Positions 1 to 64,000 of a DNA stretch of 64,000 bases are shown piece by piece (positions within the stretch are counted from its first letter, which is position 1; every line of letters begins with the position of its first letter). A program made the position numbers and the translations under genes. The stretch covers positions 1,736,001 to 1,800,000 of the forward strand of contig NZ_AHCB03000005.1 in the NCBI RefSeq assembly GCF_000238335.3, in the 5' to 3' direction. The notes under the pieces were generated by a model, which was not told the DNA's origin, made no database searches, and saw only the letters and a list, made by a program, of their open reading frames with translations. The stretch is from Pseudoalteromonas marina (GTDB taxonomy: Bacteria > Pseudomonadota > Gammaproteobacteria > Enterobacterales > Alteromonadaceae).

Positions 1-140
1 CAGCACCTGCAGCAATCAAAGCCGCTATTCCTAAAGCCGATATAGGCCTTGCAATGCTTAGCTCGCTAGGTGTTACTTTTCCGTTCAATGTAATTGTAGG
101 TATTGGACTTTACCACCAGCTTGCTGTAGCTATTCAATAA
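1..140 (+). CDS. C-terminal end of a sodium-dependent bicarbonate-type permease (SbtA/DUF897 family), partial
   Basis: Only the last 45 codons are in the window; the frame starts at position 3 and stops at TAA 138-140. The tail is hydrophobic and contains the stretch SLGVTFPFN followed by VGIGLY, which resembles the conserved C-terminal end of SbtA-type sodium-dependent bicarbonate permeases. Those are inner-membrane transporters with about ten helices. The call rests on a short tail recognised by eye, so the exact substrate is uncertain. Another bile-acid/arsenite-fold transporter is the main alternative. Confidence 0.55.
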   Translation, partial: APAAIKAAIPKADIGLAMLSSLGVTFPFNVIVGIGLYHQLAVAIQ

Positions 141-174
141 CTAAAAATTTGTATCATTTATTAGCCACCGACTA

Positions 175-729
175 TTACCGGCTAATCAGTTTTGTATGTG
201 GGTTAATATAAAACATTCTTTTCCAACCTTGGCTTTCACTTGTTGCAAGCCAAGGTAGTGGAAATAAAGACACAATTGAATAATGAACATGAGGTGGCTT
301 ACCCGCTGCATTTCCTGTGTTACCCAATAAGCCTATATTTTCATTTAACTTCACAATGTCGCCTTCACTTACACTGTAACTATTTAAATGCGCTACATAG
401 TGCACCCGCCATTTAGGCCCGAGTATAGCAACTACCTTACCGCCTCTTTTAAGCTCACCGCTAAACACAACAATCCCATTAACCGGTGCAACAACATGCG
501 TATTTTTTTTACCAAATATATCAATGCCTTTATGAACACCCGACTTCCCCCATGGCTCATACCAAAAAGTAGCATGATTCCAGTCTTTGGGTGTTGCCCC
601 TAATACGGGATTAGTGATTTTTTCAGGCAAAACGAACAGGGCTAGTACTATGGTTAATATAATAACGACTAAGCTAAGTAGTAATATTTTTATGGGCTTC
701 AAAATAGGATTCTGCTTTGAGTTAAACAA
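175..729 (-). CDS. Membrane-anchored M23-family metallopeptidase
   Basis: A 184-residue protein with one N-terminal membrane helix (about residues 13-35) followed by a LytM/M23 peptidase domain that would sit in the periplasm. The zinc ligands of the family are visible: H66 and D70 in the HKGID stretch, and the HVH pair at 147-149, with a further His at 114. M23 enzymes of this kind usually cut peptide crosslinks in peptidoglycan. The protein is short and has no LysM or coiled-coil domain, so it could act as a small hydrolase without a targeting module. It stands alone, between the permease tail and a secreted protein gene, with no operon partner on its strand. Confidence 0.8.
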   Translation of the reverse strand: MFNSKQNPILKPIKILLLSLVVIILTIVLALFVLPEKITNPVLGATPKDWNHATFWYEPWGKSGVHKGIDIFGKKNTHVVAPVNGIVVFSGELKRGGKVVAILGPKWRVHYVAHLNSYSVSEGDIVKLNENIGLLGNTGNAAGKPPHVHYSIVSLFPLPWLATSESQGWKRMFYINPHTKLISR

Positions 730-792
730 TTAAATGTATTATTAACCCGCAATGATGAATAGATAATGAGCACTTTAAAAAACAGTAAACAC

Positions 793-831
793 AAAAAAGC
801 CGATGCAAGATCACTCTCACATCGGCTTTTT
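793..831 (-). terminator. Intrinsic terminator of the small secreted protein gene
   Basis: An 8-bp stem, AGCCGATG (798-805) paired with CATCGGCT (820-827), is flanked by A and T runs, so it reads as a rho-independent terminator about 20 bases after the stop at 849. Confidence 0.75.
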
Positions 832-848
832 CACTGCGGTAATACTTA

Positions 849-1256
849 TTATAAAGAAAGCTCTTCTTTAGCACGTGTTAAATTGTGCGACACCATTGTA
901 CTGTTAGACATTGATTTAGCTTCGTATAAATCAGCAAGACCAGCCGTTTCGTTGTTCGCTTTTAAACGCGCTACACCGCGGTTGCTTAACGCGAATGAGG
1001 TAAGCTGGCGTACTTTAAATCGTGGTGCGTCTGCATCTTTTAAAAGTGCAATTGCTTTAGTACAAATAGCTTCAGCCTGTGCGTAGTTTTTTGATTTAAC
1101 ATTCAGTGCGCAGCTGTTAAACGATTGTTCAAGCGGCTGCGGCGCAGTTTGCGCTTCAATAACCATTAATTTGTAGTCACTTGAATCAGCCATTACAGCT
1201 GCAGAGCAAGTTAATAATGAGCCAAGAGCGATGGTTTTTAAAAGTGTACGTTTCAT
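849..1256 (-). CDS. Small secreted TPR-like protein of unknown function
   Basis: A 135-residue protein with a clear signal peptide (about residues 1-23, ending AVMA) and no lipobox. The mature part is helical. It contains a TPR-like stretch around residues 55-70 (YAQAEAICTKAI) and another around 85-120, and two cysteines near residues 49 and 65 that could form a disulfide in the periplasm. I do not recognise a named family. Just upstream lies a damaged tandem copy of the same gene (1562-1765) with its own leader and terminator. The conserved leader carries a perfect 6+2+6 palindrome about 120 bases before the start codon, suggesting shared regulation of both copies. Confidence 0.7.
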   Translation of the reverse strand: MKRTLLKTIALGSLLTCSAAVMADSSDYKLMVIEAQTAPQPLEQSFNSCALNVKSKNYAQAEAICTKAIALLKDADAPRFKVRQLTSFALSNRGVARLKANNETAGLADLYEAKSMSNSTMVSHNLTRAKEELSL

Positions 1257-1373
1257 GGTTTGCCTTTCCTAATTAAGTGAGTCGTGCTTGTTGCCGACAA
1301 CTGAACTTTAGAGTAAAAGCTCAAACCTCACAAACGATAAAAACAAACTTAATAAGTGAATAAAATTAACCTA

Positions 1374-1387
1374 TAGACTTTAGTCTA
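1374..1387. promoter_or_regulatory. Palindrome TAGACT-TT-AGTCTA in the leader of the small secreted protein gene
   Basis: A 14-base sequence with two perfect 6-base arms lies about 118-131 bases upstream of the start at 1256. An identical copy lies at 1865-1878 in front of the broken duplicate. Conservation of this block in both copies is compatible with an operator or promoter element, but it may simply reflect a recent duplication. Apart from this palindrome and the terminator at 1501-1540, the 300 bases between the two genes hold nothing I can name. Confidence 0.35.
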
Positions 1388-1500
1388 ACGCCATTATAAA
1401 TATACCAACTTTTTAGGTACTCACATTTAATAAACTATGGGTAATGCGATTACTCTTAGCAATAAGAACGTAATCGTACAAAATACAATAATGCTGATAC

Positions 1501-1540
1501 AAAAAAGCCCCAGCAGGTTAAACCTAGCTGGGGCTTTTTT
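1501..1540 (-). terminator. Intrinsic terminator of the broken duplicate gene
   Basis: A strong GC-rich stem, AAGCCCCAGC paired with GCTGGGGCTT, has A and T runs on both flanks. It lies about 20 bases after the stop codon of the truncated copy at 1562. Its sequence differs from the terminator of the intact copy at 793-831. Confidence 0.8.
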
Positions 1541-1561
1541 TAAAATATGCTTGCTAAAAGC

Positions 1562-1765
1562 TTATAAAGAAAGCTCTTCTTTAGCGCGATTTAAGTTGTG
1601 CGATACCATAGTGCTGTTAGACATTTGGTTAGCTTCGTACAAATCGGCTAATGCAGCTGTTTCGTTATTCGATTTCAAACGCGCAACACCACGGTTACTT
1701 AGTGCGTATGAAGTAAGCTGGCGTACTTTAAAACGTGGTGCGTCAGCATCCTTTAAAAGCGCTTT
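1562..1765 (-). pseudogene. Truncated tandem duplicate of the small secreted TPR-like gene
   Basis: The last ~67 codons closely match the 3' half of the gene at 849-1256, including the same C-terminal EELSL and stop. At about 1761-1770 the similarity jumps directly to the 5' leader of the intact copy, where both share a 20-base block at 1773-1792. The signal peptide, the start codon and roughly the first half of the coding region are therefore missing, as expected from an internal deletion after tandem duplication. The upstream palindrome (1865-1878) and a terminator (1501-1540) remain, so the region may still be transcribed, but no export-competent protein can be made. Confidence 0.75.
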
Positions 1766-1864
1766 GGTTAAGTCGTGCTTGTTGCCGACAACTGAACTTT
1801 AGAGAATTACCATCAAACCGACAAACGATAAAAACAAACCTAATAAGTGAAGAAACCTAACCTA

Positions 1865-1878
1865 TAGACTTTAGTCTA
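1865..1878. promoter_or_regulatory. Second copy of the TAGACT-TT-AGTCTA palindrome
   Basis: This sits in the duplicated leader upstream of the truncated gene and is identical over all 14 bases to the copy at 1374-1387, while flanking leader bases differ at several positions. Confidence 0.35.
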
Positions 1879-1934
1879 ATGCCGACCATTAATTTCGAAA
1901 ATTGATATTTATCAAAACAACCAAAAATTTAAAC

Positions 1935-2750
1935 TTATTGAGTGCGTTCAAGTAACTTAACTATTTGGGTTACAACCATTTTTGGCTCATCATTTTGCGG
2001 ATAGTGATAGCTTTTATTTGTTATTACTATTTCACCTTGTGGAAATGCATTAGCCCACTTTGAATGTAAGTCACCCCACATTTCACGCGCTTGGTCGGTA
2101 AAAAATAATACAGGTGGCTTTTTATACTTTTTAACGGAGGCGATCACAGTCACGGGTATATCAGCAATTTGAGGGTAATCAGGTAGTGGGCGTTTTGCCC
2201 AAAAATCTAAATACTGATTCGACATACCATTTTTCATATCATCGAGCTTTATTGCAGCAATTTCTTTTTCTGCACGTGGTAAATCAATCGCACGCATAAT
2301 ATCTACATCATGCTCTGATGCAGGCTCAATTAACATCAACGCTTTAATACTGTTAGGGTATGTTGCAGCAAATACACGCGCAATATAAGCACCATAAGAA
2401 TGGGCAACGTATACAACAGGCTCTTCTACTTTAAGTACTTTTAGCAATTGCACAACCTCAGCAGCGTATTCTTCTGAGCTATAGTTTTTCTTTATTTGTG
2501 CAGAGCCGCCATTACCAATACGAGAATACCGTATAACTTTCGCGTGCTTGGTAAGTGATTCAAAAACAGGTTCCCAATCACTTAAACCAGCAGAGCCACC
2601 CGCTTCAAGTAAAATGGTATGTTTACCATCACCTGCTAATTCGTATTCAACGTCAAAACCATTTACTTGAACCTTAGCCGTACTGGCTATTACACCGTGT
2701 GGAGTGAAAAGCGAATAAAAAATGATTGCGGTAAAGAGTATTCTCATCAT
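1935..2750 (-). CDS. Secreted alpha/beta-fold hydrolase
   Basis: A 271-residue protein with an N-terminal signal peptide (about residues 1-22), so probably periplasmic. The nucleophile elbow is A-H-S118-Y-G. The oxyanion region is LLEAGGSAG at 48-55, and the probable catalytic His lies in SYHYPQ near residue 250. These are features of the alpha/beta hydrolase fold (esterases, lipases, proline iminopeptidase-like enzymes). The substrate cannot be told from sequence. It stands alone and does not appear to be in an operon with its neighbours. Confidence 0.75.
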   Translation of the reverse strand: MMRILFTAIIFYSLFTPHGVIASTAKVQVNGFDVEYELAGDGKHTILLEAGGSAGLSDWEPVFESLTKHAKVIRYSRIGNGGSAQIKKNYSSEEYAAEVVQLLKVLKVEEPVVYVAHSYGAYIARVFAATYPNSIKALMLIEPASEHDVDIMRAIDLPRAEKEIAAIKLDDMKNGMSNQYLDFWAKRPLPDYPQIADIPVTVIASVKKYKKPPVLFFTDQAREMWGDLHSKWANAFPQGEIVITNKSYHYPQNDEPKMVVTQIVKLLERTQ

Positions 2751-2947
2751 ATTTTTACTTAAGTTAATTTAAAAAATACCATATGCGATATTAAATATGA
2801 CTTCCAGCGGTAATAGTTAAAATTTCTAAAGTTTAAATTAAGGTACCTATAAACTCCCTCGCCCATATGCCATAATCTAAATAATTCATTATTTTAGTAA
2901 CTTGGCGCATATTTAGGCGCTTTTAAGTTAACTACTCAGGGTTTACT

Positions 2948-4393
2948 ATGGCATATCAAGAGCAAAATCAAGCAACAGTCTATTGGCACGATTATGAAAC
3001 TTGGGGGGCGAGCCCTCAAAAAGATAAGCCGAGCCAATTTGCAGGTATTCGTACCGATCTTGATTTAAACATTATTGGCGAGCCGCTTATTGAATATTGT
3101 AAGCCGCAAGCGGATTACTTACCCCACCCTGAGGCATGTTTAATCACCGGTATTACGCCACAAGTGGCGATGAAAAAAGGCTTGGTTGAGGCTGAGTTTA
3201 TAGCAAAAATTCATGCTGAATTTAGTATGCCAAACACCTGTGTGGCAGGTTATAACAGTATTCGCTTTGATGACGAAGTAAGCCGTTATAGTTTTTATCG
3301 TAACTTTTACGACCCGTACGAGCGTGAATATAAAAACAATAATAGCCGCTGGGATATTATTGATTTAGTACGCGCTTGCTATGCGCTTCGCCCTGAAGGT
3401 ATTGAATGGCCGTTAAAAGAAGACGGTAGCCCAAGCTTTAAGTTAGAACATTTAACAGTAGCCAACGGTATTGAACACGCTGCTGCGCACGATGCGCTAA
3501 GCGATGTGACCGCCACTATTGCATTGGCTAAGCTAATAAAAGAAAAACAGCCAAAGCTTTATAACTTCTTTTTTGGGCTCCGTAATAAAAAAGCGCTGGG
3601 TGATTTAGTTGATGTATTTAACATGACGCCGCTGGTGCATACATCATCGCGTATTCCTGCAACGCAGGGGTGTACAACGTGGGTGGCGCCTATGAGCTTT
3701 CATCCAGTAAATAAAAACGCGGTTATTTGTTTTGATTTAACCCAAAGCCCGCAAGTTTTACTTGATTTAAATGTAGAAGAATTACGTAAACGTTTATACA
3801 CCAAACGCGTTGATTTAGCCGAGGGCGATTTACCTGTTGGTTTAAAGTTAGTGCATTTAAACAAGTGCCCTATTTTAGCGCCTGCAAAAACATTATTGCC
3901 TGAAAACGCAGCCCGTTTAGGAATTGACCGCGAGCAGTGCCTGGCTAATTTAGCTATTTTAAAAGCCAATACCGAGCTTCGCGATAAGGTCACTGAAGTG
4001 TTTAACAAGCAAGGCGATTACAGCGCGACCACTAACGTTGATTACTTACTTTACGATGGCTTTACAAGCCACGCCGATAAAGCTAAATTTGCGATTATTC
4101 GCGATGCTAAAGCAGACGAGCTAGCGGGCTTAAATTTAGATTTTGAAGATAAAAAGTTTAATACATTACTGTTTAGATACCGTGCACGCAATTGGCCAGA
4201 AACACTCAACCAGCAAGAACTTGATCAATGGCGCCAGTATTGTCAAAACAAGTTAATGCACGGGGAAGATCAACCCTCAATTAGCGCACAAGATTTTATG
4301 ATCACCCTTGAAAACTTGGCACATGAGCACGACGACAGCGAAAAAAACCTCACCATCTTAAAGGCGCTTTATAACTACGCGCAGAGCATGTAA
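2948..4393 (+). CDS. sbcB: Exodeoxyribonuclease I (3'-5' single-strand DNA exonuclease)
   Basis: The 481 residues match the usual length of ExoI (about 475). The N-terminal DEDDh exonuclease site is visible: D15 and E17 in HDYETWG, Asp residues in GYNSIRFDDE, and the His/Asp pair in AAAHDALSD. The C-terminal half corresponds to the SH3-like and helical domains that clamp ssDNA. The enzyme degrades ssDNA 3'-5' in recombination and mismatch repair and binds the SSB C-terminus. It is monocistronic, with a strong terminator just downstream at 4424-4462. Confidence 0.95.
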   Translation: MAYQEQNQATVYWHDYETWGASPQKDKPSQFAGIRTDLDLNIIGEPLIEYCKPQADYLPHPEACLITGITPQVAMKKGLVEAEFIAKIHAEFSMPNTCVAGYNSIRFDDEVSRYSFYRNFYDPYEREYKNNNSRWDIIDLVRACYALRPEGIEWPLKEDGSPSFKLEHLTVANGIEHAAAHDALSDVTATIALAKLIKEKQPKLYNFFFGLRNKKALGDLVDVFNMTPLVHTSSRIPATQGCTTWVAPMSFHPVNKNAVICFDLTQSPQVLLDLNVEELRKRLYTKRVDLAEGDLPVGLKLVHLNKCPILAPAKTLLPENAARLGIDREQCLANLAILKANTELRDKVTEVFNKQGDYSATTNVDYLLYDGFTSHADKAKFAIIRDAKADELAGLNLDFEDKKFNTLLFRYRARNWPETLNQQELDQWRQYCQNKLMHGEDQPSISAQDFMITLENLAHEHDDSEKNLTILKALYNYAQSM

Positions 4394-4423
4394 ATTGCTT
4401 TAAGCGTATTGGTCAGCGCATAT

Positions 4424-4462
4424 AAAAACGCGACGCTTTAATTACTAAAGCGTCGCGTTTTT
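4424..4462 (+). terminator. Intrinsic terminator of sbcB
   Basis: A near-perfect stem, AACGCGACGCTTTA paired with TAAAGCGTCGCGTT, with a T run after it on the plus strand, begins about 30 bases past the sbcB stop. Confidence 0.85.
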
Positions 4463-4495
4463 ATTTAAATTATTATGGGCTTCGCCCATCACGCA

Positions 4496-4559
4496 AGCAA
4501 GCTTCGCGTCTACAAGTAAACCCCATATCTACACCATCGCGGTAGACGTAGAGCTTGCT
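4496..4559. repeat. Inverted-repeat element, family B (copy 1)
   Basis: The arms AGCAAGCTTCGCGTCTAC (4496-4513) and GTAGACGTAGAGCTTGCT (4542-4559) are near-complementary and enclose ~28 bases. A close relative is at 38977-39034, and a degenerate one lies around 57785-57845. Confidence 0.7.
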
Positions 4560-4612
4560 CACGTGAAAAGCTGCGCTTTTACGTTTAATTGATTAGAAAA
4601 CAGTGATTATGT

Positions 4613-4707
4613 CACCACCGAGAAGTAAACGAGAAAACAAGGAGAAGTGATTAATCATTACTTATGTCTTCTCTGTGTAGCGCGAAGCGCCTCGGTGTTC
4701 TCGGTGG
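4613..4707. repeat. Inverted-repeat element, family A (copy 1)
   Basis: The outer arms are CACCACCGAGAA and TTCTCGGTGGT. Inner segments GGAGAAGTGA and CTTCTCTGTG are also partly complementary, so the RNA or single strand could form a long interrupted hairpin. Confidence 0.75.
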
Positions 4708-4894
4708 TAGCAATTCATTTATAAATAACAAGAAGCTGCGCTTTAGAGAAGCGCTCTAATGATAAAGGTAGGAAACCATAATTAGTCTTTTAATGTCTTC
4801 TCATTTGCTCCTCATTTTCTTCTCTTTGTGCAAATGATCTTTCAATAAGAAGCTGCGCTTTTACGTTTAATTGATTAGAAAACAGTGATTATGT

Positions 4895-4990
4895 CACCAC
4901 CGAGAAGTAAAGGAGAAAACAAGGAGAAGTGATTAATCATTACTTATGTCTTCTCTGTGTAGCGCGAAGCCCCTCGGTGTTCTCGGTGGT
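4895..4990. repeat. Inverted-repeat element, family A (copy 2)
   Basis: Nearly identical to the copy at 4613-4707, with a GCGCC to GCCCC change near the right arm. Confidence 0.75.
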
Positions 4991-5166
4991 AGCAATTCAT
5001 TTATAAATAACAAGAAGCTTGCTCACGCAAGTTATTAAAAATTAATTAAATATTGCACAAAGAGGTTGAGAGACGCTGCGCTTCTAATTGAGCAAGCTCA
5101 ACGTCAACAAAACCTAGCAAGACGCCTACGACAAATCAACACCGTACATTGCTAATGTGATTTAAT

Positions 5167-5262
5167 CACCACTGAGCAGTAAAGGAGAAAACAAGGAGAA
5201 GTGATTAATCATTACCTATGTATTCTCTTTGTAGCGCGAATCGCCTCGGTGTTCTCGGTGGT
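5167..5262. repeat. Inverted-repeat element, family A (copy 3, diverged left arm)
   Basis: The left arm reads CACCACTGAGCA instead of CACCACCGAGAA, while the right arm is intact. The upstream flank differs from the other units. Confidence 0.7.
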
Positions 5263-5448
5263 AGCAATTCATTTATAAATAACAAGAAGCTGCGCTTTAG
5301 AGAAGTGCTCTAATGATAAAGGTAGGAAACCATAATTAGTCTTTTAATGTCTTCTCATTTGCTCCTCATGCTTTTCTCTTTGTGCAAATGATCTTTTAAA
5401 AAGAAACTGCGCTTTTACGTTTAATTGATTAGAAAACAGTGATTATGT

Positions 5449-5544
5449 CACCACCGAGAAGTAAAGGAGAAAACAAGGAGAAGTGATTAATCATTACTTA
5501 TGTCTTCTCTGTGTAGCGCGCAGCGCCTCGGTGTTCTCGGTGGT
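5449..5544. repeat. Inverted-repeat element, family A (copy 4)
   Basis: Nearly identical to copies 1 and 2, with the same flanking TTTAATTGATTAG on its left. Confidence 0.75.
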
Positions 5545-5826
5545 AGCAATTCATTTATAAAATAACAAGAAGCTGCGCTTTAGAGAAGTGCTCTAATGAT
5601 AAAGTAAATAAACCATTATTCGTGTTTTAATGCCTTCTCATTTGCTCCTCATGCTCTTCTCTTTGTACAAATGATCTTTTAAGAAGAAGCTGCGCTTCTA
5701 ACGTGAGCAAGCTTTAAGTCTACAAATAAATACAGGCAAACTTCATTGAATCTTACTTAAGGCTCTCGGTGGTGGGGTTTAAAATCTAATAACAGACATC
5801 TAAAATCTTTTCACTGAGAAGAAAAC

Positions 5827-6534
5827 CTATTTACACTGTTTTTTGAACATCCAGCTGTTTCTGACAGGCTCAAAATGAGCGCCAAATTTAAGCGACAAAC
5901 ATAAAATAGGTAAAGCATCTACCTGCTTAGCAATATCGAACGCACGAGAAAACTTATGCCCGTGCTTAGCCGCAAGTTTTAGCTCGTTTACATACAAGGC
6001 TTTATATTTTGGAGGGAGTTGTTGCCAGTTCATTAGCGCTATTTCTATAGCGCCTAAATGCACTTCAATTTTATACGGGCCAACAAGCTTAGCTTGTTGA
6101 ATATAATCGTACACCCGATCGGTTGGGCCATTTTGGTAACTCACTACCTTTGCCAGCGCAATCCAGGTTTCGGACCACGTTTCACGAAGAGCTACCGACT
6201 TTAATAATAATTGCTCTATTTGTTGGTAACTTGCAGCTATATCATCTGGCTGGTTTGTACTAACCGCTAACTTAAGCAATTTCACATGCGCCATTAGCTG
6301 CAAATAATGAGGATGAGCTGGATCGAGCGAGCTTGCCAAACTTATAGCGTCGTCGGCTAAGTTAAGCTGCTGTATATCAATATTATTACCCGTAATTTCC
6401 TGCAGGGTATTTTTTGCATTAAAGTACCACGCATTAGCGCGCATACTTTGTAAACTGGTATAACAAATTGCCAGTGTAATAAGTGTCAACACTAAAACAT
6501 TAACGTATTTAAACACCTTGCTAGTGCTACTCAT
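5827..6534 (-). CDS. VpsP-like exopolysaccharide operon protein
   Basis: A 235-residue protein with one N-terminal membrane helix (about residues 8-28) and a helical, TPR-like remainder, probably in the periplasm. Its place as last gene after the tyrosine kinase, and its single-helix-plus-helical-repeat layout, resemble VpsP of the Vibrio vps-II cluster. The role of that family is not well defined. It overlaps the phosphatase gene at 6527-7255 by 8 bases, so the two are translationally coupled. The gene ends the wcaJ-to-vpsP operon, directly next to the tandem repeat array. The family assignment is by context and layout rather than by a diagnostic motif. Confidence 0.6.
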   Translation of the reverse strand: MSSTSKVFKYVNVLVLTLITLAICYTSLQSMRANAWYFNAKNTLQEITGNNIDIQQLNLADDAISLASSLDPAHPHYLQLMAHVKLLKLAVSTNQPDDIAASYQQIEQLLLKSVALRETWSETWIALAKVVSYQNGPTDRVYDYIQQAKLVGPYKIEVHLGAIEIALMNWQQLPPKYKALYVNELKLAAKHGHKFSRAFDIAKQVDALPILCLSLKFGAHFEPVRNSWMFKKQCK

Positions 6535-7255
6535 TAAATAAAGACGCCGTTAAAGTAAGCGGGTTAGTTACAAACAACGCTTCAGCCTGCTCGGCTCCTA
6601 TTAAATCGCTAACAATTCTTTTTGCCTTACTTAAAATAGGCGGCCTGCGCTTAACCGAATGAGCATCGCTTGCAACATAATTCACCAAGCCATTTTTGAG
6701 CATATCAACGCTAATAGTTTGTGCTTGTTCGCCCCACTCGCCTTCAATGCTAGAGGCCGTTAACTGAAATTCACAACCCAATTGCTTTAAGCGCTCAATA
6801 TAAAATGGCTTAGCTTGAATATCGCGGTTGCGCTCAGGGTGCGGAATAATGGTTTTAATATTTTGTTTAGCCAGCCAATTAATAAACTTATCAAACCCTT
6901 GCGGCACATGCGAATGCGGTAGCTCAAGTAACACATAATTAGCGCCATTTACATTGCCAATAAACGGTAGCTTTTTGCTCATTACCAAGGTCATAAGCTC
7001 TACATCTAACCTAACCTCTGCGGCTACGGCTAGCTGAATATTAATATTTGCATCATGCGCGGCTTGTTTTAATTTAGCTAGGTCGTCATAAATATGCGAA
7101 GCCGCATTATTAAAGCGGCCTAAATGAATATGCGGGGTAGCTACCATATGAGTTATACCATCGGCCTGCGCCATGGTTAAAAGCGCTAAAGACTCAGTTA
7201 AGTCTTTAGCGCCATCGTCAAGCCCAGGTAATATGTGGGAATGTATATCTATCAT
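6527..7255 (-). CDS. CpsB/CapC-type (PHP-fold) tyrosine-protein phosphatase
   Basis: 242 residues starting with the metal-binding motif MIDIHSHILPGLDDGA (H5, H7), with further ligands in ATPHIHLG, PHPERN and SDAHS. This is the manganese-dependent PHP-fold phosphatase family typified by Streptococcus CpsB and Bacillus YwqE. The partner is the BY-kinase immediately upstream (7268-9466). The phosphatase would remove phosphate from its C-terminal tyrosine cluster, and cycling of phosphorylation controls chain polymerisation and export. Many gammaproteobacterial clusters use a low-molecular-weight (Wzb) phosphatase instead, and none is seen here. The gap to the kinase is 12 bases. Confidence 0.88.
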   Translation of the reverse strand: MIDIHSHILPGLDDGAKDLTESLALLTMAQADGITHMVATPHIHLGRFNNAASHIYDDLAKLKQAAHDANINIQLAVAAEVRLDVELMTLVMSKKLPFIGNVNGANYVLLELPHSHVPQGFDKFINWLAKQNIKTIIPHPERNRDIQAKPFYIERLKQLGCEFQLTASSIEGEWGEQAQTISVDMLKNGLVNYVASDAHSVKRRPPILSKAKRIVSDLIGAEQAEALFVTNPLTLTASLFNE

Positions 7256-7267
7256 AATAACCGTTAA

Positions 7268-9466
7268 TTACGACTGTTCAGATTTTTGAGTGTAATCGTA
7301 ATAATCGTAGTAGCCATAATTATGTTCTTCTTTCGACTTGGTTATATCAACCTGGTTAACAACAACCCCAGCAATATGCGCTTTAGATTCAAACAAACGC
7401 TCAATGCCCGCTTTAATAGGCTTAATGCGTGTTAAATCGGCTTTAACAACATAAATAACCGAATCGGTATTTTGCGCAATAACCAGCGCATCACTCACCG
7501 CTTGGGTAGGTGGTGTATCAATAATGATATGGTCGTAGGTTTGTTTTAAACTTACCAACAACTCATTAAACTGATTGCTCGAAAGCAGCTCTAACGGGTT
7601 ACCCGGTATTTGCCCACTTGGCATAATAGTAACGCCCGACTGCTCGTCAATATGCGTACATTCGCTTAATTGCTCAGTACCCACAATTAGGTTACTTAAA
7701 CCTGGGTGAAATACCGGTATATCAAAGCGTTTTGCAATACTCGGTTTACGTAAATCGGCGTCAATAAGTAATACTTTACCCATTTGCGCAAGCGACATAG
7801 CCAAATTGGTAGAGGTAGTCGTTTTACCTTCACCTGGCGAGCTTGAGGTAACCGCAATTACTTTGTGCTCGCGGTCAAGCTGGGTTAACAACAAACTGGT
7901 ACGAAACGTTCGTACCGACTCAGCAAAACGCCTGTAATGTTCGTCAAAATAAGCATGTATACCAAATGTGCTATTTTTAGGCACTTTAACAAATGGCAGT
8001 ATACCTAACATACGCTGCGCTAATTTATTTTCAACGTCGTTTTTATTTTTAACCGTGTCGTTAAGTGCATCAAACACAAAGCTCATAACTACTGCAAAAC
8101 CAAAGCTTGCTACAAACGCCAAAACTACAATAAGTTTTTTGTTAGGTTTACTTGGATCTTTTGGTGCGTATGCGCGGTCGGTAAAACGTGCTGCTGCCGA
8201 GCTAAAGTCGCTTGTTACTTCGGTTTCGCGCGAGCGAGATAAAAACGTATTAAATATATTACGGTTTGTTTCAACTTCGCGTTTAAGCTGATTGTAGGCG
8301 GTTTCTTTACGGGTGATCTCTTGGTATTCGGCACGTATTTTAATTAAATCGGCTTCAAGGGCGCTAACGGTGCGGGTAATACGGTTAAGCTCTTTTTCTA
8401 TACCAGTAATAAGGCCTTTAATTTGCTTATTTAAGTTGCTTTTAACGGTAGCCAGCTCAGCCTTTGCCGATATTATTTTAGGGTGTTTAGGGCCGTAAAC
8501 TTCGCTAAGCTCACTTACTTTACGCTCTACTAAAATAACTTCGCGTTTTACGTCTTGCACCACTTTGTGCGATGTAATTTCAGGCATGCTACCTAAAAGT
8601 TCTAAATTGTTATTACCGTATTCGCTTATTACACGGTTAATACTTTGTAGGTTATTTTTTTCGGTACGGGCGGTTACTAATTGCTGCGATGTTTGCTCTA
8701 GCTCTTGTGTTACAAGCCCTGCAATACCCTCAATATCCACCAGCTTTTGCGCTTCACGGTAGGCTTGTAGTTTTTCTTCCGAGTCGTCAAGTTGCACACG
8801 CAACTGAAATAAACGCGTATTTAACCAGCTAGACGCTTGCTGAGTAATACCCATTTTTGCGCGCATTTGGCTTTCTATGTACACTTCACCCACGGAATTT
8901 GCCACTAATGCTGCAAGCTTTGGGTCGCTCGACTCAAAACTCACTTTAACTAATTGAGTATTACGAATCGGCGAAACAGTCAATCTACTTTTAAAAGCCA
9001 CAAGCAAGCCAAGCATCTCTAAGTCTTGTTGCTCTTGCTCAGTAAGTTTTAGCTTGTCGGCTTTATTTAAAAAGGGAAATAACCCTTTTACAAAACCGGT
9101 AGCCTCACCAATAAAAGAGGGCTTAGGGATAAAATCGGTATGGGCTTTTAAATCAAGCTTAGTAATTACCTCTCGGGCAATACTATCCGACTTAATAACC
9201 TCAAACTGGGTAAGATAGTATTCTTTTTTAGATGAGTCGAGCCCGTAAACTTCATCAAAGCTTACTGCTTTGCTTTGCTCGGCCTCAATAAGTAATGTAG
9301 CGGTTGCGGTATAACGCGGTATTAGCGTTAACGTTACCATAATAGTTAGCAGCGTAACTACTAATGCAAAGCTTAAAATACGCCATTTATTACGTTTAAT
9401 AACATTTAAATAAGCGCTTAAATCAATTACTTCTTCGCTTTGTGGGTTTTCGTGTATTTGGTTCAT
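7268..9466 (-). CDS. Wzc/VpsO-like polysaccharide co-polymerase and tyrosine autokinase
   Basis: A 732-residue inner-membrane protein. The N-terminal Wzz domain has helices near residues 33-53 and 445-465 and a long periplasmic coiled coil between them. The cytoplasmic BY-kinase domain has Walker A SSSPGEGKT (541-549), Walker A' VLLIDADLR (565-573) and Walker B HIIIDTPP (646-653). It ends in a tyrosine cluster with Tyr at 717, 719, 720, 722, 723 and 725. The family controls chain length and couples polymerisation to export through the OPX protein encoded just upstream. The cognate phosphatase follows directly. Length and layout are normal for a proteobacterial fused PCP-2a kinase. Confidence 0.93.
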   Translation of the reverse strand: MNQIHENPQSEEVIDLSAYLNVIKRNKWRILSFALVVTLLTIMVTLTLIPRYTATATLLIEAEQSKAVSFDEVYGLDSSKKEYYLTQFEVIKSDSIAREVITKLDLKAHTDFIPKPSFIGEATGFVKGLFPFLNKADKLKLTEQEQQDLEMLGLLVAFKSRLTVSPIRNTQLVKVSFESSDPKLAALVANSVGEVYIESQMRAKMGITQQASSWLNTRLFQLRVQLDDSEEKLQAYREAQKLVDIEGIAGLVTQELEQTSQQLVTARTEKNNLQSINRVISEYGNNNLELLGSMPEITSHKVVQDVKREVILVERKVSELSEVYGPKHPKIISAKAELATVKSNLNKQIKGLITGIEKELNRITRTVSALEADLIKIRAEYQEITRKETAYNQLKREVETNRNIFNTFLSRSRETEVTSDFSSAAARFTDRAYAPKDPSKPNKKLIVVLAFVASFGFAVVMSFVFDALNDTVKNKNDVENKLAQRMLGILPFVKVPKNSTFGIHAYFDEHYRRFAESVRTFRTSLLLTQLDREHKVIAVTSSSPGEGKTTTSTNLAMSLAQMGKVLLIDADLRKPSIAKRFDIPVFHPGLSNLIVGTEQLSECTHIDEQSGVTIMPSGQIPGNPLELLSSNQFNELLVSLKQTYDHIIIDTPPTQAVSDALVIAQNTDSVIYVVKADLTRIKPIKAGIERLFESKAHIAGVVVNQVDITKSKEEHNYGYYDYYDYTQKSEQS

Positions 9467-9488
9467 TTATTACTGCCCTAACAATTGC

Positions 9489-10013
9489 TTAAAACAAGCG
9501 CTGTTCTATTTTTATTGTATCGCCCGCTGCAATCTGGCTGTTTAAGCTACCTTTTTGTTGCTGCTGCTTAGTTTGCTCTTTAAATATGTATATTTTATCA
9601 AGCGATGCCCGCTCGGTTAAACCACCGGCAAGTGCCACTGCTTGGTTTACTGTCATCGCGGGTTGGTACGGGTATGCGCCAGGGCTTTTTACTTCGCCGT
9701 GTATATAAAAAGGGCGGTATTCAATAACTTGTGCATACACGTTTGGGTTTACTAGGTAGTCGGGCTTTAAACCTTGGGTAATAAGTTGCTCTACTTGCGT
9801 AGTACTTAAACCAGCCAATTTAATTTTACCTAAAAACGGGTAACTTACTTCACCGCTATTGCCTAAAAGTGCAGTAACCTCTAGGTCGGGCTGGCCAAAT
9901 ACTTTTATTTCAACCTTATCGCCCGCGCCTAAAACGTAATCTTGCGCGGCATGCGCAAGATTACCCATTACTAAATTTATAAATAAACCAGTAATAAAAA
10001 TACCAAATTTCAT
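9489..10013 (-). CDS. Wza/VpsN-like polysaccharide export (OPX) protein, short form
   Basis: A 174-residue protein with a signal peptide cleaved after about AHA (residue 22), then the Poly_export domain (YVLGAGDKVEIKVFGQ) and one SLBB domain (from about residue 100). It lacks the lipobox cysteine and the C-terminal helix that lets Wza form its own outer-membrane pore, and it is less than half the length of Wza (~380). It is probably a periplasmic conduit that works with the beta-barrel protein encoded immediately upstream (10013-11227). The two genes overlap by one base. Confidence 0.88.
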   Translation of the reverse strand: MKFGIFITGLFINLVMGNLAHAAQDYVLGAGDKVEIKVFGQPDLEVTALLGNSGEVSYPFLGKIKLAGLSTTQVEQLITQGLKPDYLVNPNVYAQVIEYRPFYIHGEVKSPGAYPYQPAMTVNQAVALAGGLTERASLDKIYIFKEQTKQQQQKGSLNSQIAAGDTIKIEQRLF

Positions 10014-11227
10014 TAATTAGCCTTTAGTGCAAATGTAAAGTTAATACCTACAACCATACGGTCAAACTTTAGCGCGTCTTGCGTAGAATCTTTATCTATA
10101 AAATCAACATAGGTCGAAACCATACCAAAGCTATTAGTGGTATAACTTACAGCAAAGTTAGCATTACTAGTTTTGTCTTTACGGCCAATTTCGCCCACGT
10201 ATTTTTCGTCGGTGTACGACAAGCCAGCACTGGTACTTAGTTGGTCGTTCCAATCGTGTGTCCAGGTTGCACGGTATACACTTTCACGAATGTAATCGCC
10301 TTCAACAAGCGGGTCTTTTGCGGCGCGGCTAGTGGTAAAGTCAACAAACGAGTAGCTAAGTGGTTGCCACGTAACACCCGCCTCCCAGCTAAGCCCGCTA
10401 AAGTTTTCACGCTGCTCTGCGGCAAAATCCTTTTTTTGGTAACCTAATTTTACAGAGCCCGATGTAAGTGCAGTTGCATCCCACTCCATACCAAATAAAA
10501 TTCTAACATCGTCTGAGTCACGGCTTAAACCATTAGCGTCAATTACATCGTAACGATAATCTTCTTGCTTTAACTCTAAAAAGGTACGCGTAGCTGCTTG
10601 GGTATTGTAGTAACCAACAATACCTAGGGTTGTTCGGTCGTAATCACGAAATTGCGAAATAGCCCTAAAGTTTTGGTATTTTTTATTAAAAAAGCCCCCC
10701 ATTAATGCAACTTGTGCTTTTGAGCTTTCGGCTCCAAATTCGTAACGGCCATTTAAGCTTTGTTGTTGGTATTCAACTAGCTCATTTACTGCATCGCCTA
10801 GGCCTTCGGTTAAACCGCTACCACGTGGTTCAAACAACCAATCGGCTGTGGCATTAAAGTCAAGTCTGTGTTTACTTGTAAACTCGTTATGGGTTGCAGC
10901 GCTTAAATTAACTTGGGTAAAATTATCGGCGCTGTCTTTATTATGCAAACTTGTGCTGGTTGCAACATTAAAGTTGTAGTAGTTAACGCCGTCTTCTATT
11001 AGTGCATCAACATTTGGCGCTATAGTCCAAATTAAACGCGACTCTTCGTCGGTTGGGGTACTAAAAAAGTTATCGTTACTGCTAATACCAGTTGTTAACG
11101 TAGGCGTAATTTGTGCGCCATCTTTGGTCATAACACTGCCAGGGTTTAGCTCTGCCATTGTGGGAGTTGCTACTCCCATACCTGCAACTAATAGTAAACC
11201 TTTAACGGGGTTAGTAAGCGTTTGCAT
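10013..11227 (-). CDS. Outer-membrane beta-barrel protein of the exopolysaccharide operon (VpsM/EpsL-like)
   Basis: 404 residues with a signal peptide ending near TMAELN (about residue 25). The rest is rich in alternating polar/aromatic strands and ends in a Phe-containing final strand (INFTFALKAN), as in outer-membrane barrels. Position between the initiating transferase and the OPX protein matches VpsM in Vibrio and EpsL-type proteins in other clusters. It is the best candidate for the actual pore in the outer membrane, because the OPX protein here is too short to span it. It overlaps the 3' end of the wcaJ-like gene by 17 bases. Confidence 0.8.
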   Translation of the reverse strand: MQTLTNPVKGLLLVAGMGVATPTMAELNPGSVMTKDGAQITPTLTTGISSNDNFFSTPTDEESRLIWTIAPNVDALIEDGVNYYNFNVATSTSLHNKDSADNFTQVNLSAATHNEFTSKHRLDFNATADWLFEPRGSGLTEGLGDAVNELVEYQQQSLNGRYEFGAESSKAQVALMGGFFNKKYQNFRAISQFRDYDRTTLGIVGYYNTQAATRTFLELKQEDYRYDVIDANGLSRDSDDVRILFGMEWDATALTSGSVKLGYQKKDFAAEQRENFSGLSWEAGVTWQPLSYSFVDFTTSRAAKDPLVEGDYIRESVYRATWTHDWNDQLSTSAGLSYTDEKYVGEIGRKDKTSNANFAVSYTTNSFGMVSTYVDFIDKDSTQDALKFDRMVVGINFTFALKAN

Positions 11228-12614
11228 TTTTAAATCCCTTAAATATTGTTAAAAAAATAATTTTTATGTCAAACCATAACGACCAGTGCTTAATGTAATG
11301 TAAATCGTACTCTACACGTTTGGTCATTTTGTTTAGGGTGTCGGTTTCGCCCCGCCACCCATTAATTTGTGCCCAGCCTGTAATACCTGGTTTTGCTTTA
11401 TGCCTAAACATATAAAAGTCGACCTTTTTACGGTATTCCTCGTTGTGGGCTACCGCATGGGGGCGCGGCCCAACAATCGACATATCGCCTTTTAATACAT
11501 TTATAAACTGGGGTAACTCGTCTAAGCTGGTGCGGCGTAAAAAACCTCCCAAAGGCGTTACACGCGCATCGTTTTTAGTCGCTTGAGTAACAATATGGCT
11601 ATTTTCGGTCACGCTCATAGAGCGAAATTTCCATACCTTAATTTTTTTACCATCAAGCCCGTAGCGGTCTTGCTTAAATATAACAGGACCTTTTGACGTT
11701 ATTTTTACAGCCGCAGCAATAACCACTAAAAGGGGTGAAATAAGTAATAAAATAAGGCTGGCTACTATTATGTCTTCGGTGCGTTTAATAAATTCATGCG
11801 CGCCTATAAATGGCGACTCAAACACACTTAATGTGTCTACCTCGCCTACATGTTCTATACGCGCATGTATTAAGTTAGACAGTAAAAAATCGGGTATTAT
11901 GTGTACATCTACCGTGGTGTCGCCTAATTGTTTTAAAATATCAGCAATGCGCTTTTCGGCTTTTAATGGCAGTGCAATGTAGAGTATATCGATCTGCCCT
12001 GCTTTAGCTGCATCAACAGCCGTTTGTATGCTGCCTTCAACACTATCAATAGCCAATTTATCGCTTAAACGCTCTGGTTTTCGGTCATCATAAAAACCTT
12101 TAAATTTAAAGCCTAGCTCGTCGTTGTTATCTATTTCGGTAAACAAATATGCGCCGCTTTCGGTGGCGCCTACAATGGCTACATTACGTAAGTTCATACC
12201 TAGCTTACGGCGGTTACGTTTATATAAAAACACGGTTAAGCGCCAGGTATATAAAAACAGCATGCTACAAAAAAACCATACACCCAAACCAATCCGCGAA
12301 TAGGTTTCGGTAAATTTAAACATAAACGAAATTACAAATAGGCATAAAAATGCAATGGTTAACGAACCCCACGCACATAGCACCATGCTTCTAAACTTAC
12401 CTGCTCGCCACGAGCGATAAGCCGAAAACAATTCAGCGCAGTACATATAAGCTACAGCAACAAAAAGCACCGCAACCAAGTAAGCAGTATTAAATGTAAA
12501 TGAATAAATAAGGGAAGAAAGCTGAAACGCTAAAAACAAGCATAGCAAATCGAACAAACGATAAAAGTTTGCATCAGAAGAGCCCGAAGGCTTAAACGTC
12601 CTTGAAGTAACCAC
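11211..12614 (-). CDS. Undecaprenyl-phosphate glucose phosphotransferase (WcaJ/VpsL-like), initiating enzyme
   Basis: 467 residues: four N-terminal helices, a CoA-binding-like cytoplasmic domain (about 140-260), one further helix (near 280-300) and the C-terminal bacterial sugar-transferase domain. The family signatures KQDRYG, VWKFRSM, RTSLDELPQ and GDMSIVGPRP are visible. The enzyme starts each repeat unit by moving a hexose-1-phosphate, usually glucose, from UDP-sugar to undecaprenyl phosphate at the inner membrane. galU at the other end of the locus supplies UDP-glucose. The start is GTG at 12614, with AGAGGG eight bases upstream. It is the first gene of the export operon behind its own promoter. 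Confidence 0.92.
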   Translation of the reverse strand: MVTSRTFKPSGSSDANFYRLFDLLCLFLAFQLSSLIYSFTFNTAYLVAVLFVAVAYMYCAELFSAYRSWRAGKFRSMVLCAWGSLTIAFLCLFVISFMFKFTETYSRIGLGVWFFCSMLFLYTWRLTVFLYKRNRRKLGMNLRNVAIVGATESGAYLFTEIDNNDELGFKFKGFYDDRKPERLSDKLAIDSVEGSIQTAVDAAKAGQIDILYIALPLKAEKRIADILKQLGDTTVDVHIIPDFLLSNLIHARIEHVGEVDTLSVFESPFIGAHEFIKRTEDIIVASLILLLISPLLVVIAAAVKITSKGPVIFKQDRYGLDGKKIKVWKFRSMSVTENSHIVTQATKNDARVTPLGGFLRRTSLDELPQFINVLKGDMSIVGPRPHAVAHNEEYRKKVDFYMFRHKAKPGITGWAQINGWRGETDTLNKMTKRVEYDLHYIKHWSLWFDIKIIFLTIFKGFKNANAY

Positions 12615-12664
12615 ACTAAAGTCCCTCTAGTTTTGTATTTTTATGTAACTATTAAGCTAACGTT

Positions 12665-12693
12665 AATATAGATCATTAAGCAGTTATATTCAA
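12665..12693 (-). promoter_or_regulatory. Sigma-70-type promoter for the wcaJ-vpsP export operon
   Basis: On the minus strand, TTGAAT (12693-12688) and TATATT (12670-12665) are separated by exactly 17 bases. A start of transcription near 12658 would give a ~44-base leader before the GTG at 12614. The 200-base gap here separates the export genes from the upstream cysC-DHH genes and contains no other gene. Confidence 0.5.
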
Positions 12694-12812
12694 TAAATAT
12701 AACCCTAAACACCTAGTTAATTAGCATTAAAATAGCTTACCCTTTTAACCTGTTAAATTAACTAATAAAACCAAGCAAATAATATTATTTCATTAAAAAT
12801 AAATTAACATTC

Positions 12813-13772
12813 TTATTTATCATAAAAATGACTAAGTACATCTATAAATAGCTTAACATCTTCTTTTGCTAACTTATTGATCCCTGCAGCAGCTTTTCGC
12901 CCGCCGCCAGTAGCAAATTTACAACAAACTTCATCGGCGCCAGTTCTATTATTAAGAGGTGCACGTACACTAACCAAATAACTACCATCTTCGTTTAAAG
13001 TTAAAACGGCATGTGCTTTGGTTGGATTTTTGTTAGCAAGCTCATTGCCGTAAACACCACTGATTCGCCTAGCCCATGGCATACAAGGTAAGATATATAC
13101 TTCACAAATATCATTACAAATATATGGTGAAATGGCAGTAATATTTGCATAATCTGCTTGGTACGCAGATTGTAACTTATAAAAAACCGAGTTTTTGTTT
13201 AGCTGTAAACTAAAAGGATCGCTTATATCACGCAACAAACAAAATAAAGCAGCTGGATCAATATGCAAATCATCAAGTGACGCACCATAGCCATTATAAT
13301 TAATTAATGTACCGAGTTCGTTTAAAAACGATTTTTGCTGATCATTTAAGTTATATTTATCTGAAAGCTTATTGGCCGTAGCTATCAAGTTATCACCATA
13401 AGCAGCCGCAATAGCCCAATTTATATATGTGTTGCCAAGCATTTCACTAATTAACAAACTAGTACATACCTCAGAAGATGTATCAACTAACGTTTTTAAA
13501 TAATCAGATTTTGGTACATCACCTGCCCTATGGTGATCGCAGTAAAATACAGTAATGCTCTTATTTAAAATATTTGTTAAGGCCTGAGTATTTTTTTCCA
13601 TTGAAATATCAAGTGCGTTAACATGAGTCGCATCGTCTAAATCAACGAGTTTCAATAAACTATTATCGCGCTTAACGCCTGTTATTAGTTTACTTTTTAC
13701 TGGGTTACTTAAACGCAATTGAACCAAAGCAATAATGCCATCGGCATCGCCATTAAATACATCGTAAATCAT
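12813..13772 (-). CDS. DHH/DHHA1 phosphoesterase, candidate pAp phosphatase
   Basis: 319 residues, the usual size of NrnA-like DHH phosphoesterases. Visible metal-site motifs are NGDADG (7-12), LDIS with D55, and D79-H80-H81; the DHHA1 substrate-binding glycines are GGGRKAAAG (289-297). Characterised NrnA proteins hydrolyse nano-RNA and 3'-phosphoadenosine-5'-phosphate (pAp). This gene lies 15 bases after APS kinase and in the same locus as a PAPS-using sulfotransferase, which releases pAp. I therefore infer a pAp-clearing role in place of CysQ, which is not seen in the window. Other DHH activities (oligoribonuclease, pyrophosphatase) remain possible. Confidence 0.75.
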   Translation of the reverse strand: MIYDVFNGDADGIIALVQLRLSNPVKSKLITGVKRDNSLLKLVDLDDATHVNALDISMEKNTQALTNILNKSITVFYCDHHRAGDVPKSDYLKTLVDTSSEVCTSLLISEMLGNTYINWAIAAAYGDNLIATANKLSDKYNLNDQQKSFLNELGTLINYNGYGASLDDLHIDPAALFCLLRDISDPFSLQLNKNSVFYKLQSAYQADYANITAISPYICNDICEVYILPCMPWARRISGVYGNELANKNPTKAHAVLTLNEDGSYLVSVRAPLNNRTGADEVCCKFATGGGRKAAAGINKLAKEDVKLFIDVLSHFYDK

Positions 13773-13787
13773 TCAATAAATCCTATA

Positions 13788-14432
13788 TTAATATTGCTGA
13801 AAATATCCGTTTTGCTTTAAGTAATTTACAATCTGTAACGCACAATCATGAACAGAGCATTCAGCCGTTTTAATGACTATATCTGCATTTTGCGGAGCTT
13901 CATAGGCAGAATCTACGCCCGTAAAGTTTTTTATTTCACCTGTTTTAACTTTTGCATATAACCCCTTAGGATCACGCTGCGCACATACATCAAGTGGCGT
14001 ATCTATAAAAACCTCTATAAATTCTCCCTGTTTGAGCTTTTTAGCAATCATTTCTCTGTCAGATTTAAACGGAGAAATGAAAGCAGAGCAAACCAATAAA
14101 CCTGCATCAACAAAAAGCTTTGCTACCTCACCAATTCTTCTTATATTTTCTACTCTATCAACATCAGTAAACGTTAAATCACCATTTAAGCCATGGCGAA
14201 TATTATCACCATCAAGCACGTAGGTTTTGCAACCACTGTCATGCAACATTTTATCAACAGCATTAGCAATTGTTGATTTACCAGAGCCACTTAAACCAGT
14301 AAACCAAAGTACGGCAGGCCTATGCTTGTTACTTTTAACTCTATCATCATGGCTAACGGTAGCTTGGTGCCAAACAACATCTGACGATTTTTCAGTCTCA
14401 GAATCTACCGTTTTATATGGACTTTGTGTCAT
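13788..14432 (-). CDS. cysC: Adenylyl-sulfate (APS) kinase
   Basis: A 214-residue P-loop kinase with GLSGSGKS at 46-53, [12 protein letters not shown] for APS binding, FISPFKSDR containing the family's reactive serine, and [17 protein letters not shown]. It converts APS plus ATP to PAPS, the sulfate donor for sulfotransferases and for reductive assimilation. In many bacteria cysC sits next to cysND. Here it is separated from them by about 16 kb of exopolysaccharide genes and sits with a sulfate-type permease and a DHH phosphoesterase. That context suggests PAPS made for polymer sulfation. Confidence 0.95.
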
Positions 14433-14470
14433 CTAACGTCTCTTATTTATAATTAAATTATTAAACACTA

Positions 14471-16204
14471 TTAAAACCCGTACACACTGGGTATTACATA
14501 AATAGCAGTAGTGCAGTAAACGAGTGAAACAGGCAATCCAAATTTAAAATAGTCTTTTATTTTGTATTGCCCAGCCGAATACACCATTAAATTTGTTTGG
14601 TAACCAAATGGCGATAAAAAGCTAGCGCTTGCTCCAAATGCAACCGCCATAATAAAAGGCATGGGATCGGCATTAAAATGGTTAGCCAAAGTTAGGCCAA
14701 TAGGAAATACTAGAGCAGCAGCTGCATTATTGGTAATTAGCTCTGTTAATATTACTGTGGTAATAAACAGCAAAACAAATGCACCAAAAGCATCATACCC
14801 ACTACTTACACTCAGTATTATTTGGCTAATATAATCAGCTAAACCAGAACTTTGCATTGCATACGCAACTGTTATTGCGCTTCCAACAATAATGACAATT
14901 TCAAAGGGTAAACGACGCCTAATTTCTGCAATTGATAGTGCGCCAACCGCTAAATAAAACCCCAATAAAACTAATAAAGACTTTAGTAAGCTTATTGCAC
15001 CAACAGCAGCCATTCCTAAAGAAAATATAAATCCGGCAATCACTAATTTGGAAAAACTAGATGAAAATTGTCCATTACCCAATTCATCATTTAAAACAAT
15101 AAAATTCTTTTTTAAGTTGTTTCTATTTTTAAAGTCTTTACCTACGGCCAATAACAACGCATCACCCGGTTTTAACTTTACTTTACCAAGCCCACCCGTT
15201 ACTTTTTGCCCCCCCCTTCTTACGCCAATAACCGTAGCATTAAATAAAGATCTAAAATTACTTTGCTTAATAGTTTTGCCGCTAATGCGAGCGTCAGCCG
15301 TAATAACAACCTGAACAAGGTTGTTATTTATACTTGCAAGGTCATCATTTAATACTTTTAAACCATCGAATTTATTGAGTGTTGTTAAGTCTTTTACATC
15401 GCCAGCAAACATTAACTTATCGTTTGCTTGAATTTGAAAGTTTGGGTCAACGGGGCTTATTAACTTATCGTTTCGTATAACTTCCGCCAAAAACAACGCG
15501 TCTAGGTTTCTAAAGCCATTTTCTAAAACCGTTTTATTAATCAAAGAAGAGTTTAATCCAACTTTGGCCTCTATAAAGTACTCGTTATTCTCCAAATTAT
15601 CAGGCTTGTTTGTAGGTAATAAAAAATATGCAGCGGGTACCATTACAGCTAACGATGCAACAAGCACAATTACTGCAACTGGTGTCGTAGAGAACATACT
15701 GAGTGTATTTAACCCAGCACTTTCAACAAAACCTGCCACTATTAAGTTTGTAGACGTCCCTACCAAAGTAAGCGTGCCACCAGCAATACAAGCATACGAC
15801 AAAGGAAGTAATAAATGGCTAGGTACCAAATCTTTATTTTGGTTAATACTAGCCATAACAGTAGATACAACTGCCGTATTATTAGTAAACCCAGATGCAA
15901 AACTGCAGCTAATACATAACTTAATTAAATTTACTAATTTATTTTTGCCAAAAAACTGTTGACCAAAGCTTTTTATATATGTGGTTTTTTCAATGGCGAA
16001 ACTGCACATTATCAAAAGTAATAAAGTAACCAGCGCACTATTAACAAACCCATTAAAAAAAACGTCTTGTGAAACTGTGCCCGTTAAAAATAACATTGCA
16101 CTAGTAAGCGCAAACACAAGCATTGGTCTAATTTTAAATATAATTAAGCCTGCGAGTAACGCAGCTAAAACAAAGCCAACCCATAAAGGGCTATTAAAAA
16201 ACAC
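14471..16204 (-). CDS. SLC13-family permease with two RCK-C domains, probable sulfate transporter
   Basis: About 577 residues. Two blocks of membrane helices flank a pair of cytoplasmic RCK_C (TrkA-C) domains near residues 205-375, the layout of SLC13/DASS-like bacterial sulfate permeases such as those related to SAC1/SLT. The C-terminal block contains TNNAAAALVFPIG, and the N-terminal block the related TNNTAVVSTVMA. I choose the GTG at 16204 because AAGGA lies seven bases before it; an in-frame TTG at 16228 has no ribosome site. The cysC gene follows 38 bases downstream, so sulfate is the likely substrate, though this is inferred from context. Confidence 0.8.
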   Translation of the reverse strand: MFFNSPLWVGFVLAALLAGLIIFKIRPMLVFALTSAMLFLTGTVSQDVFFNGFVNSALVTLLLLIMCSFAIEKTTYIKSFGQQFFGKNKLVNLIKLCISCSFASGFTNNTAVVSTVMASINQNKDLVPSHLLLPLSYACIAGGTLTLVGTSTNLIVAGFVESAGLNTLSMFSTTPVAVIVLVASLAVMVPAAYFLLPTNKPDNLENNEYFIEAKVGLNSSLINKTVLENGFRNLDALFLAEVIRNDKLISPVDPNFQIQANDKLMFAGDVKDLTTLNKFDGLKVLNDDLASINNNLVQVVITADARISGKTIKQSNFRSLFNATVIGVRRGGQKVTGGLGKVKLKPGDALLLAVGKDFKNRNNLKKNFIVLNDELGNGQFSSSFSKLVIAGFIFSLGMAAVGAISLLKSLLVLLGFYLAVGALSIAEIRRRLPFEIVIIVGSAITVAYAMQSSGLADYISQIILSVSSGYDAFGAFVLLFITTVILTELITNNAAAALVFPIGLTLANHFNADPMPFIMAVAFGASASFLSPFGYQTNLMVYSAGQYKIKDYFKFGLPVSLVYCTTAIYVIPSVYGF

Positions 16205-16408
16205 AAATGTATCCTTACAAATAATCAATCAAAGTGAGCTTTATGCTATTTTTCTAAATATATTAAGAGTTTTAAACAAAAGACTTATTAATCCAAAGTT
16301 TACTTTGTTCAAATCTGTGTCAGCCTTCGTACCCACTAGCTTAATCAATAAAATAGGCAGACCTAATGTTATCAGTGTTTTAAAAAAGATATTAGTGCAA
16401 GTGATAAC

Positions 16409-16437
16409 ATTATATAACCTGCATCATTAGCACTATA
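16409..16437 (-). promoter_or_regulatory. Possible promoter for the permease-cysC-DHH genes
   Basis: A perfect TATAAT on the minus strand (16414-16409) lies in the ~300-base gap upstream of the permease gene, but the -35 region 17 bases away (TATAGT) is poor. The gap otherwise holds no gene. The call is weak. Confidence 0.25.
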
Positions 16438-16508
16438 AAGCACACTAAGGCAAACGTTACTAAAAAACTTCTAGTGTTTTCAAAACATGTTACTTTCACA
16501 TCAAAAAA

Positions 16509-17930
16509 TTAGTGCTCTTCAATTCTTTTTAAAGTATTTGAAACAAGATTATCAGCCTTTGCTACTGTCGATGCTTCCGCATAGCATCTTAGCTCTGGTG
16601 CATTTCCTGAAGGACGTAAATGAACAATCGTCTCATCTGCAAAAGATATTCTCAAGCCATCGGTCTCGTCCACATCTGTTACATCAGTTTCACAGCCTAA
16701 ACTAACAAGCCATTGATTAGGGTACTGCACGATATTGCTAATTAGATCTAAACTTTTATGAATTGCATAGTCTTTAATGCGGTCACTTGAAGTAAACCTA
16801 CTAGGTAAACTATCAACCATTTGGCTAATGCTGGTTACGTTTAACTGACTGAGTAATACGATCACAGGCAATATTGCATCGCGTGTAGGTAATGGTTTTA
16901 TTATCTTACCATTTAATATAACTTCACTTGCTAGCAAATAGCCACCATTAGCTTCAAAACCAGCAACGGCACTATACTTTTTACATAATTCCTCAAGTCC
17001 CGCAATGACATATGGCGAACCAATTTTTGTACGCTCAACATGCTTAAATAGAGCTGACTTTTCGATTGCTGTGTTACAGCTCACAGGTGTTGCTAAGGCT
17101 TCTATTTTTAGAACTTTCGAACATAATAAACCCAAAATATCACCGCGAAGCCATTCTCCATTTTCATCAGATAATAAAGGCCTGTCACCATCGCCATCTG
17201 TTGAGAATAATGCATCTAGTTTGTATTCTTTAACCCAATCCTTCGCTTTTTGTTTGTCTGCATCAGATACTGCCTCAGTATCAATGGGCACAAAGTTATC
17301 ACTTCGCCCTAGTGTAACAACTTCCGCGCCAAGGCTTTCAAATATTTCACCATAAAGATCACGACCTGCACTTGAGTGTTCATATATACCAATGCGTTTT
17401 CCAGACAACGTTTTTTTATCAAATGCTTCTATATTCCTAGTGATATAAACTTGCTTTGCATCTAATAGAGTTTTTAACTCTGGTAAAAGCTCTAAGGATA
17501 TGGGTAAAACAGGTGCTTTTATCTCTAAAATAGCAGTTTCATCTGCTTTTGTAATTTCGCCTTCGGAACGGTAAAATTTAAGGCCGTTGCGATCAAATGG
17601 AATATGACTACCTGTAACCATAATGCATGGCATTCCTTGTTGCATCGCATGAAAGGCTAGTGCTGGTGTTGGAATAACACCATAAAACTTAGTTTCAATA
17701 TCGAGCTGCTTTAGTCCTACACTAATCGCTTGAGCCATCCTATAACTGCTAGGGCGGTTATCAATTGCAACAGCAATTGTCTTTAAATCCTGTCCTTTTT
17801 TTAAAACAGAGGCAAACGCAATCGCAAAAGCTGCACATACCTCTATAGTAAAATCACTAACGAGTCCCCTAGCACCGCTAGTACCAAAAGCCACACCTGA
17901 ATCATCAATAATATTATGTGAAAATGCCAT
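16509..17930 (-). CDS. manB: Phosphomannomutase (phosphohexomutase family)
   Basis: 473 residues with the four-domain alpha-D-phosphohexomutase pattern: phosphoserine loop MVTGSHIP with S108, Mg loop STDGDGDRP (near 240-248), sugar-binding region GFEANGGYL, and phosphate-binding RPSGNAPELR near the C-terminus. It interconverts mannose-6-phosphate and mannose-1-phosphate for the GDP-mannose branch. Note SHIP rather than the commoner SHNP in the loop. It lies one base from manC, which uses its product, so the two are tightly coupled. Phosphoglucomutase activity cannot be excluded from sequence. Confidence 0.88.
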   Translation of the reverse strand: MAFSHNIIDDSGVAFGTSGARGLVSDFTIEVCAAFAIAFASVLKKGQDLKTIAVAIDNRPSSYRMAQAISVGLKQLDIETKFYGVIPTPALAFHAMQQGMPCIMVTGSHIPFDRNGLKFYRSEGEITKADETAILEIKAPVLPISLELLPELKTLLDAKQVYITRNIEAFDKKTLSGKRIGIYEHSSAGRDLYGEIFESLGAEVVTLGRSDNFVPIDTEAVSDADKQKAKDWVKEYKLDALFSTDGDGDRPLLSDENGEWLRGDILGLLCSKVLKIEALATPVSCNTAIEKSALFKHVERTKIGSPYVIAGLEELCKKYSAVAGFEANGGYLLASEVILNGKIIKPLPTRDAILPVIVLLSQLNVTSISQMVDSLPSRFTSSDRIKDYAIHKSLDLISNIVQYPNQWLVSLGCETDVTDVDETDGLRISFADETIVHLRPSGNAPELRCYAEASTVAKADNLVSNTLKRIEEH

Positions 17931-17931
17931 T

Positions 17932-19347
17932 TTATTTGCCTTCTATTCGCCCATAGCGATCTTCAAAACGAACAATGTCGTCTTCACCTAGGTAAGAACC
18001 CGACTGAACCTCTATTAGCTCTAGATCTACTTTGCCTGGGTTTTCGAGTGCATGCACAGCCGTTATAGGAATATAAACCGATTCGTTCTCGGTTAAGTAT
18101 TGCTCTTGCCCGTCTAAATGTACTTTGGCAGTACCCGAAACCACAATCCAATGTTCAGCACGGTGGTGGTGCATTTGTACCGACAATTTAGCACCTGGTT
18201 TAACCGTAATACGCTTAACCTGAAAACGCTCACCACAATCAACCGAGTCGTATTTACCCCATGGGCGGTATACTTCACGATGAAATGTAACTTCACCGCG
18301 CTGCTCATTTTTAAGCTGCTGCACAATGGCTTTTACTTTTTGCGACTCGTTTTTATGGGCAACTAATACCGCATCTTTCGTGTTAACAATAACAAGGTTT
18401 TCAACACCTACGGTGGCAACCAGTTTGTCTTCACCAAATACTAAGGTGTTTTTCGTATCAACCGCTTTTACATCGCCTTTAAAGGCATTACCGTTTTCGT
18501 CTTGTTGAGATACTTCCCATAATGCTTCAAAACCACCTACGTCGTTCCAACCAGCATCCATAGGTACTACAACGGCATCTTTTGTGTGCTCCATTACCGC
18601 GTAATCAATAGACTCGTCGGGGCACTGCTCAAATGCTGCTTTTTCTACCCGAACAAAATCTAAGTCATCGTTTTGTACTTGCATTGCGGCTTCACACGCG
18701 CTGTAAATATCGGGCCTGAATGCTTTTAACTCTTGTAAGTAACGGCTTGCTTTAAACAAAAACATGCCACTATTCCAATAATAATCGCCACTTTCAATGT
18801 AAGTATTTGCGGTAGCTAAATCGGGCTTTTCAACAAAACGGTCAACCACAAAACCTGCTTGGTATTGCTCGCCACGTTTAATATAGCCGTAGCCGGTTTC
18901 GGGCTTGTTGCCCACAATACCAAAAGTAACTAATTTGCCCTGCTCTGCAAGCATGGCTGCTTGGTTTACACTTTGCTGAAATGCAGTTGTATTTTCAATA
19001 ACATGGTCGGCAGCAAGTACAAGTAACAATGGATCTTGCTTGTTTTCAATGGCTTTAAACGCGGCTAACGCAATAGCAGGTGCGGTATTACGCCCTACTG
19101 GCTCTAAAAATATACCCGAATGCTCAACATTTAATTGCCTAACTTGCTCTGCAGCTATAAAGCGGTGCTCTTCATTACAAATAAGCATAGCCGGCGAATG
19201 CTCAATACCACTTAAGCGGTTAATGGTTTGCTGCAGCATAGTATGGTTAGAGCCACCAAGTGCTAAAAACTGTTTTGGGTAATTACCGCGCGAAAGCGGC
19301 CACAAGCGCGTGCCAGAACCACCGGCCATAATGACGGGTAAAATCAT
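17932..19347 (-). CDS. manC: Mannose-1-phosphate guanylyltransferase / mannose-6-phosphate isomerase
   Basis: About 471 residues, a typical bifunctional type II PMI-GMP. The nucleotidyltransferase domain begins [17 protein letters not shown] and has FVEKPD; the C-terminal cupin domain has [17 protein letters not shown], carrying the isomerase metal site. It makes GDP-mannose from mannose-1-phosphate and GTP and can also feed mannose-6-phosphate from fructose-6-phosphate. I place the start at ATG 19347, six bases after AAAGGA; a longer in-frame ATG at 19374 would overlap gmm and has no ribosome site. The product is the substrate for Gmd. Confidence 0.93.
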
Positions 19348-19363
19348 AATCATTCCTTTATTT

Positions 19364-19846
19364 TTAAAGCTCAACGCTTATATTGTTACTTAAAGATTCA
19401 AAATACCATTTAGTATGCTTGTGTACTGCGGTGTCGTTAAGTAAATCGTTAATTTCAAACCATTTATAACCGTTATGCTGTACATCCATTGGTAGGTTAC
19501 TAAGTGGTTGTGTCAATTTTATAACAAACGAAATAGCCACATAATGCGTACTAAACTCTTCACCAAATACATTATCGTTATAAAAGTGATCGTACGGGCC
19601 TTGCAGTGTTGCTTGTTCAATAGCAAACTCGGTGCCTAGCTCGTCATGCGTTAAGCGTTTAAATGCACTCGCTAAGCTTTCGTTTTTTAAAATTCGTCCG
19701 CCGGGTACAAACCAAAACCCTTTGGCGGGGCGGTTTAATCGTTGCCCTAATAAGGCTTGGCCATTTTGGTTTATCACCACCAAATCAATAGAAACAAGTG
19801 GGCTACTTTTTATAACGGTACTAAATGTTTGTTGATCTAAAAACAC
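19364..19846 (-). CDS. gmm: GDP-mannose mannosyl hydrolase (Nudix family)
   Basis: 160 residues with the altered Nudix box of the Gmm family: [10 protein letters not shown], then [10 protein letters not shown], lacking the usual second catalytic Glu pattern of ordinary Nudix enzymes. It also has the Gmm hallmarks [20 protein letters not shown] and GPYDHFY. The enzyme cleaves GDP-mannose (and GDP-glucose) to GDP and sugar, and occurs in colanic-acid-type clusters between fcl and manC, exactly as here. It may balance GDP-mannose against GDP-fucose. Confidence 0.92.
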
Positions 19847-19855
19847 GTAACAACC

Positions 19856-20815
19856 TTATTTTCTAAAGTTGTTTTGGTTTGCTAAAAACCAATCGTAGGT
19901 GCTAGCTAAACCTTGCTTAAGGTCAATACTGTATTGCCAGCCTAGGTCTTTTAAGCGCGAAACGTCCATTAACTTTCGTGGTGCGCCATCGGGCTTGGTT
20001 GCATCAAACTCAATAGTGCCGTTAAAGCCAACTACTTGAGCTACGGTTTCAACTAATTCACGTATAGTGCAATCTACCCCTGTACCCACGTTTATATGGC
20101 TTAGCATCTCTTGTGTATTGGCTTGGTAGGTTTCGTTATTTAGGTTCATAACGTAAATAGACGCTGCGGCCATGTCGTCTACATGTAAAAATTCTCGCAT
20201 AGGCTTACCCGAGCCCCAAGCAACCACTTTGCTGTCGCCGTTAAGCTTTGCTTCGTGAAAACGGCGTAACAATGCAGGTATTACGTGCGAATTTTCAGGG
20301 TGAAAATTATCGTTTTCACCATATAAATTAGTTGGCATTACCGAGCGGTAATTACGGCCATATTGGCGGTTGTACGATTCGCACATTTTAATACCGGCAA
20401 TTTTAGCAATAGCATAAGGCTCGTTAGTTGGCTCTAACGTACCTGTTAGTAAAGCCTGTTCGGTCATAGGTTGTGTGGCAAGTTTTGGGTAAATGCACGA
20501 CGAACCTAAAAACAATAAATCGTTAACGCCGGCTAAATGTGCGCTGTGTATTATATTGTTTTGTATAGTTAGATTTTGGTAAATAAATTCGGCTGGGTAG
20601 GTATTGTTAGCAACAATACCGCCTACTTTAGCCGCCGCTAAATATACTTGGTCAATTTTATTGGTTTCAAAAAAATGTTTAACCGCTGTTTGATCAAGTA
20701 AATTTAATTCGCTACGGTCTTGAGTAATTACATTTATGTTGGGGTTTAGCGATAACTGGCGAACAATAGCCGAGCCCACCATGCCTTTATGGCCCGCTAC
20801 AAAAACAGTTTTCAT
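19856..20815 (-). CDS. fcl: GDP-L-fucose synthase (epimerase/reductase)
   Basis: About 319 residues of the extended SDR family: NADP-binding [11 protein letters not shown] at the N-terminus, active-site Tyr-Lys in NEPYAIAK, and SSCIYP carrying the catalytic Ser. It converts GDP-4-keto-6-deoxy-mannose, the Gmd product, into GDP-L-fucose. I use ATG 20815 because it fits the family N-terminus ([11 protein letters not shown]); an upstream in-frame TTG at 20845 would only add ten unconserved residues. It lies ten bases from gmm and 53 bases from gmd. Confidence 0.95.
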
Positions 20816-20868
20816 AATATATCCATGTAAAGTAGCTGCACACAAGGTGCAGCATTGGTACCTAAATG

Positions 20869-21990
20869 TTATTCAACGCTTACGCTAATATTGTAACCAT
20901 GTGTTTTTAAAATAGCGTGTTGTTTTGCTTTACCTAAATCGTTTTGTACCATTTCGGCACACATTTCTTCTACGGTAATTTCTGGCTGCCAACCTAGTTT
21001 AGCTTTTGCTTTAGAAGGATCGCCTAGTAGTGTTTCAACTTCCGCTGGGCGGAAGTAACGTGGGTCAACTTTTACTATTACGTCACCTACTTTTAGTGCT
21101 GCGGCGTTTTCGCCCTCAATTGCCGCTACCGTTGCTATTTCGTCTACGCCTTCGCCACTAAACTCGAGTGTTACACCTAGCTCTTTAGCCGACAAACGCA
21201 CAAAGTCGCGTACCGAAATTTGTTTACCTGTAGCAATAACAAAGTCTTCGGCAACATCTTGTTGTAACATCATCCATTGCATACGCACGTAGTCTTTAGC
21301 GTGGCCCCAATCACGCAGTGCGTCCATGTTACCTAGGTATAGGCACTTTTCTAACCCTTGTGAAATATTGGCTAAAGCACGGGTAATTTTACGGGTAACA
21401 AAGGTTTCACCACGGCGCGGCGACTCATGGTTAAACAAAATACCATTACAGGCATACATACCGTACGACTCACGATAGTTAACCACAATCCAGTACGCAT
21501 ACATTTTTGCAACCGCATAAGGTGAACGTGGGTGAAAAGGCGTTGTTTCTTTTTGCGGAATTTCTTGCACTTCACCGTATAGCTCAGAGGTAGACGCCTG
21601 GTAAAACTTGGTTTTTTTCTCAAGCCCTAAAAAGCGGATTGCCTCTAATAAACGTAATGTGCCTATTGCATCTACATCGGCGGTGTATTCTGGTGCCTCA
21701 AAGCTAACGGCTACATGGCTTTGTGCGCCTAAATTGTATACTTCGTCTGGCTGAACTTCTTTCAAAATACGCGTAAGGTTAGACGTATCGGTTAAATCGC
21801 CATAATGCAAAAAAAACTGTGGGTTAGTTTCGTGGCGATCTTGGTAAATATGGTCCACTCGCTCCGTATTAAAGCTAGATGCACGGCGTTTAATACCATG
21901 TACTTCGTAACCTTTTTCAAGCAACAACTCAGCTAAGTAAGAGCCATCTTGGCCTGTAACACCGGTTATTAACGCAACTTTTTTTGACAT
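20869..21990 (-). CDS. gmd: GDP-mannose 4,6-dehydratase
   Basis: 373 residues, normal for Gmd. NADP-binding [19 protein letters not shown] (glycines at 10, 13 and 16), YNLGAQSHV, active-site [12 protein letters not shown], and the Gmd-specific [15 protein letters not shown] and RYFRPAEVE are all present. It makes GDP-4-keto-6-deoxy-D-mannose from GDP-mannose, the first committed step to GDP-L-fucose. Together with fcl downstream it shows that this strain can supply fucose to the polymer. A clear AAAGGAAATGAC ribosome-binding region precedes the start. Confidence 0.97.
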
Positions 21991-22025
21991 GTCATTTCCT
22001 TTTAAATTTTCTAAGCTGTTAAATG

Positions 22026-23264
22026 TTATAAATGTTTGTTTGTCAGTTTATTTAGGTCTGTAACAAACTGATCAAGTATTTTGTTTTTTGCTAAATAGGT
22101 TTCTGCAAATTGACGAGCTATTTTATTATGTGTAGTTAAATCTCGGTTTAAAATTAGCTCAAGGCCATTAATAAAAGCAGCTGTGTTTTCGGGCTCTACA
22201 CAGTCGTAAATACCTGTATGTTTGTTGGCTATTTGGCCAAGCTCTGTATGTGGCTCTGCAGTAACTAATGCATGCCCCCCAGCCGATAAAATATTGGTTA
22301 GCTTTGATGGCAATACAGCATCGGCTGCACCCTTTTTTTGTACCACTAAATGTACGTCGGCCAATGCTAACATTTGTGGTACTTTTTCCCATGGTTGTAA
22401 TGGCAAAAATACAACATTGTTAAGGTTAAGTTGGTTAGCATTTGCTTTTAATGTATCTACATAAGCGCCAGCACCCACTAATACAAATTTTACATTAGGT
22501 TGTGTTTGGTAATGTTTAGCAGCATCAAGCACTACCTCTAAGCCCTGCTTATTACCAATATTACCTGCGTACAACACTATTTTATCGGTAGGTTTAAAAC
22601 CCCACTCTTTTCTAAGTGCTGCACCGCATGTTTGCGGGGTTACAAAGTCGGTATCGGACCAGTTAGGAAAGTGAATAATTTTACTCTCGCTTACGCCCTT
22701 ACGCTTAGCGTTTTCAATCATTGAATACGATATGGTAGACACTGCATCAAAACGCTTCATTAACCAGCTTTCAATGCGCTTAACAAAGCGCGATACTTTA
22801 CCTTCGCCCATTAATCCTAAACCAAATAATGCATCTACCTCGTAATCTTGAATATGCATTATTGCTTTAGCACCTGTTAATTTTGCGTAAAGTAGCGTAA
22901 ACGGTGCACAAAACAAGGTGGGTTGTACAAGCATAATTACATCTGGTTTTTTAAATAATTGGCTAATTAGGGCAAAAAATGACGAAACAGCAAACGTGCC
23001 TAAATGAACAACGCGCTTTATGGTAGTCACATTTTTAGGCACATAAAGCGGGCAACGTATTACATTTACGCCTTCAACTTCAGTACTGTTAAAAGTAAAT
23101 GCATTAAAACCATTATGTACTTGCCATTCAGGGTAATAAGGTGGCGCAACAACAGCAGTTACATATAAATCTCGCTTAACCAACTCAGGGCACATTTCAC
23201 CATTGTATTTGCCAATACCTGTGAGCTCAGGGGAGTAGTTAAGGCTTTGTAATATTAGTTTCAT
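22026..23264 (-). CDS. WcaI-like glycosyltransferase (GT4)
   Basis: About 412 residues with two Rossmann halves. The acceptor half begins [18 protein letters not shown], the N-terminus typical of the WcaI family of colanic-acid glycosyltransferases. The donor half contains [14 protein letters not shown] and the late [12 protein letters not shown]. It probably adds a sugar (fucose in the case of WcaI) to the lipid-linked repeat on the cytoplasmic face. I choose ATG 23264, seven bases after AAGGA, over the longer ATG at 23303. It overlaps the end of the acyltransferase gene by 26 bases. Sugar specificity is inferred from the family name only. Confidence 0.82.
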
Positions 23265-23811
23265 TACCAATCCTTGGTTTAACTGGCTTTGCTGGGTTGC
23301 CAATACATATCATGCCAACTGGCATATCCTTGTAAACAGAACTTCTTGAGCCTATAACTGCACCTTTACCAATTGTAATACCTGGTGCTATAAAAACATC
23401 GGTTGCTACCCATGCTTCATCTTCAATAACAATAGGTTTGGCGAATATATCAAAAGCCTCAGATTGGTAATCATGGCTACCAGTACATAAATAGCTTTTT
23501 TGTGACACAACCGCATTTTTACCAATAGTAATTTCACCGAGAGTATAAAGTTCAGCGTTATCGCCAACCCAAGAGTTATCACCAATCGTTAATTTCCAAG
23601 GATATGTTATTTTTACACTCGGGCGGATAACTACATTAGAGCCAATTCTTGCCCCAAAACAACGAAGTAAAAAATTACGCCATTTATAAGCAAATTGTGG
23701 TGACATTGAGAATAATGATGCTTGAATGATCCACCATAATTGCACAATTAAAGCACTCCGCCCTCTAAACCCTTTAGGTAAAACAAATTTATTTAACTTT
23801 TGGAATATCAT
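23239..23811 (-). CDS. WcaF-like O-acetyltransferase (hexapeptide repeat)
   Basis: 190 residues with a left-handed beta-helix of hexapeptide repeats (for example IGDNSWVGDNAEL, IGKNAVVSQ, ITIGKGAVIG) and the CTGSHDYQSEAF active-site stretch of the WcaF family. The family transfers acetyl from acetyl-CoA to a sugar of the growing repeat unit. Its place beside the WcaI-like gene copies the colanic acid gene pairing. Its stop lies inside the wcaI-like coding region and its start lies inside the glycosyltransferase gene upstream, giving a tightly overlapped set. Confidence 0.85.
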   Translation of the reverse strand: MIFQKLNKFVLPKGFRGRSALIVQLWWIIQASLFSMSPQFAYKWRNFLLRCFGARIGSNVVIRPSVKITYPWKLTIGDNSWVGDNAELYTLGEITIGKNAVVSQKSYLCTGSHDYQSEAFDIFAKPIVIEDEAWVATDVFIAPGITIGKGAVIGSRSSVYKDMPVGMICIGNPAKPVKPRIGNETNITKP

Positions 23812-24898
23812 AATTTCTCATATCGTCTATAAATGCAATTAAAGCTTCTTTTGCTTTTACTTTTTCATTTTCAAAATCTACTAATCTTTTGGTTTTCTTA
23901 TCTAAATCAAATCCTTGATTATCAAACTGAAATTTGATTGATTTGGCTATTTCTTTGGCTATATCTGAACTAGGGGTTTCCAATACAGAAAAACCAGATA
24001 AACTTTCAATAACATCCTTCATACAACCTTTGCGCGTTCCAGCTAAAAAAACACCGTTTAATGCAGCTTCGTAAAGGACTAAGGGTTCAGCTTCATTTTT
24101 ATACATAGACGGGAAGATAAAGCAGTCTAAACTTTTATAAAATTCTAATTTATCTTCCTCATACAATGGGCCAAGATATTTAATATTAGGGTTCACAGCT
24201 ACAGCTTCTAATACCATTTTTTTTGCATCGTCATCGGCAAAAGGTCCTGCAATTTTCGCCACGAAATCTATTTGTAATAATTCTAAGTTAGAACAAACCT
24301 TTAAAAATAAGGCAATACCTTTTTCAAGGCATAAATTAGCCAAATGCCCTAACACCACAGTATTTGTTGTGTCTCTTTTCTCAACGTTATTTACAGTTTC
24401 AAAAAACGCCAGATTAGAGACAACTCTAATTTTCTCTTTGTTAATACCATAATGTTCAGTTAGCTTTTCTCCCATTTTTGGGCCTAATACAATATGTGTT
24501 GTTGCACTTCCGGCTATTTTATTAAGTACTGAAAATAAAGAACTATGATCGTTTAAGTAATTGAACGAATGATGGTGGATAAAAATTTTTTGAAAAAACA
24601 CACGGCAAATAGCAATGTAAACCAGATCATAAACCTGACCTGTACCACCATTGATTGGTCGATAGACTACACCACCAAAATTAAATAACAATTTGAAGAA
24701 CATATAAAAGTAACATAAAAAAGTGTGAGTTAATTTAAAAACCCCCCAGTACTTTGACATGAAAAATCTTGCAGCATAACTTGGCACTGTATTAATCACT
24801 GTCGGTTTTAAACCCAACTTTAGTGTTTTATTTAATACAGCTAAGTTTACGTTTGACATACCATGCACAGGTTTTGGTAAATCCATTAAAAATAGCAA
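23789..24898 (-). CDS. Glycosyltransferase, GT4-like
   Basis: 369 residues with a GT-B layout. The C-terminal half has LGHLANLCLEKGIALFL for nucleotide-sugar binding and FPSMYKNEAEPLVLYEA, which carries the EX7E motif of retaining GT4 enzymes. The first half is basic and aromatic (KLTHTFLCYFYMFFK) and may touch the membrane. Donor and acceptor are not predictable. The first start is TTG at 24898, about nine bases after AGAGG; an ATG four codons later (24886) is the alternative. It is markedly AT-rich compared with the export genes. Confidence 0.78.
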   Translation of the reverse strand: MLFLMDLPKPVHGMSNVNLAVLNKTLKLGLKPTVINTVPSYAARFFMSKYWGVFKLTHTFLCYFYMFFKLLFNFGGVVYRPINGGTGQVYDLVYIAICRVFFQKIFIHHHSFNYLNDHSSLFSVLNKIAGSATTHIVLGPKMGEKLTEHYGINKEKIRVVSNLAFFETVNNVEKRDTTNTVVLGHLANLCLEKGIALFLKVCSNLELLQIDFVAKIAGPFADDDAKKMVLEAVAVNPNIKYLGPLYEEDKLEFYKSLDCFIFPSMYKNEAEPLVLYEAALNGVFLAGTRKGCMKDVIESLSGFSVLETPSSDIAKEIAKSIKFQFDNQGFDLDKKTKRLVDFENEKVKAKEALIAFIDDMRNYDIPKVK

Positions 24899-24960
24899 TT
24901 AAAATAGCCTCTATTAAGTTCCAACTCTAAAAACCATACCCCTAAACATGAAGCCACTAG

Positions 24961-26193
24961 CTAGGTACTAAACTTAGATCTGATAATCTGGTTGTATTGT
25001 TGCTGAGTATATATCTCAGACCTTAGATAAGCCTCTTTTGAATGGTGAGACAAGAGTTCACGATCATTACAATATTTTTCTATACATTCTTCGATTGCAT
25101 CTACTGACATCTTTTGTATAACAAAACCAGATTTGTTATTTTCTATTATTTGAGCGCAAGCAGCTGAAGATATCACTGGCGTACCTCGTGATATGGCCTC
25201 AACCTGAACCATTCCAAAACCATCTGACAAGGTAGGAAAAAGTAATACATCGACAGAATCTATTAATGTAGGGATATCATTGGAAGCTACAGTTCCAATG
25301 TACTTATGCCCGGAAAACTCTTGTAACTTAGACTTCTCAACTAATAATTCACCAGCCAAAACTAGTTCAACTTTAAAACCTTGTTTAACTAACCTATCGA
25401 CAGCAGCAACAGCATAATGCACACCTTTTCTTATTGATACATTACCAAGGCATAATAACCTTAAAGGTCTATCAGTATTAATATTAATACGCTGCTGTCT
25501 GCTGATAGAGGAAGCAATGGGTAGAACAGTGATTTTTTTATCAACGCCCCAATATTCTATAGACTTTTTTGAATATTCAGAGTTAACTATAATTTCATCA
25601 GCTATCTCTAATTCGCTTTTAACTCGCTCCTGAAACCCTTTATTCCAATGACCAGAACTTGAATTAGCCCCCCAATCTGAATATTTAGCAGTCTCTTCTT
25701 GAATAAGCTCCCACTCCGCTAATCCTGGATCAACTTGATCAAGAATAACAGTTCCACCAGTATCTTTACTTGCTCTCATACTTTCTAGAGCTCCTCCCGT
25801 GAAAGCAATCAAATTTTCCCCATGCTTAATTTGAGAACCAACAGTCTTCGCATATTTCCCACCATAATAAATCAATAACTGCTGTTTTTCGGCTAATGTT
25901 TTTGCTTTTCTAGTTTTTGCTCTAAAATCTAATCCGAGTATAAATTGCTGCCGAACTTTAGACCAAGGTAGGTCTTTATGATTACGGCACAATAGTGCTT
26001 TAATTGCAGGCGACCCATTAAACATTGGGGTAGCTTTGGTCGCCCAATAAGGCATGTAGATATCTGTATATAAGTAATTTAATTTACCCGCAACATTTAG
26101 AGCTAAAGGTAGGCTGTATCGTTCCCTAGAGCCCATACAAGATACTGTAAACTTATTGTTTTTCATTTTAGTTAATAAATCAGACATAACCAT
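24961..26193 (-). CDS. Glycosyltransferase, GT4-like
   Basis: 410 residues of GT-B type. The donor domain contains LLCLGNVSIRKGVHYAV and the late FPTLSDGFGMVQVEAISRGTPVI, an EX7E-like motif in which the first acidic residue is Asp. The start overlaps the sulfotransferase stop region by 14 bases. An internal ATG two codons in (26187) is equally plausible. It probably builds the repeat unit together with the neighbouring GT4 genes; no sugar specificity can be read from sequence. Confidence 0.8.
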   Translation of the reverse strand: MVMSDLLTKMKNNKFTVSCMGSRERYSLPLALNVAGKLNYLYTDIYMPYWATKATPMFNGSPAIKALLCRNHKDLPWSKVRQQFILGLDFRAKTRKAKTLAEKQQLLIYYGGKYAKTVGSQIKHGENLIAFTGGALESMRASKDTGGTVILDQVDPGLAEWELIQEETAKYSDWGANSSSGHWNKGFQERVKSELEIADEIIVNSEYSKKSIEYWGVDKKITVLPIASSISRQQRININTDRPLRLLCLGNVSIRKGVHYAVAAVDRLVKQGFKVELVLAGELLVEKSKLQEFSGHKYIGTVASNDIPTLIDSVDVLLFPTLSDGFGMVQVEAISRGTPVISSAACAQIIENNKSGFVIQKMSVDAIEECIEKYCNDRELLSHHSKEAYLRSEIYTQQQYNQIIRSKFST

Positions 26194-26956
26194 ACCTTGC
26201 AGCTTGTTCTAAAAATACTTTGCTAATTTTGGCTGACGAAATAATAGCATCACGGTATTCCTCCAAACCTTTATTTTCACCGGCCCCCCGCACAAAATTA
26301 AATTTATTATTATTATGCCTATCACCATCAGTATTAAGAGTTTTCTTCATTTGATCTCGTGAGGAAAGCTCCAAGGCTTTTGTAATTATCGAATCATCAA
26401 TAGAATAGCCTAACTGCCTATATACTTTTGAAATTTCGATTAAGGGAGAAGCTTGTAGATCTTCGTACCTAACAATAATAGCCCCTTTATCTTCCCAGCT
26501 TTTCATAAAGTTTCCCCAAGCATTAAAACCATAACGCCAATCAAACATAAATTCATCGATGTTTGATACTTTTTTGCCTCGCGCTTTTTCAAGGTAGTTA
26601 TGATAACTTGATATTACAAAAAAAGGATTCCTGACAACTACTACACTTTTAACCCCCTTAAAAAAAGGTGTGTATGGGAAATGTGTTTTTAAAAAGACAG
26701 GACAAGCCTCAATAATTTTGATTTCGGAAAGGCTCCTGTTACCTCTGATAACTGGAGAGTAATTCTCTATAGTACGAAAGTTAATTTTTTCACCACCTTC
26801 AATCAACGAGTTAACATTGGAAACAACAAATCGAAACCAGCTATTTCCTGATTTAGGAAAAGAAGCCAGTAAAACACTTGAAGAGGGAAACTGTTTTGGT
26901 GCTTCAAATATTGCTCTAGAATAACGCTCCAATTGATAAAATAAACTTTGGTACAT
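26180..26956 (-). CDS. PAPS-dependent carbohydrate sulfotransferase
   Basis: 258 residues of the P-loop sulfotransferase family. The 5'-phosphosulfate loop is SFPKSGNSWF (32-41, K35). The KTH stretch at 90-92 places the likely catalytic His at H92. The 3'-phosphate-binding motif is VVVRNPFFVISSYHNY (R109, S117), followed by VRYEDL. A C-terminal FVRGAGENKG stretch recalls the RKGxxGDWK motif that touches the nucleotide. It would move sulfate from PAPS to a sugar hydroxyl at the cytoplasmic face before flipping. It sits between the polymerase and glycosyltransferase genes, in a locus that also encodes the whole PAPS route, so a polysaccharide acceptor is strongly suggested. Confidence 0.88.
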   Translation of the reverse strand: MYQSLFYQLERYSRAIFEAPKQFPSSSVLLASFPKSGNSWFRFVVSNVNSLIEGGEKINFRTIENYSPVIRGNRSLSEIKIIEACPVFLKTHFPYTPFFKGVKSVVVVRNPFFVISSYHNYLEKARGKKVSNIDEFMFDWRYGFNAWGNFMKSWEDKGAIIVRYEDLQASPLIEISKVYRQLGYSIDDSIITKALELSSRDQMKKTLNTDGDRHNNNKFNFVRGAGENKGLEEYRDAIISSAKISKVFLEQAARYGYV

Positions 26957-26977
26957 TCAAATTTCCTATGTCTGTTC

Positions 26978-28237
26978 TTATTTAAATTTAATATTTATGC
27001 GTTGCATACGCAAAAGTAGAATATATGGATAAACTATAAATATTAGCCCTTTAAAAATTTGAGCCATTGAGCCTCTGGAGTAGTAGTAATATCCCATATA
27101 AACTGAGATCAAACCTACCCCTATGAGTAATTGTCTAGCATTAAGAGAGTACTTACTGACTAGTTTAAATAGCCAAATTGTTAAAAAAACATATATTATG
27201 CTGCCAATATACACAGCGTACCAACCGAACATAGTAAAATACTCACCAAAGAATGGTACTGTAGTACCTGACCTTAAAGATTCTTCGCTCATTGAAATGC
27301 CGTATGCTATATCTTTAAGGTGACTATACAAGTTCTTATCTGGATAAATAAATCGTGGAATAAATTGTTCGAAAACTTCAATCAATGGCTTAAAATGCAC
27401 AAATGGTAAATCATTACCATACTGCGACAAAGTTGAAGCTAATCCGAATACACTATTCGCATCTGCAAATAAACCATAGAGCAGAGTTTCAAGATCAATA
27501 TACTTTATTGCATCAAGATCTAACCCTGAAAACTTACTCCTCACAACGGTCATAACTGAAAAGAAAATTCCGACAATAACCAATGTAAAAAAAAGGCCAA
27601 TTTTTTGTTTTTTACTAGAATCTTCATTAAAATAGAACGCCAATAAAAGAGGCCCTACAATCAATGCAATTTTGTACCTCAAGCCAGTAAATACTGAATA
27701 TAATAAGAAAATTATAAGTGCAATTTTCCAAATATTCTTTCGGGCTCTTTCTGTCCCAAATGAAAATAAAATAACAGCAATTAGCACATCAGAAAATTGA
27801 TAAAAAATCAGCAAAAATGGGTCAATTGTAATTAAACTTGAATCACTTAAAGCACTTGCCTTTAAATAAACATATAATGAAGAAAATAGTCCAATAAAAA
27901 AAAGAAAATTTATAGTTCTATTAGTCCAATCGCTTTCGATATATTTGATATTAAAATTGGAAATTGGCTGAAGTGTACGATCTTTATATATTGTAACTGC
28001 TGCAACAACGAAAAACACAGTAAGATAAATAGAAGGTAATAAATATATTTCACTTGCCCAATTCGAACCTATAAACCAACCTCCTTTAAATTCAATCCAA
28101 TACCATGTGCCTAATAAACCATAATATAATGTAGATACAGTAAAAACTGTTAAGAACATCTTAGTCATCGTAGACTTTAATAATGATATTGTGCAAAGGT
28201 ATAAAATCACCAAAATTACTATCAATAGTATAAACAT
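26978..28237 (-). CDS. Wzy-like oligosaccharide repeat-unit polymerase
   Basis: A 419-residue integral membrane protein with roughly ten to twelve helices and a large periplasmic loop near residues 270-325, the typical O-antigen/EPS polymerase layout. The sequence is otherwise poorly conserved, as usual for Wzy. Position between the acyltransferase and sulfotransferase genes, with the flippase nearby, supports the call. The enzyme would join repeat units on undecaprenyl diphosphate in the periplasm. The gene lies in the most AT-rich part of the locus. Confidence 0.75.
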   Translation of the reverse strand: MFILLIVILVILYLCTISLLKSTMTKMFLTVFTVSTLYYGLLGTWYWIEFKGGWFIGSNWASEIYLLPSIYLTVFFVVAAVTIYKDRTLQPISNFNIKYIESDWTNRTINFLFFIGLFSSLYVYLKASALSDSSLITIDPFLLIFYQFSDVLIAVILFSFGTERARKNIWKIALIIFLLYSVFTGLRYKIALIVGPLLLAFYFNEDSSKKQKIGLFFTLVIVGIFFSVMTVVRSKFSGLDLDAIKYIDLETLLYGLFADANSVFGLASTLSQYGNDLPFVHFKPLIEVFEQFIPRFIYPDKNLYSHLKDIAYGISMSEESLRSGTTVPFFGEYFTMFGWYAVYIGSIIYVFLTIWLFKLVSKYSLNARQLLIGVGLISVYMGYYYYSRGSMAQIFKGLIFIVYPYILLLRMQRINIKFK

Positions 28238-28240
28238 TTA

Positions 28241-28831
28241 TTAAAGCTTCCCAATCCAAGCTTCAAAAGGAGCACATTGGTTTACGGGCTTATATAATAA
28301 ACTTTTAGTACGTTTACCAACCTCTACTGCAGGATTACCAGCAACAATAGTATAAGGAGGGACATTACGGGATACTACTGCTCCAGCCCCAACAACTGCC
28401 CCTTCTCCTATTGTCACCCCCGGTAATATAATTGAATTAGTTGCAATCCATGCGTAGTCACAAACTACAATTGGTTTTGATGTTAAAGGCCACATTGGAT
28501 CCCGCAAACTATGGGTACCAGTTAGTAAATGCGCACCACTATTAATCACTACACAATTGCCAATTAGTATTTCATCATGTAGTGCTAGGTGAACAGCTGT
28601 TGATATGGAGCTGAAAGCTCCTATAGTTAGTAGTTTGCCTTTCCCTTTTATGTCAATTTTTCCTACAAACGCAGAACTTTCAACTTTAGCACCTAGCAAG
28701 TTGAGGATTATTTTCCTAAAAATAATAATAGAGGTTGCCGGAAAATGAATACAGCGTTTAATCCATACAACAAACCATCTCCGACAAAATAATCGCGGTC
28801 GTTCGCGGTGCGAAAATAAATATAGCAACAT
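28241..28831 (-). CDS. Second hexapeptide-repeat acyltransferase (WcaF/maltose-acetyltransferase-like)
   Basis: 196 residues with left-handed beta-helix repeats ([40 protein letters not shown]) and the LTGTHSL active-site region. The C-terminus [12 protein letters not shown] is typical of the sugar O-acetyltransferase group. It is the second such enzyme in the locus, so the polymer probably has two acetylated (or otherwise acylated) positions, or this one modifies a precursor. The gene lies between polymerase and flippase with gaps of only 1-3 bases. Confidence 0.83.
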
Positions 28832-28832
28832 A

Positions 28833-30185
28833 TCAGTATTTCAACCTTAAATTAAAAACATCCATTACATATCTTTGTAATGAGGATTGAATGACTTTAT
28901 TTGCTTCAACAACTGAGAAAAACAAAATAAAAGACTCAGCTAAAACTATTGCAATTGCAGCTGCTTCTAGCCCTGCAATTGGAAATAACAACCAAGCAAA
29001 AATCACAGAACAAAACGAAGTAAATAGAAATATAATAGAAAAACGATTGTGATTATTCGTCGCCATTAAAACTAGCCAACTAGATTGACTATTAATATTC
29101 AGTAATGCAGCCCCTAAAAGTAGATAAAATAAGTGAACTGAATAAACAAAATCATCACCCAACCAAAGACTAAAAAGAAAATCATCTACTAATATTAAGG
29201 CAAAAACGCAAATAAAACCTATATATAGAGCATAACGCGATGCACCAATGTAAAGTTTTTTCATTAGTTTATAATCAAGTAAAGCAAACGCTTTTGTGAT
29301 TTCAGGCCAAATTGCTTGATTGACCATTGTAACCATTTGCACGATGATTCGAGATAATGTTCTAAGTACATTGAACTGTGCCACTGCCACGGCACCCAAG
29401 ACACTGCCGATTACCAAAGTCATTCCTTGTATACTTAAAGCTAATCCTAACGGGAAAGACATAAATGCAAGCCCTGGTTTTATCATCTCTTTAATAATTC
29501 CAAAATTTGCATCTTTTATAGAAAGACTGAAACTTTTAGAAGTATTAATTAGACGCATATACATAACCAAGTATCCGACTATACGCCCAAATAAACCCGC
29601 AATAGCAAAGGATAATATTCCCCCACCGATTATTAATGCACCAATTGCAAATAACCATTCGGTTAAACGAGTTGTATGAGAAAGAAATGTACCTTCAGCA
29701 TATTTATCTAAACTCCGATACGCTGCACATAACACATTGACTTGCATACCAAACAAAACTTGAATTGTCAGCACTAGAACAATATGGGTAACTTCAAGTC
29801 TATCTATCGTACTAATACCTATATTGTCACTGATGTTCATAATGCCAAATAGAAACAATACAAATATAAAAATTAAGCTAGACATAACCAAATTGAATGC
29901 GATAAGGCTGTGGAACGTAGATATTACATCCTTGTTATCATTTTGAGCATTTTTCGTAACCATACGATTACTAGCAATAGCCCCTATACCAAAATCACTC
30001 ATAGCTAAATAGGTTGGAAGTGCACTTAAAATTAACCATTCGCCAAAACTAACCATCCCCCAATAATGAATGAACAAGGGAACACTCACAAGTTGAGTTA
30101 ATACAGTTATGGCTTGCCCATATGCATTTGCGCTAACCCCTTTGATTAGGCGTGTATAAAGACCTTTATTTGTTTTTTTTATCAC
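28833..30185 (-). CDS. Wzx-like polysaccharide flippase
   Basis: A 450-residue, 12-14-helix inner-membrane protein of the MOP/polysaccharide-transport superfamily, starting after a short basic segment with [28 protein letters not shown], a standard Wzx N-terminus. It would turn lipid-linked repeat units from the cytoplasmic to the periplasmic face for the Wzy polymerase. This confirms a Wzx/Wzy-type rather than ABC-type pathway. The gene is followed by the acyltransferase with one base between. Confidence 0.9.
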
Positions 30186-30242
30186 TTTTTGCCTAAGTTA
30201 TTTTTATTTGTTGTCAATGAAAAGAAAAAGTTGTTATTAAAC

Positions 30243-31676
30243 TTATTTTATTTTGATACAAGCCCACTCAGGAAAACACTTCCTAATATAAGCATTTAAC
30301 TCAATTTCAGATTGAGTATAAGTTCTATTTTTAAGCTTTAAGCTATCAGCTGTTACCTCAAAGCTTTCACTTTCAGGTATAGTCTTCGATATCATCCCCG
30401 CACCCACCGTTACGTTAGTAAGCCTATCGATTACAATAAATGACCCTGTGCCATGCACTGTGTTGTATTCGTCAATTACTACTGGGCTTGATGTGCTTAT
30501 ATTGCACGAACCAATTTCGTTAAGTTGCAGCTCATTTACGTCTAAGTTTTTTAGGGTATTTACATCAATTTTATGGTTAATTTTTTCTATTCGGCCATAG
30601 GTGTTTTTTGTGCCTACTTTAAACTCATACTCTTTGCCTGGTTGTAATGCTGTTTCGTCCATCCAAACAAGTGTTGCTTCAAATTGCTCTGACGTGGTAG
30701 CTAAGTTATTTGATTTAACAATGACATCCCCACGCGAAATATCAATTTCATCAGTGGTTGTTAATGTAACTGCTTGCCCTGCAAATGCGCTTGTTAGGTC
30801 GCCGTCGGCAGTTACTATGCTTTTTACTGTTGATGACTTACCTGAGGGCATAACGGTAATTAAGTCGCCAACATTAATAACGCCACTGGCTACTGTGCCA
30901 CAGAAGCCTCTAAAGTTTAGGTTAGGGCGCGTTACAAATTGAACAGGAAAGCGAAAGTCTTGCAGGTTTTTGTCTTCGTTAACTGTTACTGAGTTTAGTA
31001 ACTCCATTAGGGTTGCGCCTGGGTACCAACTCATTGACTCAGATTTATTAACTACATTATCACCACGCAATGCTGATATTGGTACAAAGCGGATATCTGG
31101 TATGTTTAGGTCGGCAGCAAATGCTTTATAATCGTCTTTAATTTTACGATATTGCTCTTGGCTAAAGTCAATTAAATCCATTTTATTAACTGCAACAATA
31201 ACGTGTTTTAAGCCAAGTAAAGAAGCAATATATGAATGGCGTTTAGTTTGCGTTTGCACGCCGTAACGTGCGTCTACCATTACAATAGCTAGGTCGCAAT
31301 TTGAAGCGCCTGTTGCCATGTTACGGGTGTACTGCTCGTGCCCAGGGCAGTCGGCAATAATAAATTTACGGCTTTCGGTTGCAAAATAACGATACGCTAC
31401 ATCAATAGTAATACCTTGTTCACGCTCTGACTGAAGGCCGTCGACCAGTAGCGCTAGATCAAACTCACCATCGGTTGTGTTAAACTTTTTAGAGTCGTTT
31501 TTAATAGCTGACATGTGATCTTCAAAAATTAATTTTGAATCGTGTAATAGCCGGCCTATTAATGTTGATTTGCCGTCGTCTACATTGCCACACGTTAAAA
31601 AGCGAAGCATGTCTTTATCTTCATGCTTTTGAAGGTAGGTTTCTATATCTGTTTCTAGTAGTGTTTGTTCGTTCAC
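30243..31676 (-). CDS. cysN: Sulfate adenylyltransferase subunit 1 (GTPase)
   Basis: 477 residues with an EF-Tu-like GTPase: G1 GNVDDGKST, G3 DCPGHEQYTRN, G4 NKMD, followed by two beta-barrel domains. There is no C-terminal APS kinase fusion, consistent with a separate cysC in the locus. With CysD it forms ATP sulfurylase, making APS from sulfate and ATP with energy from GTP hydrolysis. It lies 50 bases after cysD and 57 bases before wzx, so sulfate activation and polymer assembly appear co-transcribed. Confidence 0.96.
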   Translation of the reverse strand: MNEQTLLETDIETYLQKHEDKDMLRFLTCGNVDDGKSTLIGRLLHDSKLIFEDHMSAIKNDSKKFNTTDGEFDLALLVDGLQSEREQGITIDVAYRYFATESRKFIIADCPGHEQYTRNMATGASNCDLAIVMVDARYGVQTQTKRHSYIASLLGLKHVIVAVNKMDLIDFSQEQYRKIKDDYKAFAADLNIPDIRFVPISALRGDNVVNKSESMSWYPGATLMELLNSVTVNEDKNLQDFRFPVQFVTRPNLNFRGFCGTVASGVINVGDLITVMPSGKSSTVKSIVTADGDLTSAFAGQAVTLTTTDEIDISRGDVIVKSNNLATTSEQFEATLVWMDETALQPGKEYEFKVGTKNTYGRIEKINHKIDVNTLKNLDVNELQLNEIGSCNISTSSPVVIDEYNTVHGTGSFIVIDRLTNVTVGAGMISKTIPESESFEVTADSLKLKNRTYTQSEIELNAYIRKCFPEWACIKIK

Positions 31677-31726
31677 GGGTATTCCTTTAACAATATTCTT
31701 TAAAATTAATGATGCTTAAAATTGGC

Positions 31727-32641
31727 TTAAAAGTAGCCTTCCATTTTTTTCTTTTCCATTGAGCCTGATGAGTCGTGATCGATTACTCGTCCTTGGCGTT
31801 CAGATGTTTTAGTAAGCAACATTTCTTGAATAATTTCTGGTAAAGTAGTGGCTTCAGACTCTACCGCTCCTGTTAGTGGATAACACCCTAATGTACGAAA
31901 ACGTACTTTTTTCATCATTGGAACTTCGCCTTCTTTTAATGGTAAGCGTTCGTCGTCTACCATTATTAACGAGCCATCTCGTTCTACTACAGGGCGGGTA
32001 TCTGCTAAGTACAAAGGTACAATTTCAATGTTTTCTAGATATATGTATTGCCAAATATCAAGCTCAGTCCAGTTTGATAATGGGAAAACACGAATGCTTT
32101 CACCTTTATTAACTTTACCGTTATAAGTGTTCCAAAGTTCTGGGCGCTGACTTTTTGGATCCCAACGGTGGTTTTTATCGCGAAAAGAATACACTCGCTC
32201 TTTAGCACGTGATTTTTCTTCATCGCGGCGCGCACCACCAAATGCGGCGTCAAACTTATGCTTATTTAAGGCTTGTTTTAAGCCTTGTGTTTTCATTATG
32301 TCAGTGTATTTGGCACTACCATGATCAAACGGGTTTATATTTGCGGCAATGGCTTCTTCGTTTTTGTGAACTATTAGGTCCATGTCGTATTTTTTAGCCA
32401 TACGGTCACGAAACGCAATCATTTCTTTAAACTTAAAAGTGGTATCTACATGCATTAATGGAAAAGGAGGCTTAGCTGGATAAAAAGCCTTCATGCATAA
32501 GTGCAGCATTACTGCTGAGTCTTTACCCACCGAATACATCATCACTGGGTTATCAAATTCTGCTGCCACTTCTCTCATTATATGAATCGACTCAGCTTCT
32601 AATTGCTTTAAATGAGTCATTCTTGCTTGTGATATTTCCAT
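31727..32641 (-). CDS. cysD: Sulfate adenylyltransferase subunit 2
   Basis: 304 residues of the ATP-pyrophosphatase/PAPS-reductase-like fold, with the PP-loop [29 protein letters not shown] and the C-terminal basic tail ending [10 protein letters not shown], all standard for CysD. It carries the ATP sulfurylase active site. The adjacent genes are galU upstream and cysN downstream. No reductive-pathway genes (cysH, cysIJ) are present in the window, so this copy is tied to the exopolysaccharide locus rather than to a cysteine operon. Confidence 0.96.
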
Positions 32642-32751
32642 TTTATCTCTCGTTATGCTTTAACGTATTTGAGCAAGCGTTATACAAATTATAACCTGCT
32701 GTAATTTCTAGCTATATTAATCTGCTTATGCTTAGAGTTTAAATTCTTTTA

Positions 32752-33639
32752 CTAAAGCAGTTTTTTTAATTGCTTTGTAAACTCTTCACCCATATGGCTT
32801 GATTGCATTGCATATTCAACATTAGCCAGCATATAGCCTAATTTAGAACCACAGTCATGCGATTTACCTGTTAGGTGGTAAGCTTCAAGCGTTTCGAGGT
32901 GGCGTAATTGTAGTAATGCATCGGTAAGTTGTATTTCGCCGCCAGCGCCAGGTGGCGTGTACTCAAGCAAATCCCAAATAGTGGGCGATACAACATAACG
33001 GCCTGTTATGGCTAGGTTGCTTGGGGCTTCATCGTTATTTGGTTTTTCGACCATGTTTTTAATGGTGGCGTTTTCGCCTGCGTTTATGTTTTTACCTGCT
33101 AGGTCTACCACGCCGTATTGGTGAACTTGTTCTTGAGGTACAGGCTCTACCATTACTTGGTTATGGCCTGTTTGGTCAAACCGGTTAATCATTTGGCTTA
33201 AGTTATCGGTTTTTGGGTTTGACTTGTATTTGTCAATTATTACGTCGGGTAGCATTACGGCAAAAGGGTTGTTGCCAACTATGGGTTTAGCCGCAAGTAC
33301 TGCATGGCCAAGGCCTAATGGAGCCGATTGGCGAACCGAAATTACCGTTACGTCTTTTGGTACTATTGAGCGAATCTCGTCTAGTAGGCTGCGTTTTACG
33401 CGTGCCTCTAGCGTGGCTTCTAGCTCAAAGCTGGTGTCAAAATGGTTTTCGATAGAGTTTTTAGAAGCGTGAGTAACCAGTACTATTTCTTTTATGCCTG
33501 CGGCTACGGCTTCGTTAACTACATATTGAATTAAGGGTTTGTCTACCAGGGGGAGCATTTCTTTTGGTATGGCTTTTGTAGCTGGTAACATACGTGTACC
33601 AAGGCCTGCAACGGGGAGTACTGCTTTTAAAACTTTCAC
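32752..33639 (-). CDS. galU: UTP-glucose-1-phosphate uridylyltransferase
   Basis: 295 residues with the nucleotidyltransferase signature [25 protein letters not shown] near the middle, and DCGSKLGYM near the end, normal for GalU. It makes UDP-glucose, which the initiating transferase at 11211-12614 probably uses. The start is GTG at 33639 with AAGGA upstream. It is the first gene after the main promoter of the locus, and a terminator-like hairpin lies in its leader. The cysD gene follows after a 110-base gap with no visible terminator. Confidence 0.95.
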
Positions 33640-33678
33640 TTTAATTCCTTTTTTATTTTTTGATTATTTATAAAAACA

Positions 33679-33715
33679 CAAAAAAGGACAAGCGTAGTTA
33701 AGCTTAAGTCCTTTT
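33679..33715 (-). terminator. Terminator-like hairpin inside the galU leader
   Basis: Reading the minus strand, AAAAGGAC (33715-33708) pairs with GTCCTTTT (33689-33682), with an inner AAGC/GCTT pairing and a run of T after it. It lies between the promoter at 33746-33773 and the galU start at 33639. The gene on the other side (lapG) is divergent, so the hairpin can only act on transcription entering galU. Confidence 0.6.
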
Positions 33716-33745
33716 AACGTACCTCACATACCGTGTGAAGTTATT

Positions 33746-33773
33746 ATTATACACAACACAATAATGTACTCAA
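33746..33773 (-). promoter_or_regulatory. Sigma-70-type promoter for the galU exopolysaccharide operon
   Basis: Minus-strand TTGAGT (33773-33768) and a perfect TATAAT (33751-33746) are 16 bases apart. Transcription would begin near 33739, giving a leader of about 100 bases that contains TCACACGGTATGTGA (a small hairpin) and then the terminator-like hairpin. Confidence 0.55.
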
Positions 33774-33849
33774 CTATAAAAACATCCTTTTAGATTGTTT
33801 TTTTGTTAAATTTATGTTGCACCAAAATGACTACCAAACGCCCTACTTT

Positions 33850-33865
33850 AGTGCTGTGTAGCACT
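33850..33865. promoter_or_regulatory. Dyad AGTGCT-GTGT-AGCACT between divergent galU and lapG
   Basis: A perfect 6-base inverted repeat with a 4-base loop lies in the 309-base divergent region, followed on the plus strand by TTTTT. It could be an operator or a weak hairpin. Together with the galU promoter and leader hairpin it is the only structure I see in this gap. Confidence 0.3.
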
Positions 33866-33948
33866 TTTTACTTATCTACCTTTTTTGTTGTAATAATACT
33901 ATACTTAGCTGTGCTGTTTATTAGGGATTATTAACTAAAGGAACGTAT

Positions 33949-34647
33949 GTGCGCTTAAGTGTTTGCATTTTAATTGTTATGTCGTTTTTTGTGTACGCGC
34001 AAGACGCACTTATGCATTTGCGTAACAGCGATATACTAAACCGTGCACAACAACATTATGGCGACGAAGGCTACACCCGTATTAAAAATTGGCTTAGTTT
34101 TATAGATAGCAGCCAAGGTAAAAGCGAGTGGCAACAAATACACCTAGTTAACGACTTTTTTAATAAACACATACAATACCAAACCGACGACGACCTGTGG
34201 CAAAAAAAAGATTACTGGGCCACCCCGCTTGAAAGCTTAGGCGTTGGTATGGGCGACTGTGAAGACTACGTAATAGCCAAATACTTTACGCTAATTGCAC
34301 TAGGCATACCGGAAGATAAAATACGGTTAATGTATGTAAGGCAAAAAACAGTAAACCAGCCGCATATGGTATTAATTTATTTTGAAGAGCCTAACCAAAT
34401 ACCGCTTGTGTTAGGTAATTTTAATACTAAACTTTTACCCGCTAATAAACGGCCTGATTTAAAACCTATATACAGCTTTAACGGCCAAGGTTTATGGCTA
34501 GCTAAAGCAAAAGGGTTGGGTAATAAAGTAAAAAATAGCCGTGGTGTATCGGCCTGGAACACCATGCTGCAACGCATAGAACACGGTGAGCTTGCGCCCA
34601 CCAACAGTAACATTAAAGGAACTAGTAGTTATGTATCGACTTTTTAA
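33949..34647 (+). CDS. lapG: LapG-like periplasmic transglutaminase-type cysteine protease
   Basis: 232 residues with an N-terminal signal peptide (about 1-18) and the bacterial transglutaminase-like cysteine protease domain. The nucleophile is C104 in GDCEDY and the His is H139 in QPHMVL. The family's Asp would fall at 156, but here the sequence is LVLGNF with glycine. In the Lap system LapG cuts the N-terminus of a large adhesin to release cells from a biofilm, and is held by LapD when c-di-GMP is high. The gene overlaps lapD by 17 bases. No LapA-like adhesin is in the window. The Asp loss may weaken or abolish activity. Confidence 0.85.
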   Translation: MRLSVCILIVMSFFVYAQDALMHLRNSDILNRAQQHYGDEGYTRIKNWLSFIDSSQGKSEWQQIHLVNDFFNKHIQYQTDDDLWQKKDYWATPLESLGVGMGDCEDYVIAKYFTLIALGIPEDKIRLMYVRQKTVNQPHMVLIYFEEPNQIPLVLGNFNTKLLPANKRPDLKPIYSFNGQGLWLAKAKGLGNKVKNSRGVSAWNTMLQRIEHGELAPTNSNIKGTSSYVSTF

Positions 34648-36637
34648 AAATGGACTTAGTTTAAAAACCCAAGTGTACGGGTTAATTATTTTAATTTCGG
34701 TTATTTCGTTTTTTGTACGTGTAGTTACCGACGTACAAACCACCCGCCACTATTTGCAAACCCAAATGGGCAGCCACGCGCAAGACACCGCAACCAGTTT
34801 GGGGCTTTCTATTTCGCCCTACCTTGACGACGAAAGTTTAATGATTGCCCAAACCATGGCCACGGCTATTTTTGATAGTGGCTATTATAGGCAAATTAAA
34901 TTTACCGACATGCAAAGTAATATGGTGTTTGAGCTTACTAACCCTAAACGGGTTGAGTCGGTACCTGGCTGGTTTATTAATGCGGTAGAGCTTAACGCGC
35001 CCACTATGAGCAGCGAGCTTAATAATGGCTGGGTTATGGCAGGTACGCTTGAAGTAACTAGCCATGCTGGGCAGTCGTACTTAACGCTTTGGGAGCACAC
35101 TAAACGTAGCTTTTACGGATCGTTTTTATTACTTGCGGGATCGCTTGCGGTTGCGTTTTTAATTTTAGGCACGGTGTTTAGGCCGCTAAAAGCCGTAGAA
35201 CATCAAGCACAATTGGTTACGCGTAAACGCTTTACCTTAAACGAGCAAATACCGGTTGCACGCGAGCTACGTACAGTAACTAAAGCCATAAACAATATGG
35301 TTATTAATTTACAAAGCACGTTTGACTCGTTAACAAAACAAACCCAAACCCTCACCGAAGAAGTATACATAGACCCACTTACTGGGCTTGGGAATCGTCG
35401 GTCGTTTGAAAACCATTTTAGCTCAGTGGTTGATACAATAACTGAAGACGCGCCAATAACCGCAATGATGATCACCCTGCCTTCGCTTACTAATATTAAC
35501 CAAACCGTTAGCTACCAAGACGGCGACGAACACGTTTACGATGTAAGCACTACTTTGCAATCTATACTAAGCGAGTTAACTAACACTAAACTTTTTAAGC
35601 TTAATGGCAGTACGTTTATAGCACTGGCCCCATTTGACGTACCATTTTTAAATAAAACCAAGCTAGACATTAACGATGCTTTTAGCCAAAAGAAAAACAG
35701 CTTACATGTAAACGGGTTTGCTAACTTGTCGCTTGTAAGTGTTGAAAAAGGCTCGAGCTTGGGGAGTGTGCTTTCGGCGCTTGATACCGGTTGTACCATT
35801 GGCGAAACCGCAGCTACTAATAAAGTAGATAAAGACACTCTATTTAGTGTTAAACAATGGCGTGCGCTAATTCAATCGATTATTGATTCGGGCGAGGTGA
35901 GTTTTTCGGTGCAGGCTGTTAAGCAAGCTAACTCAGAGCACCAGCAGTGCTATTTTGAGGTGTTTGCACACTTTATACATGAAGGTGAAAAAGTAAATAA
36001 CGGCCATTTATTTGCTATGGCCGAAAAACTTAATTTAACCGAAGAACTCGACAAAAAAATAATACGCAATTTTGTAAACGTTAAAGAGCAATACCCAAAA
36101 GATGTGTTTGCCCTTAATTTAAGTAAAGCCGCGTTATACTCTACCGATTTTATAGAGTGGCTTACGCTTTACGCGACTACTAAACCTATTTTAAAAACTA
36201 ACTTATTGTTTGAGCTACACGAAATAAGCTTACTTTATAATGTGCATGTAGCCAGTTTACATATAGATGCCATTAAAGATATTGGTATTAATGTGTGTGT
36301 AGAACATTTTGGTACCAGTTTAACGTCGTTTAGGTACTTACAAGGCCTAGATATTGAATTTGTAAAAATTGACGGCAGCTACATACAAGACTTACTAGAT
36401 AACACCCAAAGCCAATTTTTTATTCAAACGGTAAATAATATTTGCCACGGTTTTGGTATTAAAGTTTTAGCCTGCTTAATTGAAAAACCTGAGACTTTAA
36501 AGGCACTTGAAAAACTGGGCTGCGACGGAGTACAAGGCAATTTAATAATGCCGCCTTCGCAAATAGTAAAAACTAATAATAATGGCGTAAATAAAGAGTT
36601 TACTTTTTGCTCTAATACGCTAAAATTTTGTAATTAG
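34631..36637 (+). CDS. lapD: LapD-like c-di-GMP receptor with degenerate GGDEF and EAL domains
   Basis: 668 residues: a membrane helix (about 10-30), a periplasmic LapD/MoxY sensor domain, a second helix near 155-175, HAMP, then GGDEF and EAL domains. The GGDEF site reads NGSTF (in LFKLNGSTFIAL), and the EAL site is eroded: DDFGTG is replaced by EHFGTS and the EAL triplet by EVF. Both catalytic activities should be lost, as in LapD, which binds c-di-GMP through its EAL domain and sequesters LapG. I choose ATG 34631 because the protein then starts with the usual short basic segment before the helix; an ATG at 34586 would add 15 residues inside lapG. Confidence 0.88.
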   Translation: MYRLFKNGLSLKTQVYGLIILISVISFFVRVVTDVQTTRHYLQTQMGSHAQDTATSLGLSISPYLDDESLMIAQTMATAIFDSGYYRQIKFTDMQSNMVFELTNPKRVESVPGWFINAVELNAPTMSSELNNGWVMAGTLEVTSHAGQSYLTLWEHTKRSFYGSFLLLAGSLAVAFLILGTVFRPLKAVEHQAQLVTRKRFTLNEQIPVARELRTVTKAINNMVINLQSTFDSLTKQTQTLTEEVYIDPLTGLGNRRSFENHFSSVVDTITEDAPITAMMITLPSLTNINQTVSYQDGDEHVYDVSTTLQSILSELTNTKLFKLNGSTFIALAPFDVPFLNKTKLDINDAFSQKKNSLHVNGFANLSLVSVEKGSSLGSVLSALDTGCTIGETAATNKVDKDTLFSVKQWRALIQSIIDSGEVSFSVQAVKQANSEHQQCYFEVFAHFIHEGEKVNNGHLFAMAEKLNLTEELDKKIIRNFVNVKEQYPKDVFALNLSKAALYSTDFIEWLTLYATTKPILKTNLLFELHEISLLYNVHVASLHIDAIKDIGINVCVEHFGTSLTSFRYLQGLDIEFVKIDGSYIQDLLDNTQSQFFIQTVNNICHGFGIKVLACLIEKPETLKALEKLGCDGVQGNLIMPPSQIVKTNNNGVNKEFTFCSNTLKFCN

Positions 36638-36659
36638 ACACTCAACCATGGGACGAGAC

Positions 36660-37187
36660 ATGAAAAAACTAATTTTAGCTGGCTTAATTGCTGGTGCCAC
36701 TGCAGTGGTTACATTACCTGTATATGCACAAGCAGACAGCGCTGGCCTTGTTAGCGTATTAAACAATGCGACTGCAGATACTTCGCCAGAGCAACTTCAA
36801 GCAGACTTACTTGCTGCTATTGAAGCTGCTTGTAGTGATTGTTCTGCTGAAGACGTAGAAGCGTTAATTAACGATGCAGTTGCTGCTGTAGGCCCAGATA
36901 GCCCGTTAGTTGCTGATGTACTAGGCGCAATGAGTGCTGCTGGTATAGATAGCGATACGCTTACATTAGCTGCTGTAACTGCTGGTGTTGATGCAACTAC
37001 TGCCTCTGAGGCAACGGCTGCTGGTAATCCAAATGCACCAGGTCAAAACCCTGGTAATAACGCTGCGCCAAACAGTAACGCTAACCCAAATGCACGTTCA
37101 CGTGTGCCTGCATTTGTTAGCTTACCAACACCTCCGGGTGCTGGCGGTAATGGCGGCGACGACGGTATTTCTGAAGTTGATAACTAA
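36660..37187 (+). CDS. Secreted Ala/Asn/Gly-rich protein of unknown function
   Basis: 175 residues from ATG 36660 (an in-frame ATG at 36648 is less likely because the signal peptide begins MKKLILAGLIAG). Signal cleavage is likely after VYA (about residue 23). The mature protein is acidic and Ala-rich, with a Cys pair (CSDC) near residue 53, then a low-complexity Asn/Pro/Gly segment (about 125-145), and ends GGNGGDDGISEVDN. I do not recognise a family. It follows lapD by 22 bases and has a terminator right after it, so it ends the lapG-lapD unit. A matrix or cell-surface role is possible but unsupported. Confidence 0.7.
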   Translation: MKKLILAGLIAGATAVVTLPVYAQADSAGLVSVLNNATADTSPEQLQADLLAAIEAACSDCSAEDVEALINDAVAAVGPDSPLVADVLGAMSAAGIDSDTLTLAAVTAGVDATTASEATAAGNPNAPGQNPGNNAAPNSNANPNARSRVPAFVSLPTPPGAGGNGGDDGISEVDN

Positions 37188-37205
37188 AACCAACTTTTAA
37201 TTATA

Positions 37206-37233
37206 AAAACGCAGCCAATTGGCTGCGTTTTTT
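37206..37233 (+). terminator. Intrinsic terminator after the lapGD operon
   Basis: A perfect 10-base stem, ACGCAGCCAA paired with TTGGCTGCGT, carries a T run on the plus strand about 20 bases past the stop of the secreted protein gene. The ~200 bases that follow are AT-rich, with no structure I can name. Confidence 0.85.
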
Positions 37234-37433
37234 GTTATGTGTACTACACAAATATGCAATAATGCGAAATATACAAGTTTTGAGTTTTTAGAAAACAGAT
37301 ATCAGTGAAGTAAATATGTATTAAACATTAGTGGTTAGCTATAAGTTTTCAGAAGATAGTAAAAAACAGATAGTAGTAGTTAGAAATAAGTTTTTAGGTT
37401 AAGTATTAGTAACAAGCGTTTATAGGGAAATTA

Positions 37434-38744
37434 GTGAACCGTTTAATTTTTGTATTGTTATGTGGCATTTTATTTTTACTCCCGTTACCTTTAGGCAGTT
37501 ACCGACCTTGGGCCATACTTGCTATGGGCCTTTTAATAAGCGCTACGTTTATAACGCACTTAATTTACGGTGCTATAAATAATAACCAATCTTTGTACCC
37601 TCCTTTGTATTCGTGGCCTGTGTTTGCGGCGCTTGGTGTTGTTATTGCGGTGTGCGCCGTGCAAATGTTTACGGTAAGCGTTGATCCTTTTCAAACCAAA
37701 CAAATGTTATTAAAAACCAGCTTTATGATTTTATTTTGCTGGCTTATTTTTATTTACTTTAACAGTGCTGCGCGCATTAAAAAGCTAATTTATGCGGTTA
37801 TATGTGCTGGGGTTTTTCAGGCACTGTATGCTAGTTACTTAAATTTATCGCCCGATGTAGTTAGCCCTATTTTTGGGTATAAACATACCGACCGGGCCAT
37901 TGGTACATTTACGTATTCTAACTTTTTAGCTAACTATTTAGCGCTGTGTTTATGTTTGGGTATAGGCGTATTGGTAAGCGAGTTAAAGCGCAATAACGGT
38001 AAAGGTAAAAACACATTAAAACAAACTCTTAGAGCTTGGGCCGAAATACTTTTAAGCTCTAAAATAGTGTTGCGTATTTCGTTAATAATTATAATTGTGG
38101 CGCTTATTTTAACCCGTAGCCGCATGGGTAACTCGGCCTTTTTTATTGCGTTAATGGTGGTAAGCTTTTTGGCGCTGTTTGTTTATAACAATAAACCTAA
38201 GGCGTTTAAGTTATTAATAGTGAGCTTTTTTATTATTGATTTAATAATTATTGGCGCTATTTTTGATGTTGAAAAAGTAAAGCAGCGTATTAGTGAAACA
38301 AGCATTGCGTCTGAAACCCGCGACGAGGTGGTACGCGACTCTATACCGCTTATTTTAGATAAGCCTTTATTGGGCTCGGGCGGCGGTACGTTTTATACCG
38401 CATTCCCTGCGTATCAGTCGGAGCCGTATTCGGGCTATTACGATAACGCCCATAACGATTATATTCAATTTGCCGTAGAGCTGGGTATACCTGCTACAGC
38501 TGCGCTTGGTTTGTTGGTTTTGTATTGTTTATGGTTGTGTGTTGCAACTATGCGCAAGCGCAAAACGGCGTTGTTTCAGGGTGTGGCTTTTGGATGTGCT
38601 ATTGCGATTATTGATATGTTATTGCATTCATCGGTAGATTATTCGCTCCAAGCTGGTGCAAACTCTATGCTGTTTATGGTTATTTTATGTTTGGCGATTT
38701 TGAGTAATAAAATAGTTGTTAAACGTGTACGCAGTTTTAAATAG
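37434..38744 (+). CDS. O-antigen ligase / Wzy_C-family membrane protein
   Basis: 436 residues with about 11-12 membrane helices and a large periplasmic loop (about 270-350) containing the Wzy_C-type stretch LLGSGGGTFYTAFPAYQSE and AHNDYIQ, typical of O-antigen ligases and related polymerases. The start is GTG at 37434 with AGGGAA just upstream. It is separate from the main locus and on the opposite strand, after its own ~240-base upstream region. It could be the true polymerase, a ligase that anchors the polymer, or serve another glycan; sequence alone does not decide. Confidence 0.83.
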   Translation: MNRLIFVLLCGILFLLPLPLGSYRPWAILAMGLLISATFITHLIYGAINNNQSLYPPLYSWPVFAALGVVIAVCAVQMFTVSVDPFQTKQMLLKTSFMILFCWLIFIYFNSAARIKKLIYAVICAGVFQALYASYLNLSPDVVSPIFGYKHTDRAIGTFTYSNFLANYLALCLCLGIGVLVSELKRNNGKGKNTLKQTLRAWAEILLSSKIVLRISLIIIIVALILTRSRMGNSAFFIALMVVSFLALFVYNNKPKAFKLLIVSFFIIDLIIIGAIFDVEKVKQRISETSIASETRDEVVRDSIPLILDKPLLGSGGGTFYTAFPAYQSEPYSGYYDNAHNDYIQFAVELGIPATAALGLLVLYCLWLCVATMRKRKTALFQGVAFGCAIAIIDMLLHSSVDYSLQAGANSMLFMVILCLAILSNKIVVKRVRSFK

Positions 38745-38843
38745 ATATTTTCCAGTTTTCAGTTTTTAAAAATATTTTATTCAGGTAAGTAGTCATATCT
38801 CTAAATAATTAAACCAACACGGTATATTGCTAAGTGATTATGT

Positions 38844-38939
38844 CACCACCGAGAAGTAAAGGAGAAACCAAGGAGAAGTAACTAACCATTACTTATGTTT
38901 TCTCTGTGTAGCGCCAGCGGCTCGGTGTTCTCGGTAGTG
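38844..38939. repeat. Inverted-repeat element, family A (copy 5)
   Basis: Arms are CACCACCGAGAA and TTCTCGGTAGTG; the interior is like the copies between sbcB and the vpsP-like gene. It lies in the ~410-base gap between convergent genes, together with the family B element at 38977-39034. I see nothing else in this gap. Confidence 0.75.
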
Positions 38940-38976
38940 ATATTTATAAGCAATAAGAAGCTGCGCTTCTAACGTG

Positions 38977-39034
38977 AGCAAGCTCTACGTCTACAAGTAA
39001 ATGCCAAACCTTACCAGTAGACGCGCAGCTTGCT
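38977..39034. repeat. Inverted-repeat element, family B (copy 2)
   Basis: Arms AGCAAGCTCTACGTCTAC (38977-38994) and GTAGACGCGCAGCTTGCT (39017-39034) are complementary at most positions. It matches the element at 4496-4559. Confidence 0.7.
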
Positions 39035-39156
39035 GGCGTTTAAAAGCAACGCTTTTACATATCTATAAATAACGCGCCAGCAAGGAAGACGCCTACAAGA
39101 AAATACCAACCCCTCCCTTTTAGAAGGGCTTCATTCTATTAAGGCAATGCCGGGCT

Positions 39157-41016
39157 TTATTTGTGTTCTAGGTCGAATTCGGTGGTGTGGCCGTCGCCGT
39201 GGATGAGTTGATAGCGGGATAAGTCGCCGTTATCTAACGTTATTAGGCTTATTGCGGAGTCGCTTACTAAATACTTTTGGCCTTCGCCTAGGGTTTGGTG
39301 TTTGTCTACTTCCATGTGCCAGCGTTTGGTGAAAAAGTTAAGCGGGCTTTTGGGGCCGTATAAAATAGAGTCTAGTTTGTCTAGTACGTTTATTAACTTA
39401 CGCGGGAATTCGTTTTTTATCCCGCTTGCGGTGAGCTGCCATATTCGGTTTGGGTGATCGCCAAAACGCTTTTGCACCGAAAAACAAAACGAGTAATGTA
39501 CATCGCCTGATAAAATAAGGGTTTCGTTTGGGGTGTCGGTGCGTCTAAAGGTGTCGAGTAGTTTTTTAGCCGAGCCTTCGTGGGCCATCCAGTTTTCTAC
39601 ATCCACCATCAGTGGCTGGCCGCATATATTAAAAGCCGCTTGAATGGCTTCTATTGATTTAACACCAAATACTGGCGCGGGCGATACTATAATTACTTTA
39701 TCGTGACTGAGTAGGCTTTCTTCAAGCTCTGTAAGGCGTTCCCAATCGAGCAGGCCTGATGGCTCGTTAAAATTGCTTTCGTTACGCCAGCGGTGTGTGC
39801 GGGTGTCGAGCACCACGACTTTAGGTGTTGTAGTTAACTCGTAATGCCAATGGTTAAATTCGTTCAGGGGTTTATCAAACGCTTTAAATTGCCATTGGTT
39901 ATTAGCGCTTAAGCTTTGTTTAAATGGCGGTATTAGCGCGCTTGTTTTTGTTAGCGCGTCGTTACCCATACCTTGAAACAGCCAGTAACTTATAAGCCCA
40001 TTATTAATTATACGTTTACTGCTTGGGTTTTGGTTTATGGCTTGCTCCCACCCTGCGGTGAGGTTCCAATCGTCGGTTACGTCGTGATCGTCAAACATCA
40101 TTAACGTAGACACATTAGCAAATAATTTTTCTACTTCATTCAGCCCTTTAGCATAGCCAAGCAACGCCGATTTTTCGGCATTAAAAATACGTTGATGCTC
40201 GAGGTTTTGCCCGGTGTATTGTGCGTTTTTTAAATCAACACATTGCCATGCAGCGGCGCTTAAATTAAGTAAATAAAGCGCTATAAATTCTTCAAAGTGA
40301 ATAAGGTGGTTAAATGCTTTTACGCTTGAAAAATGCGGCTCGTCTTTTTTAAGCCAATAACCCACACCCAGTTTTGAGCGCTTTTGCCACGGGGTTTTGG
40401 GTAAAAAATGGTGCCTGTTGTATAGCTGTTCATCAATTTTGTTAGGCAGAGGCAACGCCATGGGTTGTTCTTTATAAATACCTAGCTTTTCAATAAGCTG
40501 ATGAATCACCAATAACATAGGCCCTGCTACATCGTCGGCGTAAACCTGGTCGCCGCTTAACAGCAATAATTGTGCGCCAGGTGTATTTTGGCTGCGTTGA
40601 GTGTTTTGCCATTGGCTTGATGTTACTAGGCTGTCTTTTGCGGGGTGATGCGCGTTTCGGCACGAGCCATGCAATATGCTATTTAGTTTATTAGGTATAA
40701 CAAATGCTGGAGTTGCTTGGTTGCTGTAAGCCCAAGCTGATAGGTCAACCTCATTGCCATTTATTATTAATTGATACGCTAGTAAGGTGTCGAGCGCAAA
40801 AAGTGTACTTGCCGGTTTTACAACTACAAAGTGTAAATAAAGGCGTTCGCCTAGTGTAATGGTTTGTTGCTCGCTGACACTTTGCGTATTGAGTATATTA
40901 ATTTGGCACTGTGCGGGGATTGACGTTGCAAATACTATGCATACGCCTGTTTGCTCAGCGCGGCGCACCATTGGCCCCATAAGTAACATAGGAAGTTGCG
41001 CCGCGTGAGTCGTCAT
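39157..41016 (-). CDS. PhoD-like metallophosphatase (alkaline phosphatase D family)
   Basis: 619 residues. Metal-site motifs of the PhoD/calcineurin-like fold are present: LLSGDQVYADD, MMFDDHDVTDDWN and LILSGDVHYSF. There is no twin-arginine signal of the classical secreted PhoD, and the N-terminus is not a convincing signal peptide, so a cytoplasmic or intracellular phosphoesterase is likely. Its substrate is unknown. It is the last gene of the pabC-to-tatD series, four bases after tatD. Confidence 0.8.
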   Translation of the reverse strand: MTTHAAQLPMLLMGPMVRRAEQTGVCIVFATSIPAQCQINILNTQSVSEQQTITLGERLYLHFVVVKPASTLFALDTLLAYQLIINGNEVDLSAWAYSNQATPAFVIPNKLNSILHGSCRNAHHPAKDSLVTSSQWQNTQRSQNTPGAQLLLLSGDQVYADDVAGPMLLVIHQLIEKLGIYKEQPMALPLPNKIDEQLYNRHHFLPKTPWQKRSKLGVGYWLKKDEPHFSSVKAFNHLIHFEEFIALYLLNLSAAAWQCVDLKNAQYTGQNLEHQRIFNAEKSALLGYAKGLNEVEKLFANVSTLMMFDDHDVTDDWNLTAGWEQAINQNPSSKRIINNGLISYWLFQGMGNDALTKTSALIPPFKQSLSANNQWQFKAFDKPLNEFNHWHYELTTTPKVVVLDTRTHRWRNESNFNEPSGLLDWERLTELEESLLSHDKVIIVSPAPVFGVKSIEAIQAAFNICGQPLMVDVENWMAHEGSAKKLLDTFRRTDTPNETLILSGDVHYSFCFSVQKRFGDHPNRIWQLTASGIKNEFPRKLINVLDKLDSILYGPKSPLNFFTKRWHMEVDKHQTLGEGQKYLVSDSAISLITLDNGDLSRYQLIHGDGHTTEFDLEHK

Positions 41017-41020
41017 ATTA

Positions 41021-41800
41021 TTAGCCTTTAGCTGCTAATTTAAATAGCGAGTAAAAGTTATCGGTGGTGGCTTTAGCTAGCTCGTTAAAGCTAATACCTT
41101 TTAACTCACTAATGTAATACGCAACATCTTGCACGTAAGCTGGCTGATTAGTTTGCCCTCGGTGCGGTACGGGTGCTAAATACGGCGAATCGGTTTCTAT
41201 TAGTAGTCGGTCGAGTGGGATTTGCTTTACTACGTCTTTAAGCTCTACTGCATTTTTAAACGTTACAATGCCAGAAATAGAAATATAAAAGCCCATATCT
41301 ATGGCTTTTTTAGCCATGTCCCAGTCTTCTGTAAAACAATGCAGTACGCCGCCACAGTTTTCGGCGTTGTGCTCGCGCATTAGATTAATGGTGTCTGCAC
41401 GGGCGTCGCGTGTATGGATAATTAGCGGCTTATGTAGTTCGTTTGCCACATCAATATGGCCTACAAAACTTGCTTGCTGTACGGCATGCGTGTCTTTTGC
41501 GTAGTAGTAATCTAGGCCTGTTTCGCCTATGGCAACTACTTTATTGTGTGACGCTAAATCAATTAATTGCTGCTTGTTAAGCGCGTCTTTTTGATCGAGC
41601 GGATGCACGCCACACGAGGCCGATACATCGTCGTAGTGCTTAATTTTATCAAGCATACTTGGGAATTGGTCAAGCGTAACGCTTACACATAAAAAGTGTT
41701 CAACCTGTTTGGCGCGTGCTTGGTCTAGCACTTGGTCTAGGTTTAAATCGAGTTTATCAAAATCAAGACGGTCTAAATGGCAATGCGAATCTACAATCAA
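41021..41800 (-). CDS. tatD: TatD-family metal-dependent deoxyribonuclease
   Basis: 259 residues with a TIM-barrel metal site: DSHCHLDRL (H6, H8), GETGLDYYYAK (E), HTRDA, HCFTEDW, and ETDSPYLAP. It most resembles the YcfH-type TatD proteins encoded next to holB in gammaproteobacteria. TatD proteins act as 3'-5' DNA exonucleases, linked to repair of oxidative damage. The surrounding order tmk-holB-pilZ-tatD matches that of Pseudomonas and relatives. Confidence 0.9.
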   Translation of the reverse strand: MIVDSHCHLDRLDFDKLDLNLDQVLDQARAKQVEHFLCVSVTLDQFPSMLDKIKHYDDVSASCGVHPLDQKDALNKQQLIDLASHNKVVAIGETGLDYYYAKDTHAVQQASFVGHIDVANELHKPLIIHTRDARADTINLMREHNAENCGGVLHCFTEDWDMAKKAIDMGFYISISGIVTFKNAVELKDVVKQIPLDRLLIETDSPYLAPVPHRGQTNQPAYVQDVAYYISELKGISFNELAKATTDNFYSLFKLAAKG

Positions 41801-41819
41801 AATTGGGCCTGTTTTTTTA

Positions 41820-42146
41820 CTACATGGTGTAAGTTGGATTACCGGAGTTTAACATAGTCCCCAGTAGTTTTTCGATCTTGGCGTTTAGGTTTGTTTTGTC
41901 GTCTAAAAAGCTAATACCAATCCCTGGCGGGTTTGAGCTTTGTGCGCCTTGTGGGGTGATCCACGCAACCTTGCCAGTGACTATGTCGTCTTCTAGTGCG
42001 TCGGGAAGGGTTACACGTAACGCCAGCGAGTGCCCTACTTCGTAACGCATGTTAGTACGCACAAATAAGCCGCCTTTTTTTAAGTAAGGCATGTAACAGC
42101 GATATAATTCGTCTAGGTCGTCTATATCTACTAATAGCTCTTGCAT
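41820..42146 (-). CDS. pilZ: Type IV pilus assembly protein PilZ
   Basis: A 108-residue single PilZ domain. It lacks the N-terminal RxxxR motif needed for c-di-GMP binding, as in the founding PilZ protein of Pseudomonas, which works by protein contacts (with PilB and FimX) in pilus extension. The genomic place between holB and tatD is the conserved one for true pilZ. The C-terminal half retains GIGISFLDDK. It is 11 bases after holB. Confidence 0.88.
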   Translation of the reverse strand: MQELLVDIDDLDELYRCYMPYLKKGGLFVRTNMRYEVGHSLALRVTLPDALEDDIVTGKVAWITPQGAQSSNPPGIGISFLDDKTNLNAKIEKLLGTMLNSGNPTYTM

Positions 42147-42157
42147 GGTTAATCCTT

Positions 42158-43072
42158 TTATTTATTACGTAAAATGTACGCTAATCGCGATACGGCGAGC
42201 GGTAAATTAAGGCCGAGAATTTTTGTGTTATTTTGCAAAAATTCGCTAAGTGCTTGCTGCGCTTGTTGATACGCTTCAAAGCTCATACCTTGTAATAATT
42301 GCTGTTTTAATTGCTCGCTTAAAAATAAGGTAAATATACGAACCAGCTCCGGTTGTTTATTTATTATATCGACTAACGCTTTGAAATTATGGCTTTGTTT
42401 AAACTCAGTTGCAAACTTATAAAGGGTATCTATATTTTGTAACTGGTTTTGCTCTTGCCACTGTTTTACTTGTAATGGCTGGCTATAAAAAAGCGGTAGC
42501 CAAGGGTAATTTTGTATTTGTAACGACTCAAGCCATTGCTGCGCTAGTTGTGTACTTGTTACTTTTACGTCGGTTTTAGCGCATCGGCTTAAAATAGTGG
42601 CTGGCAATTGTGCAGGTTGGCTTGTGGTTAATATTAAAAACCGGCTATTGCTTGGTTCTTCAAGCGTTTTTAACAAGGCGTTAGCCGCTGCCATGGTCAT
42701 TTTTTCGCAGTTTTCTATTACCACTACTTTGTTGCCATTTTGCGCCGCTGAGTGGTTCATAAAATCGCTAATGGCGCGTATGTCGTCTACGCCAATGCTT
42801 TGGCCGTCTACCTGGGTTATGCGCTTGTCGGGGTGTGTACCCGCAAGGTTAAGCGAGCAACTTTTACATTGCTCACATGGCGCTAAAATACTGTTTGGTG
42901 CGGCTGTTTGCTGGGTGATATTTTGGCATAACAAGGCATTGGCTAGTTCGTCACTTAAGGCAAACTTACCTACACCCACAGGCCCGCAAAACAATTGGGC
43001 ATGATGAAAACGCTGACCACGAAAGCTTTGTGCTAAGTGTTGCTGTGTTTCATATAGCCAAGGTAGAGACAT
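42158..43072 (-). CDS. holB: DNA polymerase III subunit delta'
   Basis: 304 residues of the clamp-loader AAA+ fold, with the imperfect P-loop GPVGVGKFAL typical of the non-hydrolysing delta', a zinc-binding Cys cluster (CEQCKSCSLN) and the family stretch LLKTLEEPS. It is part of the clamp-loading complex at the replication fork. It follows tmk directly, as in most proteobacteria. Confidence 0.93.
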   Translation of the reverse strand: MSLPWLYETQQHLAQSFRGQRFHHAQLFCGPVGVGKFALSDELANALLCQNITQQTAAPNSILAPCEQCKSCSLNLAGTHPDKRITQVDGQSIGVDDIRAISDFMNHSAAQNGNKVVVIENCEKMTMAAANALLKTLEEPSNSRFLILTTSQPAQLPATILSRCAKTDVKVTSTQLAQQWLESLQIQNYPWLPLFYSQPLQVKQWQEQNQLQNIDTLYKFATEFKQSHNFKALVDIINKQPELVRIFTLFLSEQLKQQLLQGMSFEAYQQAQQALSEFLQNNTKILGLNLPLAVSRLAYILRNK

Positions 43073-43073
43073 G

Positions 43074-43706
43074 TTATTTTAGCTCTTCAAAAAAAGTACG
43101 TAATACGTTTGTGATATCGCGATGTACCTTATCAATTTCTTGATTGGCATCTACGGTTTTAATTGAGTTGTCGTCGCTTGCAAGCTCTAGGTAGCGCATG
43201 CGTGTACGCTGAAAAAACTCAATGGCTTCTTGCTCTATTCGATCAAGTTCACCTCGCCCTTTAGCACGTTCAAGACCAATTACTGGGTCTATGTCGAGGT
43301 AAATGGTTAAGTCGGGCTTTAGGCCTTTTAATACCATAGACGATAACGACGCTAGTGTATTTGAGCTAATGCCACGCCCGCCGCCTTGATACGCCTGCGA
43401 CGATAAGTCGTGACGGTCAGCTAATATCCATTTACCTTGCTCAAGCGCAGGGTTTATTACGTTATGCATTAGCTGCGAACGTGCGGCGTACATAATAAGC
43501 AGCTCGGTTTCGAAGGCTATTTCTTCTTCGTGTTCGGCTTTTACCAAGGTGCGTAACGATTCGGCCAATGGCGTGCCGCCAGGTTCGCGTACGTTAATGT
43601 AATCTATTTGTTTTTTGTTTAAAAAGTCTTGGCAAAGTGAAATAGCGGTTGATTTACCCGCGCCTTCTAAGCCTTCTACTACTATAAATTTTGGTTTCAT
43701 AAACAC
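43074..43706 (-). CDS. tmk: Thymidylate kinase
   Basis: 210 residues: P-loop EGLEGAGKST, DR(H/Y)-type motif ADRHDLSSQAYQGGGRG, and YLDIDPVIGLERAKGR with the lid region. It phosphorylates dTMP to dTDP in the cytoplasm. It sits one base from mltG and one base from holB, in a compact operon. Confidence 0.95.
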   Translation of the reverse strand: MFMKPKFIVVEGLEGAGKSTAISLCQDFLNKKQIDYINVREPGGTPLAESLRTLVKAEHEEEIAFETELLIMYAARSQLMHNVINPALEQGKWILADRHDLSSQAYQGGGRGISSNTLASLSSMVLKGLKPDLTIYLDIDPVIGLERAKGRGELDRIEQEAIEFFQRTRMRYLELASDDNSIKTVDANQEIDKVHRDITNVLRTFFEELK

Positions 43707-43707
43707 G

Positions 43708-44694
43708 TTAATTCTTTTTATTTAAAATATAGGTTTTAACTGCCGCGTTATGTTGTTTTAACGTGGTAGAAAATTGGTGGCTGCCATCGCCTTTTGCTAC
43801 AAAGTAAACATAGTCGCTTTGTGGCGGGTTTACCGCAGCTAAAATAGCTTCTTTTGATGGCATAGCTATTGGCGTTGGCGGTAATCCATCAATACGGTAG
43901 GTATTGTATGGCGTATGATTGCGTAAATCTTTGTATTTAATATCACCATCAAAGTTTTCACCCAGGCCATATATTACGGTTGGATCGGTTTGTAGGCGCA
44001 TTTTGGTGTTTAACCGATTGACAAAAACCGAAGCAATTAACGGGCGCTCGCTGGCTACTGCGGTTTCTTTTTCAATAATTGAGGCCATTATTAGTGCCTC
44101 GTACGCGGTGTTGTAAGGTAAATTGTTAACGCGTTTTTGCCATGCATCGCTTAGTGTTTGTTGCATGGTTTGTGCGGCGCGTTTTAATACACTGCTTGCG
44201 GTATCGTTATGCTGGTAGTGGTAAGTATCTGGAAATAACCAGCCTTCTAACAATGTATCTTCATTTATAATTTGCTTACCTAACTCGTCTAACTTTAGAT
44301 CGTTATTTAAATTAGGCGCATTTTTAATATTTGCTATTACATCGCGCAGCGCTTGGCCTTCAATAATGGTAAAGCTAAAGCTGATTTGTTGACCTTGGTT
44401 TATTTTTTTTATGTTATTAATAACACTGGTATTTGAAAGCTCGTAAAGCCCGGCTTTTAAATCGGTTAGCGTGGGGTCGAGCTTTGCAATAACTTGGTAA
44501 CGCCAACAGCTTTCAACCCAGTTTTTTGCTTGCCATTGCAGGCATAATTTATTAAAACCGGTGCCCTTTTTTACCTCAAATTGCGTGCTTTCGCCTATAT
44601 TTAGCGGGCTTTGTAGGGTTGCCTGCAATTGCTGATAGCCAATAGCTGTGCTAATAATCGCTAAAAAAGCGACTGATAAAATAACTTTTAACAC
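43708..44694 (-). CDS. mltG: Endolytic murein transglycosylase MltG
   Basis: 328 residues with an N-terminal membrane helix (about residues 3-20), a LysM-like subdomain and the YceG catalytic domain: ASIIEKETAVASERP containing the active-site Glu, then LQTDPTVIYG and YNTYRIDGLPPTPI. It cuts nascent glycan strands in the periplasm near the inner membrane and sets strand length. The start overlaps the pabC stop by one base, matching the common pabC-mltG-tmk order. Confidence 0.94.
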   Translation of the reverse strand: MLKVILSVAFLAIISTAIGYQQLQATLQSPLNIGESTQFEVKKGTGFNKLCLQWQAKNWVESCWRYQVIAKLDPTLTDLKAGLYELSNTSVINNIKKINQGQQISFSFTIIEGQALRDVIANIKNAPNLNNDLKLDELGKQIINEDTLLEGWLFPDTYHYQHNDTASSVLKRAAQTMQQTLSDAWQKRVNNLPYNTAYEALIMASIIEKETAVASERPLIASVFVNRLNTKMRLQTDPTVIYGLGENFDGDIKYKDLRNHTPYNTYRIDGLPPTPIAMPSKEAILAAVNPPQSDYVYFVAKGDGSHQFSTTLKQHNAAVKTYILNKKN

Positions 44695-45512
44695 TAAGCC
44701 TCCTTGGCTAATAAATTAGTTAGCAATGCGTTGCTGTACGCTACATTAAAGCACTGTTGCTCTATGCGTTTAACAGGTACAGCATGCATTAAGCTGTTGC
44801 ATACAAATACAGCATCGGCCTTGGTTAAATCGTTTACTGTAATGTGTTTAAACTCAACCGTTAATTTATCACATAACGCTTGCAGATAAACGCCCTTTAT
44901 ACCGCATTCATTGAGCTTTGGTGTAAATACTTTACCGTGTTTAATGGCAAATATATTAGCTGCTGAGGCTTCAATTACCTGGTTGTTGTAGTCGAGCACA
45001 AGTACGTCTTCGCAATTTTGCGTTTGCATGGCTTTTTTAATGAGTACTTGCTCTAACCTATTTAGGGTTTTTAGCCCCGCAAGTAAAGGCTGCGCCGCTA
45101 ATTTAATTGGGCTTATTTCAAGGCTAACCCCCAGCTCTGCAAGTGCATTGTAGTTAGCAGGGTATTCAAGCACGCTTACTATAATTGTTAAATTACATTC
45201 GCTTGGTAGGTTATAACCACGCCCGCCTTCACCGCGTGTTACGAGTATTTTTAACACGCCCGTTTGCTTTTGTTTTACTTGATTGTGTATGTATTGCTCT
45301 AAAGAGCTAAAGTCGAGTTCAGGAAAGGCTAAACGCTCGGCACATTCAGCTAGGCGAGCCTTGTGGTGGTGCCAATATTCAACTTGCCCATTTACAATTT
45401 TTGCTGTTGTAAAAAAACCATCGCCATAGTTTAAGCCTCTGTCGGCTATGCTAACGGCGTTTGATTGGCTGGCATTTATGATTATTTGCGTATTATTTAT
45501 TATTTTTTGCAT
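44694..45512 (-). CDS. pabC: Aminodeoxychorismate lyase
   Basis: 272 residues of the PLP-dependent class IV aminotransferase fold: RGLNYGDGFFTT, GLKTLNRLEQVL, DVLVLDYNNQVIEASAANIF and the C-terminal VFVCNSLMHAVPV. It converts aminodeoxychorismate to p-aminobenzoate for folate. It begins 60 bases after fabF, just past the fabF terminator, so it may be transcribed partly by readthrough. Confidence 0.92.
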   Translation of the reverse strand: MQKIINNTQIIINASQSNAVSIADRGLNYGDGFFTTAKIVNGQVEYWHHHKARLAECAERLAFPELDFSSLEQYIHNQVKQKQTGVLKILVTRGEGGRGYNLPSECNLTIIVSVLEYPANYNALAELGVSLEISPIKLAAQPLLAGLKTLNRLEQVLIKKAMQTQNCEDVLVLDYNNQVIEASAANIFAIKHGKVFTPKLNECGIKGVYLQALCDKLTVEFKHITVNDLTKADAVFVCNSLMHAVPVKRIEQQCFNVAYSNALLTNLLAKEA

Positions 45513-45513
45513 A

Positions 45514-45542
45514 TAAAAAAAGCCCAGTTAAACAACTGAGCT
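45514..45542 (-). terminator. Terminator between fabF and pabC
   Basis: The minus-strand stem AGCTCAGTT / AACTGGGCT has one G-U pair and a 4-base loop and is followed by seven T. It may lower readthrough from fabF into pabC. Confidence 0.7.
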
Positions 45543-45571
45543 CTTATAAAGTGGTTCGTTGTTAAAAAAGA

Positions 45572-46810
45572 TTATACCTTTTTAAATAGCAACGAGCCAT
45601 TAGTACCACCAAAGCCAAATGAGTTACACAGTGAGTAATCTAGTTTTGCATCGCGTGCTGTATGTGCAATGTAATCTAGGTCACAGCCTTCATCTGGGTT
45701 ATCAAGGTTGATAGTAGGCGACACTTTTTGATCTTTTAGCGACAATATCGACACGATTGATTCAACTGAGCCCGCTGCACCCAGTAAGTGACCCATCATC
45801 GATTTAGACGAGCCAACCATTACGTCTTTTGCAGCATCACCAAAAATAGATTTAACTGCAGCAGTTTCAGCTTTATCGCCAGCGTTGGTCGATGTACCGT
45901 GGGCGTTAATGTAACCTACTTGATCTGCATTTACTTGCGCATCTTTTAATGCGTTTTCCATGGCAAGGGCTGCGCCTGCGCCGTCTTCTGGTGGAGATGT
46001 CATGTGGAATGCATCACCACTCATACCAAAACCAACTAGCTCGGCATAAATGTTTGCGCCACGTGCTTTTGCGTGTTCGTATTCTTCAACAACTACAACA
46101 CCAGCACCGTCAGAAAGTACAAAACCGTCACGGTCTTTATCCCACGGGCGCGACGCTGCTTGTGGGTCGTCGTTACGTGTTGATAATGCGCGTGCTGCGT
46201 TAAAGCCACCCATACCAATTGGTGTACACGCTTTTTCTGCACCGCCAGCAACCATAGCGTCGGCATCGCCGTAGGCAATCATACGCGCTGCATGGCCAAT
46301 GTTATGTAAACCTGTCGTACACGCAGTTACAATTGAAATATTAGGGCCACGTAGTCCGTACATTATTGATAAATGACCCGAGATCATATTAATAATGGTA
46401 GAAGGCACATAAAATGGAGATAGCTTACGTGGACCACTGTTAAGTAACTTAACGTGGTTTTCTTCAATTAGTGTTAGGCCGCCAATGCCAGAACCAACAG
46501 CAACACCAATGCGCGTTGCGTTTTCTTCTGTGATTTCTAAACCTGAATCTTTAAAGGCTTGAACACCCGCTGCTAAACCATATTGGATAAATAAATCCAT
46601 TTTTTTTGCATCTTTTGGTGGCATATAAGCCGATGCATCAAAGTCGTTGATTAAACCAGCGAACTTTGTTCCAAATTTTGATGTGTCAAAGTGTGTTATT
46701 GTTTGTATACCACTTTTAGCATCTAATAAGCCTTGCCAGGTTGATTGAACATCATTGCCTAGCGGCGTCAACATTCCTAAGCCAGTTACGACGACACGAC
46801 GTTTAGCCAC
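45572..46810 (-). CDS. fabF: 3-oxoacyl-ACP synthase II
   Basis: 412 residues with the KAS II triad: Cys in [10 protein letters not shown] (near residue 163), His in [14 protein letters not shown], and His in [13 protein letters not shown]. It elongates acyl-ACP and in many bacteria adjusts membrane fluidity by making cis-vaccenate. It is the last of the fatty-acid genes, after acpP, from which it is separated by a 276-base gap containing an inverted-repeat element and the acpP terminator. Confidence 0.96.
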
Positions 46811-46912
46811 GGTTTGCCTCCAATAAGGGATATTTATAATTTTATTAAAATTTTAACCATTTTAATTTTTAAATGGTTTTTTAATCCAATTAGATTCACA
46901 AGGGGATCATCA

Positions 46913-47043
46913 TACCCAAGCAACCTCAAAGTGCGAGTCTCAAACTTGTTTGACAACACATAACGTAAACAAAATTAATGTTAGTTAAATTTGGGGAGTT
47001 AAGGTTTGATTTTTGAATCATGAACTTTGAGGTGGTTTGGATA
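46913..47043. repeat. MITE-like inverted repeat between acpP and fabF
   Basis: Twenty-base ends, TACCCAAGCAACCTCAAAGT (46913-46932) and ACTTTGAGGTGGTTTGGATA (47024-47043), are complementary at 17 of 20 positions and enclose 91 bases. There is no gene inside. It may be a small non-autonomous mobile element or a large RNA hairpin. Confidence 0.55.
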
Positions 47044-47051
47044 CATAGATT

Positions 47052-47074
47052 AAAGGCAGCGAATGCTGCCTTTA
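47052..47074 (-). terminator. Terminator of acpP
   Basis: A perfect 9-base stem AAAGGCAGC / GCTGCCTTT with a 4-base loop lies 13 bases past the acpP stop. The T tract is short, so termination may be partial, allowing fabF transcription. Confidence 0.6.
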
Positions 47075-47086
47075 ATATACAATTGA

Positions 47087-47323
47087 TTACTCAGCGTGAG
47101 CTGTTACGTAATCGATTGCGCTTTGAACTGTAGTGATCTTTTCAGCTTCTTCGTCTGGGATCTCAGTGTCAAACTCTTCTTCAAGAGCCATTACTAGTTC
47201 TACAGTATCAAGAGAATCTGCACCTAGGTCATCTACGAAAGAAGATTCGTTTTTAACTTCTTCTTCTTTAACACCTAGTTGTTCAATGATAATTTTTTTT
47301 ACGCGTTCTTGGATATCGCTCAT
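47087..47323 (-). CDS. acpP: Acyl carrier protein
   Basis: A 78-residue, very acidic protein with the phosphopantetheine site S37 in [17 protein letters not shown]. It carries growing acyl chains for FabF, FabG and FabD, which are encoded beside it, and for PlsX. It has an independent ~250-base upstream region, which fits the need for much higher expression than its neighbours. The ribosome site AAAGGAAG is strong. Confidence 0.98.
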
Positions 47324-47405
47324 TCTTCTTTCCTTTATTAAAACGCCAATGCGTTATTTTCAGATTGCGGGGTAGTTTACGCCGCATAATTCTCTGATTC
47401 AATGA

Positions 47406-47433
47406 TTTGACCGTAAATAATTGTCTGGTCAAA
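47406..47433 (-). promoter_or_regulatory. Dyad and possible promoter upstream of acpP
   Basis: TTTGACC and GGTCAAA form a perfect 7-base inverted repeat with a 14-base spacer. On the minus strand TTGACC followed after 16 bases by TCAAAT could be a sigma-70 promoter, with the dyad overlapping it. A regulator site is possible. Weakly supported. Confidence 0.3.
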
Positions 47434-47572
47434 CCTCTGAGTGTGTGTTTTCCCTGTTATCGCTTATTTTAATAGCAATTTCAAGTATGTTTAAAGCAAG
47501 TTCACAAATAATTCAATGTTTTTTAGTGAATTATGCCAACTTAATTTTACTCTTGTAATGGCTATATGGTTA

Positions 47573-48319
47573 TTAAACCATATACATCGCGCCATTTACA
47601 TGCAAAGTTTCACCTGATACATACGCAGCAGCGTCAGATGCTAAATAACACACTGCAGCTGCAATTTCGTCAGGCTGACCTAAACGACCCGCTGGCACAT
47701 TGGCTAAAGTGGCTGCTTTTTGGTCATCGGTTAGCTCGTTGGTCATATCTGTTTGGATAAAACCCGGTGCAATTACGTTCACTGTAATACCGCGCGAGGC
47801 AACTTCGCGTGCTAATGATTTAGAAAAACCAATAACACCCGCTTTAGCCGCAGCGTAGTTAGCTTGCCCTGCATTACCCATAGTGCCTACTACCGAACCA
47901 ATATTAATGATACGGCCGTTCTTTTTCTTCATCATTGGGCGTAATACTGCCTTAGACAAACGGAAAATAGAGCTTAGGTTGGTGTCGATAATATCGTCCC
48001 ACTCGGCTTCTTTCATTCGCATAAGTAAATTGTCGCGCGTGATACCTGCGTTATTTACTAGTACGTCAATATCGCCTAAGTCGGCTTTTATTGCAGCCAA
48101 AGTAGCCTCAATTGAAGCAGGATCGGTGACGTTTAATGCATAACCTTTACCGTTATCACCTAAATAGTCACTAATGTTAGCCGCACCCGACTCGCTTGTT
48201 GCTGTACCAGCGACTTTTGCGCCTTGTGCAACCAGCATAGTTGCAATTGCTTTACCAATACCACGGCTTGCGCCTGTAATTAGGACAACTTTGCCCTCTA
48301 AAGAAAATAAGTTAGACAT
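47573..48319 (-). CDS. fabG: 3-oxoacyl-ACP reductase
   Basis: About 248 residues of the short-chain dehydrogenase family: GASRGIGKA for NADPH, NNAGITRDNLLMRM, Ser in NIGSVVGTMGN, and YAAAKAG with the catalytic Tyr and Lys. It reduces 3-oxoacyl-ACP in each elongation cycle. I place the start at ATG 48319 (MSNLFSLEGKV) with AAGAG upstream; the longer ATG at 48346 would overlap fabD by 17 bases. Confidence 0.96.
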   Translation of the reverse strand: MSNLFSLEGKVVLITGASRGIGKAIATMLVAQGAKVAGTATSESGAANISDYLGDNGKGYALNVTDPASIEATLAAIKADLGDIDVLVNNAGITRDNLLMRMKEAEWDDIIDTNLSSIFRLSKAVLRPMMKKKNGRIINIGSVVGTMGNAGQANYAAAKAGVIGFSKSLAREVASRGITVNVIAPGFIQTDMTNELTDDQKAATLANVPAGRLGQPDEIAAAVCYLASDAAAYVSGETLHVNGAMYMV

Positions 48320-48329
48320 TTTTTTACTC

Positions 48330-49256
48330 TTATTTAGCTGTATCAATTGAAGCGGCGTCGTTTACTGAGCCACATACCATTGCTTTATCAATTCGTTTTG
48401 CCAGGCCTGTTAATACTTTACCCGGACCAAATTCGTAGCTCTGCGTTACACCTTGCGCCACTAAAGCTTGCACGGTTTCTGTCCAGCGTACTGGGCTGTA
48501 TAATTGACGCACAAGTGCATCTTTAATCGCGTCAGCTGAACTTTCTGCTTTTACATCTACATTATTAATTACATCACACTTAGGTGTATTAAATGTTAAA
48601 GCGGCTAAATCATTCGCCAGTTTTTCTGCTGCCGGCTTCATCAATTCGCAATGCGAAGGCACACTAACCGATAGCGGTAATGCGCGTTTTGCGCCCGCTT
48701 CTTTACAGGCTACTGAGGCTCTATCTACTGCCGCTTTATGCCCGGCTATTACAACTTGACCTGGTGAATTGTAGTTAACTGGCGATACAACTTCGCCTTG
48801 TGCTGATGCTGCACACGCCGCTTTAATTTCGTCGTCGCCTAAACCAATAATAGCGGCCATTGAGCCCACACCTGCTGGTACGGCTTCTTGCATGTACAAG
48901 CCACGGTTTTCAACTAATTTTACAGCTTCGCTTAAACTAATCACGTTACTGCATACCAGTGCTGAATATTCACCTAAGCTGTGCCCTGCCATGACAACAT
49001 CGGCATCTGGATTTTTAGCTAACCAGTCGCGATAAATCGCAACGCTTGCGGTTAATAATGCAGGTTGAGTTCGGTGGGTTTCGTTTAGTTTTTCTTCTGG
49101 ACCGTTAAGAACTAACGCTGCTAAGTCGTATCCCAATGCGGTTGATGCTTCTGCAAACGTTGATTTTACAATGTCGGAGGTTTCTAAAAGCGCTTGTAAC
49201 ATACCTACGCTTTGCGAACCTTGACCTGGGAATAGAAGTGCAATTTTTTGTGCCAT
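48330..49256 (-). CDS. fabD: Malonyl-CoA:ACP transacylase
   Basis: 308 residues with FPGQGSQSVGM at the N-terminus, nucleophile Ser in AGHSLGEYSAL (S92) and the catalytic His in PSHCELM. It loads malonate onto ACP. plsX lies 53 bases upstream; fabH, which is usually found between these two genes, is not present. Confidence 0.96.
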   Translation of the reverse strand: MAQKIALLFPGQGSQSVGMLQALLETSDIVKSTFAEASTALGYDLAALVLNGPEEKLNETHRTQPALLTASVAIYRDWLAKNPDADVVMAGHSLGEYSALVCSNVISLSEAVKLVENRGLYMQEAVPAGVGSMAAIIGLGDDEIKAACAASAQGEVVSPVNYNSPGQVVIAGHKAAVDRASVACKEAGAKRALPLSVSVPSHCELMKPAAEKLANDLAALTFNTPKCDVINNVDVKAESSADAIKDALVRQLYSPVRWTETVQALVAQGVTQSYEFGPGKVLTGLAKRIDKAMVCGSVNDAASIDTAK

Positions 49257-49309
49257 ACTTTGCTCTTTTTAATTAAACAAATAAATAATGAAATACACGG
49301 CACATCAAT

Positions 49310-50353
49310 TTACTGATTGGCCACCGTGTCTTTAGAATGTGTTTTTTCGAAAATAGCGGCTATTTTAGTGGGAAGTTGGCGTTCAACTTCTTTTACCGCT
49401 TCATCGATTGCTGCTTGAAATGCCTTAGCTGAGGCGTTTCCATGGCTTTTAACGACAATACCGCGCAATCCTACCAGAGAAGCACCGTTATACTGGTCGG
49501 GGTTCACCCTTTTATAGAGTTTTTTTATGATTGGACTAAGGATAAACGCCATACATTTATATATAAGGTGTTTTTCGAGGGCTTTTGAGAACTTATTCAT
49601 GATAAGTTTGGCTATGCCTTCACAGGTTTTAAGGGCAACGTTGCCAACAAACCCTTCACATACGATAACATCGGCCTTACCTGTAAAAATATCGCTGCCT
49701 TCACTGTAACCAATATAATTTATATGTGGGCTTTGCTGCATTAATTGCGCAGCGTGTTTTATGTCGTCGTGGCCTTTTATGTCTTCGGCACCAATGTTTA
49801 ACAAACTTACGCGCGGGTTATCACACCCAAGTGCTTGGCCTGCAACCACGGAGCCCATTAGGCCAAATTGATAGAGTATTTCGCTATCACAATGTACGTT
49901 TGCGCCTAAGTCGAGTAAGTACACTGGATTTTTACGCTCTGTTGGTACAGATGAAATAAGTGCGGGACGTTTTACACCAGGCAACATTTTTAATACGTAA
50001 TGCGCCATAAAAAATAACGCGCCAGTATTACCTGAACTTACGCATGCTTGAGCCTCGCCTGATTTTACTAAATCAAGGGCAACGCGCATTGAAGAATCTT
50101 TTTTTGAACGAACAGCAACAGCAGGTTCGCAGGCATTAGTGACTATTTCACTGCAATGACGAATTATGAGTCTTGGGTGAGATAAAGAATCGAGGGATTC
50201 GAGTTCTTTAGATATAACTTGCTCGTTACCACACAGTATAAGTGTAAGGTTGGCGTGAGCGTTTACTGCACTAACAGCAGCAGGAATAGATGAACGGGGG
50301 CCGTAATCGCCCCCCATCATATCTAACGCTATGGTTAGATTATTCAGCATCAA
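49310..50353 (-). CDS. plsX: Phosphate acyltransferase PlsX
   Basis: 347 residues with the family stretches [40 protein letters not shown] and the glycine-rich [16 protein letters not shown]. It makes acyl-phosphate from acyl-ACP for phospholipid synthesis and acts at the inner face of the membrane. It sits ten bases after rpmF in the conserved yceD-rpmF-plsX order. Confidence 0.95.
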
Positions 50354-50362
50354 AGCAATCTC

Positions 50363-50533
50363 TTAGTTAGAAATTACTTGAACGCCTTTGTAGTAACCGT
50401 CAGCAGTTACATGGTGACGACGATGAGTCTCACCTGAAGTTTGGTCAACTGTTAAAGTTGGACCGTTGATCGCATCGTGTGAACGGCGCATGCCGCGTCT
50501 TGCACGAGACTTTTTGCTTTTTTGTACAGCCAT
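50363..50533 (-). CDS. rpmF: 50S ribosomal protein L32
   Basis: A 56-residue basic protein that starts [19 protein letters not shown] and ends [10 protein letters not shown], the standard bL32 of gammaproteobacteria without the zinc-binding Cys pairs. The ATG at 50533 follows AGGAG with good spacing. It lies ten bases after yceD and ten before plsX. Confidence 0.96.
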
Positions 50534-50543
50534 TAGTCTTCTC

Positions 50544-51068
50544 CTAAGAATCTTTCTTAAGTTGTTTCAAAATATCAAATGGATTTGGTTTATCATCTTC
50601 CGCTTTTAACACACCAAAGCTGGCAGGCTTTGACGAGTAATTGCACGAAGCTTCGTTGTGTGTAGGCACCAATGGCACCGCTAAAATTAATTCGTCTTCG
50701 ATTAACTCAAACACGTTAATTTCACCGTTTTCATCAAGCGCTACTTCATCGTAGTCTTCTGGAAGATCATCCGACTCAGCATCCAAACCAACAGGCGAAT
50801 ACATAAAGTCTTGATCCAAATCCAACCCTAAATCATCATTACAACGTTGACAAGTTACAGTAACGTGTGTGGACAAATTGCCGCTAATCACAACTAAACC
50901 TTGCTCATCGTTTTTGCACTGAATTTTTACCGCTATTTCACCTACTTCTTCCTGTACAACACCTCGTAAACGAGTCAGTTTTTCAAGCGGTACAATACCA
51001 TCGTATGATAAACGGTGTTGCGCTGCTTTCCCAGGATGAAGAGTGAAGGGAATTTTTACCTTTTGCAT
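50544..51068 (-). CDS. yceD: YceD-family (DUF177) ribosome-associated protein
   Basis: 174 residues, acidic, with the conserved central [14 protein letters not shown] and the later [14 protein letters not shown] of DUF177. YceD-family proteins are co-transcribed with rpmF in bacteria and plants and are linked to 23S rRNA accumulation. The exact action is not settled. It is divergent from yceF, as in E. coli. Confidence 0.9.
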
Positions 51069-51199
51069 AGGGGCTGCATCATATAGATAGTTAGTTTGTT
51101 AGTCAAAGTAAAAAACCATTTTTACTAGGTTTTTCACGTGTTTTACTCACGGATCTGATTTATCCTAACTCAATCTGATTTATCTTAGGAAAACCATTC

Positions 51200-51796
51200 A
51201 TGAAGCACTCGCTTATTTTAGCCTCAAGCTCGCCTTTTAGGCAGTCTTTATTACAAAAATTTAATTTACCGTTTAAAGCCTTTTCACCCGATGTTGACGA
51301 ATCAGCCCTTGAAAACGAAACACCCAATGAGTTAGTTAAGCGTTTAAGTGAACTTAAAGCTACTGAAGCTACTAAACATTTTAACGAAGGTTTAGTTATT
51401 GGCTCTGATCAAGTGGCTGTGTTTAATGACCAAATTTTAGGTAAGCCGCACACTAAAGAAAACGCCGTAAAGCAATTGAGCCTGTTTAGTGGCCAAACAG
51501 TTACTTTTTTAACCGGATTATGTGTTTTTGATATTCAAAGTGGGCAAAGGAGAAGCCTTGTTGAACCATTTAATGTGACTTTTAAAACACTCACTACAGC
51601 ACAAATTAGCGCTTACTGCGATGCAGAACAGCCTTATAATTGTGCTGGCAGCTTTAAAAGTGAAGGACTCGGCATTTGTTTATTTGAAAAACTAAGCGGT
51701 GACGATCCCAATAGTTTAATTGGATTGCCACTCATTAAACTCAGCCAATTATTAGCTGAGTTTAATGTTGATGTGTTGAGCCTTCAAACCAAATAA
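51200..51796 (+). CDS. yceF: Maf-family nucleotide pyrophosphatase (7-methyl-GTP type)
   Basis: 198 residues with the Maf signatures [15 protein letters not shown] at the N-terminus, [15 protein letters not shown] and [10 protein letters not shown]. The WR/FR and KSEG features match the YceF group, which hydrolyses m7GTP, rather than the dTTP/UTP group. Its position divergent from yceD and near rluC is the same as in E. coli. Confidence 0.9.
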
Positions 51797-51811
51797 CGCT
51801 TGCTTTAAGTG

Positions 51812-52462
51812 TTAGCCTATTAAAACCTGTTGCAACTGTTGGTAGCTATCGACTGTTGCAATTGGGTCATACTCACTTAATTGCTGTGCATTGTGTACAC
51901 CCATAGTAACGCCTATTCGGTCCATGTTTGCTGCCCTACCCATTGCCATATCAATTTGTGTATCACCTATCATTACAGCTTCGTTGGCACTTACGCCAAG
52001 CTCCACTAATAATTGATAAAGCATATCGGGTGAGGGTTTAGACTGTGCGTCGTCACTTGTGCGGGTGGCACTAAAAAAATGCCTCAGCTGGCTTTGATCT
52101 AATAAGCGTTCTAAGCCGTCTCTTCCTTTACCTGTTGCAATAGCAAGTACTGCCCCGTTTTGTTTAAGGGCATTGAGGACGTTTGCTACATCATCAAATA
52201 CAGGTGTAGGTGTTGGGTCAACTTTATAATGTGCCTTGTATGCATTAATTAGTGCGGTTTGCTTTGTTGGGTAACTGGGGAATAGCACCTCCATTGCCTT
52301 TTCAAGCGACAGCCCAATAATATTTTTTATTGCGGTGTCGCTTGGCGGTGCAATATTTAAAGATTGTGCACTGCATTTAATACAGTTAACTATTTTGCCA
52401 ATTGAGTCCATGATGGTGCCGTCCCAATCAAAAATAACTAATTTGTATTGATTACTGGCCAT
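51812..52462 (-). CDS. HAD-family hydrolase (phosphoglycolate-phosphatase-like)
   Basis: 216 residues of HAD subfamily IA: nucleophile motif IFDWDGTIMDS (D12, D14), cap domain, AIATGKGR for motif II, and MIGDTQIDMAMGRAA for motif IV. Such proteins dephosphorylate small metabolites; the substrate is not predictable here. It lies three bases after rluC on the same strand and is often found beside rluC in gammaproteobacteria. Confidence 0.85.
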   Translation of the reverse strand: MASNQYKLVIFDWDGTIMDSIGKIVNCIKCSAQSLNIAPPSDTAIKNIIGLSLEKAMEVLFPSYPTKQTALINAYKAHYKVDPTPTPVFDDVANVLNALKQNGAVLAIATGKGRDGLERLLDQSQLRHFFSATRTSDDAQSKPSPDMLYQLLVELGVSANEAVMIGDTQIDMAMGRAANMDRIGVTMGVHNAQQLSEYDPIATVDSYQQLQQVLIG

Positions 52463-52465
52463 ACA

Positions 52466-53428
52466 TTAAGACTCTTTAGCTGCGCGTAACTTTAATAAGC
52501 AATTGCTAAGGGCTTTATCAAGGGGTGCTTCTACACGCATAGTGGTTTCGTTTTTAGGGTGATAAAAACTTAAATCGTGCGCATGTAAAAATAAGCGATT
52601 TAAACCTACTTTGCGCATTCCTGCGTCAAACGCTTGGTCACCGTATTTATCGTCGCATGCAATTGGATGCCCTTTGCATTGGGTGTGTACACGAATTTGG
52701 TGTGTTCGCCCTGTTACTGGCGACGCTTGTACAAGTGAACATTCGTTGAAACGCTCTAGTACTTTAAAACGAGTATGCGACGGTTTGCCTTCAACATTAT
52801 CTACACGTACAACGCGCTCGCCTGATTTAAGCGTGTTTTTGCGCAGGCCTTCGGTTACGTTTTTAGTTTTACCATCCCACTGGCCGTCAACTAACGCCCA
52901 ATAGTTTTTTTCCATGGTTTTTTCACGAAGTTGCTCGTGTAACGATGTTAAAACTGAGCGGCGTTTTGAAATGAGTAAACACCCCGATGTATCGCGGTCT
53001 AGCCTGTGCACTAGCTCAAGGTTGCGCTCTTCTGGGCGAAGTACGCGCAGCGCTTCTATTAAGCCATAACTTAAACCACTGCCACCATGAACAGCCATGC
53101 CTGATGGTTTATTTATAACAATGAGGTATTTGTCTTCAAATAAAATATCGTCTTCAAGGCGCGTTACTTTATCTAGTTTTGAAGGCACAAACTCTTCGCG
53201 CTCTGCCACTTTTATAGGTGGGATACGAATGATGTCGTCTAACTGTAATTTATATACTGGCTTAATACGTTTTTTATTTACACGCACCTCGCCTTTACGA
53301 AGAATTTTGTAGATTGCGCTTTTAGGCACCCCTTTTAAATGGGTAATAAGAAAGTTATCAATTCGCTGACCTAAATGGTCTTCGTTGATTGTGACAAAAG
53401 ATACTTGTAAGCCGGTTTTTTCTGACAT
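52466..53428 (-). CDS. rluC: 23S rRNA pseudouridine synthase RluC
   Basis: 320 residues with an N-terminal S4 RNA-binding domain (about 20-75) and a pseudouridine synthase domain with catalytic D144 in HRLDRDTSG, plus GRTHQIRVH. RluC modifies U955, U2504 and U2580 in E. coli 23S rRNA. It is divergent from rne across a 0.78-kb gap, the same arrangement as in E. coli. Confidence 0.93.
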   Translation of the reverse strand: MSEKTGLQVSFVTINEDHLGQRIDNFLITHLKGVPKSAIYKILRKGEVRVNKKRIKPVYKLQLDDIIRIPPIKVAEREEFVPSKLDKVTRLEDDILFEDKYLIVINKPSGMAVHGGSGLSYGLIEALRVLRPEERNLELVHRLDRDTSGCLLISKRRSVLTSLHEQLREKTMEKNYWALVDGQWDGKTKNVTEGLRKNTLKSGERVVRVDNVEGKPSHTRFKVLERFNECSLVQASPVTGRTHQIRVHTQCKGHPIACDDKYGDQAFDAGMRKVGLNRLFLHAHDLSFYHPKNETTMRVEAPLDKALSNCLLKLRAAKES

Positions 53429-53472
53429 TGCCTAATCACTGATTTAAGTAAAATAATTTAGTTGCTAACACT

Positions 53473-53480
53473 GTTATAAT
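53473..53480 (+). promoter_or_regulatory. Extended -10 promoter candidate for rne
   Basis: TGTTATAAT, the TGnTATAAT extended -10 pattern with its hexamer at 53475-53480, points toward rne. There is no good -35, which extended -10 promoters tolerate. Transcription from here would give a leader of about 720 bases. Confidence 0.45.
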
Positions 53481-53529
53481 AGTGGGATAATCAGCAGCGC
53501 AAATATTTAGTATTTGCAAATAACAACGG

Positions 53530-54206
53530 TGCTTTTTAACTTAACACATTAAAACATTCGTGATGCACATTCTGGGTAGCCGATCATACAGATCCGAGTT
53601 AAGTTTTCCAAAGCTTTTATACATACCTAGTAAACACGTGCGGTCAACTAACAGCAATGCGCGTAATATATTGCAGGTTAAGTTTGAACATGAAGTGGTT
53701 TTTAATGCGATTGAAAAAGCAATGAACAGATAATTTGTCTGATAGTGACGGCGTAAAAAGCGCCGTTCAGCAACTGCTCAATTATTGTAGTACCGCAAAG
53801 CAGCTTATTTAGAACTAAAAAAATCTAATAAATAAGTATTCATTAACATCGGCAGCGAATTTTGCTCTTAAACCAGGATTTAGCGATACATCACACTGTA
53901 TTGCTCACCCACTTAATGAGCCCTACGCGCCTAATATGAATGACATTTAATAAGATTGATATGACAGGCCGACTTCTGGGTAAAACTTGTAGACGTAGCT
54001 GAAAAGCCGACAGTTTTAACACCATTAAGAATTTAATAGCGTTTAGTACGCTATTGTTTGCCAGCATTTAAAAAATACTGCTTACGAAAATACAGAGCCG
54101 TTCCGTTAAAGACCCAGTCGTGAGGCTGCACATTCTAAAAATAGGAACAACTGAACAGGCGAGAAAACATCGTCATGTCAGCGACATAATTTAATAGAGT
54201 AACAAT
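53530..54206 (+). promoter_or_regulatory. Long structured 5' leader of rne
   Basis: The ~780 bases between rluC and rne hold no gene. I see several small hairpins: ACGGCG/CGCCGT (53748-53766), GGGTAAAACT with AGTTTTAACACC (53989-54023), AATAGCG/CGCTATT (54035-54055) and ATGTC/GACAT (54175-54187, just before the start). In E. coli the rne leader contains hairpins through which RNase E cuts its own mRNA and limits its level. The same kind of autoregulation is likely here, but individual elements were not aligned to the known ones. Confidence 0.5.
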
Positions 54207-57200
54207 ATGAAACGTATGCTAATCAATGCAACGCAGCAAGAAGAAATGCGCGTAGCACTGGTTGATGGCCAGCGCCTATATGATTTAGATATAGAAAGCC
54301 CAGGTCACGAACAGAAAAAAGCCAATATATATAAAGGCAAAATCACACGCATTGAACCATCTTTAGAAGCAGCATTTGTTGATTACGGTGCTGATCGTCA
54401 TGGTTTCCTTCCTTTAAAAGAAATTGCCCGCACTTACTTCCCTGCTGGTTACACCTTTAATGGTCGTCCGAATATTCGTGACGTGATCAAAGAAGGCCAA
54501 GAAGTAATCATTCAGGTTGATAAAGAAGAACGTGGCCAAAAAGGCGCAGCGTTAACAACTTTTATTAGTGTTGCTGGTAGTTACTTGGTACTTATGCCTA
54601 ACAACCCTCGTGCTGGCGGTATTTCTCGCCGTATTGAAGGTGATGAGCGTACCGAACTTAAAGAAGCACTCAGCCGTTTAGAACTACCTAAAGGTATGGG
54701 CTTAATTGTGCGTACTGCGGGTGTTGGTAAATCGTTTGAAGAATTAAATTACGATTTAAAAGCGTTATTAGTTCACTGGGAAGCTATTAGACAAGCTGCC
54801 GACAGTGCTAAAGCGCCGTTTTTAATTCACCAAGAAAGCAACGTAATTTTCCGTGCGATTCGTGATTATTTACGTCGTGATATTGGCGAAATTTTAATTG
54901 ATAAGCCACGTGTTTTTGAAGAAGCTAAAGCTCACATTGAGCGTTTTCGTCCTGACTTTATGAGCCGCGTTAAGCTTTACCAAGGCGACACACCGTTATT
55001 TACGCATTACCAAATTGAAAGCCAAATTGAGTCTGCGTTCCAACGTGAAGTGCGTTTACCATCAGGCGGTTCAATTGTTATTGACCCTACTGAAGCACTT
55101 ACGTCTATCGATATCAACTCGTCTAAAGCTACAAAAGGCGGCGATATTGAAGAAACAGCACTTAATACTAACCTTGAAGCAGCTGACGAAATTGCACGCC
55201 AATTACGTTTACGCGACTTAGGTGGTTTGATTGTTATAGATTTCATCGATATGACACCGCCACGTCACCAGCGTGAAGTAGAAAACCGCTTAAAAGACGC
55301 TGCGCGCCCAGATCGTGCTCGTGTACAAATTGGTAAAATTTCTCGCTTTGGTTTACTTGAAATGTCGCGTCAGCGCCTACGCCCTTCATTAGGTGAAGCA
55401 AGCCAAGGTGTGTGTCCTCGTTGTAGTGGCCAAGGTACGGTTCGTTCTAACGAGTCTATTGCTCTATCTATTCTTCGTTTAATTGAAGAAGAAGCAATTA
55501 AAGACAACACTTCTCAAGTAAATGCACAAGTACCTGTTGCTGTTGCCGCCTACTTGTTAAACGAACAACGTCGTAGTGTTCACCGTATTGAAAAGCATCA
55601 CAAGTGTGACGTAGTGATTATTCCTAATCAACACATGGAAACACCACACTACGAAGTAATGCGCTTACGTAAAGACGAAACACTTGAAACGGTAAGTTAC
55701 GAGCAAGTTGTTGCGCCTGAACCAGAAGCGTTTGAAATGTCAAAATCGCCTGCAGCACCTGTTCGTGAAGAGCCTATGCTAAAAGGTGTTGTTATGCCTT
55801 CAAGCCCTGCTCCACAAGCAGCGCCAGCTCCAGCAGCCAAGCCTGCAGCGGTAGCCGCTAAAGAAGAAGCGGGTTTATTTACTGCACTTGCTAACTGGTT
55901 TAAATCTATTTTTGCTAGCGAAACACCTGAGCAGAAAAAAGAAGCCGTTGAAAAGCAGCAAGAAGAAGCACGTAATAATAAGCGCCGTGGAAACGATAAT
56001 CGCCGTCGTAATAACAATCAACGTCGTCGCAATAACCCACGCTCTAAACAACGCACAGACCGCAATACTGATGAAGTAGAAACAAAAACTAATTCACCGG
56101 TAGCAAACGAGAACCAAGAGAAGAACGAAAACCGCAACAAGCGTCGTCGTAATTCTAACTCTCGTAAGCGCCCTGAGCACAAAGCAGATAAAGATCAAGT
56201 TAAAGTGGCAGATGCGCCTGCAAAAGCAAATGCTGATACGAATGCTGCAGAAGCACCTAAAGAGCACAAGCCTAAGGTTCGTCGTCAACGTCGTAACGTT
56301 CGTAAGAAAGTACGTATTCAAGACGAAAATGCTGAGCAACTACAAGCAACTGAACAAACTCCTGTTGAAACAGCTGCAGTAGAAGAAAAGCCGCAGGTTC
56401 AAGCAAAGCCTGAAGCTCAAGAAAAGCCAGTAGCCGCTGAAAAGCCTACACCTGTAAAAGAAGAAAAAGTTGAGACTGTTGAGTCGAAAGATGAAACTGT
56501 AGCAACTGAAGAAGAGCAAACGCGTACACGTTCGCGTCGTTCTCCTCGCCATCTTCGTGCATCAGGTCAGCGTCGTCGCCGCCCTGAAGGTGAAAGTGCT
56601 GAAACTAAATCTGATGAAGCCCCTGCTTTTGTACCGGTTGCTGACCAAGCTGCTGCAGAGTACGAAGCAGAACTTAAAGCAAAATCGGAAGAAAAGGCTG
56701 TTGACGCTTCTGAACAGGTTGAACAAGCAGTTGCTGTTGAAGATTTAGCTAAAGTTGAAGTTGCTCAAGAGCAAGTAAAAGCTGAAGAACCAGTTAAAAC
56801 TGAAGAACCAGTTAAAGCTGAAGAGCCAGTGCAAACTGAAGAGCCAGTGCAAACTGAAGAGCCAGTGCAAACTGAAGAGCCAGTGCAAACTGAAGAACCA
56901 GTAAAAGCTGAAGAACCAGTGCAAGCTGAAGAACTAGTGCAAGCTGAAGAGCCAGTGCAAACTGAAGAACCAGTGCAAGCTGAAGAACCAGTGCAAGCTG
57001 AAGAGCCAGTTAAAGCTGAAGAACCAGTGAAAGCTGAAGAATCAGTTAAAGCTGACGAACCAGCTTTAGAAGCTGAAGTGGTACCGGTTGAGACTACAGA
57101 GACGCCTGTAGAAGCTAAAGAAGCACCAGTAGTTGAAAAAGCGGCTGAGGCAACTTTAAATTCTAAAACAGTGATCACTAAAGGACACGCAAGTGCGCCA

Positions 57201-57365
57201 ATGGCACAACCTGCTCCAGCAGCAGATAGTGAAGTAAAACATGTACCAGTGGCTATGGCTCACGATAAACGTGAACTTATCCCTGATAGTGGTTTACGCC
57301 CGGGTTCAATTAAACCTGCTGGTCGTGCAAGTTCTGCGATGACAAAAACATTAAGCGCTGATTAG
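54207..57365 (+). CDS. rne: Ribonuclease E
   Basis: 1052 residues. The catalytic half (about 1-500) has the S1 domain ([20 protein letters not shown]), the DNase I-like domain with [15 protein letters not shown] and [10 protein letters not shown] carrying the Mg-binding Asp residues, and the Zn-link CPRC (C403, C406). The C-terminal half is disordered. It has an amphipathic membrane-anchor candidate ([15 protein letters not shown], near 560-575), several Arg-rich RNA-binding blocks (about 590-700 and 780-800), an acidic Glu/Pro/Val tandem repeat (about 855-950), and a conserved tail beginning near residue 1010. RNase E is the main mRNA decay endonuclease and scaffold of the degradosome. Confidence 0.97.
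56776..57055 (+). repeat. Degenerate 18-base tandem repeat within rne
   Basis: About fifteen copies of an 18-base unit encode variants of the hexapeptide EEPVQT / EEPVKA. Four successive copies near 56822-56893 are almost identical, with later copies varying at Q/K and T/A. The frame is kept throughout, so repeat number can change without breaking the protein. Confidence 0.9.
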
Positions 57366-57383
57366 TAAATAACGCTTAATTTA

Positions 57384-57417
57384 AAAGCCCCGCTATTTTA
57401 AATAGCGGGGCTTTTTT
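57384..57417 (+). terminator. Intrinsic terminator of rne
   Basis: A strong stem, AAGCCCCGCTATTT paired with AAATAGCGGGGCTT, is followed by six T, starting about 20 bases past the rne stop. Confidence 0.9.
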
Positions 57418-57421
57418 GTTT

Positions 57422-57509
57422 TAAGTGAAGGAGAAGCTAAGAAGAAGTGACTATCAAATTACTAACGTCTTCTCTGTGAAGCGCGAAGCGCCTCGGTGCT
57501 CTCGGTGGT
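57422..57509. repeat. Family A repeat element missing its left arm (copy 6)
   Basis: It begins directly after the rne terminator with AAGTGAAGGAGAAG and ends CTCTCGGTGGT. The left CACCACCGAGAA arm is absent, so it is a truncated copy. Confidence 0.65.
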
Positions 57510-57647
57510 CCTATTTTATTTATAAAAAATAAGAAACTTCGCTTATAACTTGAGAAAGCTCTTAGTCTACAAATAAATATCAAACTTTCCCCCTAGGCGG
57601 CTGCTTGCTGGCTTTAAATGCTAGATTTATATCCTTAAAAACAAATA

Positions 57648-57754
57648 TGCACAAAGAGATTAAGAGACGCTGCGCTTTTAGAGAAGTGAAAATGCGGCTT
57701 AAATTTTTTTGTCTGCTCATTTTCTCCTCATTCACTTCTCTTTGTGCAATTAAG
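57648..57754. repeat. Inverted repeat with GCACAAAGAG / CTCTTTGTGC ends
   Basis: Complementary arms GCACAAAGAGATTAAGAGA and CACTTCTCTTTGTGC border about 75 bases. Related half-elements occur in the array at 4568-5700 (for example CTTCTCTTTGTGCAAATG at 4829-4846). The 835-base gap between rne and yejK is almost wholly such repeat material. Confidence 0.6.
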
Positions 57755-57878
57755 ATCTTTAAAATTTGAAGCTGCGCTTCTAACGTGATCAAGTTCAACG
57801 TCTAAAAAATCAACTTACACTTTACCCTGTAGGCGTGAAGCTTGCTCACGCAAAATTTTTTAAAAAAAGTGATATTGT

Positions 57879-57972
57879 CACCACCGAGAAGTGAAGGAGA
57901 AGCCAAGGAGTAGTGATTTAAGGGTTATTGTCTTCTCTGTGAAGCGCGCAGCGGCTCAGTGTTCTTGGTGGT
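57879..57972. repeat. Inverted-repeat element, family A (copy 7)
   Basis: Arms are CACCACCGAGAA and TTCTTGGTGGT, the right arm having one change. The interior is diverged from the copies at 4.6-5.5 kb. Confidence 0.7.
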
Positions 57973-58146
57973 AATATTATATTTATAAGAAACTGCACTT
58001 AAGAAAAATGAAAAAAGGCTGAATTTTACTTGTCTGCTCATTTGCCCCTCATTCACTACTCTTTGACAATTAAGATCTTTAATCTATTTGTAGATACGAA
58101 ATTAGCAGCTAGCTTTAAATTAACTATTGGCGTGACAGGCAATAAA

Positions 58147-58172
58147 AAAGCGCGATATAAATATCACGCTTT
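58147..58172 (-). terminator. Terminator of yejK
   Basis: The stem AAAGCGTGATAT / ATATCGCGCTTT on the minus strand has one G-U pair, a 2-base loop and a T run, and lies about 30 bases past the yejK stop. Confidence 0.75.
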
Positions 58173-58200
58173 AAATCTCTTTATTGTGGGAACGCTTGGC

Positions 58201-59217
58201 TTATTCGCCTTCACTTTCCATAAAGCGTTGCAGTTGATCTTTAAGGTTTGGTGGAATACCTTTAATTACTAACGTATCTGTTGCTTCGTTGTAGGTTACA
58301 CGCTCACCTAAATGCTTGCGCTCAAAGCTTACACTCACACCGCCGCCTAAGCCTGAAAATTTAACCATACTGGTCACGGTTTTTTTATCGACTGGGAACG
58401 TTTCTTCTAAATCGTAACTTTGGTCCTTGCAAAAGCTGTCAAACGGACTGTCATCGCCTTTTGAAATAGCCGCTGATAGTTCGGTTACGCTTGCTTCTTC
58501 ACCTGTCGTTACACAATCGTTACAGTAATCAAAAACCTGCTTACGTAAATCGTCTTTTTCTGATTTATCAAACTGCTGCTCAGATAGGTAATCTTCTACT
58601 GCATTTAGCATAACTTGGCTTTGTTGTTTAGGATCAACACCTTCTTCACAGCCTAAAAAGTCTAAGAAAAAGTCAGCAACTTTTCGCCCTGCTCTGCCTT
58701 TAATAAACGAAATATAACGATTATCCTCAGGTTGTGTATCCCAAGCCGTTAAATCTATACGTGCTGCTAATTGCATACGAGAAATATCAAGATGACGCGA
58801 TGCTGCTAAATCAAGTTCAGAGGTCATTGAGTAATGCTCTTTGATATTAATCATAGCAATTAACATGTAGTCCGTAGCCACGTACTGATAATGACAAAAT
58901 ACCAAGTAGCCTGTTTCGTTAAATGCGTATTTATCTAGCTCTTCTTTTAATACGGTAGATACTTGCTCAGTTAAATGCCAAAAGCCCAGCTCGTTATTGC
59001 GGTAACTTTGCATAGACGACGCAACAATACTGTTTTTCTCGCCACTAAAGGCACAGTAACCTTTACCTGGCTTGCCCGTGAATGCATGGTGTAATTGTTC
59101 GATAAAAACAGCGACTTTATCATTAATGATCATTTCGTCGTTGCGAAGGTGAATTTGCGTATCGTCATCTTTTTTGTCTACATAATGAACGACTAATTTT
59201 TTAACGTCTGTTGTCAT
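58201..59217 (-). CDS. yejK: Nucleoid-associated protein YejK (NdpA family)
   Basis: 338 residues, the usual length, with the conserved C-terminal FSGLGGGVSVSFERKHLGERV and the central SFIKGRAGRKVADFFLDFLGCEEG. YejK binds the nucleoid and has been linked to topoisomerase activity in E. coli. It is divergent from yejL-yejM, the same arrangement as in many gammaproteobacteria. Confidence 0.93.
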   Translation of the reverse strand: MTTDVKKLVVHYVDKKDDDTQIHLRNDEMIINDKVAVFIEQLHHAFTGKPGKGYCAFSGEKNSIVASSMQSYRNNELGFWHLTEQVSTVLKEELDKYAFNETGYLVFCHYQYVATDYMLIAMINIKEHYSMTSELDLAASRHLDISRMQLAARIDLTAWDTQPEDNRYISFIKGRAGRKVADFFLDFLGCEEGVDPKQQSQVMLNAVEDYLSEQQFDKSEKDDLRKQVFDYCNDCVTTGEEASVTELSAAISKGDDSPFDSFCKDQSYDLEETFPVDKKTVTSMVKFSGLGGGVSVSFERKHLGERVTYNEATDTLVIKGIPPNLKDQLQRFMESEGE

Positions 59218-59279
59218 CTTTGTTTTTCACGCCTCAAGTGTTAAAATACGGGAATATAACTATTTTATTGAACCAACTG

Positions 59280-59492
59280 ATGCCAATCTTATCAAAATAC
59301 TCTAATGAAGAAGTAGAACAAATCGTCGACCAGCTTATTGATGTGCTAACTCAACACAAAGCACCGGTTGATTTAAGTCTTATGTGTTTAGGAAATTCTA
59401 TCACGCATATCCTAAAAGAGCATGTACCAACAGGGAAAAGACAAGCTGTAACTGAGAACTTTGCAAAAGCACTTTCACAGTCGGTTAAATAA
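59280..59492 (+). CDS. yejL: YejL-family protein (UPF0352)
   Basis: 70 residues from ATG 59280 (MPILSKYSNEEVEQ), which matches the usual YejL start; the in-frame ATG at 59211 would overlap yejK and is unlikely. The core KAPVDLSLMCLGN is strongly conserved in the family. Function is unknown. It lies just upstream of the yejM-like gene, with which it is normally paired. Confidence 0.9.
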   Translation: MPILSKYSNEEVEQIVDQLIDVLTQHKAPVDLSLMCLGNSITHILKEHVPTGKRQAVTENFAKALSQSVK

Positions 59493-59496
59493 ACGC

Positions 59497-60990
59497 ATGA
59501 ATTTATCGCAGCACAATCAGTTTTCATCAAAAGCAAGTCAGTTGCTAAGTTGGGGGCATTGGTTTACCTTCGCCAACATAGGTTTAGCGCTACTAATTAG
59601 CTTAAGCTATTTATTTGCTGACTCGCCACCAACAAGCTTCATGGGCATTACATACATGCTAGTAACATGGCTTAGCCATACTAGCTTTATTGCCTTTTTG
59701 GCGTTTGTGCTGACGGTATTTCCTTTAAGTTTAGTGTTTCCTTACCCACGCCATATTCGTGGCATGGCCGCTGTTATTGCAACCTGTGGCGCGTCTTTAT
59801 TAACGTTAGACGCCTATGTATATGTTAACTTGGGTTATCATTTAAACCCTTCAGCCCTGCCTGAAATTATTTCCTTACTTTGGAACCGCTTAACCACTTC
59901 TCCAGCGCTTACTACGTTTCTTGCGGGCGGTATTGTACTATTGATTTTAGGTTTTCAATTAGTGGTAAGCAATTATACTTGGCACCATTTGGCACGCTTA
60001 AAACAGTTTAAATTTGCTCGCTATGCAATTTCGTTTTTAGTGGTCTGTTTTGCTTTTAGCCACAGTATTCATATTTGGGCAGACGCTAACTTAAAATTTG
60101 ATATTACCAAGCAAGACAATGTGTTGCCGCTTTCATACCCAACCACTGCGAAAAGCTTATTGGCTAAAAACGATTTACTAGATATAGAAACTTATAACCA
60201 AGCTCATAGCGTAAAAATTAATAACCAAAATATTAATTATCAGCCACCGGCTCCACTGGTAAAGTGTGATGACTTTACTCAGGCTAATGTAGACATATTT
60301 GTATTTGAAACTGATGCACAACTAGTTGAGTTTGCAAATAACCACAAAGAGCTTCATAAAACAGAACTGTTTTTACAGCCTACTAACCATGACGATACGC
60401 TGTTTGGTTTAGTGTATGGTTTACCTTCATTTTACAAAGCCGCTATTTTACAAGAACAAATACTGCCTGCATGGCAAAGCCAGCGCCGTAGTATTGAAGT
60501 TATGGGTATTGATAGCCTTAGCTTTATTAATGATCAAGCTCATACCAATAATACCATTAGAGTTATTAATGGTGCTGCCGCGCAAGCGCCACGTAACAAC
60601 TCGCATGTTTTTGCCTTTAGTTTAGCAAGCGAGAACGCTGAAGTAGTCACTACATCTACCTTATATACCTCTGATAAGAATATTGCAGAAGTAAATGGGC
60701 TTATCCAACCTAGCGATTTAATTACAACAAGCGTTGGCAAATACTTAAATTGTAGCGCCATTGCTAAGCAAACAATGCTCGGTGTAAACTTATACAAGAA
60801 GAAAGACGACATGGGTGTTAACTACAGCCAAGGTGTTGTAATTGCATATAAAAAAGATCGAATCACTTTAATAGACTCAGATGGTAACTTTAAAAATATT
60901 TCTGCCGCTGAGGGGTTTTCTATTGAACAACGCTTAGATATCCCATTTTTAGTACAAAGTATTAAAAAGCTAAAAACCTTCTCTGAATAG
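59497..60990 (+). CDS. yejM: YejM/PbgA-like inner-membrane protein with an eroded sulfatase-fold domain
   Basis: About 497 residues from ATG 59497, after the yejL stop. Five N-terminal helices (about 20-200) with SWGHWFTFANI are typical of the DUF3413 membrane part. A periplasmic domain of ~290 residues follows. In the expected position of the alkaline-phosphatase-fold metal-binding Asp the sequence reads NVDIFVFETDAQ, and I do not see the later conserved metal sites. In E. coli YejM (586 residues) senses LPS and protects LpxC through LapB. Here the periplasmic domain is shorter and looks catalytically inactive. Confidence 0.85.
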   Translation: MNLSQHNQFSSKASQLLSWGHWFTFANIGLALLISLSYLFADSPPTSFMGITYMLVTWLSHTSFIAFLAFVLTVFPLSLVFPYPRHIRGMAAVIATCGASLLTLDAYVYVNLGYHLNPSALPEIISLLWNRLTTSPALTTFLAGGIVLLILGFQLVVSNYTWHHLARLKQFKFARYAISFLVVCFAFSHSIHIWADANLKFDITKQDNVLPLSYPTTAKSLLAKNDLLDIETYNQAHSVKINNQNINYQPPAPLVKCDDFTQANVDIFVFETDAQLVEFANNHKELHKTELFLQPTNHDDTLFGLVYGLPSFYKAAILQEQILPAWQSQRRSIEVMGIDSLSFINDQAHTNNTIRVINGAAAQAPRNNSHVFAFSLASENAEVVTTSTLYTSDKNIAEVNGLIQPSDLITTSVGKYLNCSAIAKQTMLGVNLYKKKDDMGVNYSQGVVIAYKKDRITLIDSDGNFKNISAAEGFSIEQRLDIPFLVQSIKKLKTFSE

Positions 60991-61000
60991 TCATGATGTT

Positions 61001-61040
61001 AACCTAGCTTGCGATAATGCCAAGCTAGGTTATAGTTTTA
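61001..61040 (+). terminator. Terminator after the yejM-like gene
   Basis: A perfect 11-base stem AACCTAGCTTG / CAAGCTAGGTT with a 9-base loop is followed by a weak T-rich tail (ATAGTTTTAT). It begins 11 bases past the stop. Confidence 0.65.
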
Positions 61041-61087
61041 TAACACGTTAATTGCTTAGCAAAAAAATACGTTCATGGATGGCTATT

Positions 61088-61573
61088 ATGACTAAACCTA
61101 CTTACCTTTTTATTGTGCTTGGTACTCTTTTATTGAGTACACACAGCAACGCAACTACCTACTACAAATGCGTGACCGAAAAAGGCACAACCTTTTCTCA
61201 GTTCCCTTGCGATAACCAAGCGACAGCTTATAAAGTGACTACCGCTAATGTCACAGAGTCAGGGCCTGATGTTGATTATTCAAAACAATTAAATGCACTT
61301 GAACGAGAACAGCTTTTAAAAGGCTTAGAGGCAGAGCTACGCAGTAACAACCATAAGCTTGCTATTCTCGACAGAAACAAACAACGTAATGAATACAAGC
61401 AAAAGGAACGCCTAAATCATATTCTGGCTGACGACGATAAAAAGCGAATTGCAAAAGACATTACCAAAAAACTGAAGCTAATAAATAAAGAATATAAAAA
61501 AGAAGTATCTACAGTCACCAAACGCATTAAAAAGCTTGAGAAAAAAATCGAACGTTACAAAAAAAGTAATTAG
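61088..61573 (+). CDS. Secreted DUF4124-like protein with a basic coiled-coil tail
   Basis: About 161 residues from ATG 61088, chosen because the signal peptide begins MTKPTYLFIVLG; in-frame starts at 61052 and 61079 are alternatives. Signal cleavage is likely after SNA (about residue 24). The next segment, TYYKCVTEKGTTFSQFPC, is the DUF4124 pattern with its Cys pair. The rest is a charged, Lys-rich helix (about 70-161), probably coiled coil. Function is unknown. It is a single gene between two terminated units. Confidence 0.75.
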   Translation: MTKPTYLFIVLGTLLLSTHSNATTYYKCVTEKGTTFSQFPCDNQATAYKVTTANVTESGPDVDYSKQLNALEREQLLKGLEAELRSNNHKLAILDRNKQRNEYKQKERLNHILADDDKKRIAKDITKKLKLINKEYKKEVSTVTKRIKKLEKKIERYKKSN

Positions 61574-61714
61574 AAACATATTACTTAACTTACAATTTGC
61601 ACTTTTAGTTTATCGATTAATTTAGCCCTAATTAATTTAGCTTGGTTTTAAACTTAAAATAACATACCCTTAACAAAATAGAGTATAAACTCTAGTGTCA
61701 ATTAAGGAGTGCTA

Positions 61715-63433
61715 ATGCAGCCACGTAGTATTGCTGAATTAATTTTAACTGGCTTTAAAAAGCACTATCAGCTTTTTCAAAAAATAACCGCTCAAGCGCC
61801 CCTTGCCTTTGCCAAACAAGACTGGCAAGCAATTAATGATATTAGCCGTTTACGTATTAGTTATTACGATGAGCGCGTTAACGAAACAATACATACCTTA
61901 AAGCAAGACCATCCTTCGTACGAACTTGACGAAACCCTTTGGCTTGAAGTTAAAAAGTTATATCAAGGGTTCTTGTGCTTTCACCCTCAGGCTGAACTTG
62001 CTGAAACATTTTATAATTCGGTGTTTTGTAGGCTTTACCATAGACGCTATTTTCATAACGATTTTATATTTGTACAAGCCACCCTAAAAGATGCGCCATC
62101 GGTTCCTGTTGAGTCAGAATACCGAAGTTACTTTCCGGTTGTTGATGGTCTTAAACCCACAATTAAACGCATTATTAACCACTTTGACTTTAAAGCACCT
62201 TTTGTTGATTTAGAACGCGATATTCGTCTGCTAGTAAAAGCATTTTATAAGCAAGCCCCCGACACTCATCATCAACCCTGGAAAATGCGCTTTGATATTT
62301 TACATACCGCGTTTTATCGCAATAAAGCGGCTTACATAGTGGGACGGGTTGTGTCTGAAAGTGGTGTTCAGCCGTTTATAATTGCTGTTCTTCATCACGA
62401 AGATAAAGGCTTATATTTAGATGCCCTACTCACTAAGTCATCACAGATGCGTGTTATTTTTGGCTTTGCCCGCGCTTACTTTATGGTTGAAACCCATGCA
62501 CCTTCTGCGCTGGTACGCTTTTTAAATGAACTTATGCCCAATAAAACTATGGCAGAACTCTATAACGCCATAGGCTTTCATAAGCAGGGAAAAACCGAGT
62601 TTTATCGAGAATTTTTAAATCATTTAGCACATTCGAATGACGAATTTACCATTGCACCAGGTACTCCAGGTATGGTGATGATGGTGTTTACCCTGCCTTC
62701 TTTTGGTTATGTATTTAAAGTCATTAAAGACAAATTTGGTGAGAGTAAACCATTTGGCCGCGATACAGTTTTGAAAAGGTATCAACTCGTAAAAAGCCAT
62801 GACCGAGTTGGCAGAATGGCCGATACAATAGAATATTCAAACGTCGTATTTCCTTTGGCGCGCTTTGATAGTAATTTACTTGAGCAGCTGCACAAAACAA
62901 TTGGCTCGTCGATGGTCATTGAAGGTGATTGGCTGATCATAAAACATTTGTATATTGAACGCCGTATGACGCCACTTAACTTATTTTTGGAAAATGCTGA
63001 CGACGAAAGCGCTGCAGATGCAATAGAGGAATACGGCCAAGCCTTAAAAGAAATGATAGCGGTTAATATTTTTCCTGGTGATATGCTATTGAAAAACTTT
63101 GGCGTAAGTAAACATAAGCGCATTATTTTTTATGATTACGACGAAGTACAATATTTAACAGACATGAACTTTAGAGCTTTACCTAAAGCGAAAAGTTACG
63201 ATGATTACTTAATGGATGAACAAACTTACTCTGTTGCCCCTCAAGACGTTTTTCCGGAGCAACTTTGCACATTTGTAACACCCAATCCAACATACAAACA
63301 GTTTTTAATAAGCACACACCCTGAACTGATTGATGTTAACTTTTGGAAGCAGGCCCAACAAAATATAAAAAATGGCCTAATAAATCATATTTACCCGTAC
63401 CCGACAGCACAGCGTTTTATCCATCACTGGTAA
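61715..63433 (+). CDS. aceK: Isocitrate dehydrogenase kinase/phosphatase
   Basis: About 572 residues, normal for AceK, with the N-terminal regulatory helical domain and a C-terminal kinase-like domain: VIKDKFGESKPFGR for ATP, ERRMTPLNLFLENA, GDMLLKNFGVS and FYDYDEV in the catalytic region. It switches isocitrate dehydrogenase off and on by phosphorylation, directing carbon to the glyoxylate shunt. The ATG at 61715 is five bases after AAGGAG; a GTG two codons earlier is inside the ribosome site. No aceA or aceB is adjacent, unlike E. coli. Confidence 0.95.
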   Translation: MQPRSIAELILTGFKKHYQLFQKITAQAPLAFAKQDWQAINDISRLRISYYDERVNETIHTLKQDHPSYELDETLWLEVKKLYQGFLCFHPQAELAETFYNSVFCRLYHRRYFHNDFIFVQATLKDAPSVPVESEYRSYFPVVDGLKPTIKRIINHFDFKAPFVDLERDIRLLVKAFYKQAPDTHHQPWKMRFDILHTAFYRNKAAYIVGRVVSESGVQPFIIAVLHHEDKGLYLDALLTKSSQMRVIFGFARAYFMVETHAPSALVRFLNELMPNKTMAELYNAIGFHKQGKTEFYREFLNHLAHSNDEFTIAPGTPGMVMMVFTLPSFGYVFKVIKDKFGESKPFGRDTVLKRYQLVKSHDRVGRMADTIEYSNVVFPLARFDSNLLEQLHKTIGSSMVIEGDWLIIKHLYIERRMTPLNLFLENADDESAADAIEEYGQALKEMIAVNIFPGDMLLKNFGVSKHKRIIFYDYDEVQYLTDMNFRALPKAKSYDDYLMDEQTYSVAPQDVFPEQLCTFVTPNPTYKQFLISTHPELIDVNFWKQAQQNIKNGLINHIYPYPTAQRFIHHW

Positions 63434-63449
63434 GCGCAAGGACACACAC

Positions 63450-64000
63450 ATGAATATAAGCAAAATAGATTTAAATTTACTTGTATACCTCGATACACTT
63501 CTTCGAGAGTGCAACGTTACACGCGCAGCAAATCAACTTAGCATTACTCAACCGGCCATGAGTAACGGCCTAAAGCGCCTTCGAAACCTTTTTAATGACC
63601 CTATTTTAGTTCGTACCAGCGATGGTATGGTACCAACAGAGCGTGCCATAGAGTTACAGCCAGTTATTCGTGGCATACTTATGACACTTGAAGAAACACT
63701 TGCACCAAATAGAGAGTTTGAAGCCAGCCAAAGTAAACGTGTATTTAGGATAATGGCCAGTGACTATGCAGCAAGCACACTTGCACCAAAACTACTGAGC
63801 AAACTGCACGAAGAAGCCCCAGATACAACTTTAGATATACTTACGCCAAGTGACGTGACCTTTCATGATGTTGAAAATGGTAAAGTAGATATGGCAATCA
63901 ACCGCTTTGAAAATCTTCCACAATCGTTTCACCACAAACGTATTTGGAAAGACAGCTTTTGCTGCCTTGTAAAAGCAGACAACCCAATTATTGAAAACTT
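63450..64000 (+). CDS. LysR-family transcriptional regulator, partial
   Basis: 183 codons are in the window; the gene continues past the end. The winged helix-turn-helix (about residues 5-65) has LLVYLDTLLRECNVTRAANQLSITQPAMSNGLKRLR, typical of LysR proteins, followed by the start of the effector domain. It begins 16 bases after aceK on the same strand with AAGGA upstream, so it might be co-transcribed with aceK, although LysR genes are often divergent from their targets. The effector cannot be predicted. Confidence 0.9.
   Translation, partial: MNISKIDLNLLVYLDTLLRECNVTRAANQLSITQPAMSNGLKRLRNLFNDPILVRTSDGMVPTERAIELQPVIRGILMTLEETLAPNREFEASQSKRVFRIMASDYAASTLAPKLLSKLHEEAPDTTLDILTPSDVTFHDVENGKVDMAINRFENLPQSFHHKRIWKDSFCCLVKADNPIIEN

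Follow-up and report, generated by a model that had tools for sequence, protein, structure and literature searches.

A polysaccharide locus of Pseudoalteromonas marina with its own sulfate-activation genes and a predicted DHH-fold pAp phosphatase in the place of CysQ

Sulfated bacterial capsules whose loci carry their own genes for PAPS synthesis together with sulfotransferases are already known (PMC11641403, PMC11766843; statements drawn here from cited papers refer to the consulted portions of their texts). The capsule of Vibrio sp. KMM 8419 has been shown by NMR to be sulfated, and its authors regard locus-borne cys copies and sulfotransferases as a hallmark of sulfated polysaccharide synthesis (PMC11641403). 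Sulfated bacterial polymers are wanted as replacements for animal and algal ones, and the cost of PAPS has been named as an obstacle (PMC13125312, PMC4189415). In addition, pAp (3'-phosphoadenosine 5'-phosphate) inhibits sulfotransferases (PMC8268124).

The locus described here lies in a 64,000-nucleotide stretch of P. marina DNA (the window). A sequence-only reading had proposed that it makes a sulfated, probably fucose- or mannose-containing exopolysaccharide, and had judged a bacterial polymer with its own PAPS supply to be unusual. The published precedents show this last judgement to be overstated (PMC11641403, PMC11766843); what is new here is a DHH gene in the place of cysQ, and a pair of sulfation flanks which stay constant in a sister genome while the repeat-unit block is swapped. 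Assigning roles by family membership, we consider it probable (about 0.8) that the locus directs Wzx/Wzy-dependent synthesis of an exopolysaccharide or capsule and carries a PAPS cycle of its own.

The genes form a minus-strand operon (5827-33639) with short or overlapping intergenic gaps, the two largest being 280 and 198 bp, and constitute a Wzx/Wzy-type polysaccharide locus that includes a PAPS-type sulfotransferase and GDP-mannose/GDP-fucose genes. Of the components that define a Wzx/Wzy-dependent locus, a polyprenyl-phosphate sugar transferase, Wzx and Wzc/Wza are present and the polymerase is a candidate; of the genes expected of a sulfated-polysaccharide locus with a dedicated PAPS supply, there are second copies of cysD, cysN and cysC, with a housekeeping set elsewhere, and a motif-intact sulfotransferase. 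The features are as follows.

5827..11227, minus: export block of VpsP-like protein, CpsB/CapC phosphatase, Wzz/tyrosine kinase, Wza and BBP2_2 outer-membrane barrel (Pfam, NCBIfam)
11211..12614, minus: WcaJ, undecaprenyl-phosphate glucose-1-phosphate transferase (TIGR03023, 554 bits, cut-off 410.75)
12813..13772, minus: DHH/DHHA1 phosphoesterase, predicted pAp phosphatase (Pfam DHHA1/DHH weak, below cut-offs)
13788..14432, minus: CysC, APS kinase, second copy (TIGR00455, 264 bits, cut-off 138.7)
14471..16228, minus: SLC13/DASS-type anion permease, presumed sulfate uptake (Pfam; two TrkA_C stretches)
16277..30390, no strand: replaceable repeat-unit block (blastn edges at 16276 and 30391 against sister G038)
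16509..17930, minus: phosphohexomutase, presumed ManB (PGM_PMM domains I-IV; weak subfamily match, no equivalog reached)
17932..19374, minus: ManC, mannose-1-phosphate guanylyltransferase/isomerase (PF00483, PF01050)
19364..19846, minus: Gmm, GDP-mannose mannosyl hydrolase (NF011963, 184 bits, cut-off 146)
19856..20845, minus: Fcl, GDP-L-fucose synthase (NF047922, 537.9 bits, cut-off 500)
20869..21990, minus: Gmd, GDP-mannose 4,6-dehydratase (TIGR01472, 592.6 bits, cut-off 415)
22026..23303, minus: WcaI-family glycosyltransferase (NF007640, 506.5 bits, cut-off 276)
23239..23811, minus: WcaF-family hexapeptide O-acetyltransferase (NF007797, 285.9 bits, cut-off 192)
23789..24898, minus: GT4 glycosyltransferase (PF00534)
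24961..26193, minus: GT4 glycosyltransferase (PF00534)
26180..26956, minus: PAPS-dependent sulfotransferase, Sulfotransfer_1 (PF00685, 63.5 bits, cut-off 22)
26978..28237, minus: Wzy-type polymerase candidate (7 hydrophobic segments in a crude scan)
28241..28831, minus: hexapeptide O-acetyltransferase, WcaF-like (NF007797, 104.6 bits, below cut-off 192)
28833..30185, minus: Wzx flippase (PF13440, 26.6 bits, cut-off 23; NF041503 below its own cut-off)
30243..31676, minus: CysN, ATP sulfurylase GTPase subunit, second copy (NF003478, 709.9 bits, cut-off 590)
31727..32641, minus: CysD, ATP sulfurylase small subunit, second copy (NF009214, 544 bits, cut-off 413)
32752..33639, minus: GalU, UDP-glucose pyrophosphorylase (TIGR01099, 368 bits, cut-off 326.8)

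Every gene named in the sequence-only reading lies where it had been put, on the minus strand, and the Pfam and NCBIfam matches support the proposed endowment: a permease presumed to take up sulfate, the enzymes that make APS and PAPS, a sulfotransferase, and the supply of GDP-mannose and GDP-fucose (ManC, Gmd, Fcl). The proposed extent, 12813..33639, belongs to the same gene run, with WcaJ (11211) and the export genes (5827-11227) falling just outside it. The DHH gene at 12813, the acetyltransferases at 23239 and 28241, GalU at 32752 and the modular swap had gone unmentioned. The gene set is considered to be beyond chance because it is intact and co-oriented and because both of its flanks are kept in a sister genome. 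Rfam searches at gathering scores gave zero matches. Promoter-like sites were rarer than in shuffles (40 vs 54.4 and 45 vs 57.8), and for terminator-like sites the counts were 20 vs 19.8 in one stretch and 26 vs 15.3 (sd 4.2) in the second. Neither kind of site served as evidence.

The genome contains a complete housekeeping cysDNC set elsewhere, and the locus copies are therefore not general assimilation genes. The housekeeping run, cysG-D-N-permease-C-Q, sits apart on contig C6, so that the idea of the locus copies as the sole cysDNC, the objection which the sequence-only reading had raised against itself, is ruled out. A search with PF01507 across the whole genome produced three matches: the CysD of the locus and, on contig C6, away from the locus contig, the other CysD and a single CysH. 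The cysI and cysJ genes adjoin this cysH, while cysG accompanies the housekeeping cysDN and not the locus copies. No linked cysH, cysI, cysJ or cysG was found at the locus, which is thus not an assimilatory cys operon, and the claimed lack of reductive genes there holds. The paralogs of the two sets are 46-81% identical (CysD 81%, CysN 54%, CysC 56%, and the locus permease 46% to that of the housekeeping cysDN-x-cysC-cysQ run). For CysN a recent duplication of the housekeeping genes is ruled out by the 54% identity and by its position on a separate side of the tree, where it falls with the cassettes and apart from the genus's own housekeeping copies. The tree was a quick one, drawn at the midpoint and with housekeeping rows from one genus only, and therefore shows separation from that genus's copies, with no global root. 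Because cassettes of the same genus occupy at least three spots in it (the window with G038 and G027; G037, G008, G081 and G031 with Shewanella; and G025 with G024), repeated acquisition is suggested.

Gene 12813 apparently encodes a DHH-fold pAp phosphatase that occupies the place of cysQ, a prediction that draws on a structural model of its product. The protein has the DHH and DHHA1 fold. By Z the best fit of its model is the Methanothermococcus PAP phosphatase 8a8k (25.5, tied with RecJ-Cdc45), and in the ranking by Foldseek E-value RecJ-Cdc45 comes first and 8a8k ninth; the protein and 8a8k have 319 and 316 residues and are 12-15% identical in structural alignments. NGDADG, D55, DHH79-81 and D127 are invariant across 15 aligned sequences, and D9, D11, D55, H80, H81 and D127 correspond to the metal ligands D8, D10, D57, H76, H77 and D127 of the Methanothermococcus enzyme (MtPAPP) when matched by position, not by superposition, against the residues in PMC10322725. 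The motif-I histidine (H6 of MtPAPP) is replaced by Asn7 in 15/15 aligned sequences; in MtPAPP His6 takes part in a long-range interaction only (PMC10322725). A search of the PDB with the sequence gave no credible match, since the top rows start in tag-like stretches and RecJ reached an E of 0.35. No CysQ of the FIG superfamily was found at the locus, the three matches of a whole-genome TIGR01331 search all being on contig C6; two of these exceed the cut-off, and the DHH protein is therefore unnecessary for bulk pAp removal.

The gene neighbourhood was mapped for the best 80 of at least 568 confirmed matches to an alignment led by the 12813 protein, using flanks of up to 10 kb on each side and much shorter ones for some of the 80. 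The cysC gene is beside the DHH gene in 49 of these loci, which is the share for near relatives because the 80 were chosen by likeness to 12813, and in 47 it is on the same strand within 500 bp. Within the same genus it accompanies 12 of 16 loci (omitting the window itself, and G034 and G055, which have DHH fragments only), so that the search for the gene set in other genomes, proposed with the sequence-only reading, finds the cassette, DHH gene included, conserved beyond this genome. None of these loci has cysH, cysI, cysJ or cysQ within the flanking DNA examined. In 31 of the 80 there is no cysC in the flanking DNA examined, and since some of these have TetR or chemotaxis-receptor neighbours and are not polysaccharide loci, the DHH family has other homes too. 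No literature tying a DHH family phosphoesterase to a sulfated polysaccharide was found in a search outside which most subscription journals lie.

The sulfotransferase retains intact PAPS-binding and catalytic motifs (PKSGNSW, KTH, RNP..SY), and its family profile aligns with SULT structures at a best E of 2.4e-20. Its relatives are rare (18 proteins, itself included; one of 394 genomes sampled across the order, its own), too rare for it to be used as a marker for such loci. The claimed polymerase (26978) matches no Pfam or NCBIfam family and is a candidate only; the Wzy label comes from one of its 15 homologues being so named and from five cases in which a homologue of the polymerase candidate and one of the sulfotransferase are on contigs of equal size. 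An iterative HMM built from the sulfotransferase found nothing beyond the query and a marginal ORF (L044, at the locus of G084, 15.4 bits) and missed both other sulfotransferases of the same genome, and Pfam models were therefore used for the sulfotransferase searches. PF00685 matches, mostly in frames of ~500 aa, occur in 19/19 genus genomes searched, so genome-wide presence does not discriminate within the genus; none over the cut-off was found within 25 kb in 7 of the 14 cassette genomes of the genus. A motif scan gave four candidates, three of which exceed the Pfam cut-off (L063, L068, L084) and one of which is below it (L057). Anywhere in the genome, PF00685 and PF13469 are without a match in 7 of 30 named cassette genomes (L055, L056, L057, L069, L070, L098, L126; L112's genome was left out of this search). 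For the 16 genomes without cysC beside the DHH gene, the cassette was looked for at the DHH gene only.

Sister genome G038 retains both sulfation flanks, which match at 84-94% in blastn, and its corresponding region has no DNA match to positions 16277..30390 of the window, this 14-kb repeat-unit block having been swapped for a Kdo-type set with a sub-threshold sulfotransferase match only (19.7 bits, next to a stretch of Ns). Shewanella hanedai (L054) keeps the gene order slc13-cysC-DHH-wcaJ-BBP2-wza-wzc-cpsB; the 10 kb upstream that was examined yielded no sulfotransferase and holds a 268-aa ORF without a family. We give roughly even odds to a wider proposal: a portable PAPS-cycle module, made up of cysD, cysN, cysC, the SLC13 permease and, as a substitute for CysQ, a pAp phosphatase of the DHH fold, would have spread through gammaproteobacteria, marine and non-marine, independently of sulfur assimilation. 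This module would act as a constant sulfation chassis, and the repeat-unit genes between its halves would be replaced as one cassette (of the fucose type here and of the Kdo type in the sister), so that the sugar could change with the charge kept.

The same genes could be read in other ways. The locus might make a fucose/mannose exopolysaccharide whose PAPS genes serve PAPS-linked biofilm signalling and not sulfation of the polymer, as PAPS raises c-di-GMP and exopolysaccharide expression in Vibrio vulnificus, where BrpT activates brp and cysDNTC (PMC6113621). A LapG/LapD-like pair, the LapD-like member of which carries GGDEF/EAL domains, adjoins the operon, and the seven cassette genomes without a match to either sulfotransferase family point the same way; the V. 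vulnificus effect, however, concerns its sulfate assimilation pathway (PMC6113621), and the presence of a motif-intact sulfotransferase inside the repeat-unit block, together with the five shared-contig-size cases, makes signalling very unlikely. It is hardly credible that cysDN and cysC are spare or replacement assimilation genes which were caught by recombination and do not serve the locus: the housekeeping run does hold the same kinds of gene, but that set is complete, the CysN of the cassettes forms a lineage apart from that of the genus, cysC recurs beside the nearest DHH relatives with none of cysH/I/J/Q in the flanking DNA examined, and G038 kept both flanks though the middle was exchanged.

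The two remaining alternatives concern single proteins. The sulfotransferase might act on a non-polymer acceptor such as a lipid or small molecule, as a motif match names no acceptor and the SULT-type class is known for promiscuity. This is rather improbable, however, given that 5 of its 17 non-self homologues are on contigs equal in size to those with polymerase-candidate homologues, which ties the enzyme to one repeat unit. The DHH protein might be a nanoRNase or dinucleotide phosphodiesterase (NrnA, PggH or RecJ-like) whose adjacency to cysC is unrelated to pAp; we think this unlikely in view of the tight same-strand linkage to cysC among the best 80 of at least 568 matches, the near-equal size to a dedicated PAP phosphatase, and the fact that linkage of the same type led to the Methanothermococcus enzyme (PMC10322725).

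The gene identities, the second housekeeping set, the divergence of the copies, the conservation of the cassette with its DHH gene and the replacement of the block in one sister were computed. In the preferred reading, that of a built-in PAPS cycle, the SLC13 permease would import sulfate, CysDN would make APS and CysC would make PAPS. WcaJ would place glucose on undecaprenyl phosphate, WcaI and the two GT4 enzymes would add further sugars, among them fucose from GDP-fucose, and the WcaF-type enzymes would acetylate the repeat unit. The sulfotransferase would transfer a sulfuryl group to the lipid-linked repeat unit, and the DHH protein would convert the leftover pAp to AMP, sparing the sulfotransferase from pAp inhibition. 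Wzx would flip the repeat unit, Wzy would polymerise it, and the product would be exported via Wzc/Wza and the BBP2_2 barrel. Sulfation of the polymer, its fucose content and the hydrolysis of pAp are what we infer from the genes. The presence of fucose is likely, since Gmd, Fcl and the relatives of WcaI and WcaF are encoded together in one block; the term "sulfated fucose polymer" is too strong, as the gene content would suit a repeat unit that starts with glucose and has about four sugars, and not a fucan.

The DHH gene suggests a role, open to test, for its many relatives that are now labelled "acetyltransferase" or "DHH family phosphoesterase". The signature of cysC beside DHH without cysHIJ could flag loci for sulfated glycans even where the sulfotransferases have diverged beyond recognition, and the swap between constant flanks makes it testable whether selection keeps the sulfate while the sugar antigen changes.

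Among known systems, the colanic acid (wca) locus is similar in having relatives of WcaJ, WcaI, WcaF, Gmm, Gmd and Fcl in one run. Colanic acid is not known to be sulfated, and the strict colanic-acid equivalogs were missed here (TIGR04007, 444.9 of 800.45 for WcaI; TIGR04008, 294.2 of 326.3 for WcaF). Rhizobial NodPQ provides dedicated sulfate activation, and NodPQ/NodH and NoeE resemble the present case in placing sulfate activation and sulfotransferases beside glycan synthesis genes, although their acceptor is a lipo-chitooligosaccharide signal and not a polymer. NoeE sulfates a fucose enzymatically (PMC5080398). The synechan Xss cluster is likewise of the bacterial sulfated-exopolysaccharide type and has two sulfotransferase genes, xssA and xssE, but the main text of the paper on it does not mention cysC, and its PAPS supply appears within general sulfur assimilation (PMC13125312). 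Vibrio sp. KMM 8419 shares a second cysC, cysN and cysD and one or more sulfotransferases within the polysaccharide locus; it has ABC-transporter (Kps) export and a rhamnose/glucose repeat, whereas Wzx/Wzy export and a GDP-fucose supply are found here, and the main text of the paper on it contains no word starting with "phosphatase" (PMC11641403). Cobetia marina KMM 1449 shares locus-borne cysN/cysC, cysD, a sulfate permease, a pAp phosphatase (here predicted) and a sulfotransferase, but it has CysQ of the FIG fold where a DHH-fold protein is found here, together with Kps export and a rhamnose/mannose repeat (PMC11766843). MtPAPP, finally, resembles the 12813 protein in its DHH/DHHA1 fold, its size, its metal-binding aspartates at like positions and the closeness of its gene to those of ATP sulfurylase and APS kinase, and differs from it in serving archaeal reductive assimilation and in having His6 in motif I where the 12813 protein has Asn7 (PMC10322725).

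The polysaccharide system lies in a genome of 4.19 Mb (11 contigs, rated 100% complete) and forms a run of 25 minus-strand genes, from 33639 down to 5827, which bears out the sequence-only reading of a polysaccharide locus with sulfate-activation genes set among its sugar genes. From 5' to 3' the run contains the following.

5' part, minus strand: GalU, CysD, CysN, Wzx, hexapeptide acetyltransferase, Wzy-type polymerase candidate (26978..28237), sulfotransferase (26180..26956)
Middle, after the sulfotransferase, minus strand: two GT4 glycosyltransferases, WcaF-family acetyltransferase, WcaI-family glycosyltransferase, Gmd, Fcl, Gmm, ManC, phosphohexomutase
3' part, minus strand: SLC13-type permease, CysC, DHH phosphoesterase (12813..13772, where cysQ would be), WcaJ, then the export block
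Export block, minus strand: outer-membrane barrel, Wza, Wzc, CpsB/CapC, VpsP-like protein

Divergent from this operon, a LapG-like BTLCP protease and a LapD-like GGDEF/EAL receptor (33949-36637), followed by a Wzy_C protein at 37434, are kept in the sister genome G038. Directly 3' of the operon a 282-bp intergenic unit is repeated four times in tandem (4568-5697), and similar elements occur at about 38819-39097 and 57471-57991 and in G038. An 18-bp unit is repeated about 16 times (56779-57063) within a 1052-aa reading frame (54207-57365) that lies near a pseudouridine synthase gene and that, judging by gene order, may be RNase E.

The sulfate-activation genes of the locus are not assimilation genes. 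A second set, whose presence elsewhere the sequence-only reading had left to be checked, is found on contig C6 as a cysG-cysD-cysN-SLC13-cysC-cysQ run, with cysH-cysI-cysJ about 75-80 kb away on the same contig. The locus copies share 81% (CysD), 54% (CysN), 46% (permease) and 56% (CysC) identity with their C6 counterparts, and in a tree built from 62 CysN rows a single branch (SH-aLRT 100) parts 49 cassette copies, drawn from this genus, Vibrionaceae, Colwelliaceae, Shewanellaceae and others, from 13 housekeeping copies, all of this genus. The full set on C6, the divergence and the split in the tree together dispose of the explanation that these are the genome's sole copies, serving general assimilation.

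How the cassette relates to the sugar genes is visible in G038, where DNA identity is 84-91% over 30391-33995 and 5568-16276 and 87-94% over the adjoining outer stretch (33997-53655), while 16277-30390 has no match (blastn, E 1e-10) and 8.7 kb of other DNA stands in its place. One edge of the exchange lies within the final 150 bp of cysN, the other 48 bp upstream of the permease gene, so that in this pair the sulfation genes are the constant part and the sugar genes the exchanged part. Frames in the G038 block comprise one that is Wzy_C-like (29.4 bits, below the cut-off of 31.7), one with a weak sulfotransferase match, one of no family, a GT4 and a Wzx, together with DAHP_synth_1, HAD, CTP_transf_3 and SIS-CBS matches; these last we read as KdsA-, KdsC-, KdsB- and KdsD-like proteins, which would point to a Kdo-type repeat. 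In Shewanella hanedai the 3' half is the same (permease-cysC-DHH-wcaJ-barrel-wza-wzc-cpsB), and before it stand ManC, a phosphohexomutase-like gene, two GT4 and a Wzx.

Within the exchanged part, the 258-aa sulfotransferase passes PF00685 at 63.5 bits. The profile of its family can be aligned with SULT structures (best E 2.4e-20) and, more weakly, with the bacterial Teg and StaL enzymes. Its PKSGNSW (the PAPS 5'-phosphosulfate loop), R...S (the 3'-phosphate site) and KTH, the segment with the SULT catalytic histidine, are invariant or almost so across 18 aligned sequences. The protein is rare: 5.8 billion proteins gave 18 matches including itself, and of 394 genomes sampled from the order one has it. 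For 5 of its 17 non-self homologues the longest contig equals in size that of a polymerase-candidate homologue (12055, 5938, 6904, 24390, 133178), so the two genes seem to move as a pair within one repeat-unit block; the polymerase candidate itself is matched at 91% in Pseudoalteromonas sp. 10-33. Elsewhere in this genome, contig C11 carries two more sulfotransferase matches (381348-381947 and 424339-424920; L012 and L013), in frames of 528 and 484 aa, and matches in frames of about that length occur in many genomes of the genus.

Of 99 genomes of the genus, 19 have a match to the DHH gene (G034 and G055 fragments only). The gene occurs in 12 of the 13 genomes with two CysC matches, against 7 of 86 others (Fisher p 6.6e-10, related genomes treated as independent; CysC counted by scoring 34 of the first-look candidates in each genome). 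One of these 7, G031, has the cassette and a single CysC, that of the cassette; its genome is rated 5% contaminated, and its DHH match (C140:9270-10178, L053) has an internal TAA. In named genomes, among the best 80 of 568 DHH loci with flanks of up to 10 kb a side, cysC is present in 49, in each case on the strand of the DHH gene, and in 47 it lies within 500 bp; all of cysD, cysN, permease and cysC are present in 37, and cysH, I, J or Q in none. Sixteen other loci of the genus have cysC within 500 bp in 12 cases and all four genes in 7. In a tree of 97 DHH rows, a label for cysC at 3 kb or less requires 8 changes against 29 with shuffled labels, L072 being tagged as lacking cysC despite a split match there.

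The 31 of these 80 loci without cysC include polysaccharide loci with epimerases or polymer genes and others beside a TetR gene and a lysyl-tRNA-synthetase-like gene, or a chemotaxis receptor (Pfam on one example per cluster), and the DHH family is therefore not confined to sulfation. Both kinds occur together, one DHH apiece, in two Vibrio genomes (L055/L078, L069/L094). In seven Vibrionaceae loci (L087, L091, L097, L100, L107, L124, L130) the gene directly before a DHH relative is always from the same cluster, its tested example being of the TetR family; in five the lysyl-tRNA-synthetase-like gene comes before that. These loci lack cysC, and they may reflect a second role or plain housekeeping use of the family. 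A literature search, with most subscription journals outside its scope, found no link between a DHH protein and sulfated polysaccharide.

Sulfotransferases near the cassette bear on whether it is in general a portable PAPS-cycle module around exchangeable repeat-unit genes. In a search with PF00685 and PF13469, the cut-off is passed no more than 25 kb from the cassette, on the same contig, in 7 of the 14 cassette genomes of the genus (this one, G014, G024, G025, G027, G058, G060; G024 searched with PF13469 alone). G038 has only a sub-threshold match, and nothing at that distance passes the cut-off in G008, G031, G037, G076, G081 and G084, some of whose cassettes lie near contig ends. A G024 cassette (L146) has cysD-cysN-permease-cysC without DHH, then a Polysacc_synt_2 gene, with a sulfotransferase 16 kb off. 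Among named loci, L063, L068 and L084 have a sulfotransferase in the flanking DNA examined. Genome-wide, PF00685 is found in 20 of 30 named genomes with the cassette, in 2 of 3 that have just cysC and DHH, and in 4 of 16 with a cysC-less DHH locus. Seven of the 30 match neither family anywhere in the genome (L055, L056, L057, L069, L070, L098, L126); all are Vibrio (G490, G491, G492, G501, G502, G510, G517) and carry cysD, cysN, permease, cysC and DHH. They may have sulfotransferases of other families or put the cassette to another use, and they bring the probability of the portable-module reading down slightly, to 0.5; the grading of the present locus, which has its own sulfotransferase, is unaffected.

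Gene identity, arrangement, copy number and conservation are direct observations on this locus. From their families, its proteins are predicted to serve sulfate uptake, APS, PAPS and GDP-fucose synthesis, glucose-first initiation by WcaJ, flipping, polymerisation and export. WcaJ and three glycosyltransferases would build a repeat of about four sugars, probably starting from glucose, with fucose as the second sugar, an order assumed by analogy with colanic acid. The repeat would be O-acetylated and sulfated, and the DHH enzyme would remove pAp.

Published examples of a polysaccharide locus that carries its own cysDNC and sulfotransferases come from Vibrio KMM 8419 and Cobetia marina KMM 1449, and in both the sulfated capsule has been characterised chemically (PMC11641403, PMC11766843). 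The Cobetia locus also has a permease and CysQ (PMC11766843). The present locus is of the same kind, and the sequence-only reading, which called a bacterial sulfated fucose polymer with its own PAPS supply unusual, overstated the novelty. The present locus differs from those two in its Wzx/Wzy export and colanic-acid-like fucose module, in the DHH-fold protein in CysQ's place, and in having its constant sulfation genes in two parts on either side of a block that can be exchanged.
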